A stretch of 64,000 nt of DNA from positions 1-64,000 of the forward strand of contig JAQTYU010000010.1 in assembly GCA_028688145.1 (NCBI GenBank), in the 5' to 3' direction. The position numbers and the translations under genes were made by a program. A model generated the notes under the pieces. It made no database searches. It worked only from the letters and a program-made list of their open reading frames with translations, and was not told the DNA's origin. The stretch is from Thiotrichaceae bacterium (lineage in GTDB: Bacteria; Pseudomonadota; Gammaproteobacteria; Beggiatoales; Beggiatoaceae). Every line of letters starts with the position of its first letter. Position 1 is the stretch's first letter. This document shows positions 1 through 64,000 of the stretch, in pieces.

Positions 1-2450
1 CCATTAAAACCAAAGTCAATGTCGGTACGGTTTTCGTTAGGGTTTAAATGCAGTGGGTTGCCACTGTTTGGAGTCGTGAGTGTAGTCACGCCTGCAGGCA
101 TGTCTACTTGCACTTGATAATCGCCCGCAGGCAGATTGTTGAAGTGGTAAACCCCATTCACGTCGGTGGTCGTGGTTTGGGTGGTATCGTCTGCTGTTCC
201 TAAAACGCCATCGTTGCCTGCACTCTTCAGAGTGACCACTACATTACCAAACAGGGGTTCACCGACTTGATACAAGCCGTCACCATTTTGGTCATTCCAA
301 ACCAAGTCACCGATGCTGCCTTGACCGGGATTGTTATAACCAAAATCAACATCTTGCTTATTTTGTCCCGCGCTTAAAGTTACCGTCGTGCTATTGCTGC
401 CGACCGATTGCAAGCCCGTGGTGGGCGTGACACCTGAGGGCAAATTATTCAGTTGAACTTGATACGTGCCAGCGGGCAAGCTGCTGAAATGATATTTCCC
501 ACTCGCATCGGTAGTGGTGTTATAAACGACATCGTCTGACGTGCCGAGTTTATTATCAGCCCCCGCCCAAGTCGCTTTCACCGCAACATTGGCAAGCCCT
601 GATTCGCTGGCATCTTGCAACCCGTCACTGTTGGAATCCAGCCAGACATAATCGCCAAGACTTGCCGTGCCTGCGGGTTTATAGCCAAAATCCAAAGTGA
701 GTAAACTTTGACCCGCCGCCAAACTCACAGGATTTGCGCTAGAAGGCGTGGTTAAACTCATATTTGCAGGCGGTGTGGTCACGGCAACTTGATAATTGCC
801 CGCTGCCAATCCTGCAAATTGATAGTGTCCTGTGTTATCTGTAATCGTGCTGTAAGTGACATCGTCCGCCGTGCCGAGCTGTTTATCCGCGCCCGCGCTG
901 GTCAACGTTAAAGTAATATTGCTTAAAGGCGTTTCACCCGCATCTTGAATGCCGTCGCCATTGCTATCGACCCAAACATAATCCCCAAGCAGCCCATTAT
1001 TAGGCGCGGGCGGTGGCAGGACAACACTTTCCCCAAAGCCAAAATCAAGGTCAGTACGCGTTTGTCCTGCATTCAAAACAAAAGTCGTGTTTAAACTGCC
1101 CACAGATTGCGAACCCGTGGTGGGCGTATATTGGCTAGGCACATTCATTAATACGACTTGATACGTGCCCGCACTCAATTGGCTGAAATTATATTTCCCT
1201 GCCGCATCAGTGACTGTGGTGAAAACTTTGTCGTCAGCCGTGCCTAATTTGCCATCGCTGCCCGCAAAGGTGGCTTGTACAGTTACGCCACTTAAACCGC
1301 TTTCAGTGGCATCTTGAATGCCATCTTTATTGGTATCAAACCACACATAATCGCCAAACGAGCCATTATTCGCGCTGTAACCAAAATCCACATCTTGCTT
1401 ACTTTGACCGACGGCAAGGCTAATCGTGGCACTGTTGCTACCCACGGATTGCGGCCCAGTGGTCGCAGTCACGCCCGCAGGCAAGCCATTTTCCAGCGTG
1501 ACTTGATAAGTACCCGCTGGCATATCGTTAAAATTATATTTGCCGTTTGCGTCAGTGTTGGAGAAATAGCCTTGGTCGTCCGCAGTGCCGATTTTGCCAT
1601 CCAAGCCCGCCCACAAAGCTTTCACGGTCACGCCGCTGAACCCTGTTTCATTGGCATCTTGAATGCCGTCACGATTCACATCATTCCACACATAATCCCC
1701 AAAACTTGAGATATTCGGAGCAAAACCAAAATCAACGGTATCAATCACTTGGTTCATTGCCAAGTTGACAGGATTATTGCTGCTCGGTGTGGTGAAAGTG
1801 GTGTTATTCGGCGGCGTGGTCACGGCAACTTGATAAGTGCCTGCCGCCAAACTGGTGAAATGATATTTCCCCGCCGTGTCAGTGGTGGTGGTTTGAACGG
1901 TGTCGTCCGCCGTGCCAAACGTGCCGTCTGCGCCCGCATTGGTCAAAGTCACCGTCATATTGGCTAACGGGGTTTCACTGGCATCTTGCACGCCGTCGGC
2001 ATTGGTATCCGTCCACACATAATCGCCAATGCTGCCTTGATGCGAGTCGATATAACCAAAATCGACATCGAGTTTATTTTGTCCGGGCGTTAAGCTGACG
2101 GTGGTGTTATTCGCGCCCACCGATTGCGTGCCAACGGTGGGGACAAAATTCGCAGGCAAGCCCGCGCCCACTGAAATTTGATATTTGCCCGCAAACATGT
2201 TGCTGAACAAATAATGTCCTGTGTTGTCGGTTTTCGTGGTTTGGGTTTGATTGTCTGCTGTCGTGGTGAAATCACCGTCAGGACCTGCCCATAAAGCTTG
2301 TACGCTGACACCTGCTAAACCGGGTTCGCCCGTGGCTTGCACGCCGTCATTGTTAAAATCATTCCACACATAATCGCCTAAACTGCCGACTTGGGTATCT
2401 AAGAAATCATTGCCACTGCTGGTTGCGCCCACGCCCACAGGCGTTGAAAT
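1..2450 (-). repeat. Tandem SdrD-B-like modules at the visible C-terminal end of the giant protein
   Basis: About seven consecutive modules of roughly 320-345 bp (about 110-115 residues) each begin with (L/F)GDYVWxDxNxDGxQDxxE and close with DFGY or DFGF. The module starts lie near 2384, 2040, 1700, 1360, 990, 665 and 315. The repeated Asp/Asn-rich loop is the Ca-binding-like element of the SdrD-B family. The last codons in the window (RTDIDFGFN) are the end of another such module, so the array continues beyond the left edge. Confidence 0.85.
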
Positions 2451-5400
2451 CACATTCAGCGTATTGCTGGTTTTGCCGTCGCGATCATTGGTTGCCACAA
2501 AGCCATTGGGAATGGTTTCCACCACCACATAATTGCCAGCAGGCAAGGTGGTGAAACTGTAATTCCCGCTTGCGTCGGTGGTGGTGCTACGAATCGGTGA
2601 ACCTGTGGGTTTGCCTGTGCCGTCGTTGGCAAATAGTTCAACGGTGACACCTGCCATGCCGTTGTCAGGATCGCTGAATACGCCGTTGGCATTGATGTCA
2701 TTGCGTACTTGCCCCGTGATGGTGCTGACAGGCAAGATTGCTGTGGCGGTGCTGGTGCTGACGAAATCATTTAAGCCGCCCACGCCGTTTTGTCCTGTGC
2801 GCTCGCCTGTGTCAGTTCCCGAAACGCCGCCCGCTGTGGCAACATCAGAACCCGTGGGATTCTTGGTGGTGTCAGCTTTGGGCGTGCCTGTGGTGCCGGG
2901 TAAACTGGTGTAAGTTAAATCAGCGGTATTGTTAAACGGCACACCAATCGAAGTGGAGGTTTTAACCAGCCCTTCCACTTGGAAGCTCAGTTTATTTGCC
3001 GCGCCCGTGGCTAATTTATCAATCCCAATCGAGAGTTTATCGTTGGTTAAATCTTCAGTAATGACCACACCCGCGCTGGTGCTGGGCAATTGAGTGACGT
3101 GTACCAAATCTAATTGGCTGACCAAGTTATCAATCGCGGCAATATCAAAGGCGGTGGTTTGCCCTGTGTTTTCAATGTCAATGCGATATTTGATGGGGTC
3201 GCCAGGATTAATCGGTGCAGTGGTCACGGTTTTAGTCACCACCACTTTCGGTTCAACCACGGCAACGCTGGTATTCGGCGAGCTACCAACTTTAGTTCCG
3301 CCCACAAATAAATCAAAATTGTTGGTTAAGGTGCTGGGTAAAACCGCGCCCGTGTTGTTATTCAAGCCTTGCACTTCGGTGGAATTCATCACTAAGGCAT
3401 TGAATTCAATCACTGCATATTCTTTATCGGCATCGCTGGCATTGTTGACCACATTGCCTAGTTTGAAGAATACGTCGGTGCCGTTAGCGTAAGTGTCATC
3501 TTCTGCCGTAGGGCTGGTTGAAACTGCGGTGTCAATCAGTTTAAAAGTCGGGGTGACATTCGGATCACTCCCCACCACGGCTAAACCTGCGCCTGTTAAG
3601 GTGCTCGAAGTGATGGAACCTGTGTTGGAAACAAAGGCAAGTGTGCTGGTGTCGTCATTTAAGAACAACAAACCTGCGGGCAATTTTTCTTGTAATTGAG
3701 TATTCGGGAACGTGCCTTCAGGAATTTCCACAATCAGGCGATAACGCACGATTTCGCCCACAGCCACATCGGTTGCAGCCCCCGTGCCTGGGGTGTGCGC
3801 TTCAGAAGTCGAAATAATTTGGCGGTCTAAAACGCTGGGTAATAAATGTTCGCCAAAGTTGTACTCTGTGCCCGCACTGTTTGATGGCAACACAATCACA
3901 CTTAATACGTCATTGCTCATCGTGCCGACGGTGCTGCTGGCGGCGGTGGCAAGATTAGTAATTGTTCCGAGGCTGTCTTTACCGTCGGTGAATTTCAGCG
4001 GTTGGGTTTCGGTGAGGGTGTAACCTGCGGCATCACTGGGGCGTAAATTATCAAATTTATACGTGCCATCAACGGCGGTGGTGGTGGTCAGGTTGACGGT
4101 ATTTCCTAAGTCATCTTTACCCGATAAGCTAATGGTGACGCTCTTAATCCCTGCTTCAGTGACGGTGTCAATTAAACCATCGTCGTTGGCATCGTTATAA
4201 ACTGTGCCTGTTAAGCTGGAAAGTAAGATTTCGCCAAAATTATAATTAACGGCGTTGTCGCCCCGAACCAGTTGAATACCTGTGAATTTTTCATTGACAC
4301 TATTGCTGCCCAGCGCACCCGTTGCGCCTGTGCCAAGCGTGTCTTTTCCGTCTTGATAACCCACAGGTTGGGTTTCTTCTAAAGTGTAGCCGTCAAGTGT
4401 GGCAAAGGGGTCATTAATGGCTAAATTGCTGGGCGGCAAGTTGGTGAAACTGTAACTGCCATCAGTAGCCGTGGTGGTGGTTGCAACCACCGTGCCCGCA
4501 CTGTCTTTTAGCGTGATCGTTGAACCCGCAATTGCAGGTTCGCCCGCATCTTTCACGCCGTCGTTATTGTCATCACGATAAGTAAAACCGCTCAATTTAG
4601 TTTGATACACTAAACCTGCATCGACGTTGAGATTGGCTTCACCGATGCCTAACACGATATTGTCGGTTTCGCCCGTGGCAGCATTGGTGACATCGCTGTC
4701 ATTGCTATTAGTGCCGCCGCCCGCTGTCACTTTGGCAGGACTAAATTCCATGCCCGAAGGCAAAGCAAATTTGGCTTGATAAGTTGACGGAGTCAGAATT
4801 TCAAAGAAGTAACTGCCTTCTACACCGTTAATACTATGCGTAGTTTGGGTGCGAACTTGTCCTGTAATGGTGTCGGTTAAAGTGACAGTGACACCATTCA
4901 AACCGGGTTCGCCTGCGTCTTGAATACCATCGGCATTTTTATCAAACCACACCACATCGCCTAAACGGGCGGCGGGATATTCTGCAAAATTGTCTTGTGC
5001 AGAAATGCTGTCTTTATCCAGCGGGAACACGACATGAATGGTGTCATTGATAATTTTGCCGCCCCCATCAACAGGCAAATCAGCGGTACTTGCACCCAAT
5101 GCACCATTGGCTTCTGCGCCCGCGACATCTTGACCATCCGCTAAATCTTTATTCGCAGCATCTTTTAAGGGCTGAGTTTCGGTGATGGTATAGCCGTTCG
5201 TGTCGCTGGGACGCAATAAATCAAATTTATAACTGCCATCAGCGGCGGTGGTGGTGGTTAAATTCACCGCATTGCCGAGATGATCTGTGCCCGTCAAGGT
5301 CAGCGTCACCCCAACCAAAGCTTCTTCGCCCACATCAAACAGGGCATTCCCATTGACATCTTTAAACACAAAGCCACTGGCTTGATTATTATGAATTACC

Positions 5401-8400
5401 AAGCTATCAGAGCCACTGACTTGCGGTTCATCGCGTTCCCCCGTCACCACATTAGGCAAGGTGGTCGTGTGCGGCACAGTTGCAGTATTCGTAATTGTCG
5501 AGTTTACAGCCACGGCGGTAGCATTTGTGCCGCCCATGGTTTTAATTTGGAAGTTGAAAGTTGCAGTTGCAGCTTTATCAATTTGACCACCGCTGTAGCT
5601 TAGCTTGCCCGTGGTGGTATCAAAGTTTGGCGTAAATCCTGTGGGATAATCTACGCCCGCAGTTCCAAAGTTAATCGTGGTTTTATCAAACTTGGTGGGG
5701 TCGAGAATATCTTCCACCACAACTTCGTAAGCATTGGAAGTGCCTGTGTTTTGTGCGGTCAGCGTAATGTGAACTAATTGATCAGCATCTGCTTTCGCTT
5801 CAGTAATTGCTTTGGTGAACACAATATTGGGTTCGACCACTTTCACATCGACGACGGGCGTGGTTTGCAGCGTGACGCTGTCGGTGGTCACGTCTAAAGT
5901 CGCGGTATTGCTTAAAGTATTTGCACTGGCAACAGGAACGCCTTTGTTTCCTACAACATCTAAAACCGTGGCAGTGACATTAATTAAGAACGTATTGTTC
6001 GTGAAATCACCGTCTTTAGTCGCTTTCACTGTGCCAAAGTCGAAAATAACGGGGTCGCCACTGCTTGCGCCGCCTGATTTGGTGGGATTTGGTACAGTGC
6101 CGTTGAAATCAGCCGTCAGTAAATTGGTGCTGCTGTAATCAGAACTTGCCGCTGCTGTGGTGACAATCGTATGACTCTTGTACTGCATTCCTGCGGGAAC
6201 AAGGTCTTTCACTTGCAAATTGCTGATGTCTACGCCTTCGGGCACGGTGACTTTTAGGGCATAAGTGACTTCTTCACCAATGGTCACTTCAGCGGGCGTG
6301 GTGGTGTTTAACGTAGAGTTTTCGCTAGTGTTGAACAGCGATTTCACAATATCCAACTTTAATACTTCGCCAAAGTTGTAATTAATTGCCGTACTGCCAC
6401 CGTCTAATTTCACAGCGGTGAAAACGTCATTCCCCAAGGTGCCTGCTGCGGTTGCGCCTGTGCCGAGTTTATCCGTTCCATCGTTAAAATCGGTGGGTTG
6501 GGTTTCGGTGATGGTGTAGCTTGCTGGCGGCAAAGCGGCAAATTTATACGCGCCCGTGTTGTCAGTAGTTGCTGTTTGGGTGACAGGAATAACTGTGCCT
6601 TCGCCGTTGGTATAAGAACCTGTCAGCGTGACCGTTGTGCCTTCAATCGGGGGTTCGCCTGAGTCTTTAGTCGCATTGTTATTTAAATCGTTGTACACAA
6701 AGCCGCTGATTTCAACGGGCTTGAGTTCACCGAAGTTGTAATTAATTGCAGTTTCCCCAGACTTGAGGACTACGCCCGTCACCACATCAACTTTAGTAGT
6801 GTTGTCAAAAGCGACTTTAGTGCCTACGGTATTTGCGCCCGTGCCGACAGCATCTTTTCCGTCGTAATAATCGACAGGGAAACCGCCTGCAATTAAAGGC
6901 TGCGCTTCGGTCACGCTATAAGTGCCGGGGGCTAAATCATCAAAACTATACAACCCGCCGCCTGCGGTGGTTTTATTAATTAAAACCGCATTGCCACGAT
7001 AATCTGTGCCTGCCAAAGTGACAGATACGTTGTCAATGCCTGCTTCGCCCGCATCAATTACACCGTCATTATCATTGTCTTCCCACACCTTGCCCGCCAA
7101 ACTGGTAGCTTTCAGCTCGCCAAAATTATTGGCTGAGGAAATGCTGTCTTTATCCAGCGGCAACACCACATGAATCGTATCGTTATCCACAGCGGGAATG
7201 TCAGCGGTACTATTGCCTAATGCGCCATTGGCTTCTGCGCCTGCGGTTTCCTTGCCGTCGTAATACTTGCTGGGGAAAGTGGGTTTATCGGGTTGGGTTT
7301 CAGTAATCGTGTAGCCGTTTGCATCGCTGGGGCGCAACAAATCAAATATATAACTGCCATCAGCCGCCGTGGTGGTGGTTAAACTCACCGCATTGCCTAA
7401 ATGATCCGTTCCCGTCAAAGTTAAGGAAACGTTTTGTAAAGGGTGGTCACCTGCAACAGTGCTGAAAACGGCATTATCATCAATATCTTCGTAAGCAAAA
7501 CCACTGATTTGATTGGTATGAATCACCAAACTATCAGAGCTGGTTTGTTGCGGTTCATCGCGTTCCCCCGTCACCACATTAGGCAAGGTGGTCGTGTGCG
7601 GAACAGTTGCCGTGTTGGTAATTGTGGAATTTACTGCCACTGCGGTCGCATTAGTACCACCCATCGTCTTGATTTGGAAATCGAAAGTTGCAGTTGCGCC
7701 CTTATCAATTTGACCACCGCTGTAGCTTAGTTTGCCCGTGGTGGTGTCAAAGTTCGGGGTAAATCCTGTGGGATAATCTGTACCCGCCACACCAAAGTTA
7801 ATCGTGGTTTTATCAAACTTGGTGGGGTCGAGAATATCTTCAACAACCACTTCGTAAGCGTTAGAAGTGCCCGTGTTTTGCGCGGTCAGAACGATATTTA
7901 CTAATTGGTCAGCATCGGCTTTGGCTTCAGTGATTGCTTTGGTGAACACAATATTGGGTTCGACCACTTTCACATCGACGACGGGCGTGGTTTGCAGCGT
8001 GACGCTGTCGGTGGTCACGTCTAAAGTCGCGGTATTGCTTAAAGTATTTGCACTGGCAACAGGAACGCCTTTGTTTCCTACAACATCTAAAACCGTGGCA
8101 GTGACATTGATTAAGAAGGTGTTATTTGTGAAATCGCCGTCTTTAGTCGCTTTCACTGTGCCAAAATCGAAAATTACAGGGTCACCACTGCTTGCGCCGC
8201 CTGATTTGGTGGGGCTTGGTACAGTGCCGTTGAAATCAGCCGTCAGTAAATTGGTGCTGCTGTAATCAGAACTTGCCGCCGTTGTGGTGACAAGCGTATG
8301 GCTCTTGTACTGCATTCCTGCGGGAACGAGGTCTTTCACTTGCAAATTGCTGATGTCTACGCCTTCGGGCACGGTGACTTTTAAGGCATAAGTGACTTCT

Positions 8401-11400
8401 TCACCGATGGTAACTTCTGCAGGCGCGTTTGAAGTGGAAGTTTCACTGGTGTTGAACAGCGATTTCACAATATCCAACTTTAACACTTCGCCAAAGTTGT
8501 AATTGCTTGCGACGCTGCCACCATCTAGTTTCACATTGGTGAAAACGTCATTCCCCAAAGTGCCTGCTGCGGTTGCGCCTGTGCCGAGTTTGTCTAAACC
8601 ATCATTGAAATCTATGGGTTGGGTTTCGGTGACGGTATAAGTCGCGGGCGGTAAGGCGGTGAATTTGTACGCGCCTGTAGTATCGGTAGTGACAGTTTGA
8701 GTGACAGGAACAACCGTGCCTTCACCATTGGTATAAGAACCCGTCAGCGTGACCGTTGTGCCTTCAATCGGGGGTTCGCCTGAGTCTTTAGTCGCATTGT
8801 TATTTAAATCGTTGTACACAAAGCCGCTGATTTCAACGGGCTTGAGTTCACCGAAGTTGTAATTAATTGCAGTTTCCCCAGACTTGAGGACAATATTATT
8901 AACCACGTCATCTTTAGTGGTGGTGTTAAAAGCGACTTTAGTGCCTGCGGTATTTGCGCCCGTGCCGACAGCATCTTTCCCGTCGTAATAATCTACGGTG
9001 AAACCGCCCGTAATCAAAGGCTGCGCTTCAGTCACGCTGTAAGTACCAGGGGCTAAATCATCAAAACTATACAACCCGCCGCCTGCGGTGGTTTTATTAA
9101 TTAAAACTGCGTTACCACGATAATCTGTGCCTGCCAAAGTGACGGAGACACCATCAATGCCTACTTCGCCCGCATCAATCACACCATCGTTATCATTATC
9201 TTCCCACACCTTGCCTGATAAGTTAGTGGCTTTCAGTTCACCAAAATTGTTGGCGGAGGAAATGCTGTCTTTCCCAGTGGGTAGTTTGACATTGATAATG
9301 TCATTGGTTGAAGCGGGTAATGAAGCCGTGCTATTGCCTAATACGCCATTGGTTTCTGCACCCGCCGTTTCTTTGCCGTCGTAATATTTGATAGGCGTAA
9401 CAGGCTGAGTTTCAGTAATGGTATAACCTGCTGCATCACTGGGGCGTAACAAAGTAAATTTATAACTACCATCAGCGAGGGTGGTGGTGGTTAAATTCAC
9501 TGCATTGCCTAAATGATCCGTGCCCGTCAATGCCAAGGTCACCCCTGCTAGAGGATGATCGCCCGCGACGGTGCTGAAAACTGCATTATCATCAATGTCT
9601 TCATACACAAAACCTGTGACTTGGTTGTCATGAATGGTGATGGTGTGCGGATCGTTTTTGGTTTCACTCTTGCCACCCGCGCCTGCATGACCATCCCACA
9701 CAATCGTGGCGGTGTTGGTGACGGTGGCTTTTGGCAAAGTCGGGTCTTTAATTTGGGCATCATATTTAATGCGAATATCTTGAACAGCGGTGGTGGAATA
9801 CTGATCGAGTTTAACCTCAATCGTGGTATCGCCTGCGGTATTGCCTTTGGTAATGACACCGCCCGCTGGGGTTGCGCTGAAAGTTGTGCCACCATCTAAA
9901 GACACTTGCACCGTGCCCACTTGCAAAATTAAATCTGAAGTCAGCGGATCGGTGACGATTAAATCAAACGCATCACCACGATCGGCGGTGACTGAGGAAT
10001 CATTACTGACTGCCACAGTGTAAGTCACGATGTCGCGAGCATCGGCTTTCACCGTGGGGCTGGTTTTGGTAATGATTAATTCAGGTTCAACTACCTTGAC
10101 GGTGGCAGTATTATTGGGATCGCTCAGTCCGTTTGCAGCCGTAGCATCGGCATCGTTGTCTAAGGATGTGCTTATCGCATTGCCTGCATCAACCGTGGCT
10201 TGATAGGTAATTTTGAAGGTTTTGCTGTCAACGGTGTTGGCATTGTCAATCACACTGGGATTAAGAATGCTGGTCGCAGTCAGGGTTAAATTTTGCCCTG
10301 CAATGCTGCTGTTAAAACCGCTAATGGTCATGCCGTTAGCATCAGAAACTTGGGCAGAACCTGCGACATACGTCATGCCAGCGGGCAGATGATCCACAAT
10401 ATTTAAACTGTTGGTTGTGCCTTCAAGTATTGTGACATCAAGTTCATAGGTGACCGTGTCGGCAATGGCAGCCTTAGCACTGACAGGATTGTTGACCAGT
10501 TTGGTGACGCTGAATGTGTTTGGCGTGGTGAATGGCGTAGTGGTGTTGGTGGTGTAATTATCTGCTCCACTATGTCCTGCATCACCATCACGTTCTTCAG
10601 TGATTACCCCATTTAAACTGGTCCAAGTGACGCTGGGCGCATTGTTCACTGTGGTGTTTGGGGTAATGCTATCAACCACTTTCCCTGTCACTTCAATCAC
10701 TAATTGCTGGCTGTTCGTGCCGTTGCTGTGCCAGAGTAAATCGATGTCGCCTGTGGTGGTTAAAGAATTTCCTGTGAGCGTTAATTCTGAAATGACGTTG
10801 CTGCTGGTTGCGCCGTCGCTCACGGTAGCACTGTTCAAGGTCACGCCACTGAGGGTGGCGGGAATCACATCACTTAAATTCAAATCAAAGGCACTGGAGG
10901 TACTCGTGCCTGTGTGTGAAATGGTGATTCGATAAGTAACGGTGTCGCCTGCATCAATCGCCGTCGTGGGGGTAATAATGCTTTGAACGATGTCGAGCTT
11001 GGGTTCAACCACAGTCACCGTGGTATTGTCGGTTAAAACCTGCGCCGTGCCTGTGCTTGGGTCGGAGGTGGCATTAGTTGTGGGAATTTGATAATCCAGC
11101 TCGCCCTGATTGGTTAACACTTTGCCGTTGGTGGTGGCGGTGTTATCGGTGACATAGGCAGTCACTTTGACCAAGAAACTGTTATTGGTGGTGTCATTGT
11201 CTGAATTGGTGGTGACTGTGCCGACGGGAATCAGAATTAAATCTTGTCCATCCATACCCGCAACCACATTCACCTGTCCGCCAGCAATCACTCCTGTACC
11301 GCTGAAATTCACCGTTTTAATGGGGGTTGTGCCAACGGAAGAACCTGAGGTGATAATTTCATAACTGGTTGGGGTCAAACCTGGGGGTAAATTGTCTTTT

Positions 11401-14400
11401 AACACCAGATTTTCGGTGACACCTTCAGGCAAGGTGACATGAATATAAAAATCTAAAGGCTCGCCGATTGTCCAAGTGGTTTTGGTTAAATCGAGTTTGT
11501 CGATGAGGGGCACGGCAATATCATGAGTCACGGTACTATCGATGAAATAATTATTCAGCGCAGTCGTAGTGGGGCTACCCGAACCATCACGTTCACCTGT
11601 GGCCGAACCTGCTGCGCCGGGGGTGACGCTGCCTGTGCCATTCGTGCCGGGTAGGCTGCTATAAACCCCATGTACCGTATTGGAAATCTGTTCACCCGCA
11701 GAAACTGTGCCGTTGACTTCGGTGGTGACGGTGACGGTAACGGTCTCTCCTACCCCAATTCTTGGAATGGTGTATTGCAGGTTTTGCCCTGTGGAGGTGT
11801 TCACACCCGTGGTCAAAGAGTCGGTAATCGTTTTGAGGGTTAAGTCATTGTCAATTAAATCAGTGAGCAAAACATCATAGGCGGGAGAAACGTTTGCGCC
11901 TGTTGCATTGGTGATGGTGAAGGTATAAGTCACCGTGTCTTTACCATCGGTGGGAGTCACTGGAGAGACGGTTTGCGTGATACTTAAAGAGGGTTCAACG
12001 ACTGTGAGTGACGCATTAATAGAGTCAGCCGAACCAATTGATGATGTAGGTGATGTAGGGGTTGGGGAGGGTAGAGTCGTCTGATCGTTATCAGTATCAT
12101 CAGCTGCAATAGCATTTTCCCCAGCACCTTTTACCCCGTCACGATTGCTATCTTGAATAGTGCTGATATATCCAGGTTTGCCATCGTTATTCGTATCCGC
12201 TAATACAGTGTAGACGTTGTTACGAGATGTACCCGTTACATTGGTATCCCCACCTGTTTTGGTATTGGTAACAACGACTTGAAACTCAATAATGACAAAC
12301 TCGTTATTAGCATCATTGTCTCCATTCGTGAAGTTGCCCAATTTAAAGAAAATATCATCGCCAGGCACATACGTATCGATATTGCTGGCTGAACTTTTTG
12401 ATACATTTGCATCAGGTAAAAAGGCTGTTGGAACTGTTGTGCGATCCCCTGTAACTTTTAAGCCTGCAAGTGCATTCAAGGCTGCGTCACTGCTGGAAAA
12501 TGTACTAGGATTATCCCCCACTACTGCGATTTTTGCCGAACCGTTTATGTACTGTAAACCAGCAGGTAAACGATCCTGAATTTGCAGATTCTTAACCGTG
12601 CCTTCATAAAGCGTAGTCACTAAACGATAAGTGACAATTTCACCGATAGCCACTTTTACGGGGGCTGGGGTGTTGGGGGTATCTGCTTCAGAGGTGGCAG
12701 CAAGGCTCTTATCAACCAAAGGAAGATAATTTTCACTGGTGACCGTGGTCGCAGTGGCAGCAGCCACATAATCATTTAATCCACCTACGCCATTTGTACC
12801 ATCCCGTTCCCCATCCGCACTGGCAGGCGTGCCCGCTGTCGAACCTGTGGCATTTCCTGTTGTGCCCGCGCCGGGTAAACTGCTGTAAGTCAAGCTGGCA
12901 TTGTTATAAATCACTTCGTTGGGAACAACGCTGGTCTTAATATCCGCTGTCAGGGTAATCGTGACGGTTTCGCCCACATTGACGCGGTCAAAGACCAGCA
13001 CTACTTGTTCATTACCATCTGTGGCATTGCTGTTTAAATCGCTGGGGGTGGTGCTGACTAAAGTTGCGCCGTCGGTTGTGGTGAAGCTTGAATTAGTGTA
13101 TTTGAGCTGCGAAAGCCCTGGCGTTTTGTCTAAAATATCAGTGACATTCACATCATAAGCAGGTGAGCTGCCTGTATTGGTGAAAGTCAACGTATAAGTA
13201 ATGGTATCTGTGCCATCAGGTTTGGGAACAATCGTGCTTTGGGTTAAACCTAAAGTTGTAATCACAGGTTCAACGACTTCTACCGTACTGACGTTTGATT
13301 TGGTGGTTAAATTGGTGTCGTTATTCACAAACACGGTAAAGGTATTGTCGCGCACCGTCGGCGTTGCTGTGCCAGTCGCATTATTATAAGCTTGGTTAGC
13401 GGTTTCATTCGTCACTAACACATTGAATTCGATAACAACGTATTCTTTACCCGAGTTTAAACCCGAGTTAGCAATATTCCCCAAGGTAAAATAAACATCA
13501 GTCGCCGTGTCTGTGGTGGTGATGCCTGTGGGCGCGGTGGCGACAATATTCGCTGAAGGAATCGCCACTGTCGGGGTATAAGCCGTAGTGACATTGGTGA
13601 CAATCGCAGTGCTTAAAGTCGCATCGGTCAGGGTGATATTGTTGGTTGCCGAGTCATTGATAAACGCAATTTTTGCCGTGCCATCGTTCAGGAATTTCAA
13701 GCCTGCGGGTAAATTTTCTTGAATCGACACATTGCTCAATGAACCTTCAGGCAAATAGGTGAGCAAGCGATAACGCACCACTTCGCCAATCGTGGCTTTT
13801 ACATTGCCAATATGATCGTTAGTTTCAGGATTGGAGGTTTCAACTGTAACCCCAGTTTGCAAACTGCTTTGATAACTGGCAACCCCTAAACTATCGATGT
13901 AAGTCAGTTCTTGGGTGGTGTCCAGTGCATCTAAAGTATTGGTATTGGTTGCGGTGTCATTCGTGCCCGCTTCCGAAGTTTTAATAATCACTTTTTCGGG
14001 TTTTAACGAAGTGATTTTGACCACGGCATCATCGCTAACGAGGTAATCATCAACTGCATCCCCGCCCCCTGTACGCTCTCTATCAACATCTTCTACAAAG
14101 CTGGAGCGATTCGTTTGCGTGCCGTCTAAACTTGTCCATGTCGCTTGGGCTGCATTCACCACCAGTTGTTTTGGGGTGACGTTATTATCCAAACGCCCCG
14201 TGATTGTAATAGTGATTTCGCGCCCTTGGGGCAAATCAAATGGGGTGGTGGTTTTGACAATGCCGCCATATTGATTTCCCGATTTCAACACGCTGTCTGT
14301 CAAAGTAAAGGGATTCGAGCCTAAGGTGAATGTCCCTGCACTGTCGGTGACCGCAGTAATACTCGCGCCATAGAAATAATCAATCGGCAAGGAGTCAGTC

Positions 14401-17400
14401 ACATTGACTTCGTAAGCATCGGGGTCTGTGGTATTGGGATGTTTCACTGTGATGGTGTAAACCACGTAGTCGCCCGCATCGCCTTCTGTAACGGGGTTGT
14501 TATCTGTGCCCAGCGTGCTTTGTACTTTGACATCTTTGGTGATGCCCACCACGGGTTCAATCACCGCGATGTTGGCAGCAGACACCGTAGGGGTGTCCAC
14601 ATCGCGGGTGGTAAGTCCCGTATTAATGTTGGTTTTAGTGGGTGTACCCGTGCTCAGGGTAAAATCTAAAGGATTATTATTGGTGCTTGTCGATTGCGGG
14701 CTGTTCAGTAGCAGAACGTGGTAATCGCCCATTGGCAAACCTGAAAAGCTAAAATTGCCGTTAGCATCAGAGGTCGTCGCATAATAAATATCATCGGTCG
14801 TGTTATAGAGACCGTCAGCACCTTTGAAGAACAGTTCTACGGGCATCCCCGCATAACCTTGTTCTGTGCCATCCTTACTGGCGTTTCCATTCGTATCTCG
14901 CCAAATAATTCCGCTGGCACTTCCTGTCCCTTGATAGCCAAAATCTCTGTCGGCGAGACGTTGCTGTCCTGTCAAGGTAAACGTCGAGTTTTGAATCGTG
15001 GGGGTGGTCAGGGTCATGCCATAAGGGGCAGTGCCAACACTGATTTGGTAGGGTCCATCAGGAAGCCCCGAAAAATCATAATGTCCACCCGTGGTATTGG
15101 TCGGTGTATCTGTAACGGTGGTGAAGGTTTGATTATCAGCTGTGGTGCTTAAATCTTTATCAGGACCGCCCCACAGAAGCGTGACGGTAACACCGGGTAA
15201 ACCGGGTTCATTCGCATCTTGCTTGCCATCGCCATTCAAGTCATTCCAAACGTAATCCCCAACCGCATTGCCGCCCGCAAAACCAAAATCAGCAGTTCCA
15301 TTGGTCAATGTGCCTACTGTGCCGCCTGTCAAACCTGAAATAGCGATGACATTGCCCGCTGCCGTGGTAATCCCTGAGGAAGGATTGGTGGTCGCGTTAT
15401 AAGTGCCGACATTGCTCACACTGACTTTGTAATTACCATCAGGCAAGTTGCTGAATTTATACAGCCCGTTTTCATCGGTGTAGGTGGTGTAATAACGGTC
15501 ATCGGTATTATTGAATGTGCCATTACTGCCTGCCCATTGCAATTTTACTTCAACATTGGCAAGCCCTGTTTCATTGACATCTTTAACGCCGTCTTTATTG
15601 CTGTCTGCCCAAACTAAATCACCAATGCTGTTAGTGGCTGCTTTAAACCCAAAGTCTGCGGTATCTACCACTTGTCCTGGGGTAAGCGTGTAGTTCAGAC
15701 TGGTGGCTGTGGAACTGGTCGAGGTGACAGTTGCCGTATCGACGGTGACGGTGTATTGCCCTTCGAGTAAATTATTAAATTGGTATTTGCCTGTACTGTC
15801 GGTTACGGCGACATAGCTGCGATCATCTGCGGTGTTAAAAGTATTATCCAAGCCCGCCCATTTCAGGGTGACGTTCGCATTGACAATACCGGTGTCTCCC
15901 GCCGTGTACGAGTTGCTAGCGTCCACATCTTGGTAAACCATGTCCCCAATTTTGCCCGTGCCTGAAATCGTAATTGCACTGGTATAACCGAAGTCTGCGT
16001 CAACCACATGCGCCGTGCTGTCAAAAATCTTCACTTCACGATAAGCTAAAGTTAAATCAGCAACAAAGGTTGTCGTGCCTGGGTTATATTTACCTGTGCC
16101 TGCGGACACTGACCAGCTTAAAGGAATGGTGCTGGGGTCTACAGAAACCCGATACATCTGCCCACCCAGTAAATTACCTTTCAAACCGTCGAATAAATAA
16201 TTTCCATTGGCATCGGTACTGGTGATGCGGCTACTTAACACCGTTGTTCCATCAGCAGCCATCTGCTCTAAAATGACGGTGACACCCGCCATGCCCGCTT
16301 CGCCAGCATCTTGCGTGCCGTCAGCATCTTTGTCATACCACACCGTATCGCCAATGCTTGCGCCATAGCTGATGGGATCAACACTGCCGGGGGGAATGTA
16401 ATTGCCCTTATAACCAAAATCAGCGGTTAAATTATCAGCGGTTAAATTTAGTAACAAGGGAACCGTCGTGGGTGTGGTTCTGCCTGCTTGCAAAGCAGAA
16501 GGCAATTCTGACGTGGTGACAGCAACGCTATAATTACCAGCATTTAAACCATAGAATTGGTAATGTCCGACACTGTCGGTTTTGGTGACGTAATCAACAT
16601 TGTCGCCCGTGGTTGCGAGATTATTATCTGGACCACCCCACGTTGCGGTAACGGTGACGTTGGGAAGTCCGCTGTCAGTGCCGCCATAGGTTTTGTTGTC
16701 ATCAGAATCGAAATAAACCAAATCCCCTAACGAATACGTACCTTTATAACCAAAAGCCACGGTCGTATTATCACCCACCACCAAACTAACCGTTTGTTCA
16801 CCATTGGGATTAATCGCATTGGTGGTCATATTGAAGTTAGGTACGCTAACTTTGTATGAACCTGAGGGCATATTATTAAAAACGTAATTTCCTGAAGCAG
16901 GACTGAATACGTTGTAGGTGACATCGTCCGTGCCCCCAAACCCATCACCATTTTTATCCCAAATTACGGTAATCGGCACGTTTGAAATACGACCTTCTGC
17001 GCCATTCACTGTGGTGCTGGCATCTGCATCATTCCAAACCGTGACGTTTAAAGTCGCGCTACCCACCAGCGGAATATCTTTGGTGAGTAAATTATCCCCA
17101 AAGGCGGCGGAGAATGGCGCGGGTAATCCCGTCGTGCCCAGTTTTAAACCTGCAGGAATGGTGGCTGCGTCAACGGTGACTTGATAATTACCACTGGGTA
17201 CACCTGTGAATTTGTATTTGCCACTCGCGTCGGTGGTGGTGGTGAAGACGACGTTATCAATATTTTTACTGGGGTCGGTGGTGCTGATAATGTTGTCAGC
17301 CCCCGCCCACGTTAATTTTACGGTGACATTGGGAATGCCGAGTTCACTGCCATCTTGTGTACCATTGGCATTGCTATCGACATAGACCGTGTCCCCAACC

Positions 17401-20400
17401 GTGATATAACTGCCCACGGTGTTTTGTGGGGTATAAATTGAGAAGTCGATATTTGGCTTACTGTTTGCGCCAATTTCAAAATATTGTGAGGCAACCGCCG
17501 TGTTGCTTTCGTCATAACCGCTGACGATATATTTACCCGCTGGTAAATGGTCGTAGCTGTAATTGCCGCTAGCATCGCTGGTTAAGGTGAATTTTAAATC
17601 ATCAGGCGAACCGAAGACGGTATCTAAACCTGCCCAAGTAATATTCACTTTGCCGCTGGGAACGCCTTGTTCAGCCGTGACTTTGGTGTCTAAGAAATCA
17701 TTGCCCGTGCTGTTGCCGCCAAAAGGCAAAGTGACCGCGATTAAATTGCGCCCATTCAGCCCCGAGCCATCTTTATCATTAGTGCTGGTATACGTTGCAG
17801 CGTCGGTTTCACCGACTAAATAATTGCCGGGCGCGCGCCCTGCAAAACTGTAATTCCCATTCGCATCGGTTGTAGTCGTGGCAACAGCGGTGGTTTCGCC
17901 CGCGTCTAAAATTCCGTTGGCATTGGTGTCGGCGTAAAGCTTAATCGTGACCCCAGAAATTCCATTTTCAGGCTCAGTAATATTGCCGTTGGCATCGACA
18001 TCGAAGCGCACTTGTCCACTGATTGCGGTGGTGCTGGCAGTTTGTGCGGTGTCAAAGAAATCATTGCCCGTATTATCCGTTGCAGAAGCCAGATTCACTG
18101 CAATTTGATTCAAGGTATTATTGCGAATGCCGTCTAAATCATTGGTGCTGCTGTAAGTTGCAGGGTCAGTTTCGACAACGACATATTTACCTGGGCTGAC
18201 ATTTAAAAAAGCATAGCTGCCATCCGCAGCTGTGGTGGTGCTTGCCAGCGGGCTACCAATCGGTTTACCCGTGCTGTCATCGCGATACAAGGCAACTGTC
18301 ACCGAGCCAATGCCAACTTCCGCACCATTTACGCCCCCATTGGCATCCGCATCGTTATAAACTGTGCCGCGAATTGCCGCAGGTAAATTGCCTGCAAGAT
18401 TGGTGTCCAGAAAATCGTTTTTGACGCTGTCTTGCCCTTTCACCAAATTAACGGAAATTTGATTGTCATTGCGCGCATCAGCATCCATCGTGCTGCTGTA
18501 GTTGCTTGGGTTAGTTTCAACAAGCACATAATTGCCGACAGGTTTTGAGGCGAAGCTATAATTTCCGCTACCGTTGGTGGTGGTGGTGGCAAGCACTGCG
18601 CCCGTGCGATTTCCTAAAGCATCGGCGGCATATAAATCGATGGTGACTCCAGAAATGCCTGTTTCCGTGCTGTCATACATATCACCGTCAGCATCAGTGT
18701 CATTGCGCACTTGCCCTGAAATATTTTGAGTAACACCGACCACGCTGGCATTGGTGTCTAAGAAATCATTGTTTGAACTGGTGCTGCCTTTGGCGAGCCT
18801 GACTGCAATTTGATTGAGCGTATTTGCACCCGAACCATCGCTGTCATTGGTGGTGGTGTAAGTTGCAGGGTCAGTTTCGACCACGGCATAATTGGCAGGT
18901 GCGAGATTGGTGAAAGCGTAATAGCCCGAACTATCGGTGGTCGTGGTGGCGAGCGCGCTACCAATGGGTTTGCCTGAAGTATCGGCGAAATATAGGCTCA
19001 GACTGACCGAGGCAATACCTGGGTCAGACACCGTGCTCATTAAACCATCCGCATTCACATCATTGCGAACTTGCCCACGAATTGCGCCTAAGCCTTTAAC
19101 CGTGTCTTTGTCGGTGTCTAAACCCACGCCGCCGCCGATTAAATAATTCCCGCGCATCCCAAAATCTTGGGTTAAATTGCTGCCGCCTGAAGCAATGGTC
19201 ACGCTGTTGCTGGTAGAATTGGTGGCAGTGAATCCACTGGGCACAGTGACCGTGACTTTATAAGTGTCAGGCATGATGCCTTTGAAACTATAAATGCCTG
19301 TGTCATCAGTGACGGTGGTGTAATTCAAATCGTCAGCCGTGCCAAAAGTATTGTCAGCTCCTGCATCGGTCAAAGTCACGGTGATGCCTGACAAAGCAGG
19401 TTCGTTCGCGTCAATTGCCCCATTGGCATTGGCATCTAACCAAACCGTGTCGCCAATGGTGGCATAATTACCGACGGTATTTTTAACGTGTTTCCCAGCG
19501 GCATCGCTGAAAGTAACGGGGAAATCAACCGCACTGTTATAAACGCCGCCCGCCACCGTGACATCTTGCGTGCTATAAACGCTGTTATCCGCATTTAACA
19601 CGCTGACCCGATATTTGCCGCCCGGAATATCGGAAAGCTTGTAATTACCACTGCTATCGGTGGTCACGGTGATGACGGAATTATCACTGCTGGTGCTTAA
19701 ATTACCGTCTAAGCCTGCCCATTCAATTTTAACTTTGGCATTAGCAACGCCCAATTCGCCCGCGTCTTTCGTAGCATTTTTATTGATGTCAAACCAAACG
19801 GTGTCGCCTAAACTGCTGGTTGCAATCGCGCCAAAATCTTTATCGGTGAGATTTTGCCCTGCAATCAAATCAAGCGTGTAAGACTTTGCTCCGGGCGTGC
19901 CCACGGTTAATCCAAAATTGGTACTGAGAGCAGTGTCATCCACTGCAACTTTATATTTTCCCGCAGGCAACCCGGTGAAATGGTAAATCCCATCAGCGGT
20001 GGTTGCGGTGGTGTAAACTTGATTATCCGCAGTCGTGGTTAAATCACCATCTGCACCCGCCCAAGTTAAGGTAACAGGAACACCGACTAAACCAGGTTCA
20101 CCCGCATCTTGTACCCCATCTTTATCCACATCAAACCACACACGGTCGCCTAACATCCCGCTGCCTTGTAACCATGTGAGTTTGGCAGAGTTGTTCAGGG
20201 TCGTGCCTTGTTGATTACCTGGGGTGTCTAATACCATCGCGGTGTAACGAATGGTCACTGTTTCATTATTACTATTGTCACGGCTGGGATTCAGAATTGT
20301 CCCTAAATCAAACAAAATTTGCTGATTACTGGTTTTGCCATCGCCCGTAATCGATAAGCCATTGTTCAATTGGGTCAGGTCTAATAAGGTGCCCAAACCA

Positions 20401-23400
20401 TTGGTAATTTGATTGCCTGGTGAACCACTGGTGGTGACACTGTCAATGCTGACAAAGCCTAAACCTAAATCTAAAGTATCTAAAACACGGGCATTCAGCG
20501 CAGTACCTTCTGCTAATTTCACCACTAAATCATAAGTGACTTTTTCACCAATAACTGCTTGAGTAGTCGCAGTATTATTTGTTCCCGTAATTTCCGTACT
20601 GACTAGATTCTTGGCTAACTCGGCGGTCGTGCCTGATGCATTGTTTTGTACGGTGAAACTGTCATTGCTTTGTAAATCAGGATAATTGCGTTCGCCCGTT
20701 TGCGTGCCACTTAAACTGCTGTAATCGGTGACTTGCACGGTGTTGGTGATTTTTTCACCCGCGATTAAGTTCTGGCTAACGCCTGTCACTTCCAAAGTCA
20801 GGGTAAAGGTCGCAGTCGCACCTTGAGCAAATTGGGCAGCTTTATAATAAACCGTGTGTCCTGTCGCATCATAGGTTGCGGTGAATGGCGAACCCGTCGA
20901 AACCCGTACCACTTTGGCATCAGCCGCATTAAACTTGGTGGGGTCGATAACATCTTGAATCACTACATCAAAGGCATCAGAATTGCCCGTGTTGGTGACA
21001 GTGAGCGTGACATTAATCGTATCCTGCGCGTCGGCGCGGGTTTGAGTAATATCTTTGGTAATCGTCAGTTGTGGTTCGATAATCTTGGCGGTGACGGTGT
21101 TAGAAGTCACGGGCGCAGTGGCATCCGTAGGCACGTCAATCGTGGCGGTATTTTTCAGCTCTTTGTCTTTGACATTATCAATGCGATCGACCACTTGCGC
21201 TTGATATTGAACCACAAAATAATTGTCATTATTTTTAGCAGCGGTGTCGCTGGTGGTGGCGGGTAAAACTATATCTCCGAAAAATACCGTGAAAGCCTCG
21301 CCATCTTTCGTGCCGCCCGAATATTTCAGCGAATCCCCATCTGCCAAAGTGCTAAGGGATGAGTCACCCAGTTTGATACCTTGAATTGTGCCAGTGAAAT
21401 CACTGTAACCTGTAATGCCTGTGGTTACCAATTTCACCGAATTCGGTACTAAAATCATGCCTGAGGGCATTAAATCTTTCACCACTAAACTGGGGACATC
21501 ACCCTCGGGCAAACGCACAGTGAGTTGATAAGTCGCAATTTCCCCAATCGCCAAGGGTTCAGCTTCCCCTGTGACCACGTTAGTCAAGGGGTCGGTAGTA
21601 ATCACGCCACCGCTGCTGCCCGCCGTGGTGGAGCTGTCGCTGCTGGTGATTTTTTTCGAGACGATGCTCGGGCTTGAAATCACGGTTTCAGCTTTGTCTT
21701 TCCAGTTGGGATTATCCTGTCCTGCGGTTAAATCTTTGCCGTTTTCATGGGCAGAATATTCGAGCAACTCTGCGGTGTTATCAATCACTGTGGCGGGCGG
21801 AATCGTGGCACTAACTTTCAAGTCATAGGTGATAACCACCACGTTAGAACCTGAAGTCGTTTTAGCCCCCGTATTGTCGTAACCCGCATCTAATGCGCCA
21901 TTGGCTTGGTTTGTCCCTAAGTCAGTAATCCGAATCCCTTCACCGAACAAATTGCCCGTGAAGTTCAAAACTGTTCCATCACCCGTTTTAACGACCACAT
22001 TCGCGCCATTTGCCCCGATACCCGTTAAATCAAAGCCTTTTTGCAAAGTATCTTTAATCAACATATCGTGGGCAGCTTGACCGCCCGTATTTTCAAGTGT
22101 GATGGCAAACTTGACGATGTCGCCTGCATCCAAGCCTGAAACGTCGTTATTGACAGCCACTTGATTGGCAGGTGCGGCAGCATGAATCAAATCACTGGTG
22201 ATAATCCCTGTGAATGAGCTGCCCAAAGTACCTGCTGCACCGAAATTATCTTGCCCACCCACAGAAGGCGTAAAGTGACCACTGGTGCTGGTGGTTGCCA
22301 CCACACCTTTTGAAACTTTGATGTCAGGTTCAACAACCAGAATTTGTACAATTTTGGAGGTGCTGGTGCTGTCAGATTTAGTGTTGCCGTAAGAAGCTTC
22401 TGCTTGGTTCGTTAAGAAAAAGCCATCATGCGCGAAAGCTTCGTCCGTGGCTTCCACCGTGATCAACACGTCAATCGTCATGCTTTGGGTGGGATTGGTG
22501 TCAAACTTCCCAAAATCTAAAGAAACTGTGTTTTGATTGGTATTTTGAGTAATGGAAGGGACTGTTGTATCCGAATGAAAGTCGGGGCTGGTTTTAATAA
22601 TGTGATATTGATCACTGGGACCATAAGTGATCGCATTCGCAACAGGTAACGCGCTTGCAGAGTCATAAACGCCTGCGACATAAGGCTTAATGCTTGAGGT
22701 ATCTAAGGGCTGTTTGTTTAAATCAAACACAGGTAAGGGCAAGTAATCGGTCAACTTCATGCCTTCGGTATCAGCGGCGGGCATGGTCAAGGTTAAACGA
22801 TAGGTGACTAAGTCCCCAGCAGTAATCCGAGGCGGCAAATCATAATTCGTTTGTCCATTAATCGCGTAAATATTTTTGGCTAATTCTGGCGCAGGAATGC
22901 TCAGTTCTGCCGCGCTGGTATCGGCTTCAAATGCAGTTTGAGTGGGATTTTTAGTGGTGTCATGGGCGGCATTGCCATCAGCAACGTCATTGGCTTGCAG
23001 CGCGAGCGCGGTATAAGTCCCATCCGTGTTTAATAAATTGCCCTTCACTTCGACGTTATTATTTAATTTATCGAGCGTGTCAACGCTGGCATCGCCCGTA
23101 TAGCCCGCATCTAAATGCACATCACTGAATTGTTCTTGAACCACGGTGCGATATTTAATTGTTACCGTAGTTCCGGGGGCAATACTGGTTTCATTTGGCG
23201 ACAAAAGGGTGTTTTCATTACCGCGTAATGAACCATCCGTAATGCCTTGCGCTTGTAATTCTGCGGAAACATCAAAAACTAAAGTGGTTGAACCGTCTTT
23301 AGGATTTGGATTTGAAGTGGGATTATACGTGCCCACCGCGCCTGTGGTGGCGTTACGAATGCCATCAGCCTGCGCATTCACCGTCCCTGCAAAATGATTG

Positions 23401-25721
23401 GTTGCCAAGCTCCCAAAAGATACTTCGCCTGCCGTCGAATTACTGACCGCAGTAGTCGTATGATTGGTAAACGAACCGCCCCCAAAAGCTACGGTTGTTC
23501 CCACAGCCACGCTAGATTTAGGCGCGTTGATGGTAATTGTTGGCGTGAAACTGGTGTCAAAACGTTGTCCGTCTGAAAATTTATCGGTGACAACAATATT
23601 ATTTAAAGCAAAATAATCAGAGACTTGAATATCTAAACTGTATTCAACGGTTTTCCCGGGCAGCAGGGTTTTATCGGCTTCAACCACTGCCGCGCCTTTC
23701 TGAATCGCGACTGAACGATCGTTTAAAACGGCAGTCGCCGTGGCAGGCGTGCCGCTCACGGTGGGATTGTGCGTGCCTGTCACTGCGTCATAATCGGCTG
23801 AAGATAAATAAGTGGCTGTGACAGGTCCTACCGTATTGGTAGAAATCACATCGTCACCCGTTTTGGGATCAATTACGGGGTGAGTTTGTGGAGGATTTAC
23901 GGTATTGACGGTGTAATCTTGTTCATTATATTCAGGGACATAAAAATCATAAGTAATGGTGATGTCATTACCGATTTTGCCTTGTGGCGGGGTATTTAGT
24001 TGTAATTTAAGAAGATTTTGCTCGCCCGTGCCTTGGGGCGCAACAGTCGATGGGGTATTAATTAAAGTGTAGGGAATTGCCGCGCCTAAACTGTCTTTAA
24101 CCTGTAAATTGCCTTGATAAATAATATTGTCGGGCAACACATCAGGAATCACTAAATTCGTCAGGTCAACTAAATTCGCAATATCGACGTTAATCGTGTA
24201 ACTACGCACGAAGTTTTTACCCGTGGCAGTTTCTCCCTCGGGCGCATTCACCACTTTTGAAGTGGTCAGGATTTTGGGCGTAATCGAGCTGGTACTGGTT
24301 GCACCGACTAAGGGCGTGTCACTACCAGGATTATCTAAAGGATCAACCCCAAAGCGAAAACCACCCGTCACTTCAAAAGGCATCGCAACATCTGGAATTG
24401 AACCTGTGGGATGTAAGGTAGTGCCAGGAACTAAAGCGGGGAAGGGATTTTCAATCTTATCGGTTTCTTCTAACACATTACCTTTGAAGACAATTTCAGC
24501 ATTGGGCTGATTGGGCACAAAGCTCCCGAAAGGCAATTGCACTAAATACCATTTGTCGCCAATGTTTGGGGTATTAGAAACCGCATCGCCAGGTGTGGTA
24601 AACGGCGCGCCATAAGGATGTTGAGCAACCACAGCCCCCGCACTGTCTACCCAACGCGTGCCATCCCAAGTTCCAACCACTTTCCACAATGACGCATCTA
24701 AAGCCGTATCAAAATAGGTCGGCGAGCCAACTTTTACGCCCGCAGGAATGCGTAAATCAAAGAAAGGACCATACCCAACTTCAGTATTTACCGATGAGGT
24801 GTTGTCGAAAACAACTTTAAAATCAAAGCTCTCATTCAACATATTGGTGGCAGGTAAACTTAAAGTTGCCGTCGCGGTGGGCGCGAGTAACACTTCAACA
24901 GGCGTACTTAAAGTTTGGGTGTGAATTGCACCCGTTTCTTGTTCGAGCTGCCAATTGCCGCCTAAATCTTTACTGCCCGTTTGGTCAGTCGAAGCCGCAA
25001 CCTGTGCGCCTGTCAACGCGCTCAATTCCTGGGTAAATTCAACCCCAACATCTGTCGCGGCAACATTACAACCATAAAGCAGAATATCTGCGCCTTGGCT
25101 TAAACCCAGTTTCCAAGTGCTCACGGTTTGCGTAACTTGGGTATTGCCTTCCAAGGCTTTTAAATCAAAGGTATTTGTTCCCAGTTGCAAACTGCCATCG
25201 GTGGCGTGGGAAAGAATATGCACTGCATCGACTTTATGCGTGGCTTTGTCATAAGCCGCTAAAGTATCAGAGATTTCTTGTACCGCATCATTACTGTGCC
25301 CAATCACCACAACTTTCAAATCAATGCCTTCAGGATTTTGATTTTGATAAGCATCGACTAAATTTTGATAATTACGAATGCCCGCATCGACAAACACAAT
25401 TTCGATACGTTTCGGTTCAGCCGTGGAGGTTAGCGTGGTGGGAGTATTCAGGACATCGGCGGGCGGTTCAGTGACTGCGGTTTTATCAGAAGCGGGGAGA
25501 GCTATGTCCGTCGGGGCTGTTGTTGCCGCGAGTGTCGGCGAGAATGTTGTATGCAAATCGCTAAGTGTGCTGTCGTGCGTGGTGTCAGCGGGCGGAGTAT
25601 CTAGTGCTGCGACCAGAGGATTCGCACTGAATAAGACACGTTCTTCTAAACGTTCAAACAGAGGGGCATACGTGGATTTAGCCGCAGCGGGCAACACGGT
25701 CGTTTTAGAAGGCTTTTTCAT
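1..25721 (-). CDS. Giant repetitive surface protein with DUF4347, DUF11-like and SdrD-B/Cna-B-like repeats (3' end beyond left edge)
   Basis: The minus-strand frame opens with ATG at 25719-25721. Codon phase was checked at about 23.9, 20.1, 15.3, 10.1, 7.1, 0.35 and 0.03 kb and is the same everywhere, so at least 8573 codons are visible and no stop is reached. Residues 1-45 hold a LEPR-like leader (FERLEERVLFSANPL). About 103-276 match DUF4347 (VHILSHATDG, DILLYGCNVA). About 278-1845 are DUF11/isopeptide-D2-like modules, recognisable by VVEPxLxITK and YxLTVxLPEG. About 1848-3690 are mostly Cna-B/SdrD-B modules (DxNxDGxxDxxEPGLxxV ... DFGY). The two types then alternate, ending in SdrD-B units at the left edge. 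Families of this kind are large extracellular adhesins or matrix proteins, usually exported by type I secretion; the C-terminal signal is not visible. Export route and ligand are inference. No gene for the exporter lies in the window. Confidence 0.93.
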   Translation of the reverse strand, partial: MKKPSKTTVLPAAAKSTYAPLFERLEERVLFSANPLVAALDTPPADTTHDSTLSDLHTTFSPTLAATTAPTDIALPASDKTAVTEPPADVLNTPTTLTSTAEPKRIEIVFVDAGIRNYQNLVDAYQNQNPEGIDLKVVVIGHSNDAVQEISDTLAAYDKATHKVDAVHILSHATDGSLQLGTNTFDLKALEGNTQVTQTVSTWKLGLSQGADILLYGCNVAATDVGVEFTQELSALTGAQVAASTDQTGSKDLGGNWQLEQETGAIHTQTLSTPVEVLLAPTATATLSLPATNMLNESFDFKVVFDNTSSVNTEVGYGPFFDLRIPAGVKVGSPTYFDTALDASLWKVVGTWDGTRWVDSAGAVVAQHPYGAPFTTPGDAVSNTPNIGDKWYLVQLPFGSFVPNQPNAEIVFKGNVLEETDKIENPFPALVPGTTLHPTGSIPDVAMPFEVTGGFRFGVDPLDNPGSDTPLVGATSTSSITPKILTTSKVVNAPEGETATGKNFVRSYTINVDIANLVDLTNLVIPDVLPDNIIYQGNLQVKDSLGAAIPYTLINTPSTVAPQGTGEQNLLKLQLNTPPQGKIGNDITITYDFYVPEYNEQDYTVNTVNPPQTHPVIDPKTGDDVISTNTVGPVTATYLSSADYDAVTGTHNPTVSGTPATATAVLNDRSVAIQKGAAVVEADKTLLPGKTVEYSLDIQVSDYFALNNIVVTDKFSDGQRFDTSFTPTITINAPKSSVAVGTTVAFGGGSFTNHTTTAVSNSTAGEVSFGSLATNHFAGTVNAQADGIRNATTGAVGTYNPTSNPNPKDGSTTLVFDVSAELQAQGITDGSLRGNENTLLSPNETSIAPGTTVTIKYRTVVQEQFSDVHLDAGYTGDASVDTLDKLNNNVEVKGNLLNTDGTYTALALQANDVADGNAAHDTTKNPTQTAFEADTSAAELSIPAPELAKNIYAINGQTNYDLPPRITAGDLVTYRLTLTMPAADTEGMKLTDYLPLPVFDLNKQPLDTSSIKPYVAGVYDSASALPVANAITYGPSDQYHIIKTSPDFHSDTTVPSITQNTNQNTVSLDFGKFDTNPTQSMTIDVLITVEATDEAFAHDGFFLTNQAEASYGNTKSDSTSTSKIVQILVVEPDIKVSKGVVATTSTSGHFTPSVGGQDNFGAAGTLGSSFTGIITSDLIHAAAPANQVAVNNDVSGLDAGDIVKFAITLENTGGQAAHDMLIKDTLQKGFDLTGIGANGANVVVKTGDGTVLNFTGNLFGEGIRITDLGTNQANGALDAGYDNTGAKTTSGSNVVVITYDLKVSATIPPATVIDNTAELLEYSAHENGKDLTAGQDNPNWKDKAETVISSPSIVSKKITSSDSSTTAGSSGGVITTDPLTNVVTGEAEPLAIGEIATYQLTVRLPEGDVPSLVVKDLMPSGMILVPNSVKLVTTGITGYSDFTGTIQGIKLGDSSLSTLADGDSLKYSGGTKDGEAFTVFFGDIVLPATTSDTAAKNNDNYFVVQYQAQVVDRIDNVKDKELKNTATIDVPTDATAPVTSNTVTAKIIEPQLTITKDITQTRADAQDTINVTLTVTNTGNSDAFDVVIQDVIDPTKFNAADAKVVRVSTGSPFTATYDATGHTVYYKAAQFAQGATATFTLTLEVTGVSQNLIAGEKITNTVQVTDYSSLSGTQTGERNYPDLQSNDSFTVQNNASGTTAELAKNLVSTEITGTNNTATTQAVIGEKVTYDLVVKLAEGTALNARVLDTLDLGLGFVSIDSVTTSGSPGNQITNGLGTLLDLTQLNNGLSITGDGKTSNQQILFDLGTILNPSRDNSNNETVTIRYTAMVLDTPGNQQGTTLNNSAKLTWLQGSGMLGDRVWFDVDKDGVQDAGEPGLVGVPVTLTWAGADGDLTTTADNQVYTTATTADGIYHFTGLPAGKYKVAVDDTALSTNFGLTVGTPGAKSYTLDLIAGQNLTDKDFGAIATSSLGDTVWFDINKNATKDAGELGVANAKVKIEWAGLDGNLSTSSDNSVITVTTDSSGNYKLSDIPGGKYRVSVLNADNSVYSTQDVTVAGGVYNSAVDFPVTFSDAAGKHVKNTVGNYATIGDTVWLDANANGAIDANEPALSGITVTLTDAGADNTFGTADDLNYTTVTDDTGIYSFKGIMPDTYKVTVTVPSGFTATNSTSNSVTIASGGSNLTQDFGMRGNYLIGGGVGLDTDKDTVKGLGAIRGQVRNDVNADGLMSTVSDPGIASVSLSLYFADTSGKPIGSALATTTTDSSGYYAFTNLAPANYAVVETDPATYTTTNDSDGSGANTLNQIAVRLAKGSTSSNNDFLDTNASVVGVTQNISGQVRNDTDADGDMYDSTETGISGVTIDLYAADALGNRTGAVLATTTTNGSGNYSFASKPVGNYVLVETNPSNYSSTMDADARNDNQISVNLVKGQDSVKNDFLDTNLAGNLPAAIRGTVYNDADANGGVNGAEVGIGSVTVALYRDDSTGKPIGSPLASTTTAADGSYAFLNVSPGKYVVVETDPATYSSTNDLDGIRNNTLNQIAVNLASATDNTGNDFFDTAQTASTTAISGQVRFDVDANGNITEPENGISGVTIKLYADTNANGILDAGETTAVATTTTDANGNYSFAGRAPGNYLVGETDAATYTSTNDKDGSGLNGRNLIAVTLPFGGNSTGNDFLDTKVTAEQGVPSGKVNITWAGLDTVFGSPDDLKFTLTSDASGNYSYDHLPAGKYIVSGYDESNTAVASQYFEIGANSKPNIDFSIYTPQNTVGSYITVGDTVYVDSNANGTQDGSELGIPNVTVKLTWAGADNIISTTDPSKNIDNVVFTTTTDASGKYKFTGVPSGNYQVTVDAATIPAGLKLGTTGLPAPFSAAFGDNLLTKDIPLVGSATLNVTVWNDADASTTVNGAEGRISNVPITVIWDKNGDGFGGTDDVTYNVFSPASGNYVFNNMPSGSYKVSVPNFNMTTNAINPNGEQTVSLVVGDNTTVAFGYKGTYSLGDLVYFDSDDNKTYGGTDSGLPNVTVTATWGGPDNNLATTGDNVDYVTKTDSVGHYQFYGLNAGNYSVAVTTSELPSALQAGRTTPTTVPLLLNLTADNLTADFGYKGNYIPPGSVDPISYGASIGDTVWYDKDADGTQDAGEAGMAGVTVILEQMAADGTTVLSSRITSTDANGNYLFDGLKGNLLGGQMYRVSVDPSTIPLSWSVSAGTGKYNPGTTTFVADLTLAYREVKIFDSTAHVVDADFGYTSAITISGTGKIGDMVYQDVDASNSYTAGDTGIVNANVTLKWAGLDNTFNTADDRSYVAVTDSTGKYQFNNLLEGQYTVTVDTATVTSTSSTATSLNYTLTPGQVVDTADFGFKAATNSIGDLVWADSNKDGVKDVNETGLANVEVKLQWAGSNGTFNNTDDRYYTTYTDENGLYKFSNLPDGNYKVSVSNVGTYNATTNPSSGITTAAGNVIAISGLTGGTVGTLTNGTADFGFAGGNAVGDYVWNDLNGDGKQDANEPGLPGVTVTLLWGGPDKDLSTTADNQTFTTVTDTPTNTTGGHYDFSGLPDGPYQISVGTAPYGMTLTTPTIQNSTFTLTGQQRLADRDFGYQGTGSASGIIWRDTNGNASKDGTEQGYAGMPVELFFKGADGLYNTTDDIYYATTSDANGNFSFSGLPMGDYHVLLLNSPQSTSTNNNPLDFTLSTGTPTKTNINTGLTTRDVDTPTVSAANIAVIEPVVGITKDVKVQSTLGTDNNPVTEGDAGDYVVYTITVKHPNTTDPDAYEVNVTDSLPIDYFYGASITAVTDSAGTFTLGSNPFTLTDSVLKSGNQYGGIVKTTTPFDLPQGREITITITGRLDNNVTPKQLVVNAAQATWTSLDGTQTNRSSFVEDVDRERTGGGDAVDDYLVSDDAVVKITSLKPEKVIIKTSEAGTNDTATNTNTLDALDTTQELTYIDSLGVASYQSSLQTGVTVETSNPETNDHIGNVKATIGEVVRYRLLTYLPEGSLSNVSIQENLPAGLKFLNDGTAKIAFINDSATNNITLTDATLSTAIVTNVTTAYTPTVAIPSANIVATAPTGITTTDTATDVYFTLGNIANSGLNSGKEYVVIEFNVLVTNETANQAYNNATGTATPTVRDNTFTVFVNNDTNLTTKSNVSTVEVVEPVITTLGLTQSTIVPKPDGTDTITYTLTFTNTGSSPAYDVNVTDILDKTPGLSQLKYTNSSFTTTDGATLVSTTPSDLNSNATDGNEQVVLVFDRVNVGETVTITLTADIKTSVVPNEVIYNNASLTYSSLPGAGTTGNATGSTAGTPASADGERDGTNGVGGLNDYVAAATATTVTSENYLPLVDKSLAATSEADTPNTPAPVKVAIGEIVTYRLVTTLYEGTVKNLQIQDRLPAGLQYINGSAKIAVVGDNPSTFSSSDAALNALAGLKVTGDRTTVPTAFLPDANVSKSSASNIDTYVPGDDIFFKLGNFTNGDNDANNEFVIIEFQVVVTNTKTGGDTNVTGTSRNNVYTVLADTNNDGKPGYISTIQDSNRDGVKGAGENAIAADDTDNDQTTLPSPTPTSPTSSIGSADSINASLTVVEPSLSITQTVSPVTPTDGKDTVTYTFTITNATGANVSPAYDVLLTDLIDNDLTLKTITDSLTTGVNTSTGQNLQYTIPRIGVGETVTVTVTTEVNGTVSAGEQISNTVHGVYSSLPGTNGTGSVTPGAAGSATGERDGSGSPTTTALNNYFIDSTVTHDIAVPLIDKLDLTKTTWTIGEPLDFYIHVTLPEGVTENLVLKDNLPPGLTPTSYEIITSGSSVGTTPIKTVNFSGTGVIAGGQVNVVAGMDGQDLILIPVGTVTTNSDNDTTNNSFLVKVTAYVTDNTATTNGKVLTNQGELDYQIPTTNATSDPSTGTAQVLTDNTTVTVVEPKLDIVQSIITPTTAIDAGDTVTYRITISHTGTSTSSAFDLNLSDVIPATLSGVTLNSATVSDGATSSNVISELTLTGNSLTTTGDIDLLWHSNGTNSQQLVIEVTGKVVDSITPNTTVNNAPSVTWTSLNGVITEERDGDAGHSGADNYTTNTTTPFTTPNTFSVTKLVNNPVSAKAAIADTVTYELDVTILEGTTNSLNIVDHLPAGMTYVAGSAQVSDANGMTISGFNSSIAGQNLTLTATSILNPSVIDNANTVDSKTFKITYQATVDAGNAISTSLDNDADATAANGLSDPNNTATVKVVEPELIITKTSPTVKADARDIVTYTVAVSNDSSVTADRGDAFDLIVTDPLTSDLILQVGTVQVSLDGGTTFSATPAGGVITKGNTAGDTTIEVKLDQYSTTAVQDIRIKYDAQIKDPTLPKATVTNTATIVWDGHAGAGGKSETKNDPHTITIHDNQVTGFVYEDIDDNAVFSTVAGDHPLAGVTLALTGTDHLGNAVNLTTTTLADGSYKFTLLRPSDAAGYTITETQPVTPIKYYDGKETAGAETNGVLGNSTASLPASTNDIINVKLPTGKDSISSANNFGELKATNLSGKVWEDNDNDGVIDAGEVGIDGVSVTLAGTDYRGNAVLINKTTAGGGLYSFDDLAPGTYSVTEAQPLITGGFTVDYYDGKDAVGTGANTAGTKVAFNTTTKDDVVNNIVLKSGETAINYNFGELKPVEISGFVYNDLNNNATKDSGEPPIEGTTVTLTGSYTNGEGTVVPVTQTVTTDTTGAYKFTALPPATYTVTETQPIDFNDGLDKLGTGATAAGTLGNDVFTNVKLDGGSVASNYNFGEVLKLDIVKSLFNTSETSTSNAPAEVTIGEEVTYALKVTVPEGVDISNLQVKDLVPAGMQYKSHTLVTTTAASSDYSSTNLLTADFNGTVPSPTKSGGASSGDPVIFDFGTVKATKDGDFTNNTFLINVTATVLDVVGNKGVPVASANTLSNTATLDVTTDSVTLQTTPVVDVKVVEPNIVFTKAITEAKADADQLVNIVLTAQNTGTSNAYEVVVEDILDPTKFDKTTINFGVAGTDYPTGFTPNFDTTTGKLSYSGGQIDKGATATFDFQIKTMGGTNATAVAVNSTITNTATVPHTTTLPNVVTGERDEPQQTSSDSLVIHTNQISGFAYEDIDDNAVFSTVAGDHPLQNVSLTLTGTDHLGNAVSLTTTTAADGSYIFDLLRPSDANGYTITETQPDKPTFPSKYYDGKETAGAEANGALGNSTADIPAVDNDTIHVVLPLDKDSISSANNFGELKATSLAGKVWEDNDNDGVIDAGEAGIDNVSVTLAGTDYRGNAVLINKTTAGGGLYSFDDLAPGTYSVTEAQPLIAGGFPVDYYDGKDAVGTGANTVGTKVAFDNTTKVDVVTGVVLKSGETAINYNFGELKPVEISGFVYNDLNNNATKDSGEPPIEGTTVTLTGSYTNGEGTVIPVTQTATTDNTGAYKFAALPPASYTITETQPTDFNDGTDKLGTGATAAGTLGNDVFTAVKLDGGSTAINYNFGEVLKLDIVKSLFNTSENSTLNTTTPAEVTIGEEVTYALKVTVPEGVDISNLQVKDLVPAGMQYKSHTIVTTAAASSDYSSTNLLTADFNGTVPNPTKSGGASSGDPVIFDFGTVKATKDGDFTNNTFLINVTATVLDVVGNKGVPVASANTLSNTATLDVTTDSVTLQTTPVVDVKVVEPNIVFTKAITEAKADADQLVHITLTAQNTGTSNAYEVVVEDILDPTKFDKTTINFGTAGVDYPTGFTPNFDTTTGKLSYSGGQIDKAATATFNFQIKTMGGTNATAVAVNSTITNTATVPHTTTLPNVVTGERDEPQVSGSDSLVIHNNQASGFVFKDVNGNALFDVGEEALVGVTLTLTGTDHLGNAVNLTTTTAADGSYKFDLLRPSDTNGYTITETQPLKDAANKDLADGQDVAGAEANGALGASTADLPVDGGGKIINDTIHVVFPLDKDSISAQDNFAEYPAARLGDVVWFDKNADGIQDAGEPGLNGVTVTLTDTITGQVRTQTTHSINGVEGSYFFEILTPSTYQAKFALPSGMEFSPAKVTAGGGTNSNDSDVTNAATGETDNIVLGIGEANLNVDAGLVYQTKLSGFTYRDDNNDGVKDAGEPAIAGSTITLKDSAGTVVATTTTATDGSYSFTNLPPSNLAINDPFATLDGYTLEETQPVGYQDGKDTLGTGATGALGSNSVNEKFTGIQLVRGDNAVNYNFGEILLSSLTGTVYNDANDDGLIDTVTEAGIKSVTISLSGKDDLGNTVNLTTTTAVDGTYKFDNLRPSDAAGYTLTETQPLKFTDGKDSLGTITNLATAASSTVGTMSNDVLSVIVLPSNSAGTEYNFGEHLLPSVLDRQIISTSEAHTPGTGAATDVAVGEIVRYRLIVEIPEGTFPNTQLQEKLPAGLLFLNDDTSTLAFVSNTGSITSSTLTGAGLAVVGSDPNVTPTFKLIDTAVSTSPTAEDDTYANGTDVFFKLGNVVNNASDADKEYAVIEFNALVMNSTEVQGLNNNTGAVLPSTLTNNFDLFVGGTKVGSSPNTSVAVVEPKVVVTKTVTTAPINPGDPIKYRIDIENTGQTTAFDIAAIDNLVSQLDLVHVTQLPSTSAGVVITEDLTNDKLSIGIDKLATGAANKLSFQVEGLVKTSTSIGVPFNNTADLTYTSLPGTTGTPKADTTKNPTGSDVATAGGVSGTDTGERTGQNGVGGLNDFVSTSTATAILPVSTITGQVRNDINANGVFSDPDNGMAGVTVELFANDGTGKPTGSPIRSTTTDASGNYSFTTLPAGNYVVVETIPNGFVATNDRDGKTSNTLNVISTPVGVGATSSGNDFLDTQVGSLGDYVWNDFNNDGVQATGEPGLAGVSVQALWAGPDGDFTTTADNQTQTTKTDNTGHYLFSNMFAGKYQISVGAGLPANFVPTVGTQSVGANNTTVSLTPGQNKLDVDFGYIDSHQGSIGDYVWTDTNADGVQDASETPLANMTVTLTNAGADGTFGTADDTVQTTTTDTAGKYHFTSLAAGTYQVAVTTPPNNTTFTTPSSNNPVNLAMNQVIDTVDFGFAPNISSFGDYVWNDVNRDGIQDANETGFSGVTVKALWAGLDGKIGTADDQGYFSNTDANGKYNFNDMPAGTYQVTLENGLPAGVTATTGPQSVGSNSATISLAVGQSKQDVDFGYSANNGSFGDYVWFDTNKDGIQDATESGLSGVTVQATFAGSDGKLGTADDKVFTTVTDAAGKYNFSQLSAGTYQVVLMNVPSQYTPTTGSQSVGSLNTTFVLNAGQTRTDLDFGFGESVVLPPPAPNNGLLGDYVWVDSNGDGIQDAGETPLSNITLTLTSAGADKQLGTADDVTYSTITDNTGHYQFAGLAAGNYQVAVTTPPANMSLTTPSSANPVSLAAGQSLLTLDFGYKPAGTASLGDYVWLDSNSDGLQDASESGLANVAVKATWAGADNKLGTSDDVVYNTTTDASGKYHFSSLPAGTYQVQLNNLPSGVTPTTGLQSVGSNSTTVTLSAGQNKQDVDFGYNNPGQGSIGDLVWNDQNGDGLYQVGEPLFGNVVVTLKSAGNDGVLGTADDTTQTTTTDVNGVYHFNNLPAGDYQVQVDMPAGVTTLTTPNSGNPLHLNPNENRTDIDFGFN
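4990..9260 (-). repeat. Two-copy tandem duplication (about 2.13 kb) inside the giant gene
   Basis: Copy 1 (about 5002-7137) and copy 2 (about 7138-9258) align with an offset of about 2120-2136 bp, close to 709 codons. A stretch of about 170 bp near 5806-5979 is essentially identical to 7933-8106. A third partial copy of the boundary appears just above 9259. Each copy encodes one DUF11-type unit plus several SdrD-B-type units (YNFGEL, FVYxDxNNNATKDSGEPP). The low divergence points to recent in-frame duplication. Confidence 0.85.
25555..25721 (-). other. LEPR-like N-terminal leader and Thr/Ala/Pro-rich linker of the giant protein
   Basis: The first 45 or so residues read as a basic start (MKKPSKTT), then FERLEERVLFSANP. 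This resembles the short LEPRxLLSADP motif found at the N-terminus of very large secreted proteins that also carry DUF4347. A Thr/Ala/Pro-rich linker follows. No classical Sec signal peptide (hydrophobic core plus AxA) is seen. That agrees with non-Sec export, but export was not shown. Confidence 0.6.
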
Positions 25722-26397
25722 GGCGAATACCTATGGTGATAGATACTCCACTAAATTGGTACATGTTTAATGCGAGGGACTAAATCCTACCAGACCTAGC
25801 AGAGTCTTTAAAGTCAACTAATAATCTTGAATTATCAGTTATTTAAATCGGTTATGTAGGGGTAAACTCAACAACGCAGTGAGATTAAATACCTGTGGCG
25901 AGACATACCCAGTATCTATCCATCGCAAACTTTGAAGAGAAAATTGCTTCTGAAAAAAGCTAATTTAGTTTGGATGAAGGAAAAACAATAGCTGATTTTA
26001 TGCAAGGCTTATGCCTGTGAACATAAAAATAGTCGTTCTGGAAGAGCTAATAGGCTAATTATTAGCAGGCAGGGTGATGCAAGACAATTGCAATTGCCAT
26101 GCGTTAGAATATCCCCATGCCATCCAACTTTAATTTCCATATTTTATTGATAATATATGGAAAATATAACTTCAAATCGGGAGTATTTTTGAACTAAATC
26201 TACACTCGGTACTGTCCGCAAAATTTAATCCAATTCATTTTTCAAATATGTAATTATTTGAAATACGGTATTTTTTTAACGACTAACGGTAGGTTATTAA
26301 CTTGTGATTATATATTAGATAACCAATGGTTTTGTAGTAAAATTTATTTTATCAGTAGTGCTAACTATAGTAATACCTAATCAATTATTGGGATTGA
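25722..26397. other. AT-rich spacer upstream of the giant gene
   Basis: No convincing gene is seen. The stretch from about 26130 becomes strongly AT-rich. A perfect 7-bp hairpin GCTAATA/TATTAGC with a 7-nt loop sits at 26046-26066, and a TAATCAA/TTGATTA hairpin sits near 26378-26400. The spacer must hold the promoter of the giant gene. On the minus strand the region 30-80 bases before the ATG contains a TTGACT box, but no well-spaced -10 box could be matched to it. Confidence 0.5.
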
Positions 26398-26478
26398 TTA
26401 AGAGTTATGCAGTTGAATTTAAGGGATTATAAGGTTTTTTAAATTAATATGTTATTAATTCAACGGCGTAACTCCTAA
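26398..26478. repeat. 81-bp MITE-like element with 22-bp inverted ends
   Basis: The left end at 26398-26419 and the reverse complement of the right end at 26457-26478 agree at 19 of 22 positions (core GAGTTAyGCmGTTGAATT). The 37-bp middle is AT-rich and has no coding capacity. The size, the imperfect inverted termini and the position between genes fit a miniature inverted-repeat element or a solo remnant of an insertion sequence. The parent element is not in the window. Confidence 0.6.
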
Positions 26479-26598
26479 TTGACAAAGAAATCTATATCCC
26501 ATATTAATTATATTGAAATAGAGCGATTGCGAACTCGCAGTTCTAACTCTTTCCGCATTGCGCCCTGCTTCATTTAATCGACGTTCAAACATTCTCAT
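26455..26598 (-). pseudogene. Short 47-codon ORF after gspH; likely remnant of a gspI-type gene
   Basis: The ATG overlaps the gspH stop (ATGA), the usual translational coupling of pseudopilin genes in a type II secretion operon. The first residues (MRMFERRLNEAGRNAER) could be a pseudopilin leader, but the expected GFTLLEV segment never follows. The frame instead enters AT-rich DNA and stops inside the right end of the 81-bp inverted-repeat element. I infer that the original downstream gene was broken by rearrangement near 26548. It could also be a small unrelated peptide or simply untranslated tail. Confidence 0.4.
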
Positions 26599-27149
26599 TT
26601 CGGATCATCCTGTTTAATCTGAATTTCCCCCAGCAAATTCGCAATAATGCGATATTGTGGTAATTGCGCCTCGTTTCCCGAAGTTTTTGCACGCAAAGTC
26701 AACGTAAATGGGGTCATTTCGCCACTGGAAAGGATTAAGATTTGAGGACGATTTTTCTCTTTTTCATTTTTAGTATTTTTATCGTTGGAAGGCAGCAATT
26801 TCAAGCTTTCCCCGTCCAATTCCAAACTCGCTTCCATCGATTCTGGGAAACTACGCGGGTGCAAAGTATCATCGCGCTTGCTAAAACGTGTCCATTCGGG
26901 CGGTGACAAGGTGAAAAACTCATAACCCGTGGGCTGAAAACGTACCCCATATTCTTTAGTTTGCAAAATCGCCTCTTCACGCGCCAACTGCAACACGGCT
27001 TGCACCCGCCGCGCTTCTTGCGAGAGCACCCGCGCCTGTCCCCCGTCGCCCAATTTCAAGCTGGCAAAGCTTAAAATAATGCCCATCAATAAGACGACGA
27101 CTAAGACTTCAAGCAGGGTAAAGCCTGAATTTTTACGCATAAGCTGCAT
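26595..27149 (-). CDS. GspH/FimT-type pseudopilin
   Basis: This 184-residue protein has a short basic leader and the type IV prepilin cleavage site G|FTLLEVLVVVLLMGII. A hydrophobic helix and a GspH-like beta domain follow (LQLAREEAILQTKEYGVRF near residue 50). Such proteins are minor pseudopilins of the type II secretion system or FimT-like minor pilins, processed by PilD at the inner membrane. A second ATG nine bases in (27140) gives MRKNSGF and is an equally good start. The gene lies 7 bp after the CheW-like gene and is probably in its operon. The rest of a gsp operon (I, J, K) is absent; only a 47-codon remnant follows. Confidence 0.82.
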   Translation of the reverse strand: MQLMRKNSGFTLLEVLVVVLLMGIILSFASLKLGDGGQARVLSQEARRVQAVLQLAREEAILQTKEYGVRFQPTGYEFFTLSPPEWTRFSKRDDTLHPRSFPESMEASLELDGESLKLLPSNDKNTKNEKEKNRPQILILSSGEMTPFTLTLRAKTSGNEAQLPQYRIIANLLGEIQIKQDDPK

Positions 27150-27156
27150 TAAAATC

Positions 27157-27657
27157 TTAATGGTAAATTAAATTAGGCGGTGGCTTCAAAATGCCCTGCA
27201 ATTCAAATTTTCCTGAAAACAGTGCGGCTAAATCAATAATCGGCACTGCTAACTCATTATATTTGATGCAAGAAATTGAAAACGGCTGCCAATAACATTG
27301 CGATTCGGGCAATTCACAGGCATCTTCATCGCTGACATAAATCGTGGTGGGAGTGGTCGCCAAGCGCAAACCCGCATAGTGCAAAGGTTCTGTGGGGCTG
27401 AATTGATAAACCCCAATGCCCACCACATCATGGTGCGAATGAATGATTTTTTGTCCCGCCAATAAACTGGGCATGTCGAGCACGGGCAAAATGCGGTCTT
27501 GCATCATCACCACTTCACTACAATAATGGGGCGTAGTCGGTATATCAAATAACATGGGAGAAATAATCACTTGCGACATTTCGTGCAAGCCCACAGCCGC
27601 ATATAATTCCGCGCCAAAATCGAGTAACCATGCCCGCGTTGTTTTTTTATCATCCAT
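27157..27657 (-). CDS. CheW-like domain protein
   Basis: The 166 residues resemble a CheW fold: AELYAAVGLHEMSQVI corresponds to the first strand-helix block, and SEVVMMQDRILPVLDM corresponds to the usual RGxxLPVxDL segment. A second LAVPIIDLAALFSG segment lies near the C-terminus. CheW proteins couple chemoreceptors to the kinase CheA. This one is diverged and stands alone, with no che genes nearby. It is followed within 7 bp by a GspH-type pseudopilin gene, so a role tied to type IV pilus (Chp-like) signalling is possible but is inference. A GGGGA ribosome binding site precedes the ATG. Confidence 0.72.
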   Translation of the reverse strand: MDDKKTTRAWLLDFGAELYAAVGLHEMSQVIISPMLFDIPTTPHYCSEVVMMQDRILPVLDMPSLLAGQKIIHSHHDVVGIGVYQFSPTEPLHYAGLRLATTPTTIYVSDEDACELPESQCYWQPFSISCIKYNELAVPIIDLAALFSGKFELQGILKPPPNLIYH

Positions 27658-27848
27658 ATTTTCCCCAACCTCTGAATAGTTTTTTTAAATATTTAAGATT
27701 TCTACAAGCGGATTCTGCTTTAATTCCTGCACCGCCTTTAAGCCTGCTAAAAATATTCATAAATAGAATGCTCACATAGATAACAGATTCATTTATGAAG
27801 AATTTTAATTTTAGCATCAAACGCAAGTGTTGCCCACGCGCTTTCGTT

Positions 27849-27854
27849 TATAAT
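27849..27854 (+). promoter_or_regulatory. -10-like box upstream of UDP-glucose dehydrogenase
   Basis: A perfect TATAAT lies about 90 bases before the ATG. The nearest TTGCCC (27830-27835) is only 13 bases away, too close for a standard -35. The -10 assignment is therefore tentative. Confidence 0.35.
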
Positions 27855-27943
27855 AGCCCGTTTTAAAATCAGTGCAGTTTATAGCACGACTCCTACTTTT
27901 TTCGGATTTTTATCACTGAAACACACACTCACAGGATACATCA

Positions 27944-29281
27944 ATGCGAATTACCATCTTTGGTTCAGGTTACGTGGGCTTGGTGACAGGCACTTGTCTA
28001 GCAGAAGTCGGCAACTCGGTGATGTGTGTCGATGTTAATGCGGCAAAAATCGCGCAGTTACAGCAAGGTAAAACCCCCATCTACGAACCAGGATTAGAAG
28101 AACTGCTGAACAAGAATCTTGCCGCAGGACGTTTGCAATTTACAACTGATATGCAGCTTGCGGTGGATTTTGGGGAAATTCAGTGTATTGCAGTGGGCAC
28201 GCCGCCTGATGAAGATGGTTCGGCAGATTTGCAATACGTCATCAGCGTTGCACAAACCATCGGGCAATATGCAACTGAATATAAACTGATTATGGATAAA
28301 TCCACCGTTCCTGTGGGCACAGCAGAAAAAGTTCGCCAAGCGGTGCAAGCGGAATTAAATGCACGCGGGGTTTCCTGTGAGTTTGATGTAGTTTCCAATC
28401 CCGAATTTTTGAAAGAAGGCGCGGCAATTGATGATTTTATGCGCCCCGACCGTATTATTGTCGGCACAGACAATGCGCGTCCTTCCGAATTAATGCGTGA
28501 ATTGTACGCGCCGTTCAATCGTAATCATGACAAATTGATTGTGATGGATATTCATTCCGCAGAACTGACCAAATATGCGGCGAATGCAATGCTGGCCACG
28601 AAAATCAGTTTTATGAATGAAATGGCGGCGCTTGCGGAACGTGTCGGCGCGGATATTGAACAAGTGCGGATTGGGATTGGTTCTGACCCGCGCATCGGCT
28701 TTGATTTTATCTATCCCGGTTGTGGTTATGGTGGCTCTTGTTTCCCGAAAGATGTGCAGGCTTTGGAACGCACCGCCAATCAAGTCGGTTTACAAGCACG
28801 AATTTTACAAGCGGTGGAAGCAGTGAATTATCAACAGCGTCACCTGCTTTTCGATAAGATTTACCAACATTTTCGCCAAGATATTCGCGGCAAATGTTTT
28901 GCGATGTGGGGTTTGGCGTTTAAACCGAATACGGATGACATGCGTGAAGCACCGAGTCGGGTGATTTTGGAAGCCTTGTGGGCGCAAGGGGCGCGGGTGC
29001 AGGTTTATGACCCGCAGGCAATGGCAGAAGCGACGCGGCTTTATGGCAAACGCGATGATTTAATTCTGTGTGATACGCCAGAGGCGGCGGTGAAAAATGC
29101 GGACGCGCTGATTATTGTCACCGAATGGCGTTTGTTCTGTAGCCCTGATTTCCCTTATCTAAAGTCACAACTCAAACAGCCCTTAATTTTTGATGGGCGT
29201 AATTTGTATGAACCTCGGAAATTGCAAAAATTAGGGTTTACGTATTATGCGATTGGGCGAGGGGAGCGGTTGCCTGCTTGA
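27944..29281 (+). CDS. ugd: UDP-glucose 6-dehydrogenase
   Basis: This 445-residue cytoplasmic enzyme oxidises UDP-glucose twice with NAD to give UDP-glucuronate, a precursor for capsule, exopolysaccharide or lipid A sugars. The N-terminal Rossmann motif is [17 protein letters not shown]. The substrate segment is [11 protein letters not shown], the central domain has [12 protein letters not shown], and the catalytic cysteine is in [14 protein letters not shown] near residue 265. Length is typical of the family. An AGGA ribosome binding site precedes the ATG. The gene stands alone, with no polysaccharide operon beside it. Confidence 0.95.
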
Positions 29282-29349
29282 TTGAGATAGTTTAAGTAGA
29301 AACTCTCGTTCCCACGCGCCTGCGTCAATCTTGAGTTAAGCGTGATTGA

Positions 29350-29440
29350 GAACTGGCAGAGCTACGAGCACTGCCAGTTCTTATATCCCCGTATTATACG
29401 AGAATACGAGTGCGTAGCTTGGGTTGCCTATAGCAACCCA
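29350..29440. repeat. Cluster of three hairpin palindromes downstream of ugd
   Basis: Three stem-loops sit in a row. GAACTGGCAG pairs with CTGCCAGTTC (29350-29380, 10 bp). CGTATT pairs with AATACG (about 29390-29408). TGGGTTGC pairs with GCAACCCA (29420-29440, 8 bp, 5-nt loop). None is followed by a good T-run, so they look like dispersed intergenic palindromes rather than a simple terminator, though the first could still end ugd transcription. Confidence 0.6.
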
Positions 29441-29450
29441 ACGAAAATGC

Positions 29451-29479
29451 GGCTGAACCACCATTTACACAATTAAAAC
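29451..29479 (+). repeat. Dispersed motif GAACCnnnATTyACACAAT, copy 1
   Basis: This copy contains GAACCACCATTTACACAATT. Related copies are at 44377-44402 and, in both orientations, at 49414-49445 and 49486-49510. All are intergenic. Confidence 0.6.
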
Positions 29480-29529
29480 AGATCAATATTCACATCAATA
29501 TTTGAACAATGGGCTAGATAGATTAAAAC

Positions 29530-29720
29530 CCCTCCTGCCAGGATGAACAGTTCAGGAGAACTGCTAAAGATAACCGCTTATTCACTGAAGCCGTTCTATA
29601 CCGTTTTATCGTAGCGGTATTCCTTGGAGAGACTTATCTGAACGTTTTAGATATTTCCGTGTGGTGCACACCCGTTTCACTCGTTGGTCTAAAAAATGGA
29701 GATGAGTTACCCCCTTAAAG
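29530..29720 (+). pseudogene. Decayed IS5-family (IS427-like) transposase fragment
   Basis: One frame reads TAKDNRLFTEAVLYRF and the next frame continues YRSGIPWRDLSERF and FRVVHTRFTRWSK. These match the conserved N-terminal segment of IS5-family transposases (AKDNRxFxEAVLYRxRxGIPWRDLPERFGxxxxVHxRFxRWS). The change of frame near 29604 and a second one near 29693 show that it is broken. The catalytic DDE part is not recognisable downstream, and terminal repeats were not found. Confidence 0.8.
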
Positions 29721-29893
29721 AGAACTTCTTTTGCAAGTTGAAGCAGAGCGATAGCCACTTGATATGACAAACGTTCCGTTCATTTCTTGAGCGGTATTTA
29801 CTGGGCTTCTACTCTCAATTCTTTTGGATTAATATCTCTCTCTTTACTATTTAATGACACTCCCTAACTTGGCAAACGGTTCAACACAATATT

Positions 29894-30199
29894 GTGCTTG
29901 AGAAACAGGATGAAACCTACTGGATAAATGCCATCTTCAAAAGCTTATGGACAAGTTCCAAACAAGCCAATGTGTTGTATATGGATATTTCTAGGGGATA
30001 TTATTATGCATCATCAAAAAATCATCTGTCCTTCAATTTATCTGATCTCAATCCTATCAATCATCCCAGCAACCCTAAGATTTTTTATGTAATAGGTGAA
30101 AACAGGACGATTTATCAAACTGTGGACGGAGGACATACGTTCACAGCATTGCCTAGTTTCACTGCTGGAATATCCAAATTATGCCGCAAACGATTTTGA
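29894..30199 (+). pseudogene. Unrecognised 101-codon ORF, possible BNR-repeat protein remnant
   Basis: The frame begins with GTG and shows the segment YQTVDGGHTFTALPSF, which resembles a BNR/sialidase-type Asp-box (SxDGGxTW). The remainder is unremarkable and low in GC. There is no clear ribosome binding site, no signal peptide and no partner gene. Its position behind a broken transposase suggests a decayed fragment of a larger gene. It could also be non-coding. No function is assigned. Confidence 0.3.
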
Positions 30200-30350
30200 T
30201 TCTGTTATCGCAGTCACCCGCACATACGCTAACCACCATAAGTAATCAGAACACGCCTTTAGTTTTGAAAATAGAATAAGATTGATTTGAGAAATGAAGG
30301 AATGCGGAGCGTTACATCATCACCCGCATTCCGCGCTACGCTGTCCAAGC

Positions 30351-30875
30351 TTAAAACCGCAACACTTCCCCTTCTCGCAACACCGTCACTTCAACCCGCC
30401 GATTTTGTAAACGTCCAACTTCGCTATGATTCGTCGCAATCGGGCGAGTTTCCCCATAACCTTTGGCAATAATGCGTTTCGGCGAAATACCGCGCTGAAT
30501 CAAGGCGGTTCGCAGTTGTTCAGCCCGCTTTTGGGACATTTTTAAATTGAAACGCTCCCCGCCCGTGTTATCGGTGTACACTTCAATCACCGCATTACGA
30601 CGTGGATATTGTTTCAACAGATTGGTAATTTTGTCCACAAAGCCCTCGGCGTTGTCTGCAAAATTTGCCGTTTCATTTTCAAACAAACTGCTATCCCCCA
30701 AAGATAACAAAACCCCGCGCTCTGTTTGCTTACTTTTCATCTGCTCAGTTTTGGCGAAAACTTGCCGAATTTCATTATCCACTGTTGGCGCGCTGACAGG
30801 AGTCGTCACTTGTTGACTACAAGCCACCAGCAATGAAACGCCGCCCAGAAAAAATAACCGAAAAATTGTATGCAT
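30351..30875 (-). CDS. OmpA-family peptidoglycan-binding lipoprotein
   Basis: I choose the ATG at 30875 (174 residues) rather than the upstream one at 30923. It gives a lipoprotein signal peptide, HTIFRLFFLGGVSLLVAC with lipobox LVAC, and has AAGG about 12 bases upstream. The C-terminal OmpA domain shows NAVIEVYTDNTGGERFNLKM, SQKRAEQLRTALIQRGI and the NRRVEVTV end, the motifs that bind diaminopimelate in peptidoglycan. The mature protein should be tethered to the outer membrane and link it to the wall, as in the Pal/YiaD-like group. It stands as a single gene divergent from mrcB. Confidence 0.88.
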   Translation of the reverse strand: MHTIFRLFFLGGVSLLVACSQQVTTPVSAPTVDNEIRQVFAKTEQMKSKQTERGVLLSLGDSSLFENETANFADNAEGFVDKITNLLKQYPRRNAVIEVYTDNTGGERFNLKMSQKRAEQLRTALIQRGISPKRIIAKGYGETRPIATNHSEVGRLQNRRVEVTVLREGEVLRF

Positions 30876-31190
30876 CGTGGATACCTTAAAGTCATCGCTT
30901 GAATCAAAGACAGCCCAAATCACAGCTTAATTCGCTGCGCTCGAATACCGTTAAAAGCCGCTTATTGTAATAGATTCCACCCATAACCGCTAAAGTGCGC
31001 ACAAGCTCAGATCGCTAAGCATGGGTAAGGCTTATAAAAAATCAGCATCGCCAGTAACCTTTTTGTGAAAGATGGTGTATCCTTTGCTAACTAAAGATAA
31101 TACTATCAATAACAAAACAGTCTTACTTAAGCCTTTGCCTAAGTATACGACGTAACTTTTTGTTTTATAAAGATTGAGTGAATTACTGAT

Positions 31191-33548
31191 ATGGTTAGCA
31201 AACGGAAAAAACTACCCACCCGTAGTCGTCAAACACCCGCAAGCTCTGGGCGTTCACCCGCATCACACTCGCGTATTCGTGGCGCATTTCGTTTTTTAGT
31301 CACGAAATGGTGGTTGTTGGTATTGTTGGTTTTAATGATCCCAGTGGGCATTCATATCAGCGTGCTTGATGCACGGGTGCGTGAACAATTTGAAGGCAAA
31401 CGTTGGGAACTTCCAGCCCGTGTCTATGCGCGTCCTTTGGAATTGTATAGCGGCATGGGTATTACGCCTGAAAATTTAACCATTGAATTGAGTGCCTTAG
31501 GCTATCGTGAAAGTGGCGAACTGTATAATCAAGGCGAATTCCAACGCAAAGATAACGAACTTTATATCAAAACCCGTGAATTCAAATTTTGGGACGCGAG
31601 CGAGCCATCGCGCATGGTTCGGGTTCGTTTTCAAGGGGAAACCGTTCAATCTGTCACCGAAGTGCAGACCAATCGTAATCTTGCTTTGGTGCGCTTAGAA
31701 CCAAAAATTATCGGCAAAATTTACCCCAATGACAACGAAGACCGCGTTTTAGTCAGCCTGAAAGAAGTGCCCCAATCTTTGATTAACGCCTTGTTGGCAA
31801 TGGAAGACCGTGGCTTTTTTGAACATTATGGCGTGAGCGTAAAAGGTTTAATCCGCGCCAGCATGGCAAACTTGCAGGCAGGCGAATTGGTGCAGGGTGG
31901 CAGTACCATTACGCAACAGTTGGTGAAAAACTTATTCTTATCGCCTGAACGCACTTTTGACCGCAAAATTAATGAAGCGGCAATGGCTTTGTTGCTGGAA
32001 TGGCATTACAGCAAAGAAGAAATTTTAGAAGCCTATTTAAATGAAATTTATCTCGGACAAGATGGTAATCGTTCGATTCACGGCATGGGTATGGCGGCAT
32101 GGTTTTATTTTAATCGCCCGATTGAAGAATTAAGCCTGTCGGAAACTGCCTTATTAATCAGTTTAGTACGCGCCGCTTCACATTATAATCCGCGCAAACA
32201 TCCTGAACGTGCTTTGTCACGGCGTAATTTAGTGTTGGATTCGATGGTAGCACAAGGTTTTTTAAATTATGAAGAAGCCACCCGCGCCAAAGAAAGCCCT
32301 TTAGGCATCAGTGAAGAATCCACCGACACCGCGTCACCCTATCCCGCCTTTTTGGATTTAGTGCGTCGCCAATTGCGCCAAGATTATCGGGAAGAAGATT
32401 TACGTTCTTCAGGGCTGCAAATTTTCACCACGCTTGATCCGTATTTACAAAATCAAGCGGAACGTTCCATGGCAAACGGCTTGAAAAAGCTGGAAAAATC
32501 CACGGGACGGCGTAATTTACAAGGCGCGATGGTGGTGACGAATACTGAAAGTGGCGAAGTCTTGTCCATCGTGAATGGTAAAAATCCACGCTACGCAGGG
32601 TTTAATCGTCCTTTAGATGCGGTGCGCCAAATCGGTTCGCTGGTGAAACCCTCGATTTATTTGACCGCTTTGCAAAATCAGCGTTATTCGTTGATGTCCG
32701 TCTTGGATGATACGCCTTATGAATGGCGCGACAAATATGGCAAAGTGTGGTCGCCAAACAACTACGATAATCGCTCGCACGGGCGAGTACGTTTACACCG
32801 TGCCTTAGCCAATTCCTACAACTTAGCCACGGTACGGCTGGGCATGGAATTGGGTTTGAGCAAAGTGATTGAAACTTTACGGAAATTGGGGATTGATCGC
32901 GAATTTCCCGTGTTTCCCTCGATGTTGCTCGGCAGCTTGGGCTTAACCCCGTTTGAAGTCACGCAAATGTATCAAACCATTGCCACGGGCGGTTATCGTG
33001 TGCCCTTGCGTTCAATTCGTAACGTATTGACCCACGACGGCAAACCCTTGGAACGTTACGGCTTAAACATCGAAAAACGTTTTGATGCCGCGCCCGTGTT
33101 CTTATTAAACCATGCCTTACAAGAAGCTGTGCGTTTTGGCACAGGGCGACATGTGGCTAAAACTTATTTAGCCGATGATATGATCGTCGCAGGCAAAACA
33201 GGCACAAGTAACGATTTGCGCGACAGTTGGTTTGCAGGCTTTGGCAGCGATATTTTAACCGTCACTTGGCTGGGGCGCGATGACAATAAACCCGTGGGTT
33301 TAAGCGGCGGTTCGGGTGCAATGTATGTTTGGGGCAATTTCGTGCAAGCCGTACGTCCGAAATCACTCGCGCCTGTCCCGCCCGACCATGTGCAATGGCG
33401 TTGGGTGGATTATAATTCTGGGAATGCCGTCAACAAAGGCGGTCCCAATGCGATTAAAATGCCGTTTATCGCTGGCACCGATGGCGAAACTTTGGCAATT
33501 AATCTCAACCCCGTAGAGCAGCAATTGCAGCAACAAGTCGAACAGTGA
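31191..33548 (+). CDS. mrcB: Penicillin-binding protein 1B (bifunctional glycosyltransferase/transpeptidase)
   Basis: This 785-residue inner-membrane enzyme polymerises glycan strands from lipid II and crosslinks them. A basic cytoplasmic tail is followed by one membrane helix near residues 42-62 and a UB2H-like segment. The GT51 domain has EDRGFFEHYGVS near 204 and QGGSTITQQLVKNL near 239. The transpeptidase has SxxK as SLVK near 483, the SYN motif in ANSYNLATV, and KTGT in AGKTGTSN near 668. Length is normal for PBP1b. It is followed after 3 bp by a PilC/GspF-type gene, an uncommon neighbour, so the two may be cotranscribed. Confidence 0.95.
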   Translation: MVSKRKKLPTRSRQTPASSGRSPASHSRIRGAFRFLVTKWWLLVLLVLMIPVGIHISVLDARVREQFEGKRWELPARVYARPLELYSGMGITPENLTIELSALGYRESGELYNQGEFQRKDNELYIKTREFKFWDASEPSRMVRVRFQGETVQSVTEVQTNRNLALVRLEPKIIGKIYPNDNEDRVLVSLKEVPQSLINALLAMEDRGFFEHYGVSVKGLIRASMANLQAGELVQGGSTITQQLVKNLFLSPERTFDRKINEAAMALLLEWHYSKEEILEAYLNEIYLGQDGNRSIHGMGMAAWFYFNRPIEELSLSETALLISLVRAASHYNPRKHPERALSRRNLVLDSMVAQGFLNYEEATRAKESPLGISEESTDTASPYPAFLDLVRRQLRQDYREEDLRSSGLQIFTTLDPYLQNQAERSMANGLKKLEKSTGRRNLQGAMVVTNTESGEVLSIVNGKNPRYAGFNRPLDAVRQIGSLVKPSIYLTALQNQRYSLMSVLDDTPYEWRDKYGKVWSPNNYDNRSHGRVRLHRALANSYNLATVRLGMELGLSKVIETLRKLGIDREFPVFPSMLLGSLGLTPFEVTQMYQTIATGGYRVPLRSIRNVLTHDGKPLERYGLNIEKRFDAAPVFLLNHALQEAVRFGTGRHVAKTYLADDMIVAGKTGTSNDLRDSWFAGFGSDILTVTWLGRDDNKPVGLSGGSGAMYVWGNFVQAVRPKSLAPVPPDHVQWRWVDYNSGNAVNKGGPNAIKMPFIAGTDGETLAINLNPVEQQLQQQVEQ

Positions 33549-33551
33549 GTT

Positions 33552-34754
33552 ATGCGTTATAAATACCGAGCAGTTGATGCACAAGGGCAGGAAATTACGG
33601 GTATTTTGACCACGCAGAGCGAGCGCGAAGCCACCCGCCAACTTCAACGGCGGGGGCTGACGGTGTTAAATCTGAGTTCCTTAGACCAAACTCAAACCAC
33701 CTCTCCCCAAAAAGCCCAAAAACCCAAACGCCGTGATTTACTCGCGGTGCTGCATGAACTTGCCACGCTATTATCCGCTGGAGTTTCGCTGATTGAAGCC
33801 GTGGAATCACTCGCTGCCTCTTCGCATCCCTTGTTTATTACCCAGGCTTTTAATTCTATCGCGGGCAAATTGCGCCAAGGGATTAGTTTTTCGCTGGCGT
33901 TGAAAGAAAGCGGTTTACCCTTGCCGTGGTATTTATTTCAATTGGTGGAAGCGGGCGAACTCACAGGCAAAGTCGATCAAGCTTTGCGTGATGGCGTGGC
34001 GCAATTTGAATATGAAACTCGCGTCAATGATGAAATGCGTAGCGCAATGATTTATCCGACAATTTTGATTGTTTCGGGGATTGGCGCGGTGCTGATGATT
34101 TTTATTATTGTGGTGCCGCGCTTTGCAGGAATTTTGAATAATCGGGGCGCAGACGTGCCATTTTTGGCGCGGGCGGTGTTGAATTCAGGCATGTTTTTGA
34201 ACCATCATTGGCAAATGTTGCTGATTGGCGCGGGCGTGCTGGCGGTGTTTTTAACTTATTTATTCACCCAGCCCAAAATGCGCACCAAACTCAGCGATTT
34301 TAGCCTGCATGTGCCTTTGTTAGGAACGTGGATTATGGAAGCGGAAACTGCGCGCTGGGCTTCGATGCTCAGCACCTTATTAGAAAATAGAGTATCTTTG
34401 TTGCGCGCTTTGGAACTTGCGGGGCAGGCGATTAAATTGCCGAGTTTAAACGTGCGTCTGTCTCAAGTCACTAAAGCGGTGCGTGCTGGCACTAGCCTTT
34501 CTCAAGCCTTGCAAGACAATGACGCGCTGAATCCCACGGGACACAATTTAATTCGGGCGGGCGAGCGGGCGGGTGAATTGGCGCGAATGCTGCGTTCTTT
34601 GGCTAAACTGTTAGAAGAAAGTGGGCGTACTCGCATGAAACGTTTCCTATTGCTGATCGAGCCGTTGGCGATTTTGTTGATTGGGGGCGTGATTGGGGTG
34701 ATTATTACGGGGGTGATTTTGGCAATCACCAGCGTCAATGAAATCAAGTTTTAA
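33552..34754 (+). CDS. Type II secretion / type IV pilus platform protein (GspF/PilC family)
   Basis: This 400-residue inner-membrane protein starts with MRYKYRAVDAQGQEITGIL, the typical GspF beginning. It carries two T2SSF domains of about 120 residues, each with LxxGxSLxxAL (LSAGVSLIEAVESLA; LENRVSLLRALELA) and with GEKxG-like turns (EAGELTGKVDQAL; RAGERAGELARML). Three membrane segments lie near 170-190, 220-240 and 370-395. GspF/PilC proteins form the platform that couples the assembly ATPase to pseudopilus growth. No GspE/PilB ATPase lies beside it. The gene starts 3 bp after mrcB and overlaps the region before the FimV-like gene. Confidence 0.9.
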   Translation: MRYKYRAVDAQGQEITGILTTQSEREATRQLQRRGLTVLNLSSLDQTQTTSPQKAQKPKRRDLLAVLHELATLLSAGVSLIEAVESLAASSHPLFITQAFNSIAGKLRQGISFSLALKESGLPLPWYLFQLVEAGELTGKVDQALRDGVAQFEYETRVNDEMRSAMIYPTILIVSGIGAVLMIFIIVVPRFAGILNNRGADVPFLARAVLNSGMFLNHHWQMLLIGAGVLAVFLTYLFTQPKMRTKLSDFSLHVPLLGTWIMEAETARWASMLSTLLENRVSLLRALELAGQAIKLPSLNVRLSQVTKAVRAGTSLSQALQDNDALNPTGHNLIRAGERAGELARMLRSLAKLLEESGRTRMKRFLLLIEPLAILLIGGVIGVIITGVILAITSVNEIKF

Positions 34755-34782
34755 GCCTGCTCAACCACTTAAGGAGTGTTTT

Positions 34783-35349
34783 ATGCGAATTAAACTTTGG
34801 CAGGGGCTATTACTCGCCCTCTGTTGTCAGGCAAGTCTGGCTGAAATCACCCAACACGGCCCGATTAAAAAAGGCGAATCCTTGGGCAAAATTATCACTT
34901 CATTGTATCCCGCCCAAAAGCTTTCCCGTCCCCAAGTGATGTTGGCGATTTTGCAGGCGAATCCTGAAGCCTTTTCTAATCGTTGCAATTTCAATAGCTT
35001 GAAAGTCGGCGCGACTTTGCAAATTCCTGATGTGGACACGGTTAAAGCATTGAATGAAGCGGAAGCCAGTGCAGAAATTGGGCGGCAAACCGATCAATGG
35101 CAAACTCGCAAGAAAAATCCGCTGACTTGTGCGGAGAGCAAAAAACCTGAAACCGCAACTCCTGCGCCGCGTCAAGAAGTAGCTCCCGTTGCCAGCCCCC
35201 AAAAAAATCCTTTAAATGATGCGGATAGCATGTTGTGGACGGCGATTATTTCGGGCGGTTTATTGTCTTTATTTTTATTGGGTTGGATTACGCGCAAAAC
35301 AGATAATTCCAAAAATGAGCACGCGCCTGATGAAATTAAACCCAGTTAA
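34783..35349 (+). CDS. FimV-like protein with N-terminal LysM-type domain
   Basis: I choose the ATG at 34783 (188 residues) because AAGGAG lies just upstream and it gives a clean signal peptide (IKLWQGLLLALCCQASLA). The mature part begins with a FimV-type LysM segment: GPIKKGESLGKIITSLYP, SRPQVMLAILQANPEAF and LKVGATLQIPD. A Pro/Ala-rich linker and one membrane helix near residues 146-168 follow, then a short cytoplasmic tail. FimV proteins organise type IV pilus and type II secretion complexes at the cell pole and bind peptidoglycan. This one lacks the long C-terminal TPR part of true FimV. It follows the GspF-type gene directly. Confidence 0.78.
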   Translation: MRIKLWQGLLLALCCQASLAEITQHGPIKKGESLGKIITSLYPAQKLSRPQVMLAILQANPEAFSNRCNFNSLKVGATLQIPDVDTVKALNEAEASAEIGRQTDQWQTRKKNPLTCAESKKPETATPAPRQEVAPVASPQKNPLNDADSMLWTAIISGGLLSLFLLGWITRKTDNSKNEHAPDEIKPS

Positions 35350-35356
35350 GGCTGTG

Positions 35357-36154
35357 TTAAACCCGCTTCAAAACCAATTCTAAAACCACTTTGCTTCCAA
35401 AATACGCCAGCATTAACACAAAAAAGCCGACCAAACTCCAACGCACTGCGGTTTTGCCGCGCCAGCCATATTGCCAATGACCATATAGCAGGGCTGAAAA
35501 TACACACCATGCAGCGATGGACAAAATCGTTTTGTGGACTAAATGCTGGGCAAAAATATCTTCTAAGAAAATAAAACCGCTGGCCAAACTGATAGTTAAA
35601 AACATCAGCCCTAAACCCATCATTTGAAATAATAAACTTTCCATGACTTGCAGCGGTGGCAAATGGCGCATCACCCAGCTTAGATTCTTGTGGCGTAATT
35701 GATATTCTTGAATCGCAAGAAAAATCGCTTGCAGCGCGGTGATGCTGAGTAGGCTATAGGCAACAATTGAGAAAAATACGTGAATTTGTACGCCTAAGCC
35801 TTTTTCGGTGTTCAAAATGCGTTCGCTGTGCATCAGTAAATCAATGGCAATCGCCAGTGAGGCAATCGGAAACACCACCAGCAATAGATTTTCCACAGGT
35901 TTTTTAATCAGGGTAATCAATAGCAATAAGGCAATCACCCAAGCGACTAAAGAAGCGGCGTTGGAAATGCCCAAATTTAAACCTGTGGGGGTGAACATCG
36001 ATTGCGATAAAATCACAGCATGACACAGCACGGCAGCCCCGCCCAATCTATATAAAAGTTGGTGCTGTGAAATCATGGTGCGTAGCTGATAAAGCCTTGA
36101 AATCGCTGTACCTAAATAAAATAAAATTGCTGACAGACTTAAGAAAGTATTCAC
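35357..36154 (-). CDS. ypjD: CcsA-like inner membrane protein YpjD
   Basis: This 265-residue protein has about eight predicted membrane segments. It contains the heme-handling-type tract GLGVQIHVFFSIVAYSLLSITAL and a second histidine segment QHLVHKTILSIAAWCVFSALLYGHW. This is the pattern of the CcsA/CcmF/HemX superfamily, member YpjD. Family members are linked to cytochrome c assembly, but the exact role of YpjD is not established. The start is GTG with CAGGGA upstream. It ends 8 bp from the convergent FimV-like gene. Its usual neighbour ffh is not in the window. Confidence 0.82.
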   Translation of the reverse strand: MNTFLSLSAILFYLGTAISRLYQLRTMISQHQLLYRLGGAAVLCHAVILSQSMFTPTGLNLGISNAASLVAWVIALLLLITLIKKPVENLLLVVFPIASLAIAIDLLMHSERILNTEKGLGVQIHVFFSIVAYSLLSITALQAIFLAIQEYQLRHKNLSWVMRHLPPLQVMESLLFQMMGLGLMFLTISLASGFIFLEDIFAQHLVHKTILSIAAWCVFSALLYGHWQYGWRGKTAVRWSLVGFFVLMLAYFGSKVVLELVLKRV

Positions 36155-36198
36155 TACGACAGTTCCCTGATTATTTTGATTTTTTAACTGCGTCCCTT

Positions 36199-36277
36199 AA
36201 AGAAGCCCCCCACCCCCTAAAGGGGGCTAAAGACACTGATTAAATTTTTTGAAGTCCCCTTTAGGGGATTTAGGGGC
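36199..36277. repeat. REP-like palindrome pair between ypjD and sodB
   Basis: Copy A at 36199-36232 contains CCCCCTAAAGGGGG (36213-36226). An inverted relative at 36251-36277 contains CCCCTTTAGGGG. The two halves are in opposite orientation about 20 bp apart. The same unit recurs at 37268-37333 and 51219-51306. Confidence 0.75.
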
Positions 36278-36335
36278 GCAGTTTGGGTTAAAAATATGGT
36301 AGTGCTAAATAGATAATGATTTTTTTAGCTTTTCA

Positions 36336-36354
36336 CCCCCTTTGAAAAAGGGGG
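36336..36354. repeat. CCCCCTTT/AAAGGGGG hairpin downstream of sodB
   Basis: A perfect 8-bp stem with a 3-nt GAA loop lies about 45 bp past the sodB stop on the minus strand. It could slow or end transcription, but it lacks a T-run. It resembles other G/C-run palindromes in the window. Confidence 0.6.
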
Positions 36355-36397
36355 AGGCTAAATGCAGATTTATCCTTACTTAGCACGACCAAAAATA

Positions 36398-37114
36398 TTA
36401 CGAAGCTTTTTCTAAATTAGCTGCTGCGAATTCCCAATTTAACAAGTGCTCAATGCAGGCGGTGAGGTAATCGGCGCGTTTGTTTTGATAGTCTAAATAA
36501 TAAGCATGTTCCCACACATCGAGCACTAGTAAGGGTTGAATGCCTTGAGTGATGGGGGTGTCAGCATTGCTGGTTTTCAGGATTTTGAGGCTATCGCCTT
36601 GTTTCACCAACCATGCCCAGCCGCTGCCAAATTGTCCCAGCGCGACTTTTGCAAATTCTTGTTTGAAATTGTCAAAGCTGCCAAAACTGCTATCGATTAA
36701 GTTCGCCAATTTGCCGCTGGGTTTGCCGCCGCCTTTGGGGTGCAAACTGTACCAGTAAAAAGTGTGATTCCAGGCTTGTGCGGCATTGTTGAACACGGCA
36801 CTTTGCTCTGGAGATTTGCTGCTGGCGATGACGACATCCTCTAGCGATTTCTCGAGTAAGGGACTGCCTTGCAATAACTTATTCAAATTAGTGACGTAGG
36901 CTTGATGGTGCTTGCCATAATGAAAACTTAAGGTTTTTGCAGAGATATAAGGTTCTAAAGCATTTTCTGCATAGGGCAAAGGCGGCAAATTGAAAGCGGG
37001 GGCAGATTCTGCACTGACACTTTTAGGCAATAATAAGCCGCCGAAAGCGAGTCCTGCTGTTCCAAACAAGGCGGTTTGTAGAAAGCTTCTGCGTGAGAAA
37101 GAAGTAGAATTCAT
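36398..37114 (-). CDS. sodB: Tat-exported Fe-type superoxide dismutase
   Basis: This 238-residue enzyme converts superoxide to hydrogen peroxide and oxygen. It begins with a twin-arginine signal, SRRSFLQTALFGTAGLAFGG, ending near KSVSAES, so it should be folded in the cytoplasm and exported to the periplasm. Metal ligands are visible in LSFHYGKHHQAY, AQAWNHTFYW and DVWEHAYYLDY. Gln in the AAQAWNHTFYW segment and GSGWAWL match Fe-type rather than Mn-type enzymes. AAGGA lies upstream of the ATG. Most SodB proteins are cytosolic, so the Tat leader is the notable feature. It stands as a single gene. Confidence 0.93.
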   Translation of the reverse strand: MNSTSFSRRSFLQTALFGTAGLAFGGLLLPKSVSAESAPAFNLPPLPYAENALEPYISAKTLSFHYGKHHQAYVTNLNKLLQGSPLLEKSLEDVVIASSKSPEQSAVFNNAAQAWNHTFYWYSLHPKGGGKPSGKLANLIDSSFGSFDNFKQEFAKVALGQFGSGWAWLVKQGDSLKILKTSNADTPITQGIQPLLVLDVWEHAYYLDYQNKRADYLTACIEHLLNWEFAAANLEKAS

Positions 37115-37267
37115 AAACTCATGTCCTTTTAAGAATACGTCGGTTAAGTATGCTGTGAGTATAAGACGCTTTGGAAGAACTTGTCATCTTTGTATAAAAT
37201 ACGACGACTAAAACTGTACTCCTAATCCCTAATTTGTAGCGCGTATGCAGCAAAGGATTTAAATATT

Positions 37268-37333
37268 AAAGAAGCCCCCAACCCCCTAAAGGGGGCTAAA
37301 CATTAAAGATTTTTGTTTTTAAGGGGCTTCTTT
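37268..37333. repeat. REP-like element with 11-bp inverted ends upstream of folP
   Basis: AAAGAAGCCCC at 37268-37278 is perfectly inverted at 37323-37333. An internal CCCCCTAAAGGGGG palindrome follows the left end. It is the same unit as at 36199 and 51219, and it ends about 20 bp before the folP start. Confidence 0.75.
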
Positions 37334-37353
37334 GCAAACCACCACGGATAATC

Positions 37354-38169
37354 ATGCACGCTTTCAACAAACCCCAAGTGATGGGTATTTTAAACCTCAC
37401 TCCTGATTCATTTTCGGATGGGGGGCGTTTTAATAATTTAGAACACGCCCTGAATCATGCCCGCCAATTAGTTGCCGAAGGGGCAGATATTTTAGACCTT
37501 GGCGGCGAATCCACCCGCCCCAACGCGCCCGCTGTTTCTGTGCAAGAAGAATTGGATCGCATTTTGCCCGTGTTAGAAAAAATTCGCACAGAATTACCCG
37601 TGAAAATATCCATTGATACCAGCAAAGCCGAAGTAATGCGGGCTGCAATTACTTTGGGGGCAGATATAATTAATGATGTGGCAGCTTTATGCTATGCAGG
37701 TAGTTTAGAAGCGGTTGCTGCCTCGCCCAGCGTGCAGGTTTGCTTAATGCACATGCAAGGCGAACCGCGTACCATGCAGCACAATCCGCACTATGATGAT
37801 GTCATTGTAGAAGTAAAAGATTTTCTATTACAACGGGTTGCTGCGTGTACACAGGCAGGCATTGCCCCAGACAGAATTATTTTAGATATGGGTTTTGGAT
37901 TTGGAAAAACCCTGCAACACAATTTACAATTGCTGCAACAATTAGAAAGCTTCACGCAATTAGGGTATCCTGTTCTGGTTGGCGTGTCGCGGAAATCCTT
38001 GTTAGGCGCGATTTTAAATAAGCCTGTCACAGAAAGATTATATGGTGGACTCGCGCTTGCCACGCTTGCAGTGCAAAAAGGCGCGCAGATTATTCGTACC
38101 CATGACGTGGCGGCAACGGTGGATGTGGTTAATGTCACTTATGCCGTACTCACTAATTCTAAAAACTAA
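37354..38169 (+). CDS. folP: Dihydropteroate synthase
   Basis: This 271-residue folate enzyme condenses p-aminobenzoate with dihydropterin pyrophosphate and is the sulfonamide target. Motifs in order are [90 protein letters not shown] and [10 protein letters not shown]. Length is typical. Its stop overlaps the glmM start by one base, so the two are translationally coupled, as in the folP-glmM order of many gammaproteobacteria. The ribosome binding site before the ATG is weak, and a REP-like element lies just upstream. Confidence 0.97.
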
Positions 38170-39533
38170 TGATGAAACCACAACGTAAATATTTTGGAAC
38201 AGACGGCATTCGCGGCACAGTCGGCACGCATCCGATAACCCCCGAATTTGTGTTAAAACTGGGTTGGGCCGCAGGGCGCGTGCTTGCCAATGGGCACGGT
38301 CGCAGTAAAGTTTTAATCGGTAAAGACACCCGGATTTCAGGTTATATGTTTGAATCTGCATTAGAAGCAGGTTTATCCGCCGCAGGCATGGACATTTTAC
38401 TACTCGGCCCGATGCCCACCCCCGCCATTGCCTATTTAACCCGCACGTTTCACGCCCAAGCAGGCATAGTCATCAGTGCTTCACACAATCCTTTCCAAGA
38501 CAATGGGATTAAATTCTTTTCTGGCAAAGGCATGAAACTGCCCGACGAAGTCGAAACTGCGATTGAAGCAGAATTGGATTTGCCGATGCGCACGGTTGCC
38601 TCAGACCGTTTGGGCAAAGCAGAACGCATTCACGATGCCACAGGGCGTTATATCGAATTTTGTAAAAGCAGCATTCCTTACGACATCAATCTTAAAGGCT
38701 TAAAAATTATTGTCGATTGCGCCCACGGCGCGACTTATCACGTTGCCCCGAATGTGTTGCGTGAATTGGGCGCGACCGTGGTCACCATCGGCACGCAGCC
38801 CAATGGTTTAAATATTAACGCAGGTTATGGCGCAACCCAGCCCCAAGCTTTGCAAACTGCCGTGGTCGCACAACAAGCGGATTTAGGCATTGCTTTGGAT
38901 GGTGACGGCGACCGCGTGATTATGGTGGACGCGCACGGCGAAGTCGTTGATGGCGATGAATTGCTATTCATTATTGCCAGCGCACGCCACGCCGCAGGCA
39001 CTTTGCAAGGCACAGTCATCGGCACAGTGATGAGCAATCTTGGTTTAGAACAAGCCTTGCAACAACGGGGGATTAGTTTCGCCCGCGCCGCCGTCGGGGA
39101 TCGCTATGTTTTGGAAATGCTGCAACAACATAATGGCATGTTGGGCGGCGAATCTTCAGGGCATATTCTTTGCTTAGATCGCACCACGACAGGCGACGGC
39201 ATTATCACCGCGTTGCAAATTTTGGCAATCAGCGTGCAAACCAGTTTGCCCTTGCATGTGTTGAAACAAGGGATGCAAAAATGTCCGCAACACATGATTA
39301 ACGTGCCCTTAAGTTGTGATGCAAATAGCATCTTATCCAGCAACGAAGTGCAGCAAGTCGTGCGCGATGCTGAACAGGAATTGGGGCGTTATGGGCGAGT
39401 TTTACTGCGTCCCTCAGGCACAGAACCTTTAATTCGGGTGATGGTCGAAGGCAACGATGCGCAACTGGTCGAAGCCCTGACCCAACAAATTGCCGCCGTG
39501 GTCAAAACTAAAGCCCGAGACGATGCCGCCTAA
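38169..39533 (+). CDS. glmM: Phosphoglucosamine mutase
   Basis: This 454-residue enzyme interconverts glucosamine-6-phosphate and glucosamine-1-phosphate on the way to UDP-GlcNAc for peptidoglycan and lipopolysaccharide. It starts with [13 protein letters not shown]. The active serine is in [17 protein letters not shown] near residue 104. The Mg-binding loop is [13 protein letters not shown]. The sugar loop is [10 protein letters not shown], and the phosphate loop [12 protein letters not shown] is near the C-terminus. A second ATG three bases downstream is an alternative start. It overlaps folP by one base. Confidence 0.97.
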
Positions 39534-39574
39534 ACGGGTGCATTCTACAAATAACAAATAAAACAGGTGTTTGC

Positions 39575-41308
39575 ATGTATAAAGTGATTCAACGTCGTCC
39601 CCTCGCAGACACCTCGCAGTTTCCTGAAAACCTACACCCCGTGGTCAAGCGTGTGTTGGCGGCGCGTCACAGTGTGCCTGCTCAAACCATTGATTATTCA
39701 CTACAAAATTTATTTCCCTATCACAGTTTACGTAACATAGAAGCTGCCGTTGCGCTGCTGTATGAAGCCTTACACGAACGTTATCGAATTTTAATTGTGG
39801 CGGATTATGACGTAGACGGCGCGACCAGTTGTGCGGTGGCGGTGAAAGCCTTATCGCGGCTGGGCGCGCATCAAGTGGATTTTCTCGTGCCGAATCGTGA
39901 AAAACACGGCTACGGTTTAACCCCCGAAATCATCAAACTCGCCCAAGATTATCAGCCACAATTATTGATTACCGTCGATAATGGCATCTCCAGTGTCGAA
40001 GGCGTAGCCGCTGCGCAACGTGCAGGGATAAAAGTTTTAATCACTGACCACCACGCGCCGCCTTTGGTTTTGCCTAAAGCCGAGGCGATTGTGAATCCTA
40101 ACCAGCGCGGCGATGAATTTCCCAGTAAAAATTTAGCAGGCGTTGGGGTGATTTTCTATGTCATGTCCGCGCTGCGTGCCAAATTACGCGCCGAAAACTG
40201 GTTTACCCAACAGCAAATTCCCGAACCCAATTTAGCCAATTTATTGGATTTAGTTGCGCTGGGCACAGTGGCAGATGTCGTGCCCTTGGATTACAACAAC
40301 CGCATTTTAGTTGAACAAGGATTGCGTCGCATTCGCGCCCAACAAGGCTGTCAGGGCATTAACGCCCTTTTAAACGTCGCCAAACGCCAAGCCGAACAAA
40401 TCGTTGCCAGCGATTTAAGTTTCGCACTTGCCCCGCGTTTGAATGCCGCAGGACGCATGGATGATATGCGCTATGGTATTGATTGCCTGCTCAGTGAAGA
40501 TGCGGAAACCGCCTTGGAATATGCCAAAATTCTGCAAAATTTTAATGAAGAACGGCAATTTGTCGAGGCAGAAATGCAGCAAGAAGCTTTGGCAATGCTG
40601 GAGCGTTTACAACTGGATACCACGCAAGATTTAGCTGTGGGGCTGTGTTTATACGATCCGAATTGGCATCAAGGGGTTATCGGAATTTTATCCTCACGGA
40701 TTAAAGAACGGGTGCATCGCCCCGTATTGGTGTTCACCCGCGCCCAACCGGGTTTTTTACGTGCTTCTGGGCGGTCGGTGAAAGGCGTACATTTGCGTGA
40801 TGTGATTGAAAGCATTGCGATTGAACACCCCAACATGATTCCGCAATTTGGCGGGCACGCGATGGCGGCGGGCTTAACCTTGGTGGAATCTGCCTTTCCT
40901 GAATTTCAACAATTATTCGACCACGCGGTGCGCCAACAACTCAGCGCGGATCAGCTATACGGCACGGTTTATAGCGATGGCGAATTGCAGCCGCAAGAAT
41001 TCAGTGTGAGTCTTGCCGAGCAATTGCGTGGGGTTAGCCCTTGGGGACAGGGTTTTCCTGAGCCTGTGTTCGATGGGCAATTTGATGTGATTGAACACCT
41101 GATTTTGAAAGAAAAACATTTGAAAATGAAATTGCGTCCCTTGGGCGGGCAAGAGCCGATTGATGCAATTTTGTTTAATTATGCCCAACATTTCACCCCA
41201 CCTGCCACCCTAAAGCGGGTACAGCTTGCCTATAAATTAGAAATTAATTATTTTCGGGGGTCGAAAAATCTACAACTGATGACGGAATATTGTGAAGCCC
41301 TTGCTTAA
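39575..41308 (+). CDS. recJ: Single-strand-specific 5'-3' exonuclease RecJ
   Basis: This 577-residue DHH-family exonuclease acts in RecF-pathway recombination and mismatch repair. The DHH domain shows ILIVADYDVDGATSC, VPNREKHGYGL, ITVDNGISSVEG, LITDHHAPP and GVGVIFYVMSAL. The DHHA1 region has SFALAPRLNAAGRM, NWHQGVIGILSSRI and GGHAMAAGLTL. Length is typical. An AGGTG ribosome binding site precedes the ATG. It lies 41 bp after glmM on the same strand and may share that transcript. Confidence 0.97.
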   Translation: MYKVIQRRPLADTSQFPENLHPVVKRVLAARHSVPAQTIDYSLQNLFPYHSLRNIEAAVALLYEALHERYRILIVADYDVDGATSCAVAVKALSRLGAHQVDFLVPNREKHGYGLTPEIIKLAQDYQPQLLITVDNGISSVEGVAAAQRAGIKVLITDHHAPPLVLPKAEAIVNPNQRGDEFPSKNLAGVGVIFYVMSALRAKLRAENWFTQQQIPEPNLANLLDLVALGTVADVVPLDYNNRILVEQGLRRIRAQQGCQGINALLNVAKRQAEQIVASDLSFALAPRLNAAGRMDDMRYGIDCLLSEDAETALEYAKILQNFNEERQFVEAEMQQEALAMLERLQLDTTQDLAVGLCLYDPNWHQGVIGILSSRIKERVHRPVLVFTRAQPGFLRASGRSVKGVHLRDVIESIAIEHPNMIPQFGGHAMAAGLTLVESAFPEFQQLFDHAVRQQLSADQLYGTVYSDGELQPQEFSVSLAEQLRGVSPWGQGFPEPVFDGQFDVIEHLILKEKHLKMKLRPLGGQEPIDAILFNYAQHFTPPATLKRVQLAYKLEINYFRGSKNLQLMTEYCEALA

Positions 41309-41702
41309 GGTATTGAGGTTAATTGTATTTTTATAGGGCAGGCTCTGATAAAAATTTGCAAGGAATAGCACTGTTTTTCAGCAGAATGAATGACGGTATA
41401 TTGCTAACACCTTCCTCTGCTATTTCTCCATAGACACCGTCAATATTTCGTAAGCTGCGTTTATTTTATGTCCGTTACGCAGTCGTCTTACTTCGTTTGC
41501 TAAAGTAGCCCTATTTTTAGTGACGTATTTGTCCGTGCAGACATCTTAGTATCAAAAATTACGTGTCAAATCTACTGTTTAAGCGTTTTTCCGTAGTAAG
41601 ACTTGTGGTGCTTTTCGCCCATTTACTTGACTGACTTATAAGGCGATCTTGCTCCATCGGGTAGGAAACTTGTCCATATTATTTAATATATCTTTTTGAG
41701 CG
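41309..41702. other. Intergenic stretch with no recognisable gene
   Basis: All six frames are broken by stops, and I see no domain motif, tRNA or clear terminator. It must contain the promoter of the yfiR-like gene. It may be decayed coding sequence, but nothing could be identified. Confidence 0.5.
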
Positions 41703-42239
41703 ATGAATGTGCTTATGCGATTTATCCTAATGAATTTCTTCACTAAAATGAAAATGGAACTATTCTTGCTCTGTCTTTTGCTGAGCAACAATAGTGCATT
41801 AGCCAATAGCGATTATGCTACAAAAGCGCATCAAATTTATCAATTTGCGCAGTATATTGAATGGCATGGAGAAAATGACACTTTAACTTTTTGCGTGGTA
41901 GGAGATAATCCCATTGGCAATTCACTTTCACAAGTGATAGCTAATAAAAAGATCAATGGACATCCTCTTGAGTTTAAACAAGTTACAGGCAATCAACTCG
42001 GTAACTGTGATATTGCGTTTATCAGCGATTCTAAACGCGGCGAACTCGGTCAAGTCTTACACTCTACCCACCACCGGCTCACTGTCAGCGATATTCCAGA
42101 TTTTGCTGAAAAAGGGGGCATGATTGAATTCACAAAAGTTGAAGGGAAACTACGTTTTGTCATTAATCGCAATGCGGCAGTGCGTGCAGGCATTAAAATC
42201 AGCTCGCAACTATTGAAATTGGCGCACAAAATCCTTTAG
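41703..42239 (+). CDS. YfiR-family periplasmic protein (DUF4154)
   Basis: This 178-residue protein has an N-terminal signal peptide. Several in-frame ATGs exist; MKMELFLLCLLLSNNSALA gives the most compact signal. The mature part matches YfiR: YQFAQYIEWHGE near the start, TFCVVGDNPIG, a central CDIAFIS and the diagnostic end GGMIEFTKVEGKLRFVINRNAA followed by GIKISSQLLKLA. In Pseudomonas, YfiR in the periplasm represses the membrane diguanylate cyclase YfiN. Here the next gene, 30 bp downstream, is a membrane GGDEF-EAL protein, which supports the same kind of pairing. No YfiB-like lipoprotein follows. Confidence 0.88.
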   Translation: MNVLMRFILMNFFTKMKMELFLLCLLLSNNSALANSDYATKAHQIYQFAQYIEWHGENDTLTFCVVGDNPIGNSLSQVIANKKINGHPLEFKQVTGNQLGNCDIAFISDSKRGELGQVLHSTHHRLTVSDIPDFAEKGGMIEFTKVEGKLRFVINRNAAVRAGIKISSQLLKLAHKIL

Positions 42240-42269
42240 TGACACGAGCAAGAGATTAGGAGCAAAACC

Positions 42270-44381
42270 ATGGCATTTTTTAAACGCTTATCCATTCGCT
42301 ATAAACTGATACTGATTATTATTTTAATCAGCAGCATGGTCTTGCTATTGTCCAGCGGTTTACTGATTGCTAATGAATTAATCTTCTTGCGTAAAATTAT
42401 GGAGCAAGAATTAGAAATTCAAACCAAAATTACCGCAGTCAATATTGCCTCTCCGCTACATTTTGGCGAGGGTTATCAAGATGAAGTTGATAAATTGCTG
42501 CACGCTTGCGCTGAAAATCAACATATTATTGCCGCCTATGCTTATCTAAAACATGCTTCTGCCCCGTACAGTGCTTATACTCGCACTGACTCCGATGTTT
42601 TGCCCACGTCCTCAGACTTAAGCACATTTGGGCTACAGGAAACCGCGACTTATTTACAATACACCCAAAAAATATTCAGCCCCACGGGTGAAGAAATTGG
42701 GGTTATTTTATTACGCTTGGAATTAAAGCCGCTCACCGAGCGCATTCATTGGTATTTATTGACCGTCTTTTTTATTCTGTCCTTGTCGCTGATTCTGGCG
42801 TTCATTCTGTCTTACTATTTCCAAGGCATTATTACCAAACCAATTTTGCAACTTGCACATCTGACGCGCCGCGTTTCTACCCAGAAAAATTACAGTTTGC
42901 GGGTGGATTCCAATCATATTGACGAAATTGGCAGCCTGTTTGATGGCTTTAATCAAATGTTGGAAGCGATTCAAGAGCGTGACAGCGAATTAGAAGAACA
43001 TCGTGAACAATTAGAAAATCTGGTGGCAATTCGTACTATTGATTTAAAAAAGGCAAATCAAAAGCTGACATATCAAGCCTATCACGACGCGCTGACCAAT
43101 TTGCCAAACCGTGCGCTGTTTATCAAACGGGCTAAGCAAGCAATTGAATATGCAGAATATAATAATGAATCGCTGGCGATTTTATTCATTGATTTAGATA
43201 ATTTTAAATTCATCAACGACACGCTGGGACATGCCGCAGGCGATCATTTATTGCAAGAAATTGGTAAGCGTTTATTGGGCTGCACGCGTTTGCCGAGCGA
43301 CACGATTGCGCGTTTGGGCGGCGATGAATTCACGATTTTGCTGCGCGACATCACTGACCCCACCGATGCGGCAATGGTGGCAGATTTCATCATCAAAACT
43401 TTGATGACTCCCTTGCAATTTGATCAGCACGAGTTTTATATCACCCCAAGCATTGGCATTAGTATTTATCCGCAAGATGGTTTAGATGTGGGCACGCTGA
43501 TGAAAAATGCGGATGTCGGAATGTATCTTGCGAAAAAACAAGGACGTAATAGTTACAGATTCTATATTTCTTCTGCGAATTTGGAATCGGCAGAACGTTT
43601 GAATATGGAAAATAAATTGCGCCAAGCCTTGGAATGCAACGAGTTTGAAGTGTGGTATCAACCGCGCTATGAAATTAAAACCGGGCGTTTATTGGGCGCA
43701 GAGGCTTTGGTGCGCTGGCGCAGTCCTGATTTTAATTTAGTCTCGCCTTCACAATTTATTCCTTTAGCAGAAGACACGGGCTTAATTATTCCTTTGGGCG
43801 AATGGGTGTTGCGCACGGCCTGTGAAGAAAGTTTACGCTGGCAACGGGCGGGCGAACATCCGCTGAGCGTGTCGGTGAATTTATCGGCGCGGCAATTTGT
43901 GCAGGCTGATTTGCTGAGCACGATTGAACGGGTGCTGGGTGAAACGGGTATGAATCCGCGTCTTTTGGAATTGGAATTAACCGAAAGTTTAATCATGCCC
44001 AATGCGGAAGATACTATCGAAACTTTGAATGCTTTGAAGAAAATGGGAATGCAGATTTCAGTGGATGATTTCGGAACGGGTTATTCTTCACTAAGTTATT
44101 TGAAGCGTTTCCCGATTGACACGCTGAAAATAGACCAGTCTTTTGTGCGCGATATGGATCACGATGCCGATGATTGTGCCTTAGTTAGTGCGATTATTGC
44201 GATGGCGCATAATTTGAAGCTAGAAGTGGTGGCGGAAGGCGTGGAAAAAGTCGAACAATTGAAGTTCTTACAAGGCTATCATTGTGATTGTGTGCAAGGT
44301 TTCTTGTTTGGAAAACCGATGCCTGCGGATGAATTCCGCCGTTTATTGGATAAACCTATCAGTCCCTTATTATTGGTTTGA
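42270..44381 (+). CDS. Membrane-bound GGDEF-EAL cyclic-di-GMP enzyme with HAMP, YfiN-like sensor
   Basis: This 703-residue protein has membrane helices near residues 12-34 and 160-185 around a periplasmic domain of about 125 residues resembling the CHASE8 sensor of YfiN. A HAMP domain (about 186-238) and a coiled coil follow. The GGDEF domain has RLGGDEFTIL near 348, an intact cyclase site. The EAL domain has GAEALVRWRSP near 476, ELTESLIM, DDFGTGYSSLSYL and the catalytic-type KIDQSFV, so both activities may be intact. It probably makes and degrades c-di-GMP under control of the preceding YfiR-like protein. AGGAG precedes the ATG. Confidence 0.92.
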   Translation: MAFFKRLSIRYKLILIIILISSMVLLLSSGLLIANELIFLRKIMEQELEIQTKITAVNIASPLHFGEGYQDEVDKLLHACAENQHIIAAYAYLKHASAPYSAYTRTDSDVLPTSSDLSTFGLQETATYLQYTQKIFSPTGEEIGVILLRLELKPLTERIHWYLLTVFFILSLSLILAFILSYYFQGIITKPILQLAHLTRRVSTQKNYSLRVDSNHIDEIGSLFDGFNQMLEAIQERDSELEEHREQLENLVAIRTIDLKKANQKLTYQAYHDALTNLPNRALFIKRAKQAIEYAEYNNESLAILFIDLDNFKFINDTLGHAAGDHLLQEIGKRLLGCTRLPSDTIARLGGDEFTILLRDITDPTDAAMVADFIIKTLMTPLQFDQHEFYITPSIGISIYPQDGLDVGTLMKNADVGMYLAKKQGRNSYRFYISSANLESAERLNMENKLRQALECNEFEVWYQPRYEIKTGRLLGAEALVRWRSPDFNLVSPSQFIPLAEDTGLIIPLGEWVLRTACEESLRWQRAGEHPLSVSVNLSARQFVQADLLSTIERVLGETGMNPRLLELELTESLIMPNAEDTIETLNALKKMGMQISVDDFGTGYSSLSYLKRFPIDTLKIDQSFVRDMDHDADDCALVSAIIAMAHNLKLEVVAEGVEKVEQLKFLQGYHCDCVQGFLFGKPMPADEFRRLLDKPISPLLLV

Positions 44382-44402
44382 ACCGTAATTTACACAATTT
44401 TT
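44377..44402 (+). repeat. Dispersed motif GAACCnTAATTyACACAAT, copy 2
   Basis: The copy begins within the last codon of the GGDEF-EAL gene (GGTTTGA) and continues GAACCGTAATTTACACAATT. The gene's stop codon is therefore part of the repeat. Confidence 0.6.
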
Positions 44403-44443
44403 ACTCGCTCCTACGCTTTTGTGTCACTGGCATTCAGCTACGC

Positions 44444-44498
44444 GAGGGGATTTAAAGGTTTGTTTTAAATCTTAAAATCCCCTCATACCTGTTTTTTT
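44444..44498 (+). terminator. Hairpin between convergent GGDEF-EAL gene and parC
   Basis: GAGGGGATTT (44444-44453) pairs with AAATCCCCTC (44475-44484). A run of seven T lies at about 44492-44498, separated from the stem by 7 bases. It sits between two convergent genes, where a terminator is expected. The long loop and the gap before the T-run make it imperfect. Confidence 0.5.
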
Positions 44499-46737
44499 AA
44501 AGGCTGAGGTTTACAATTACCACCTCAACATCAGTCACTTGATGATAACCTCTCGGCAACTTGCGCCCGCGCTGTTCCCGTTTGCAGACATAAGAAAGCA
44601 CATCGCGCTCTTTCAGGCTTAATTTAAAGCGTCCTGCATGGATAAATAATTGATCCTGCAAATTCAATAGTACCAAATTGCTGATAGTTTCCGTAGTTTT
44701 CGCGGGAATATTCAACAACTTAACACCCTTACCTTTTTCCAAACGCGGCAACTCTGCCACAGGCACAATCGCAAGATAGCCTTCGGTAGTGATGGCGGCA
44801 TAATGGTCTTGATGCGCTTGCAGTTTCAACGGTGGCAATAATTTCGCCTCGGCTGCCAGATTTAAAATGCTTTTACCCGCCTTATTTTTACTGCACAAAT
44901 CTTCATAACGCACCACAAAACCATAGCCTAAATGCGAAGCTAATAAATATTCTGCATCCGCATCATCGCATAACAAATAGGTAAATTCCGCGCCATTGGG
45001 TGGGGTAAAACGTCCGCTCACAGGCTCGCCCAAACCACGCGCAGAGGGCAATGTGTGCGCTAAAGTGCTGTAAGTGCGCCCCGTGTTGTCGAAAAACACC
45101 ACTTGCTGTTGCGTGCGCCCAAGGGCGGCGGCAAGAAATTCATCGCCTGCCCGATAATTTAAATTGCGTGGATCAATATCATGCCCTTTGGCGGCACGAA
45201 CCCAAGCTTTTTGCGACAGCACAATAGTGACGGGTTCAGAAGGGGTTAATGCGGTTTCAGTCAATGCCTGCGCTTGGGCGCGTTGCACCAAAGTTGAACG
45301 GCGTTTGTCGCCATTGGCTTTCGCATCTTGCTTCAATTCTTCGGTGACTAAAGCTTTTAAATTCGCATCGCTGCTCAAATAATTTTGCAGTTTCGCGACT
45401 TCATGCCGCAATTCATCGCATTCTTTCAACAATGCACCTTCTTCCAATTTCGCCAATTGGCGCAGGCGCAATTCTAAAATCGCATCGGCTTGGGCGGCAC
45501 TGAATTGAAAAGTTTTAATTAATTCCGCTTTTGGCTCGTCAGATTCTCGAATAATTTCAATGATTTTATTGAGATTGAGATAAGCTTTTAACAAACCTTC
45601 GACTAAATGTAAGCGTTGTTGATTTTTGGCAAGACGGAATTCTAGGCGGCGCGTCACCGTGGACAGGCGATATTGCAGCCATTCTTGCAATAAAGTTTTC
45701 AGGTTTTTGACTTGTGGACGACCATTTAAACCGACCACGTTAAAATTCGCCCGATAGCTTTTTTCTAAATCTGTAGTCGCGAATAAATGCGCCATTAAAC
45801 TTTCAACTTCGACCCGATTGGAACGCGGCACTAATACCAAACGAATTGGGTTTTCATGGTCAGATTCGTCGCGCAAATCTTCCAACATCGGCAACTTTTT
45901 GGCATTCATTTGGGCGGCAATTTGGGTGATGATTTTCGCGCCCGAAGTTTGATAAGGCAGCGCGGTGATGACAATTTCACCGTCTTCCAGCGTGTAGCAA
46001 GCACGTTGCCGAATCGAGCCGTAACCCGTTTCATACAGTTTTTGCAAATCTTCAGGCGGGGTAATAATTTCCGCTTCGTTGGGAAAATCGGGCGCGGGAA
46101 TAAATTGGCATAATTCGCTGACACTGGCTTGAGGATGTTGCAATAAATGCACGCAGGCGGCGACTACTTCACGTAAATTGTGCGGGGGAATGTCGGTTGC
46201 CATGCCGACGGCGATGCCTGTCGAGCCATTTAATAAAATATGTGGCACGCGGGCGGGTAATAAACTGGGTTCTTCTAAAGTGCCATCGAAATTATGCGTC
46301 CAGTCCACCGTGCCGAGTGCAACTTCACTTAACAATAATTCGCTAAAACCTGCTAAACGCGCCTCGGTGTAACGCATCGCGGCGAAAGATTTAGGGTCAT
46401 CTAAAGAACCCCAGTTGCCTTGCCCGTCCACCAAAGGATAGCGATAGGAAAACGGCTGCGCCATCAATACCATTGCTTCATAACAAGCACTGTCGCCGTG
46501 CGGGTGATATTTACCGAGCACGTCGCCAATGGTTCGCGCCGATTTTTTATATTTATTGCCTGCCTTCAAACCCAATTCAGACATCGCATAAATAATACGG
46601 CGTTGTACGGGTTTCAAACCATCGGCAATATGCGGCAATGCACGGTCTAAAATCACGTACATCGCATAATCTAAATAGGCTTGTTCGGTGAATTGGTGCA
46701 GCGGACGGCGTTCAATATCGTCGATTGAGATGGACAT
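44497..46737 (-). CDS. parC: DNA topoisomerase IV subunit A
   Basis: This 746-residue subunit breaks and rejoins DNA to decatenate chromosomes and pairs with ParE, which is not in the window. It starts with [20 protein letters not shown], the common GyrA/ParC opening. It continues [29 protein letters not shown] (the quinolone-resistance region), [13 protein letters not shown] and the catalytic tyrosine in [11 protein letters not shown]. The C-terminal beta-pinwheel is short and lacks the GyrA box, which favours ParC over GyrA. Length matches ParC. It is a single gene with no close partner on its strand. Confidence 0.95.
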
Positions 46738-46859
46738 GGGCGTATTTCTATCGTGGCTAAAACAGGAATGGCAGAATCATACAGCGGTTTGGGGCGGGAT
46801 TCTATCACTAACATGAAGTTAATAAGGTTAAGATATTTTCTCGATATGCCCAACGGGCT

Positions 46860-47090
46860 AGAAACGCTGGGGAATGGTCTTAATGGATTTAAACGCCATT
46901 GACTAATGATGATCAGGGAGAATTAATCTCATTTTTTATCAGTGTGGCTAATTTCGACGACCGCAAGACTTTAGATGGCTAAATTTATTCAAAGCAAGTT
47001 ATACGCGGATAAAGACTATATTTCTAATGCGTTAAAAACGATTGGTGAACGTTTGCGTAGAACAACTCTATCGAAATAACTTGAGGGTTA
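46860..47090 (+). pseudogene. Decayed IS982-like transposase fragment
   Basis: One frame (46905-46982) reads NDDQGELISFFISVANFDDR, and the next frame (from 46975) reads KLYADKDYISNAL. These match the order LxxNDxGELxxFxLTPGNxDDR and KLxxDKGYIS in IS982-family transposases. Stops and the change of frame show that it is broken. A further weak match (NGFKRH) precedes it at about 46885. Terminal repeats were not identified. Confidence 0.6.
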
Positions 47091-47204
47091 TTTACAATAC
47101 TTAATCTTTTCATCGAACTTAGCCTAGTAGAGTATGCCAACGATGAGAGGCGCATCAATCGATATCAATAGTGCCCACGCGAATGATGTGCTAATCGGTG
47201 CATA

Positions 47205-47660
47205 TTATCGTGTTAACTTGAAAGTATCCACGAGCTTATTAAATGATTTTAAATCATTAGCATAATGTGTCTTTGCTGTGCGTAGTATTGCACTGATATT
47301 GCACTGATATTGATTTTTTTTATTGTTTGTTTGTGCGGCGATAATATTATTAATCCATAAAGTATGACTCATTAAATCCTCCTCTTTAAACACTGCACGA
47401 ACTGCGCGAAGCTTATCTAAATGTAGCGATGACCATAAAGCTTGCGAAATAATGGGATTATGTCCTAATAATATGAGCTGGTTTGCATAGTATTTAAGAC
47501 TATCTGATTTAAAAGCAACATTATATTCAGCATTAATATTGATTGTTATAACAAGAGTATTAATAAAATATTGTTCACAATTTTTTATGGAATCATCGAG
47601 AAAAAATAAAATACCATGGTTAGGAGCAGGACTTAATACCACAAAGGGATCATCCCTCAT
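47205..47660 (-). CDS. Hypothetical protein, AT-rich gene
   Basis: This 151-residue ORF matches no family I recognise. It has no signal peptide or membrane helix. It contains a near-aromatic N-terminus (GILFFLDDSIKNCEQYF) and a Lys/Asn-rich C-terminal half. Base composition is clearly lower in GC than the neighbours rnfD and parC, and it lies next to a decayed transposase, so transfer or decay is likely. An 11-bp unit (TGCACTGATAT) is duplicated in tandem at 47289-47310 inside it. It could be a real small accessory gene or a chance frame. Confidence 0.4.
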   Translation of the reverse strand: MRDDPFVVLSPAPNHGILFFLDDSIKNCEQYFINTLVITININAEYNVAFKSDSLKYYANQLILLGHNPIISQALWSSLHLDKLRAVRAVFKEEDLMSHTLWINNIIAAQTNNKKNQYQCNISAILRTAKTHYANDLKSFNKLVDTFKLTR

Positions 47661-47741
47661 TCATAAATGAGGATGTTACAATTCTCTCCTTAACAATATC
47701 AAACTAATCCCTTATTTTCTCGAGCATCGCTGTGAATCATT

Positions 47742-48776
47742 ATGCGTCTTAAAGTATCCAATGCCCCGTACATGCACACTCAGCAAACCGTTAGCCAAAT
47801 CATGCGCCAAGTCTTATACGCGCTGATACCTGCCATTTTGCTGTATGTTTGGTTTTTCGGCTGGGGAATTATCATCAATATCGCCATTGCCAGCACAGTT
47901 GCCGTGAGTGCAGAAGCCTGGGTGTTATGGCTACGCGCCAAACCCGTTCGCGCCACTTTGCAAGACAACAGCGCGTTAGTGATGGCATGGTTATTCGCCC
48001 TCTCCATCCCGCCTTTTCTACCGTGGTGGATGACCGTCATCGGGGCGAGCTTTGGGATAATTTTCGCCAAACAATTGTACGGCGGTTTGGGCTATAACAA
48101 TTTCAATCCCGCGATGGTGGGTTATGCCGTCCTGCTGATTTCATTTCCCGTAGATATGACCCACTGGCCCGCGTTGAGCGAATTAAGCGGACATCCGCTG
48201 AGTTTTTGGGACAGCGTAAGCATTATTTTCACAGGGCAACCCGTCGGCGCGAGCAGCATTGACGCGCTCAGCGGCGCAACGCCTTTGGACACCATGAAAA
48301 CTGCCTTGAAACAATATCGCACCGTGCACGAAATTAAAGCACATCCGCTCTTTGGCGATTTTGGCGCGCGTGGTTGGGAATGGATGGGCAATGCGTTTTT
48401 TCTGGGCGGCTGCTGGCTGATTTATAAGCGGGTGATTACTTGGCATATTCCTGCGGCGGTGCTTGGCAGTTTATTCAGCATGGCAGCGATTTTTTTCTTA
48501 ATCGACCCCGACCGTTATCCTTCGCCCTTATTTCACCTGTTCAGTGGCGCGGCAATGTTGTGCGCATTTTTCATCGCCACCGACCCCGTGAGTGCGGCAA
48601 CTTCCAATAAAGGGCGTTTGATTTTTGGGGCTGGGATTGGCATGTTAATTTATATTATTCGCACTTGGGGCGGTTATCCTGACGGCGTGGCGTTTGCGGT
48701 GTTGCTGATGAATCTTGCCGCGCCTACCTTGGATTATTTCACCAAACCGCGCTTGTTTGGGCAGAGGAGCGAATAA
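47742..48776 (+). CDS. rnfD: Electron transport complex subunit RnfD
   Basis: This 344-residue inner-membrane subunit of the Rnf (Rsx) complex moves electrons between ferredoxin and NADH coupled to ion transport. It starts with SNAPYMHTQQTVSQIMRQVL, typical of RnfD, and has about nine membrane helices. The covalent FMN site is SGATPLDTMKTAL near residue 177, with GYNNFNPAMVGYAVLLISFP and FHLFSGAAMLCAFFIATDPVSAAT as family signatures. It is followed immediately by rnfG. The usual upstream rnfABC and downstream rnfE are not here; the upstream side is a decayed region on the other strand. Confidence 0.95.
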   Translation: MRLKVSNAPYMHTQQTVSQIMRQVLYALIPAILLYVWFFGWGIIINIAIASTVAVSAEAWVLWLRAKPVRATLQDNSALVMAWLFALSIPPFLPWWMTVIGASFGIIFAKQLYGGLGYNNFNPAMVGYAVLLISFPVDMTHWPALSELSGHPLSFWDSVSIIFTGQPVGASSIDALSGATPLDTMKTALKQYRTVHEIKAHPLFGDFGARGWEWMGNAFFLGGCWLIYKRVITWHIPAAVLGSLFSMAAIFFLIDPDRYPSPLFHLFSGAAMLCAFFIATDPVSAATSNKGRLIFGAGIGMLIYIIRTWGGYPDGVAFAVLLMNLAAPTLDYFTKPRLFGQRSE

Positions 48777-49409
48777 ATGCAGGCTTTAAAACCGACCTTA
48801 TGGCGCACGACTTCAAGGCTCACGCTATTTGCCTTTGTGGGCGCAATTTTGATTGTGGGCAGTTATCACAGCACGCGCCAGCAAATTGTGCACAATGAAA
48901 AAATGACTTTATTGCAAACCTTAAACGGGCTGATTCCACCGAGCAGTTATGACAATGATTTAGTCAATGACAGCATTGAAATGGAAAATCGGGCATTTTT
49001 GGGCAGTGCCAAACCGATGACGATTTATCGGGCGCGTAAACAAAAACAAGCGGTTGCTGCCATTATTAATAGCATTGCGCCTGATGGTTACAGCGGAAAT
49101 ATTTATTTGGTGGTGGCGGTGAATTACGATGGCACGCTAGCGGGAGTGCGGGTGCTGTCGCATCAAGAAACCCCAGGTTTAGGCGATTATGTAGAAGAAC
49201 GGCGTTCTAAATGGATTTTAGGATTTAATCAACGTGCTTTAAATAATCCCGAAGAAGCAGGCTGGAAAGTGAAGCGCGATGGCGGCGTATTTGACCAGTT
49301 CACAGGCGCAACGATTACGCCGCGTGCGGTGGTTAAAGCGGTGTATAAAACTTTGTTGTTTTATCAGCAATATCGGGATGCGATCTTTGTGGAGCAGGTT
49401 TCTCATTAA
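48777..49409 (+). CDS. rnfG: Electron transport complex subunit RnfG
   Basis: This 210-residue subunit has one N-terminal membrane helix (LTLFAFVGAILIVGSYHS) and a periplasmic FMN-binding domain with the covalent attachment site FTGATITPRAVVKAV near residue 178. VNYDGTLAGVRVLSHQETPG is the family's upstream signature. It starts directly after the rnfD stop, with GAGGAG upstream inside rnfD, so translation is coupled. The expected next gene, rnfE, is replaced by a photolyase on the opposite strand. Confidence 0.95.
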   Translation: MQALKPTLWRTTSRLTLFAFVGAILIVGSYHSTRQQIVHNEKMTLLQTLNGLIPPSSYDNDLVNDSIEMENRAFLGSAKPMTIYRARKQKQAVAAIINSIAPDGYSGNIYLVVAVNYDGTLAGVRVLSHQETPGLGDYVEERRSKWILGFNQRALNNPEEAGWKVKRDGGVFDQFTGATITPRAVVKAVYKTLLFYQQYRDAIFVEQVSH

Positions 49410-49413
49410 ATTG

Positions 49414-49510
49414 TCTGAACCATAATTCACTTAATTTGCACAATTAGGCTAATTAAAAATCTTATCCTAAATTATGTAAATTGCGTTAATTGTGTGAATT
49501 AAGGTTCAGA
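49414..49510. repeat. Inverted pair of the GAACCnTAATTyAC motif between rnfG and phr
   Basis: TCTGAACCATAATTCAC (49414-49430) and the reverse complement of 49494-49510 differ at one of 17 positions. The two arms flank about 63 bp of AT-rich sequence with further partial pairing (CACAATT/AATTGTG). Lying between convergent genes, it could fold into a long stem and act as a bidirectional terminator. The same motif occurs singly at 29451 and 44377. Confidence 0.7.
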
Positions 49511-49527
49511 CAGACAATTAAAACTTA

Positions 49528-50922
49528 TTAAATGCCCTTCAATTGCTGGTATGCCGCCAACGCTCGTTCACGACTTTGCTGAAAATCTAAGACAGGGGCA
49601 GGATAATTGCGGGGCGGATTAGCTGCCGTCCACGGTGCATGAATGCTGTGTTTATCTAAATTGTTCAATTCAGGAATCCACCGCCGAATATACGCGCCCG
49701 CCTCATCAAATTTGCTGCTTTGTAACATCGGATTGAACAAACGGTAATAGGGCGCAGCATCCGCCCCACAACCTGCCACCCATTGCCAGCCCAGCGTATT
49801 ATTGGCAAGGTCAGCATCTAGCAAGGTTTCCCAAAACCACCGCGCCCCCGTCTGCCAATGAATTAACGCATTTTTTGTCAGCCACGAAGCCACCAACATT
49901 CGCACCCGATTGTGCATCCAGCCTGTGTGCCACAATTCCCGCATTCCTGCATCAATTATCGGAATTCCCGTTTCACCCTGTTGCCACGCCCGCAAAACTT
50001 GCGGATTTTCTTGCCACGGAAAGCGTTCAAACTTCAGGTTTAATGCCTGTTGTGGAGTTTCAGGAAAGTGATACAGCAAATGATAGGCAAATTCGCGCCA
50101 GTACAATTGCCGCTGAAAACTCAATATATCAAGTGCTGGTGCAAAATTTTGCACAGTGGTGAGCACTTGTTGCGGAGAAAGTTCGCCAAAATGCAAATAC
50201 GGCGATAAGCGCGATACGCCCATTATCGCTGGGAAATCTCGTTGTGTGGCATATTCAACGACACGCGAACCAAAGGCGTGTAATTGACACTGTGCCGCCA
50301 CTTCTCCGATGTCCCAAGCCTGATAAAAACCCCTGTCCCAATTCACACGCGGTAATAAATTCAATTCAGCCATTGCAAGCGCGTGTTGTGGCAAAACTTT
50401 GGGCAAAGGAATCTGTTCAGGCGCGGGCAGGGGCGCGGCAATCGGCAAATTTAAACAAGTTTTCCAATACGGCGTAAACACTTTATAGGCTTGTTTACTC
50501 TTATTTTGCACCTGCCACGGTTCATTCAACAACGCACTGTTATAACTTTGTGTGTGAATACCTTGACTACGCAACTGCTGTTTAATCTCAGTGTCGCGAG
50601 CAATCAATGCGGGTTCATACAGCCGATTCCAAAACACTGCGCTGGCTTGAGTTTCCTGAATCAATTGCTGCAAACTGTGCAAACTATTTTCACTGCGAAA
50701 ACAAAAGAGTTGGCTGCGCCGTGTGAGCAATTGTTGTTGCAAGGCGACAAGACTGTGATGCAGCCAGCAACGACTTGCCGCCCCGATTTGCCACGCGCCT
50801 GCTTCATTTGGGGCGTGAATATATACGGGAATGATTTCATAGCCTTGTTGAATTGCAGCAACTAAGGCGGGATTGTCGGCAAGACGTAAATCACGCCGTA
50901 ACCAAAGCAGGGCGGTTGCCAT
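49528..50922 (-). CDS. phr: Deoxyribodipyrimidine photolyase (class I CPD type)
   Basis: This 464-residue flavoprotein uses light to split cyclobutane pyrimidine dimers. The N-terminal alpha/beta antenna domain begins ALLWLRRDLRLADNPAL. The FAD domain has SRLSPYLHFGELSPQQV, WREFAYHLLYHFP, GIPIIDAGMRELWHTGWMHNR and ANNTLGWQWVAGCGADAAPYYRLFNP, split here across separate tracts. The NTLGWQWVAG tract and overall length fit a CPD photolyase rather than a (6-4) enzyme or cryptochrome. GAGAG lies before the ATG. It is a single gene convergent with rnfG. Confidence 0.94.
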   Translation of the reverse strand: MATALLWLRRDLRLADNPALVAAIQQGYEIIPVYIHAPNEAGAWQIGAASRCWLHHSLVALQQQLLTRRSQLFCFRSENSLHSLQQLIQETQASAVFWNRLYEPALIARDTEIKQQLRSQGIHTQSYNSALLNEPWQVQNKSKQAYKVFTPYWKTCLNLPIAAPLPAPEQIPLPKVLPQHALAMAELNLLPRVNWDRGFYQAWDIGEVAAQCQLHAFGSRVVEYATQRDFPAIMGVSRLSPYLHFGELSPQQVLTTVQNFAPALDILSFQRQLYWREFAYHLLYHFPETPQQALNLKFERFPWQENPQVLRAWQQGETGIPIIDAGMRELWHTGWMHNRVRMLVASWLTKNALIHWQTGARWFWETLLDADLANNTLGWQWVAGCGADAAPYYRLFNPMLQSSKFDEAGAYIRRWIPELNNLDKHSIHAPWTAANPPRNYPAPVLDFQQSRERALAAYQQLKGI

Positions 50923-50949
50923 GTTTAACTCTCAAAAGCGGTGGAAAAC

Positions 50950-51141
50950 TTAGCGAATATTATCAACATCGCGTTTGTAATTATCATAATGCTGTCCCGC
51001 TTGTTGACAAGTTTCCATGCGCGTTGTGGGATTTTTTAAACAATCTAATTTATTTTGTTGCTGCATTCCATCGTACCACGCTTGACTTGAACAGCCCGTG
51101 AGCAATAACAGCAAACTGAGGATGTAGAATTTGTGAAACAT
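50950..51141 (-). CDS. Small lipoprotein
   Basis: I choose the ATG at 51141 (63 residues) because GGGAG precedes it and the signal peptide is then compact (MFHKFYILSLLLLLTGCSSQ, lipobox LTGC). The mature part of about 46 residues contains two cysteines (LDCLKNP, METCQQAGQHYDNYK), which could form a disulfide. It should be anchored in the outer membrane. No function can be assigned. It lies 27 bp upstream of phr on the same strand and might share its transcript. Confidence 0.75.
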   Translation of the reverse strand: MFHKFYILSLLLLLTGCSSQAWYDGMQQQNKLDCLKNPTTRMETCQQAGQHYDNYKRDVDNIR

Positions 51142-51218
51142 GAAAAACTCCCGAAATTTTGTGAATAAAATGATTAGCAATCAGTTTATTTTAACAGCGT
51201 GCGGATTTAAAGCTTGAC

Positions 51219-51360
51219 TGAAGCCCCTAACCTCCTAAAGGGGACTAAAGATTAAACACAAACATGCTCTTATCTTTAAAAGTTCCCTTTAGGGGATTTA
51301 GGGGCTGGTTTTATTGTGTAAGTCTAATCGATTGCGCGACAAGCCACCAAATCCCCTAAA
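51219..51360. repeat. REP-like palindrome array upstream of the glycosyltransferase gene
   Basis: A unit at 51219-51250 (GAAGCCCCTAACCTCCTAAA) and an inverted relative at 51281-51306 (CCCTTTAGGGGATTTAGGGG) match those at 36199 and 37268. A third partial copy (AAATCCCCTAAA) is at 51349-51360. Confidence 0.7.
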
Positions 51361-51425
51361 TTGATCGCAAGGCTTTAGCAACATGTTAAGATAGCGGGCA
51401 ATTTTATCTTTAATGATTATTCGTT

Positions 51426-52151
51426 ATGAATACCGCTGATTCTATTATCATAATCATCCCTGCCAAAAATGAAGAGGATAGCATTGCGCAGGTGTTGGGA
51501 GATTTAAAAGCCCGTTTTCCCTATCCGATTGTCGTCATCAACGATGCCAGCACCGATAACACCGTCGCGATTGCTGAACAAGCAGGGGCGCGCGTGCTCA
51601 CGCTCAGCATCTCGCTCGGGGCGTGGGGCGCGATTCAGACAGGGCTACGCTATGCCTTGCGCGAAGGTTTCGAGATTGCCATCACGATGGATGCTGACGG
51701 GCAACATGAAGCCGATTCATTGCCCAGCTTGCTTGCACCGATTATGACCCGCAAAGCCGACGTAACCATCGGCGCATTTACCCAACGCGGCAGTTTCGCG
51801 CGTCATGTCGCATGGTCTTTATTTCGCAAATTGTCAGGCTTGAGTTTAGAAGATTTAACTTCAGGCTTGCGGGCGTATACCACCCCCGCAATTCGTTTGC
51901 TCGCCTCGCCTGCGGCAACTTTATTAGATTATCAAGACATGGGCGTATTAATGTTATTGCAACGCGCCCAATTACGCATTCAAGAAGTGCCGATTTCGAT
52001 GCGTCCGCGCTTATTGGGGAAATCGCGTATTTTCAGTTCATGGTGGGCGGTCAGCAATTACATGCTGTATACCGCTATTTTATGCCTTGCACATGGCTCT
52101 CATTACTTCCGTAAAAATAAATGTCCTATCAAATCACCTCAGCCATTTTAG
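51426..52151 (+). CDS. Family 2 glycosyltransferase (dolichyl-phosphate mannose synthase-like)
   Basis: This 241-residue GT-A enzyme starts IIIIIPAKNEEDSIAQVLGDL. It continues PIVVINDASTDNTVAIAEQAGA and has the nucleotide-sugar/metal site TMDADGQHEADSL near residue 90. DLTSGLRAYT follows, as in undecaprenyl- or dolichyl-phosphate sugar synthases. It likely transfers a sugar from a nucleotide donor to a lipid carrier at the cytoplasmic face of the membrane; donor and acceptor are not known. The C-terminal part is weakly hydrophobic. It overlaps the following DUF2304 gene by 31 bp, a common pair. Confidence 0.87.
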   Translation: MNTADSIIIIIPAKNEEDSIAQVLGDLKARFPYPIVVINDASTDNTVAIAEQAGARVLTLSISLGAWGAIQTGLRYALREGFEIAITMDADGQHEADSLPSLLAPIMTRKADVTIGAFTQRGSFARHVAWSLFRKLSGLSLEDLTSGLRAYTTPAIRLLASPAATLLDYQDMGVLMLLQRAQLRIQEVPISMRPRLLGKSRIFSSWWAVSNYMLYTAILCLAHGSHYFRKNKCPIKSPQPF

Positions 52152-52462
52152 GCATCAGCCTTGCCCTGATTATTCTGCTGTTAATTCGCCGCGACCGCCT
52201 GCATTCTCGTCATGCGATTTGGTGGTTATTCGTTGCCGTGTTTGTGATGATTTTGGGAATTTTTCCCAGAATTATTGATTATATCGCCTTAAAACTGGGC
52301 GTGAATTATCCCCCAACTTTGCTGTTTAGTTTAGGCATGGCGATGATTTTATTAAAAGTGCTCAGCATTGATTTACACCAATCGCAATTGGAACGTAAAA
52401 CCCGCCGTCTAGCACAACGCCTCGCGCTGCTCGAAGGCGACAAGCAACAGCATGATGATTAG
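52121..52462 (+). CDS. DUF2304 small membrane protein
   Basis: This 113-residue protein has three predicted membrane segments: ITSAILGISLALIILLLI, WWLFVAVFVMILGIFP and LLFSLGMAMILLKVLSID. A charged C-terminal helix (LERKTRRLAQRLALLEGD) follows. This is the layout of DUF2304, whose members usually sit beside GT2 lipid-linked sugar synthases. Here it overlaps such a gene by 31 bp. I infer that it helps anchor or partner that enzyme; no activity is known. Confidence 0.85.
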   Translation: MSYQITSAILGISLALIILLLIRRDRLHSRHAIWWLFVAVFVMILGIFPRIIDYIALKLGVNYPPTLLFSLGMAMILLKVLSIDLHQSQLERKTRRLAQRLALLEGDKQQHDD

Positions 52463-52478
52463 CCTTGTTTAATTCGCT

Positions 52479-53918
52479 GTGATTTTGCACCCGCGCTCGA
52501 TTCGGAACTTAATTTTACTGGGCTTTTCGCTGGTGGCTTTGCCGCTGGTGTGCGCTTTGGTTTACACCGCGTTCTATGTGGAAAAACTGGTGGTGCAAAG
52601 TCAGGAAACTGTGCTGCAAGCGATGCGCGTCACCCAAAGCAGCAATCACTTGGTGGATTTAATCACCGACATGGAACGCAACGCCCGCCAATTCCAAGTA
52701 TTAAACGACAAAAGCTTATTAAAACTGTATGCCGAAAATCATCGCGATGGGCAAGATATTCTCAAAAATCTGCAAAAACTTGATGATGACGAGTCCTACA
52801 AACGCTTATTGAATGAATTCAGTGAGCGCGAAACCGCTATTTTTAAAACTCTGTCTGCGCCCAATAATTCCGCAAAAACCCTACAACAAGCAATTAGTGG
52901 TTTTAAGAATTTGGAGCGGGTTGCTGAAAATATTCACACTGCCAGCCAAAATATCATTAAAGTCAAATTGGAACAGGTCGAAAACACCGCTGCTTCCGCA
53001 GAAAATGTGCTGGTGTGGCAAGCGGTCGCGCTTGTACCCGTTGCCTTGCTAATCACTGCGATTTTTACCGTGCTGATTACCCGCCCAATTAAGCAAATTG
53101 ACCAAGCGATTCGCACCCTTGGCGAAGGACAATTTACCGCCAGCGTGCAAATTTCAGGGCCTGAAGATTTGGTACAACTTGGGCAGCGGCTGAATTGGCT
53201 GCGTTTACGACTTTTGGAATTGGAGCAGGAAAAAAACAAATTTCTGCGCCACGTTTCCCACGAATTAAAAACCCCCTTAACCGCCATTCGTGAAGGCAGT
53301 GAATTATTGCTGGATGAAATTGTGGGAAAACTGCATCCCGAGCAGCGCGAAATCGTGCAAATTCTCAAAAAGAATAGTTTGCATCTGCAAAAACTGATTG
53401 AGAATTTACTGAATTTCAGCGCGGCGCACTTTCAAAATATCAATTTAACCATTGAAGAACAGCATTTAAAATCCCTCATTTTGCAAGTGATTAATGATCA
53501 CAGTTTGCAAATTAAGTCTAAGTCCTTGCAAGTTGATACAGATTTAGAAGAGCTTAATTTTGAAGGAGATGCAGAAAAACTCAAAAGTATTATTGATAAT
53601 CTACTCTCGAATGCGTTTAAATATGCTCCACCCGGTACGACGGTGTATTTAAAACTCTACGAGCAAGGCGACTTCGCGATTTTTGAAGTCGCCGATCAAG
53701 GGGTAGGTATATCGACCACGGACCGCCCCAAGATTTTTGAAGCCTTTTATCAAGGGCAACTTCATGCACAAGGTGCAATCAAGGGCAGCGGTTTGGGCTT
53801 GTCGATTGTTAAAGAATATGTACAAGCGCATCATGGCAAGGTTGAATTATTGGAAACCCGCTGTGGCGCGCACTTTCGCGTGACGTTGCCAAAAAACTAT
53901 GTGGATTCTGCTTGTTAG
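52479..53918 (+). CDS. qseE: Sensor histidine kinase of the QseE/GlrK type
   Basis: This 479-residue inner-membrane kinase uses a GTG start. Membrane helices near residues 11-33 and 178-197 flank a periplasmic, mostly helical sensor. HAMP follows at about 195-248. HisKA has FLRHVSHELKTPLTAIREGS with the phosphorylated histidine near 258. The ATPase domain has DNLLSNAFKYAP, DQGVGIS and GSGLGLSIVKEYV. Gene order with a lipoprotein and a sigma-54 activator identifies the QseEGF (GlrK-YfhG-GlrR) operon, which senses envelope stress and signals such as epinephrine in enteric bacteria. The sensed cue here is unknown. It overlaps the next gene by 20 bp. Confidence 0.9.
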   Translation: MILHPRSIRNLILLGFSLVALPLVCALVYTAFYVEKLVVQSQETVLQAMRVTQSSNHLVDLITDMERNARQFQVLNDKSLLKLYAENHRDGQDILKNLQKLDDDESYKRLLNEFSERETAIFKTLSAPNNSAKTLQQAISGFKNLERVAENIHTASQNIIKVKLEQVENTAASAENVLVWQAVALVPVALLITAIFTVLITRPIKQIDQAIRTLGEGQFTASVQISGPEDLVQLGQRLNWLRLRLLELEQEKNKFLRHVSHELKTPLTAIREGSELLLDEIVGKLHPEQREIVQILKKNSLHLQKLIENLLNFSAAHFQNINLTIEEQHLKSLILQVINDHSLQIKSKSLQVDTDLEELNFEGDAEKLKSIIDNLLSNAFKYAPPGTTVYLKLYEQGDFAIFEVADQGVGISTTDRPKIFEAFYQGQLHAQGAIKGSGLGLSIVKEYVQAHHGKVELLETRCGAHFRVTLPKNYVDSAC

Positions 53919-54549
53919 ACCTACGCATTTCTGGCTAAGGCTAGGCGTTTGTGCTTTACCCTTAGCGGCTTGTAGTGCGCCCGCCAATACTACGCCCAGT
54001 GCTGCCCCTTTCCCCGCCATGACAACTGCGGCTTTCCCGCTACAGCCGCCGACACCGCTCAATCCCAGTGTCACCCCCAAAGAGGATTTATTAGCCTTTC
54101 TTTTAAATTATTCTCAACAAATTCAAAGTTTGCCCTTGCCCGTGTTGGGACAAGAATTGCAAGTAGTGTTGCAACATTTCAAGGCAGAAGATGTGCCGAA
54201 ACATCGTTTAAAACTGGTGTTATTACACGGATTTGCACACGCCAATCAGCGCAACGATAAACTGGCTTTGGAATTGCTCGATGGCGCATTGCAAAAAACA
54301 GAGGCGATTGATGTCAACTTGTTGGCATATTTACGTTTTCTGCAACGCATTTTATTGGAACGTGTGGAAACTGAACGGCGCAACCAATTGTTATATAACG
54401 CCTGCGAGCAACGTCTTAAGCAAGAACGTAAGGAACGTGTAGACTTGCTTGAACAACGCACCAGACTCCAGCAAAAACTCGAGGCACTGAAAAATATTGA
54501 ACGTAGCCTTAATGATCGTGGCAAGCCCGCTGCTTTGGATAAACCTTAA
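53899..54549 (+). CDS. qseG: QseG-like outer-membrane lipoprotein
   Basis: This 216-residue protein has a lipoprotein signal (FWLRLGVCALPLAAC, lipobox PLAAC near residue 25), a Pro/Ala/Thr-rich linker and a helical C-terminal half. It ends in a coiled coil (LLYNACEQRLKQERKERVDL and onward). QseG/YfhG lies between kinase and regulator in this operon and, in enteric bacteria, binds QseE and modulates its signalling. Sequence conservation of the family is low, so the call rests mainly on gene order, lipobox and length. It overlaps both neighbours, by 20 bp and 1 bp. Confidence 0.8.
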   Translation: MWILLVRPTHFWLRLGVCALPLAACSAPANTTPSAAPFPAMTTAAFPLQPPTPLNPSVTPKEDLLAFLLNYSQQIQSLPLPVLGQELQVVLQHFKAEDVPKHRLKLVLLHGFAHANQRNDKLALELLDGALQKTEAIDVNLLAYLRFLQRILLERVETERRNQLLYNACEQRLKQERKERVDLLEQRTRLQQKLEALKNIERSLNDRGKPAALDKP

Positions 54550-55922
54550 TGAATCCGCATAATATTTTGCTGGTCGATGACGATCAGGATTTATTACAAC
54601 TGCTGTCCATGCGACTGAAAGCAGCGGGTTATCAGGTGAAAACCGCGCTCAGTGGCGAGCAGGCTTTGGCGCAATTATCCGCATTTCGCCCGCATTTGGT
54701 GATTACCGATTTACGCATGGACGGCATGGACGGCATGACTTTATTCCGTCACTTGCAGCAGCGCAATCCTGCTTTGCCCGTGATTATTTTAACTGCGCAC
54801 GGCACAATTCCTGACGCAGTCGATGCGGCGCATCAAGGTGTGTTTCGCTTTTTAACCAAGCCGTTTGAAAGCAAAACTCTGCTCGAACATATTGAAAAAG
54901 CTTTGAAATTCAATGGGCAAGAATCCAGCCATATTCCTGCGGATTCCACCGTAGAACGTCAATGGCGGGCAAGCATTATTACCCGCAGTCCTTTGATGGA
55001 AGAATTATTAAGCCAAGCGAAATTAGTCGCAGACAGCGAAGCGAATGTGTTTATTCATGGGGAAAGCGGCACGGGTAAAGAATTACTCGCCCAAGCGATT
55101 CACCAAGCCAGCCCGCGCCGTGATCAAGCGTTTATCGCAGTGAATTGTGGCGCGTTGCCCGAACCTTTGTTTGAATCGGAATTATTTGGACACACCAAAG
55201 GTTCATTTACAGGTGCAGTCAAAGATCACAAAGGTTTATTTCAAGCCGCGCATAAGGGCACTTTATTTTTAGATGAAATTGGTGATTTGCCGCTGACCGC
55301 ACAAACCAAATTATTGCGGACTTTGCAAGAACGCCAAGTGCGTCCCGTTGGCGCAACCCAATCGATTGCAGTGGATGTGCGGATTATTTCTGCGACCCAT
55401 CAAAATTTAGAAGAGCGCATGAAAAACGGTTTATTCCGTGAAGATTTATATTATCGCTTAAATGTGGTCAGCCTTGATTTGCCTGCGTTGAGTTCACGGC
55501 GTGAAGATATTCCCTTGTTAGCGCGTTATTTTTTAAAGCAGTTGGCGGTGAAAAATCATAAAAATATCACCGGTTTTTCCCCCGAAGCGATGGAAACCTT
55601 GGTGAATGCGACATGGCGCGGCAATGTGCGGCAATTGTTTAATGTGATTGAACAAACCATTGCTTTGTCTTTGACTCCGATTATTCCAGCGTCTTTAGTG
55701 CAAAAAGCTTTGCGCGATAAACAGACCGATTTGCCGTCTTTAGATGAGGCGCGGTTGCAGTTTGAGCGTGATTACATCATGCAATTATTGCAAATCACGG
55801 GCGGCAATGTGATGCAGGCGGCGCAGATTGCGCAGCGGGAACGGAAATATTTTTACAAAATGTTGGATCGACATAATATCGACCCCAGTATGTTTAAACC
55901 CAGTGAAGAAGATAGCGAATAA
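54549..55922 (+). CDS. qseF: Sigma-54-dependent response regulator of the QseF/GlrR type
   Basis: This 457-residue regulator has a receiver domain (ILLVDDDQDLLQLL; phosphoacceptor in LVITDLRMDGMDG near residue 57; TKPF). The AAA+ domain has Walker A GESGTGKELLAQAIH near 172, the sigma-54 contact loop GSFTGA near 218 (Ser in place of the usual Ala), and Walker B GTLFLDEIGDLP near 243. A Fis-type helix-turn-helix lies at the C-terminus (LLQITGGNVMQAAQIAQRER). It activates sigma-54 promoters when phosphorylated by the QseE-type kinase. GlrR in enteric bacteria drives glmY and rpoE; targets here are not visible. It overlaps the lipoprotein gene by one base. Confidence 0.92.
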   Translation: MNPHNILLVDDDQDLLQLLSMRLKAAGYQVKTALSGEQALAQLSAFRPHLVITDLRMDGMDGMTLFRHLQQRNPALPVIILTAHGTIPDAVDAAHQGVFRFLTKPFESKTLLEHIEKALKFNGQESSHIPADSTVERQWRASIITRSPLMEELLSQAKLVADSEANVFIHGESGTGKELLAQAIHQASPRRDQAFIAVNCGALPEPLFESELFGHTKGSFTGAVKDHKGLFQAAHKGTLFLDEIGDLPLTAQTKLLRTLQERQVRPVGATQSIAVDVRIISATHQNLEERMKNGLFREDLYYRLNVVSLDLPALSSRREDIPLLARYFLKQLAVKNHKNITGFSPEAMETLVNATWRGNVRQLFNVIEQTIALSLTPIIPASLVQKALRDKQTDLPSLDEARLQFERDYIMQLLQITGGNVMQAAQIAQRERKYFYKMLDRHNIDPSMFKPSEEDSE

Positions 55923-56260
55923 TGCAGGTGTATTTATTCGTTTACGGCACTTTGTTAAAAGCGATGCAACATCCTTTACATCAATAAGTTGCAGTGCAGG
56001 CGCAATATTTGGGGCGGGCGAGTTTTCAGGGGAAATTGTACGCGCTGGCAAATAAAAATTATCCTGCTGCGATTTCTAGTGCTGAAACCAATGCGCAAGT
56101 TTTTGGGGAAGTGTATTCAGTACACTGAGTCGATGAATTGTTTGCCTTGCTAGACAACTATGAAGAATGCAGTGCGGCGTTTCCCACGCCCACGGAATAT
56201 GTTCGCCAGCAAGTGCCTGTGGTTTTCGGTAGTGCACAAGAGGCAGTGATATTAAAATAA
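55922..56260 (+). pseudogene. Gamma-glutamylcyclotransferase/AIG2-family pseudogene with two in-frame stops
   Basis: A single frame beginning at ATG 55922, which overlaps the qseF stop, reads QVYLFVYGTLLKAMQHPLHQ, stop (TAA, 55985-55987), QYLGRASFQGKLYALANKNY, FGEVYSVH, stop (TGA, 56126-56128), ELFALLDNYEECSAAF, EYVRQQVPVVFG. The pattern VYGTLL, GxLYxL, P-A and GEVY with LDxYEE is that of the AIG2/GGCT fold. Two stops within 70 codons, with the frame otherwise intact, indicate a young pseudogene. The C-terminal end is lost or replaced at the IS1-like fragment that follows. Confidence 0.85.
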
Positions 56261-56453
56261 GAAAACTGGCGATTATAGAAGAGAAGCTAAGTGGATATGG
56301 ATAGCCTTGGATAAAGACTCACGATGGGACTCGCTAAGACAGCGAGTGAGTCGGTTAGTGAGAAAAACTTTATCTTTCTCCAAGAAGTTAGAAAATCATA
56401 TCGGAGCTATCATTTATTTCATTAACCATTACAACAAATCACTGCTTCTTTAA
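56256..56453 (+). pseudogene. Internally deleted IS1-family transposase fragment
   Basis: A 65-codon open frame joins EAKWIWIALDKDSR, the central part of IS1 transposases, directly to LRQRVSRLVRKTLSFSKKLE and IGAIIYFINHYNKSLL, their C-terminal end. About 60 residues that normally lie between, including catalytic residues, are absent. The stretch just before it (TGDYR) could still be the end of the adjacent cyclotransferase. TAACACTACC directly at the end may be part of an IS terminal repeat. Confidence 0.8.
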
Positions 56454-56572
56454 CACTACCATTATTTCTAAACGATTAAAATAATTTCACGAAATATACA
56501 AAAGAGACTAGCGATTTTCTAAAAATATCCGATAATCGGGACATCATATAAATATTACCTGTGGAAATTCTC

Positions 56573-56806
56573 ATGAATATCACTGTTAAATTATTTGCAA
56601 GTTTGCGTGAACAAGTCGGAAAAGGGGAAGTTAAACTGAATGCAGAAAAACCCATGACCATTGCGCAAATTTGGGCGCAAGTCAGTGAAGAAATGCCTTT
56701 GCCGACACATATATTAATGGCGTTAAATATGCAGTATGTTGAAGCCAATGCTTTAGCAGAAGCAGGCGATGAGGTTGCTTTTTTCCCACCCGTGACTGGT
56801 GGCTAA
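56573..56806 (+). CDS. moaD: Molybdopterin synthase sulfur carrier subunit MoaD
   Basis: This 77-residue ubiquitin-like protein begins MNITVKLFASLREQVGKGEV and ends in VAFFPPVTGG. The C-terminal Gly-Gly is the site thiocarboxylated before sulfur is passed to precursor Z with MoaE. I prefer the ATG at 56573 over the GTG four codons upstream because it matches the family start. The stop overlaps the moaE start by 8 bp. The usual moaC and moaA are not nearby. Confidence 0.92.
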   Translation: MNITVKLFASLREQVGKGEVKLNAEKPMTIAQIWAQVSEEMPLPTHILMALNMQYVEANALAEAGDEVAFFPPVTGG

Positions 56807-57251
56807 CAAAGTGAAAGTTGAAATTTACCCACAGCCTTTTAATCCGTGGTCAGTTTTACAGGATTATGAAGCCCTGCGTACCCAATCGGGAAAATGTGGC
56901 GCGACTGCCTGTTTTATCGGCACGATGCGCGACTATAACGAAGGCGACACAGTGCAACAGATGTGGCTGGAACATTATGCAGGCATGACGGAACAATACT
57001 TGCTGCAACTCGCGATAGAAGTCGAACAACGCTGGCAATTATTGGACAGTTTAATCCTACATCGTGTGGGTGAAATTCAATGCGATCAAACGATTGTGCT
57101 GGTGGCTGCGTGGGCGGGACACCGCTCACCCGCGCTGGAGGCGTGTCGTTATTTGATTGAAGAGTTGAAACAGCACGCACCCTTTTGGAAACGTGAAACC
57201 CTGAACACGGGACAACAGCGTTGGGTAGCGCAAAATACGCCTAGCGAGTAA
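56799..57251 (+). CDS. moaE: Molybdopterin synthase catalytic subunit MoaE
   Basis: This 150-residue enzyme subunit joins MoaD to convert cyclic pyranopterin monophosphate to molybdopterin. Motifs are CGATACFIGTMRDYNEGD, MWLEHYAGMTEQYL, HRVGEIQCDQTIVLVAAWAG, HRSPALEACRYLIEELK and the active-site lysine tract PFWKRET. It uses a GTG start inside the end of moaD, so the two are coupled. A strong terminator follows about 50 bp downstream. Confidence 0.95.
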   Translation: MANKVKVEIYPQPFNPWSVLQDYEALRTQSGKCGATACFIGTMRDYNEGDTVQQMWLEHYAGMTEQYLLQLAIEVEQRWQLLDSLILHRVGEIQCDQTIVLVAAWAGHRSPALEACRYLIEELKQHAPFWKRETLNTGQQRWVAQNTPSE

Positions 57252-57300
57252 ACTTAATCAATTAAGCACACGACGCAGGTGGTGGGCAAATTTCATCTCT

Positions 57301-57335
57301 AAAACCTCTTAGGAAAAAACTAAGAGGTTTTTTTG
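57301..57335 (+). terminator. Rho-independent terminator after moaDE
   Basis: AAAACCTCTTAG pairs perfectly with CTAAGAGGTTTT (12 bp) around a 7-nt GAAAAAA loop. A run of seven T follows at 57328-57334. It is the clearest intrinsic terminator in the window. Confidence 0.92.
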
Positions 57336-57371
57336 TGCACTGCAACAGATGTTTTGCCTTGATGACCTGTC

Positions 57372-57377
57372 TATAAT
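57372..57377 (+). promoter_or_regulatory. -10-like box upstream of mgtE
   Basis: A perfect TATAAT lies between the moaE terminator and mgtE, about 107 bases before the ATG. No well-spaced -35 box is seen. The leader between it and mgtE shows no Mg-riboswitch structure that I can recognise. Confidence 0.4.
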
Positions 57378-57483
57378 AGAGACATTTCTGGAACAAGCTC
57401 AGCAGGACGATTTTTTTGCCTGTTATTGCTCTGCAATATAGGCGCGACCTGAATCAAGCTTTCTAACTAACGAGACCTGCCAG

Positions 57484-58926
57484 ATGCTCAAAGATGATGA
57501 AATTAAACACCAAAAGAATCTTCAAGACACTTTAGTCCAGATTTTGAGCTTATTGAAGAAACAAGAGTTAGTCAGCGAGTTAGTGCGTAAGCAAGAAATG
57601 CCGCGCCATGATTTGGTGCAGAATCTCATTGAAAAACAACACGTCAATGAGCTTAAGAAACGCTTACAGCAATTACATCCTGCGGACGTGGCTTTTATCT
57701 TGGAAAGCTTACCCCTCGATCAGCGGCAAATGGTTTGGGATTTGGTGAAAGTTGAGCATTATGGCGCGATTTTGCTCGAAGTCTCGGATGCAGTGCGCGA
57801 AAGCTTAATTGAAGAAATGGAGCATGAGGAATTACTCGACGCGGCAGAACATTTAGATTCTGACGAAATCGCCGATCTTGTGCCCGATTTACCTAAAGAT
57901 GTGGTGTTTGAGCTGCTCACCTCTTTAGACAGCCGCAACCGTGCAAAAGTGCAATCTGCCTTATCGTTTCCAGAAGGCACGGTGGGCGCGTTAATGGAAT
58001 TTGAAATGATTACCGTGCGCGATGATATTACACTCGCCACGGTGATTCGCTATTTACAACGCCGTGGCGAAATTCCCGCGCAAACTGACCAATTATTTGT
58101 GGTGGATCGGGAAAATAATTTCAAAGGTTTGTTACCATTACGCAGTTTATTAATTCACGATCCTGATTTGCCTGTGACTGAAATGATGTTGAATGAACCC
58201 GTTTTTTTCTACACCGATGGTTCGGCACGCGAGGCGGTACAAGCCTTTGAACGTTATGATTTACTTTCTGCGCCCGTGATTAACGCACATCATCAATTAG
58301 TGGGCTGTTTAACCGTCGATGCAGTGATGGATTTTATCAACGATACTTCTCAGAAAGAACGTTTAAATCAAGTCGGCTTAAGTGAAGAAGAAGATTTATT
58401 CGCCTCGGTGTGGAAAAGTGCGAAAAACCGCTGGATGTGGTTGGCGATTAATTTATTAACCGCCTTTGTCGCCTCGCGGGTGATTGGGGTGTTTGAAAAC
58501 ACCATTCAACAAATTGTGGCTTTGGCAACCCTGATGCCAATTGTTGCAGGGATTGGGGGCAATACGGGTAATCAAACCATGACGTTGATTATTCGGGGTT
58601 TAGCCTTACAACAAATTAATACCAATAATTTTAAATATTTATTTTTTAAAGAACTCGCAATTGCGTTTCTGAATGGTCTGTTGTGGGGGAGTGTGATTGG
58701 GGTTGTTGCCTACGCGCTGTATGACAAAATTTCGATAGGGGTGGTCATGACCGCAGCGATGGTGCTCAATCTATTATTGGCCGCCTTGGCGGGGGTATTG
58801 ATTCCCCTCATTTTACATAGCACGGGACGCGATCCCGCGATGGGCAGCAGTGTGATGCTGACTGCGGTCACAGACAGCATGGGCTTTTTCATTTTCTTAG
58901 GTCTCGCTACTATATTCCTACTATAG
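57484..58926 (+). CDS. mgtE: Magnesium transporter MgtE
   Basis: This 480-residue inner-membrane Mg channel is gated by intracellular Mg. The N-terminal helical domain (about 40-160) shows LQQLHPADVAFILESLPLD and DLVPDLPKDVVFELL. Two CBS domains (about 165-285) include FPEGTVGALMEFEMITV. The membrane part begins near 320, has five helices, and carries the signature LMPIVAGIGGNTGNQTMTL and the end DSMGFFIFLGLATIFL. Length is typical. It stands alone behind a terminator. Confidence 0.95.
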   Translation: MLKDDEIKHQKNLQDTLVQILSLLKKQELVSELVRKQEMPRHDLVQNLIEKQHVNELKKRLQQLHPADVAFILESLPLDQRQMVWDLVKVEHYGAILLEVSDAVRESLIEEMEHEELLDAAEHLDSDEIADLVPDLPKDVVFELLTSLDSRNRAKVQSALSFPEGTVGALMEFEMITVRDDITLATVIRYLQRRGEIPAQTDQLFVVDRENNFKGLLPLRSLLIHDPDLPVTEMMLNEPVFFYTDGSAREAVQAFERYDLLSAPVINAHHQLVGCLTVDAVMDFINDTSQKERLNQVGLSEEEDLFASVWKSAKNRWMWLAINLLTAFVASRVIGVFENTIQQIVALATLMPIVAGIGGNTGNQTMTLIIRGLALQQINTNNFKYLFFKELAIAFLNGLLWGSVIGVVAYALYDKISIGVVMTAAMVLNLLLAALAGVLIPLILHSTGRDPAMGSSVMLTAVTDSMGFFIFLGLATIFLL

Positions 58927-58952
58927 TAATAGGATATATCTACCCCCGAATT

Positions 58953-61900
58953 ATGCTTATGAACTCATTTGATACACAACAATTTTTCACCCATTACGCG
59001 AGCTTATGCCTGTGTGTGTTGGATACAGAAGGTCATTTTATTTCTGTCAATGCCAGTTGCGAGCAAATTTTGGGTCTGGATGCAGCACAATTAACCCAGC
59101 AATCCTTACTCGATTTTGTACACCCCGAAGACCATCCCTTAACCTTGCAGTTTTTGCATCAATTAGAAACCACCTATCAAAGTCTATCTTGTGAAAATCG
59201 GCTGCGCACTACCTTATCAGGACGTTATGTCACCTTTACTTGGACGGCTTATTCATCGGGTGAAGAATCACGCATTTATGCCACCGCCGCGCCCTTACTG
59301 AAAGCCCAACAACATCATCCAGAAATAATTCGCCTGCGCTATGAACGCATGTTGACCACCTGTGCGCGGCGTTTGCTTAATTTCAATGTCGATGAAGACC
59401 CACTGACCGAAATTCTCAGTTTTTTACAAAAAACCACGGCGGTCAGCGGCGTACATATTTTCAAAAATGTGCCCAGCGTATCCAACACCGCCTTGGTTGC
59501 ACACTGCACCCATCAAGCTTTACATTCAGGAAAACATAGTTGGATCGAAGAATTCAACTACGCCAATGGTTTTGAACGTTGGCAGAACCTGCTGGAGCAG
59601 GGAGAAGTCATCAGCGGTAAAGTGGCTAGTTTCCCAGAAACGGAAAAACCGATTTTACAAAAACTACACTTATTATCGCTGCTGGTGTTACCCATCATGG
59701 TGGGCGGTAAATGGTGGGGTTTTATTAGTTTTGAAGAAACGGTGCATTTACGGCTGTGGCATTTGGAAGATATTCACCTGTTACAAGTCGCGGCAGAATT
59801 GATTGGAGCGTATTTAACCCGTCGTGAAAATGAAGCGCGCTGGATGGATAATGAAAACCGTTATTATTCGGTGGTTGCTGCGATGCAAGAAGGCGTGGTA
59901 TTACAATATGCTGATGGCAAGATTGGGGCGTGTAATGCCAGTGCAGAACGCATTTTTGGAGTCTGTGCGGAACAAATGCTTCAGCTAAATTCTACGGGAG
60001 AATTGTGGAATCTGATTCATGAAGATGGCTCGCACTTTTCGATGGATATTCATCCCGCGATGATTACCCTGCGCACAGGGCGTGCCTGCTCTAACATCAT
60101 CATGGGCGTACATCGTCCCGATGATAGTCTGGTCTGGGTCTCGGTCAATTCACAGCCGCTATGGCATGGTGGAGAAGCTTTACCTTATGCTGCCGTCACC
60201 ACCTTGAGCGATATTACCGAACGCAAACATATCGAAGAAGCCTTGCGCCAAAGCGAAAGCCGTTTCCGCCGTTATTTTGAAATGCCTTTGGTGGGAATTG
60301 CGCTGACGCGTCCCAATGGCTGGATTGAAGTCAATGACGCGCTGTGTCAAATGTTGGGCTACACCGCCCAAGAAATCATGTCGCGACGTTGGATTGAAAT
60401 GAGCCATCCTGATGACCGTGATTTAAACAGTGAATATTTGCGGCGCATGGATGAAGGTTTAAGCGATGGCTACATTTTAGATAAACGTTATATTCGCAAA
60501 GACGGCTCTATTTTATATGCCAATATTTCCACACGTTGCGTGCGCAAGGTGAATGGCAGCATTGAATATTTTGTAGTTTTGGTGCAAGACATTACCCAAC
60601 GCAAATTAATGGAAGTCGCTTTACAAAGCAGCGAGGCGCGTTACCGAACTATTTTTAACAATGCCGCTGTCGGAATTGTGTTAATCAATCGCGAAGGCGA
60701 ATACATTCAATTTAATAACCGTTGGGCTGAAATTTTAGGTTACCCCACCCATGAATTGCGACAACTTAAAAATACTGATGTCTGTCATCCCGATGATTTC
60801 ACTGAGGTGGCGCAACGTACTGAAAAAGTTTTTAACCATGAATTGGAACATTATCATCTCGAAAAACGTTACATTCATAAAAATGGTAAAGTGTTATGGC
60901 TGGATTCCTTCATTTCAACCTTGCGCGACGCTGAGAATAATATTGAAGCAATTTTAGGGATCGCGATTGATATTACTGTCCGCAAACAAGTCGAAAGAGA
61001 ACGCGACCGCTTATTCAATCTCTCCGTCGATATGCAATCGATTGCCACCTTTGAAGGCTATTTCAAACAATTAAATATTGCTTGGGAACATACTTTAGGC
61101 TGGACTTTGGAAGATTTAACCAGCCGTCCCTTTTTTGAATTTGTGCACCCTGATGATATTGCAGGCAGTGAAAAAGTCTTTGCTAAATTAAAACAAGGAA
61201 AAAGTATTTTAGGTTTTGAAAATCGCTATCGTTGCCACGATGGCAATTATCGTTGGATTTCATGGAATGCTTATCCCTTAGCTGATCAAGGACAGGTTTA
61301 CAGCATTGCCCGTGATATTACCGAGCGCAAGCAAAGTGAATTTGCCCTAAAAGATGCCCATGAACGCCTGATTACGATTCTCGATAGTATTGAATCCTTG
61401 GTTTATGTCGCAGACATGAAAACCTATGAATTATTGTATGTGAATAAATATGGGCAAGATACTTTTGGGGATGTGGTGGGAGAACGCTGTTGGAAAGCCC
61501 TGCAAAAATCACTGAGTGCCCCGTGCGGATTTTGCAGCAATCCTAAATTATTAGATGAAGCAGGTAATCCGCTTGGGGTTTACACCACAGAAATATGCAA
61601 TACACTGAATAATAAGTGGTACTTAACCCGTGATCGGGCAATTTATTGGGTGGATGGACGATTAGTGCGTTTACAAATTGCCACCGACATTACTGAAATT
61701 AAGCGCACTGAAGCTGCACTGAAAAATAGCGAACGCCGTTATCGCGCGATTGTGCAAGATCAAACTGAATTGATTTGTCGCATCTCGCCTGAGGGCTTAT
61801 TAAGCTTTGTCAATCAAGCCTATTGTCGTTATTTTGGGAAAAACAAAGAAGAACTATTAGGCACTTATTTTATCCAAATGATTGATGAGGATATTGATTT

Positions 61901-64000
61901 ATTTAAAGCACGTTTGAGTGGTCTGACTAAAACAGCACCCGTGTGCGAAACTGAACATTATGTCACCTTGCCGAATGGCGAAGTGCGGTGGCAACATTGG
62001 ATTAAACGCGCCATGTTTGATGACGCAGGAAGCTTGTTGGAATATCAAGCGGTGGGGCGCGACATCACCGAACGCAAGCAAGCTGAAGAAGAATTGCGCC
62101 ATGCCAAAGAAACCGCTGAAGCCGCCACCCAAGCGAAAAGCGATTTTCTAGCCAATATGAGCCATGAAATTCGTACCCCAATGAATGGCGTGGTGGGCAT
62201 GACTGAATTAATGTTAAACACCGATTTGAATCCACAGCAGCGTGAATATGCTGAAATTATTCGCCAATCCACTGATGCCTTGCAATCGTTAATCAATGAT
62301 ATTTTAGACTTTTCTAAAATTGAGGCGGGCAAATTGACCTTAGAACCCATCGCCTTCGATCTCGAAAATGCAGTGTTAGATGTGGCGCGCTTGCTGTCGG
62401 TGACGGCAGAAAATAAGGGCTTAGTGCTCAGTGTGCGTTACGCGCCCACCGCGCCACGTTATCTGATTGGGGATGTCGGCAGAATTCGCCAAGTGCTGAC
62501 TAATTTAGTCGGCAATGCGGTCAAATTCACCCAAAAAGGCACGGTGCTGATTGATGTAGATTGTGAAATGGAAAGCAGCCATCGCGCCCGTATCGGCATT
62601 CATGTCAAAGACACGGGTATTGGGATTTCCGAACATCAATTAGAGCATGTCTTTGAAAAGTTTACCCAAGCCGATTCTTCCACCACCCGTAAATTTGGGG
62701 GCACAGGTTTGGGCTTGTCCATCAGTCAGCAACTGATTCAGATGATGGAAGGGGAACTGATCGTTAGCAGTAAATTAGGGCAAGGTTCAGTCTTTAGTAT
62801 TAAACTTTCTTTACCCTTGGCAGAAACCCAATCTGCCCCTTCGGGACAATTATCCTCTTTGAAAAATCATTTTCCTGCGGGGGTGCGGATTTTGGTGGTT
62901 GATGATAACCCCCTCAATCAGCAAGTATTAATTGAACAATTGGAAGGAATGCAAGGCGATTGTGTGGCGGTGAGTTCGGGCAAAGCCGCTTTGAGCACAT
63001 TGCAAGAAGCCGCGCAACAAGAGCGACCTTTTTGGTTGGCGATTTTGGATTATTTTATGCCTGAAATGGACGGCGAATATTTGGGCTATTTGATCAAACA
63101 ATCACCCCTGCTCAAAGAAACGGTGTTGGTGATGCTGTCTTCCGCTGGCTCTCAACAAAATGGGCAACATTTACAAACCCAAGGTTTTGCCGCTCATTTT
63201 ATTAAACCTTTACCCTTTCACCAATTGCGTAATACGTTATTTTTACTGTGGGAAGCACATCTTAATCAACAACAAGCTCCGTTTATTACCCTTGAGAGTT
63301 TGATGCGATTTTCAGCCTTGCCCAGTGCTGCGAGCACGCCCCCCGTCCATTACGACAGTTTGCCTGTCTTATTGGCAGAAGATAATGAGGTGAACTGCAT
63401 TGTTGCGGTCAATATGTTGCAGCAATTAGGCTGTGAAGTCAGTGTCGCCCGCAATGGTCGGGAAGCCCTAGAATTAATCAATCAACACGAATTTGCCTTG
63501 ATTTTTATGGATGTACAAATGCCTGAAATGGATGGTTTTGAAGCCACCCGTGCGATTCGTCAACAAGAACGCATTCGTAAACAGACGCGTCGGATTATTG
63601 TCGCGATGACTGCAAACGCAATGCGAGGGGATGCAGAACGTTGCTTTGCCGAGGGCATGGATGATTATGTCGCCAAGCCTTTCAGTTTGGAACGCCTCAG
63701 TAATATCTTGAGAAAATATCATCCTCCCTCCACACTGACGACCAGTCCTACCGTTAAAAGCTCTGCTAAAACTATGAAAACAATCACTGCTTTACCCTCT
63801 GCCACCACCCAAAAAGTATTATTGGTTGAAGATAATCTGATCAATTGTTTGGTCGCGACTAATATGCTTGAAACCTTGGGTTGTCACGTCGATGTGGCTG
63901 AAAATGGTAAACAGGCTGTTGAATTATGCGATAAGAACACTTATGCATTAATTTTTATGGATATTCAAATGCCTGTGATGGATGGCATTGAAGCTACTCG
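58953..64000 (+). CDS. Multi-PAS/GAF hybrid histidine kinase with three receivers (3' end beyond right edge)
   Basis: The frame starts at ATG 58953 (a second ATG at 58959 is possible) and is still open at the edge, giving 1682 codons so far. Approximate domains: PAS 12-115, GAF 128-289, PAS 302-425, PAS 435-545, PAS 561-673, PAS 684-788, PAS 804-912, PAS 926-1036. Most PAS modules end in an ITERK-type linker. HisKA has FLANMSHEIRTPMNG near 1064. The ATPase domain has LTNLVGNAVKFTQ, DTGIGIS and GGTGLGLSIS. Receivers lie at about 1308 (DYFMPEMDG), 1468 (FMDVQMPEMDG) and 1618 (FMDIQMPVMDG). No membrane helix is seen, so it is probably cytosolic. The PAS at 804-912 carries a CxxC motif (APCGFCSNP). 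The output partner and the missing C-terminus (an HPt domain would be usual) are unknown. Confidence 0.93.
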   Translation, partial: MLMNSFDTQQFFTHYASLCLCVLDTEGHFISVNASCEQILGLDAAQLTQQSLLDFVHPEDHPLTLQFLHQLETTYQSLSCENRLRTTLSGRYVTFTWTAYSSGEESRIYATAAPLLKAQQHHPEIIRLRYERMLTTCARRLLNFNVDEDPLTEILSFLQKTTAVSGVHIFKNVPSVSNTALVAHCTHQALHSGKHSWIEEFNYANGFERWQNLLEQGEVISGKVASFPETEKPILQKLHLLSLLVLPIMVGGKWWGFISFEETVHLRLWHLEDIHLLQVAAELIGAYLTRRENEARWMDNENRYYSVVAAMQEGVVLQYADGKIGACNASAERIFGVCAEQMLQLNSTGELWNLIHEDGSHFSMDIHPAMITLRTGRACSNIIMGVHRPDDSLVWVSVNSQPLWHGGEALPYAAVTTLSDITERKHIEEALRQSESRFRRYFEMPLVGIALTRPNGWIEVNDALCQMLGYTAQEIMSRRWIEMSHPDDRDLNSEYLRRMDEGLSDGYILDKRYIRKDGSILYANISTRCVRKVNGSIEYFVVLVQDITQRKLMEVALQSSEARYRTIFNNAAVGIVLINREGEYIQFNNRWAEILGYPTHELRQLKNTDVCHPDDFTEVAQRTEKVFNHELEHYHLEKRYIHKNGKVLWLDSFISTLRDAENNIEAILGIAIDITVRKQVERERDRLFNLSVDMQSIATFEGYFKQLNIAWEHTLGWTLEDLTSRPFFEFVHPDDIAGSEKVFAKLKQGKSILGFENRYRCHDGNYRWISWNAYPLADQGQVYSIARDITERKQSEFALKDAHERLITILDSIESLVYVADMKTYELLYVNKYGQDTFGDVVGERCWKALQKSLSAPCGFCSNPKLLDEAGNPLGVYTTEICNTLNNKWYLTRDRAIYWVDGRLVRLQIATDITEIKRTEAALKNSERRYRAIVQDQTELICRISPEGLLSFVNQAYCRYFGKNKEELLGTYFIQMIDEDIDLFKARLSGLTKTAPVCETEHYVTLPNGEVRWQHWIKRAMFDDAGSLLEYQAVGRDITERKQAEEELRHAKETAEAATQAKSDFLANMSHEIRTPMNGVVGMTELMLNTDLNPQQREYAEIIRQSTDALQSLINDILDFSKIEAGKLTLEPIAFDLENAVLDVARLLSVTAENKGLVLSVRYAPTAPRYLIGDVGRIRQVLTNLVGNAVKFTQKGTVLIDVDCEMESSHRARIGIHVKDTGIGISEHQLEHVFEKFTQADSSTTRKFGGTGLGLSISQQLIQMMEGELIVSSKLGQGSVFSIKLSLPLAETQSAPSGQLSSLKNHFPAGVRILVVDDNPLNQQVLIEQLEGMQGDCVAVSSGKAALSTLQEAAQQERPFWLAILDYFMPEMDGEYLGYLIKQSPLLKETVLVMLSSAGSQQNGQHLQTQGFAAHFIKPLPFHQLRNTLFLLWEAHLNQQQAPFITLESLMRFSALPSAASTPPVHYDSLPVLLAEDNEVNCIVAVNMLQQLGCEVSVARNGREALELINQHEFALIFMDVQMPEMDGFEATRAIRQQERIRKQTRRIIVAMTANAMRGDAERCFAEGMDDYVAKPFSLERLSNILRKYHPPSTLTTSPTVKSSAKTMKTITALPSATTQKVLLVEDNLINCLVATNMLETLGCHVDVAENGKQAVELCDKNTYALIFMDIQMPVMDGIEAT

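What the first reader, a model, noticed from the sequence alone, without database searches (positions are those of the whole stretch)
1..25721. Single open frame of more than 8573 codons covering 40 percent of the window
A protein of more than about 850 kDa is among the largest bacterial polypeptides. It combines a LEPR-like leader and DUF4347 with dozens of DUF11-type and SdrD-B-type modules in alternating blocks. A matrix or sheath role in a filamentous or aggregating bacterium is plausible. Frame phase was checked at seven points and agreed. The C-terminal export or anchoring domain lies beyond the edge.
Basis: partly seen in the sequence, partly recalled or inferred. Interest (0 to 1): 0.75.

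Follow-up and report, generated by a model that had tools for sequence, protein, structure and literature searches.

The report
Giant surface protein with caspase-like N-terminus
The window holds most of a real gene for a protein of more than 10,000 amino acids, probably exported to the surface of a sulfur bacterium related to Thiomargarita, and almost its only cysteine lies where caspase-like proteases have their active site, close to the start of the protein.

Summary
The open frame is real: 3..25721(-), 8573 codons, no stop, no N. It ends only because contig C17 ends in repeats. The genome has one LEPR start, one DUF4347 and one matching C-terminal domain, the last at the end of contig C24, so the gene very probably continues there: at least 10,073 codons. 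A single-contig relative has an unbroken 9210-codon homologue with the same partner gene, so this is no assembly artefact.

Architecture: LEPR motif, DUF4347, a conserved N-terminal region, then 44 SdrD-B, 12 DUF11 and 10 isopeptide-D2 domains, and a C-terminal domain unknown to Pfam, NCBIfam and PDB. A lipoprotein OmpA-TolC fusion gene sits beside a giant gene in six genomes and occurs almost only with the C-terminal domain (Fisher p=1.7e-5).

New: DUF4347 models as a caspase-like fold (Tce1 Z 14, CHAT Z 10.9). All 11 LEPR-DUF4347 giants examined keep exactly its one cysteine in the stretch held; 18 sequences (81,104 residues) hold only three others. Best reading: a type I-exported surface fibre with a caspase-like, possibly self-processing N-terminus. 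Export route and activity are inferred.

The parts
3..25721 (-). giant ORF, 8573 codons seen; very probably continues on contig C24 (L027:17837-13335, minus strand, 1500 codons to the stop)
25599..25661 (-). LEPR-type leader (residues 21-41, LFERLEERVLFSANPLVAALD), no Sec-type hydrophobic signal
   Evidence: NF012209 at 21.9 bits, cut-off 17; only one in the genome; hydrophobicity scan
24906..25400 (-). DUF4347, caspase-like domain (residues 108-272)
   Evidence: PF14252 2.2e-43; model pLDDT 77.8; Foldseek and VIA-align hits Tce1, CHAT, caspases, C11 peptidase
25206..25208 (-). His172, candidate catalytic His just after strand b3 (HILSHATDG)
   Evidence: 16 of 16 homologues in A1; strand ends; Asn in one distant contig of the viral collection, L144
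25068..25070 (-). Cys218, candidate catalytic Cys just after strand b4 (LLYGCNVA); only cysteine in the 8573 residues
22842..24869 (-). conserved N-terminal region (residues 285-960), mostly without Pfam or NCBIfam match, 32-38% identical in five relatives
20190..22820 (-). isopeptide-D2 / DUF11 block 1
   Evidence: own HMM map; DUF11
14589..20156 (-). 16 SdrD-B-type domains in a row
9690..14561 (-). DUF11 / isopeptide-D2 block 2
   Evidence: TIGR04226 5 stretches
2904..9623 (-). mixed block with 10 SdrD-B domains and three D2-DUF11 pairs
5388..9635 (-). in-frame tandem duplication of 704 codons (copies about 7524-9635 and 5388-7523), 90.6% protein and 86.8% DNA identity
3..2723 (-). 8 SdrD-B domains up to the contig edge
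25722..26594 (-). 873-bp intergenic region upstream of the gene, no Rfam match, promoter-like sites not above chance

Best explanation
The gene encodes a secreted surface fibre of more than 10,000 residues. It is probably exported C-terminus first by a type I pathway: the genome's LssB-type ABC transporter, its single strong HlyD-type adaptor, and the OmpA-TolC fusion channel encoded beside the gene. The unnamed C-terminal domain would be the export signal. The chain of SdrD-B, DUF11 and isopeptide-D2 domains would form a long rod, stiffened by calcium and isopeptide bonds. The N-terminus leaves last; its LEPR motif would hold the fibre at the cell surface, and the adjoining DUF4347 domain is a caspase-like cysteine-protease fold that could process the leader or release the fibre. 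Shown here: the gene, architecture, relatives, partner gene, predicted fold of DUF4347 and its conserved His and Cys. Inferred: joining of the two contigs, export route, anchoring, protease activity and its target.
For: Unbroken 9210-codon homologue in a single-contig genome without N, OmpA-TolC gene 88 bp downstream. One LEPR, one DUF4347 and one matching C-terminal domain in the window's genome. C-terminal domain conserved in 10 sequences, down to a TTTQ-type tail, not found in 366 of 369 gammaproteobacterial genomes drawn for the test. OmpA-TolC in 7 of 8 genomes with the C-terminal domain and 0 of 17 without it, beside a giant gene in six genomes. Lipobox at its N-terminus. LssB ABC 994 bits, HlyD 396 bits. 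No Sec signal. Near absence of cysteine. DUF4347 fold and conserved His and Cys; the DUF4347 protein Tce1 is described as a putative cysteine protease (PMC13323088).
Against: The C17-C24 join rests on uniqueness, repeat similarity and the layout in relatives; the contig ends share no exact word of 31 bases. The ABC and HlyD genes lie on other contigs and may serve other substrates. G024 lacks DUF4347, so that domain is not needed for the fibre. G004 (87% complete draft) shows no OmpA-TolC; in G009 and G024 it is unlinked. No RTX repeats, the usual mark of T1SS giant adhesins. Activity of DUF4347 is unproven even in Tce1.
Confidence: 0.6

Rival explanations
1. The giant protein is a plain structural matrix or sheath protein and DUF4347 is a structural or binding relic of the caspase-like fold without enzymatic role.
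For: G024 has a complete 7455-codon member without DUF4347; one distant DUF4347 has Asn in place of the candidate His (L144).
Against: The Cys is kept in 16 of 16 family homologues and is the one cysteine kept in every LEPR-DUF4347 giant examined, while the rest of the protein is almost free of cysteine.
Confidence: 0.25
2. DUF4347 is an effector domain carried on a long arm: a contact-dependent cysteine-protease toxin against prey or grazers, rather than a self-processing module.
For: Its nearest solved relative, Tce1, is a type VI effector; long arms that present effectors at the tip are known in other systems (own knowledge).
Against: DUF4347 sits directly behind the leader, so in a C-first export model it would be cell-proximal, not at the tip; no immunity gene was recognised beside it (not specifically searched).
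Confidence: 0.12
3. The long frame is inflated by assembly duplication or by misjoined repeats.
For: The contig breaks within repeats.
Against: Single-contig relative with 9210 codons; N-free members of 4450, 5324 and 7455 codons in other genera; the big duplicate has dS 0.50.
Confidence: 0.03

Closest known systems
LEPR-XLL / LEPR-8K giant proteins (NF012209), e.g. the Vibrio sp. VB16 protein of about 8000 aa
   Same: N-terminal LEPR-type motif, very great length
   Different: the Vibrio protein ends in RTX and serralysin domains (PMC10868602); ours has no RTX array and a different C-terminal domain linked to an OmpA-TolC gene
LapA/BapA-type giant T1SS adhesins (own knowledge)
   Same: huge acidic cysteine-poor repeat protein; LssB/LapB-class ABC and HlyD adaptor in the genome
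   Different: no RTX repeats, no LapG protease in the genome; N-terminus is LEPR plus DUF4347
Tce1 (PA0256) of Pseudomonas aeruginosa, DUF4347 T6SS effector
   Same: DUF4347 fold and conserved His and Cys
   Different: small injected protein (310 aa), not a module of a giant fibre
MSCRAMM SdrD and related Gram-positive adhesins
   Same: SdrD-B-type repeats
   Different: far below the SdrD model cut-off, no LPXTG anchor at the C-terminus, Gram-negative export genes
Giant1-5 of Apilactobacillus kunkeei (PMC12863079)
   Same: 3000-8000 aa extracellular proteins with a long internal repeat region and conserved C-terminal segment
   Different: N-terminal signal peptide and a beta-solenoid domain in Giant4; no stated relation to LEPR or DUF4347 in the passages read

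Membership tests
LEPR-XLL domain protein (NF012209) | LEPR motif near the N-terminus over the curated cut-off | tested here: met
   21.9 bits against cut-off 17; 28.3 bits in genome search
DUF4347 (PF14252) | profile match over the gathering score | tested here: met
   148.3 bits against 24.6
Caspase-like (clan CD) fold | structural match to clan CD members | tested here: met
   Z 14.0 Tce1, 10.9 SAVED-CHAT, 8.2-9.2 caspases, 8.7 C11 peptidase; model of moderate confidence, C-terminal 29 residues poor
Caspase-like (clan CD) fold | His just after b3 and Cys just after b4 | tested here: met
   model strands 61-67 and 104-113, His at 69 and Cys at 115 of the model
Caspase-like (clan CD) fold | peptidase activity | not testable with these tools
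   needs biochemistry
LapA-type T1SS adhesin | RTX repeats near the C-terminus | tested here: not met
   no Pfam match in the C-terminal 225 aa; GG.G.D count 1 in 8573 and 0 in the last 1500 residues
LapA-type T1SS adhesin | LapG-type protease in the genome | tested here: not met
   no PF06035 match in G000
LapA-type T1SS adhesin | T1SS ABC, adaptor and outer-membrane channel in the genome | tested here: met
   that they export this protein is not shown
MSCRAMM SdrD | full model score and LPXTG anchor | tested here: not met
   NF012181 172.5 bits against 2500; no LPXTG at the C-terminus
SdrD_B domain (PF17210) | profile match over the gathering score | tested here: met

The most novel reading that the evidence does not exclude
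A class of giant Gram-negative surface fibres that carry their own caspase-like protease at the cell-proximal end, in place of a separate LapG-type protease: the DUF4347 Cys/His pair cuts near the LEPR leader to mature or release a fibre of up to about 10,000 residues, exported through a dedicated peptidoglycan-bound OmpA-TolC channel that recognises a new C-terminal signal domain.
Probability: 0.25. Interest if true: 0.78.

Novelty: new variant of a known kind. Interest (0 to 1): 0.58.

Why it matters
DUF4347 carries no function in Pfam. The near absence of cysteine makes its one kept cysteine stand out and turns the question into a single-residue test. The C-terminal domain and the OmpA-TolC fusion give a candidate cargo-and-channel pair for export of 0.5-1 MDa proteins in a sulfur-bacteria family whose sheath and aggregation proteins are little known.

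Tried and rejected
Assembly artefact or chance frame: rejected. LapA/LapG release: LapG absent, RTX absent. Exact overlap between the C17 and C24 ends: a shared 21-mer but no shared 31-mer. Known family for the C-terminal domain: no PDB sequence match up to E 10, no Pfam or NCBIfam match better than E 0.026, so its Ig-like look is only a hint (Big_13 E 0.076). Papers on DUF4347 or LEPR in Beggiatoaceae: none found in the library. RNA families or tRNA genes in the window: none. Defence-system models: none on DUF4347; on OmpA-TolC only the generic OmpA/MotB part. A wider 'every DUF4347 protein has one cysteine' does not hold: the roughly 2000-residue DUF4347 proteins of G002 and G057, which lack the LEPR-type start, have many. 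Searches failed for technical reasons.

Full report
What is there. The minus-strand frame 3..25721 is open for 8573 codons from an ATG, without ambiguous bases. The window is the left end of contig C17 (115,386 bases) in a 3.63 Mb, 31-contig, 99.9% complete assembly, so the frame is cut by the contig end. Searching the genome with the last 500 residues gave, besides the frame itself, one other site: the right end of contig C24. There a frame of 1500 codons runs in from the contig edge to a stop. It begins with the tail of a SdrD-B repeat very like the last ones in the window, has 10 SdrD-B and 2 DUF11 domains, and ends in a distinct domain. The genome has exactly one LEPR motif, one DUF4347 and one such C-terminal domain. 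I therefore take the two as one gene of at least 10,073 codons; the piece between them, at least most of one repeat, is unassembled. The join is an inference.

Not an artefact. Relatives in the same family carry the same kind of gene. G041, a single-contig 4.27 Mb genome, has 9210 codons without a break or N; G024 7455, G009 5324 and G019 4450 codons without N; G009 has a second of 10,711 with a scaffold gap. The largest duplication inside the window gene is an in-frame 704-codon tandem pair with 90.6% protein and 86.8% DNA identity, dS 0.50, dN/dS 0.12. G041 and G010 compared at their two ends give dN/dS 0.10-0.11. The gene is old and under purifying selection.

Whose it is. Two relatives can be named through contigs of identical length that hold the same gene: G016 matches Ca. 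Venteria ishoeyi HSG18 and G024 a Thiomargarita MAG. The window therefore most likely comes from the same family, commonly called Beggiatoaceae (inference).

Architecture. LEPR-type leader without a Sec-like hydrophobic stretch; DUF4347; a region of about 680 residues, mostly without a Pfam or NCBIfam match but 32-38% identical in five relatives; then alternating blocks of isopeptide-D2/DUF11 and SdrD-B domains. With C24 the count is 44 SdrD-B, 12 DUF11 and 10 D2 (own HMMs; Pfam and NCBIfam agree in kind). The protein is acidic, pI 4.1. The last 165 or so residues form a domain conserved in 10 sequences (LPPLPI.PIYSG...D.GGNWL...RTYF.P...QLFFS...TTTQ), with no match in PDB, Pfam or NCBIfam. 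It was not found in 366 of 369 gammaproteobacterial genomes; the three that have it are in this family.

The caspase-like domain. AlphaFold2 on DUF4347 (four sequences; mean pLDDT 77.8, last 29 residues poor) gives an alternating alpha/beta domain. Against PDB its best match is Tce1 of P. aeruginosa, itself a DUF4347 protein (Z 14.0, 2.8 A over 153 residues), then the CHAT part of a SAVED-CHAT filament (Z 10.9), then caspases and a C11 peptidase (Z 8-9) (Foldseek). The sequence profile also finds Tce1 at E 0.013. The Tce1 paper names it a putative cysteine protease with His186 and Cys240, and reports no toxicity for Tce1 in yeast. In our model His172 follows strand b3 and Cys218 follows strand b4, the clan CD arrangement (clan knowledge is my own). 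Both are kept in 16 of 16 family homologues; one distant contig has Asn for the His.

The cysteine pattern. Over 18 giant-protein sequences or pieces, 81,104 residues, there are only three cysteines outside the DUF4347 YGC site: two in the C-terminal part of the window's own protein and one in G024, which lacks DUF4347. Each of the 11 sequences with both a LEPR-type start and DUF4347 has exactly one cysteine in the stretch held, and it is this one. Other genes in the window average 0.94% cysteine, so some 760 would be expected. Scarcity of cysteine is usual for exported repeat proteins (own knowledge); keeping just this one speaks for a catalytic role. It does not prove activity. Shorter DUF4347 proteins without the LEPR-type start (G002, G057) have many cysteines.

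Partner and export. Beside the C-terminus on C24 lies a gene for a lipoprotein with an OmpA-type peptidoglycan-binding domain and a TolC-type channel domain. Among 25 genomes of the family tested for both, full-length OmpA-TolC is in 7 of 8 with the C-terminal domain and 0 of 17 without (Fisher p 1.7e-5; relatedness of genomes not corrected for). It is downstream of a giant gene in G000, G010, G041 and G006, upstream in G019 and G016, and unlinked in G009 and G024. The genome has one LssB-type ABC above the cut-off on C30 (994 bits) and one HlyD-type adaptor above the cut-off on C11 (396 bits), the latter directly behind a GGDEF-EAL response regulator and a hybrid kinase. A type I route through the OmpA-TolC channel is the simplest reading. 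LapG is absent, so a LapA-type release by LapG is not available; a built-in protease next to the leader is an attractive but unproven substitute. G024 shows that the domain can be missing.

Verdict. Observation confirmed. The kind (giant LEPR surface protein) is known; the variant (no RTX array, new C-terminal domain with an OmpA-TolC partner, and a caspase-like domain holding the one kept cysteine) is, as far as the library and databases here show, undescribed.

Noticed in passing
window 25722-26594: An 873-bp stretch without a long ORF upstream of the giant gene; no Rfam family, promoter-like sites not above chance.
   Followed up: partly
L129 9669-18461 (contig C11): The genome's only strong type I HlyD adaptor gene overlaps the end of a GGDEF-EAL response regulator gene by one base, behind a hybrid histidine kinase and a phosphonate-binding-type protein; a possible c-di-GMP link to type I export.
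   Followed up: partly
window 58953-63998: A hybrid sensor kinase of more than 1682 residues with at least five PAS domains, GAF and three receiver domains, cut by the window end.
   Followed up: no
window 26595-27657: A GspH/FimT-type pseudopilin gene and a weak CheW-like gene upstream of the giant gene, same strand.
   Followed up: no
L027 10206-10760: A secreted CAP/SCP-domain protein gene downstream of the OmpA-TolC gene.
   Followed up: no
L062 and L063, G024 giant gene: A complete 7455-codon member with the LEPR leader but no DUF4347; the part after the leader aligns to the part that follows DUF4347 in the others, as if the domain were a removable cassette.
   Followed up: partly
L098 and L100 (G053, G054): Another LEPR subtype (LALEPRILFDAAAVL) with DUF4347 and again a single cysteine in the 6255 and 3022 residues held; no full-length OmpA-TolC in these genomes.
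   Followed up: partly
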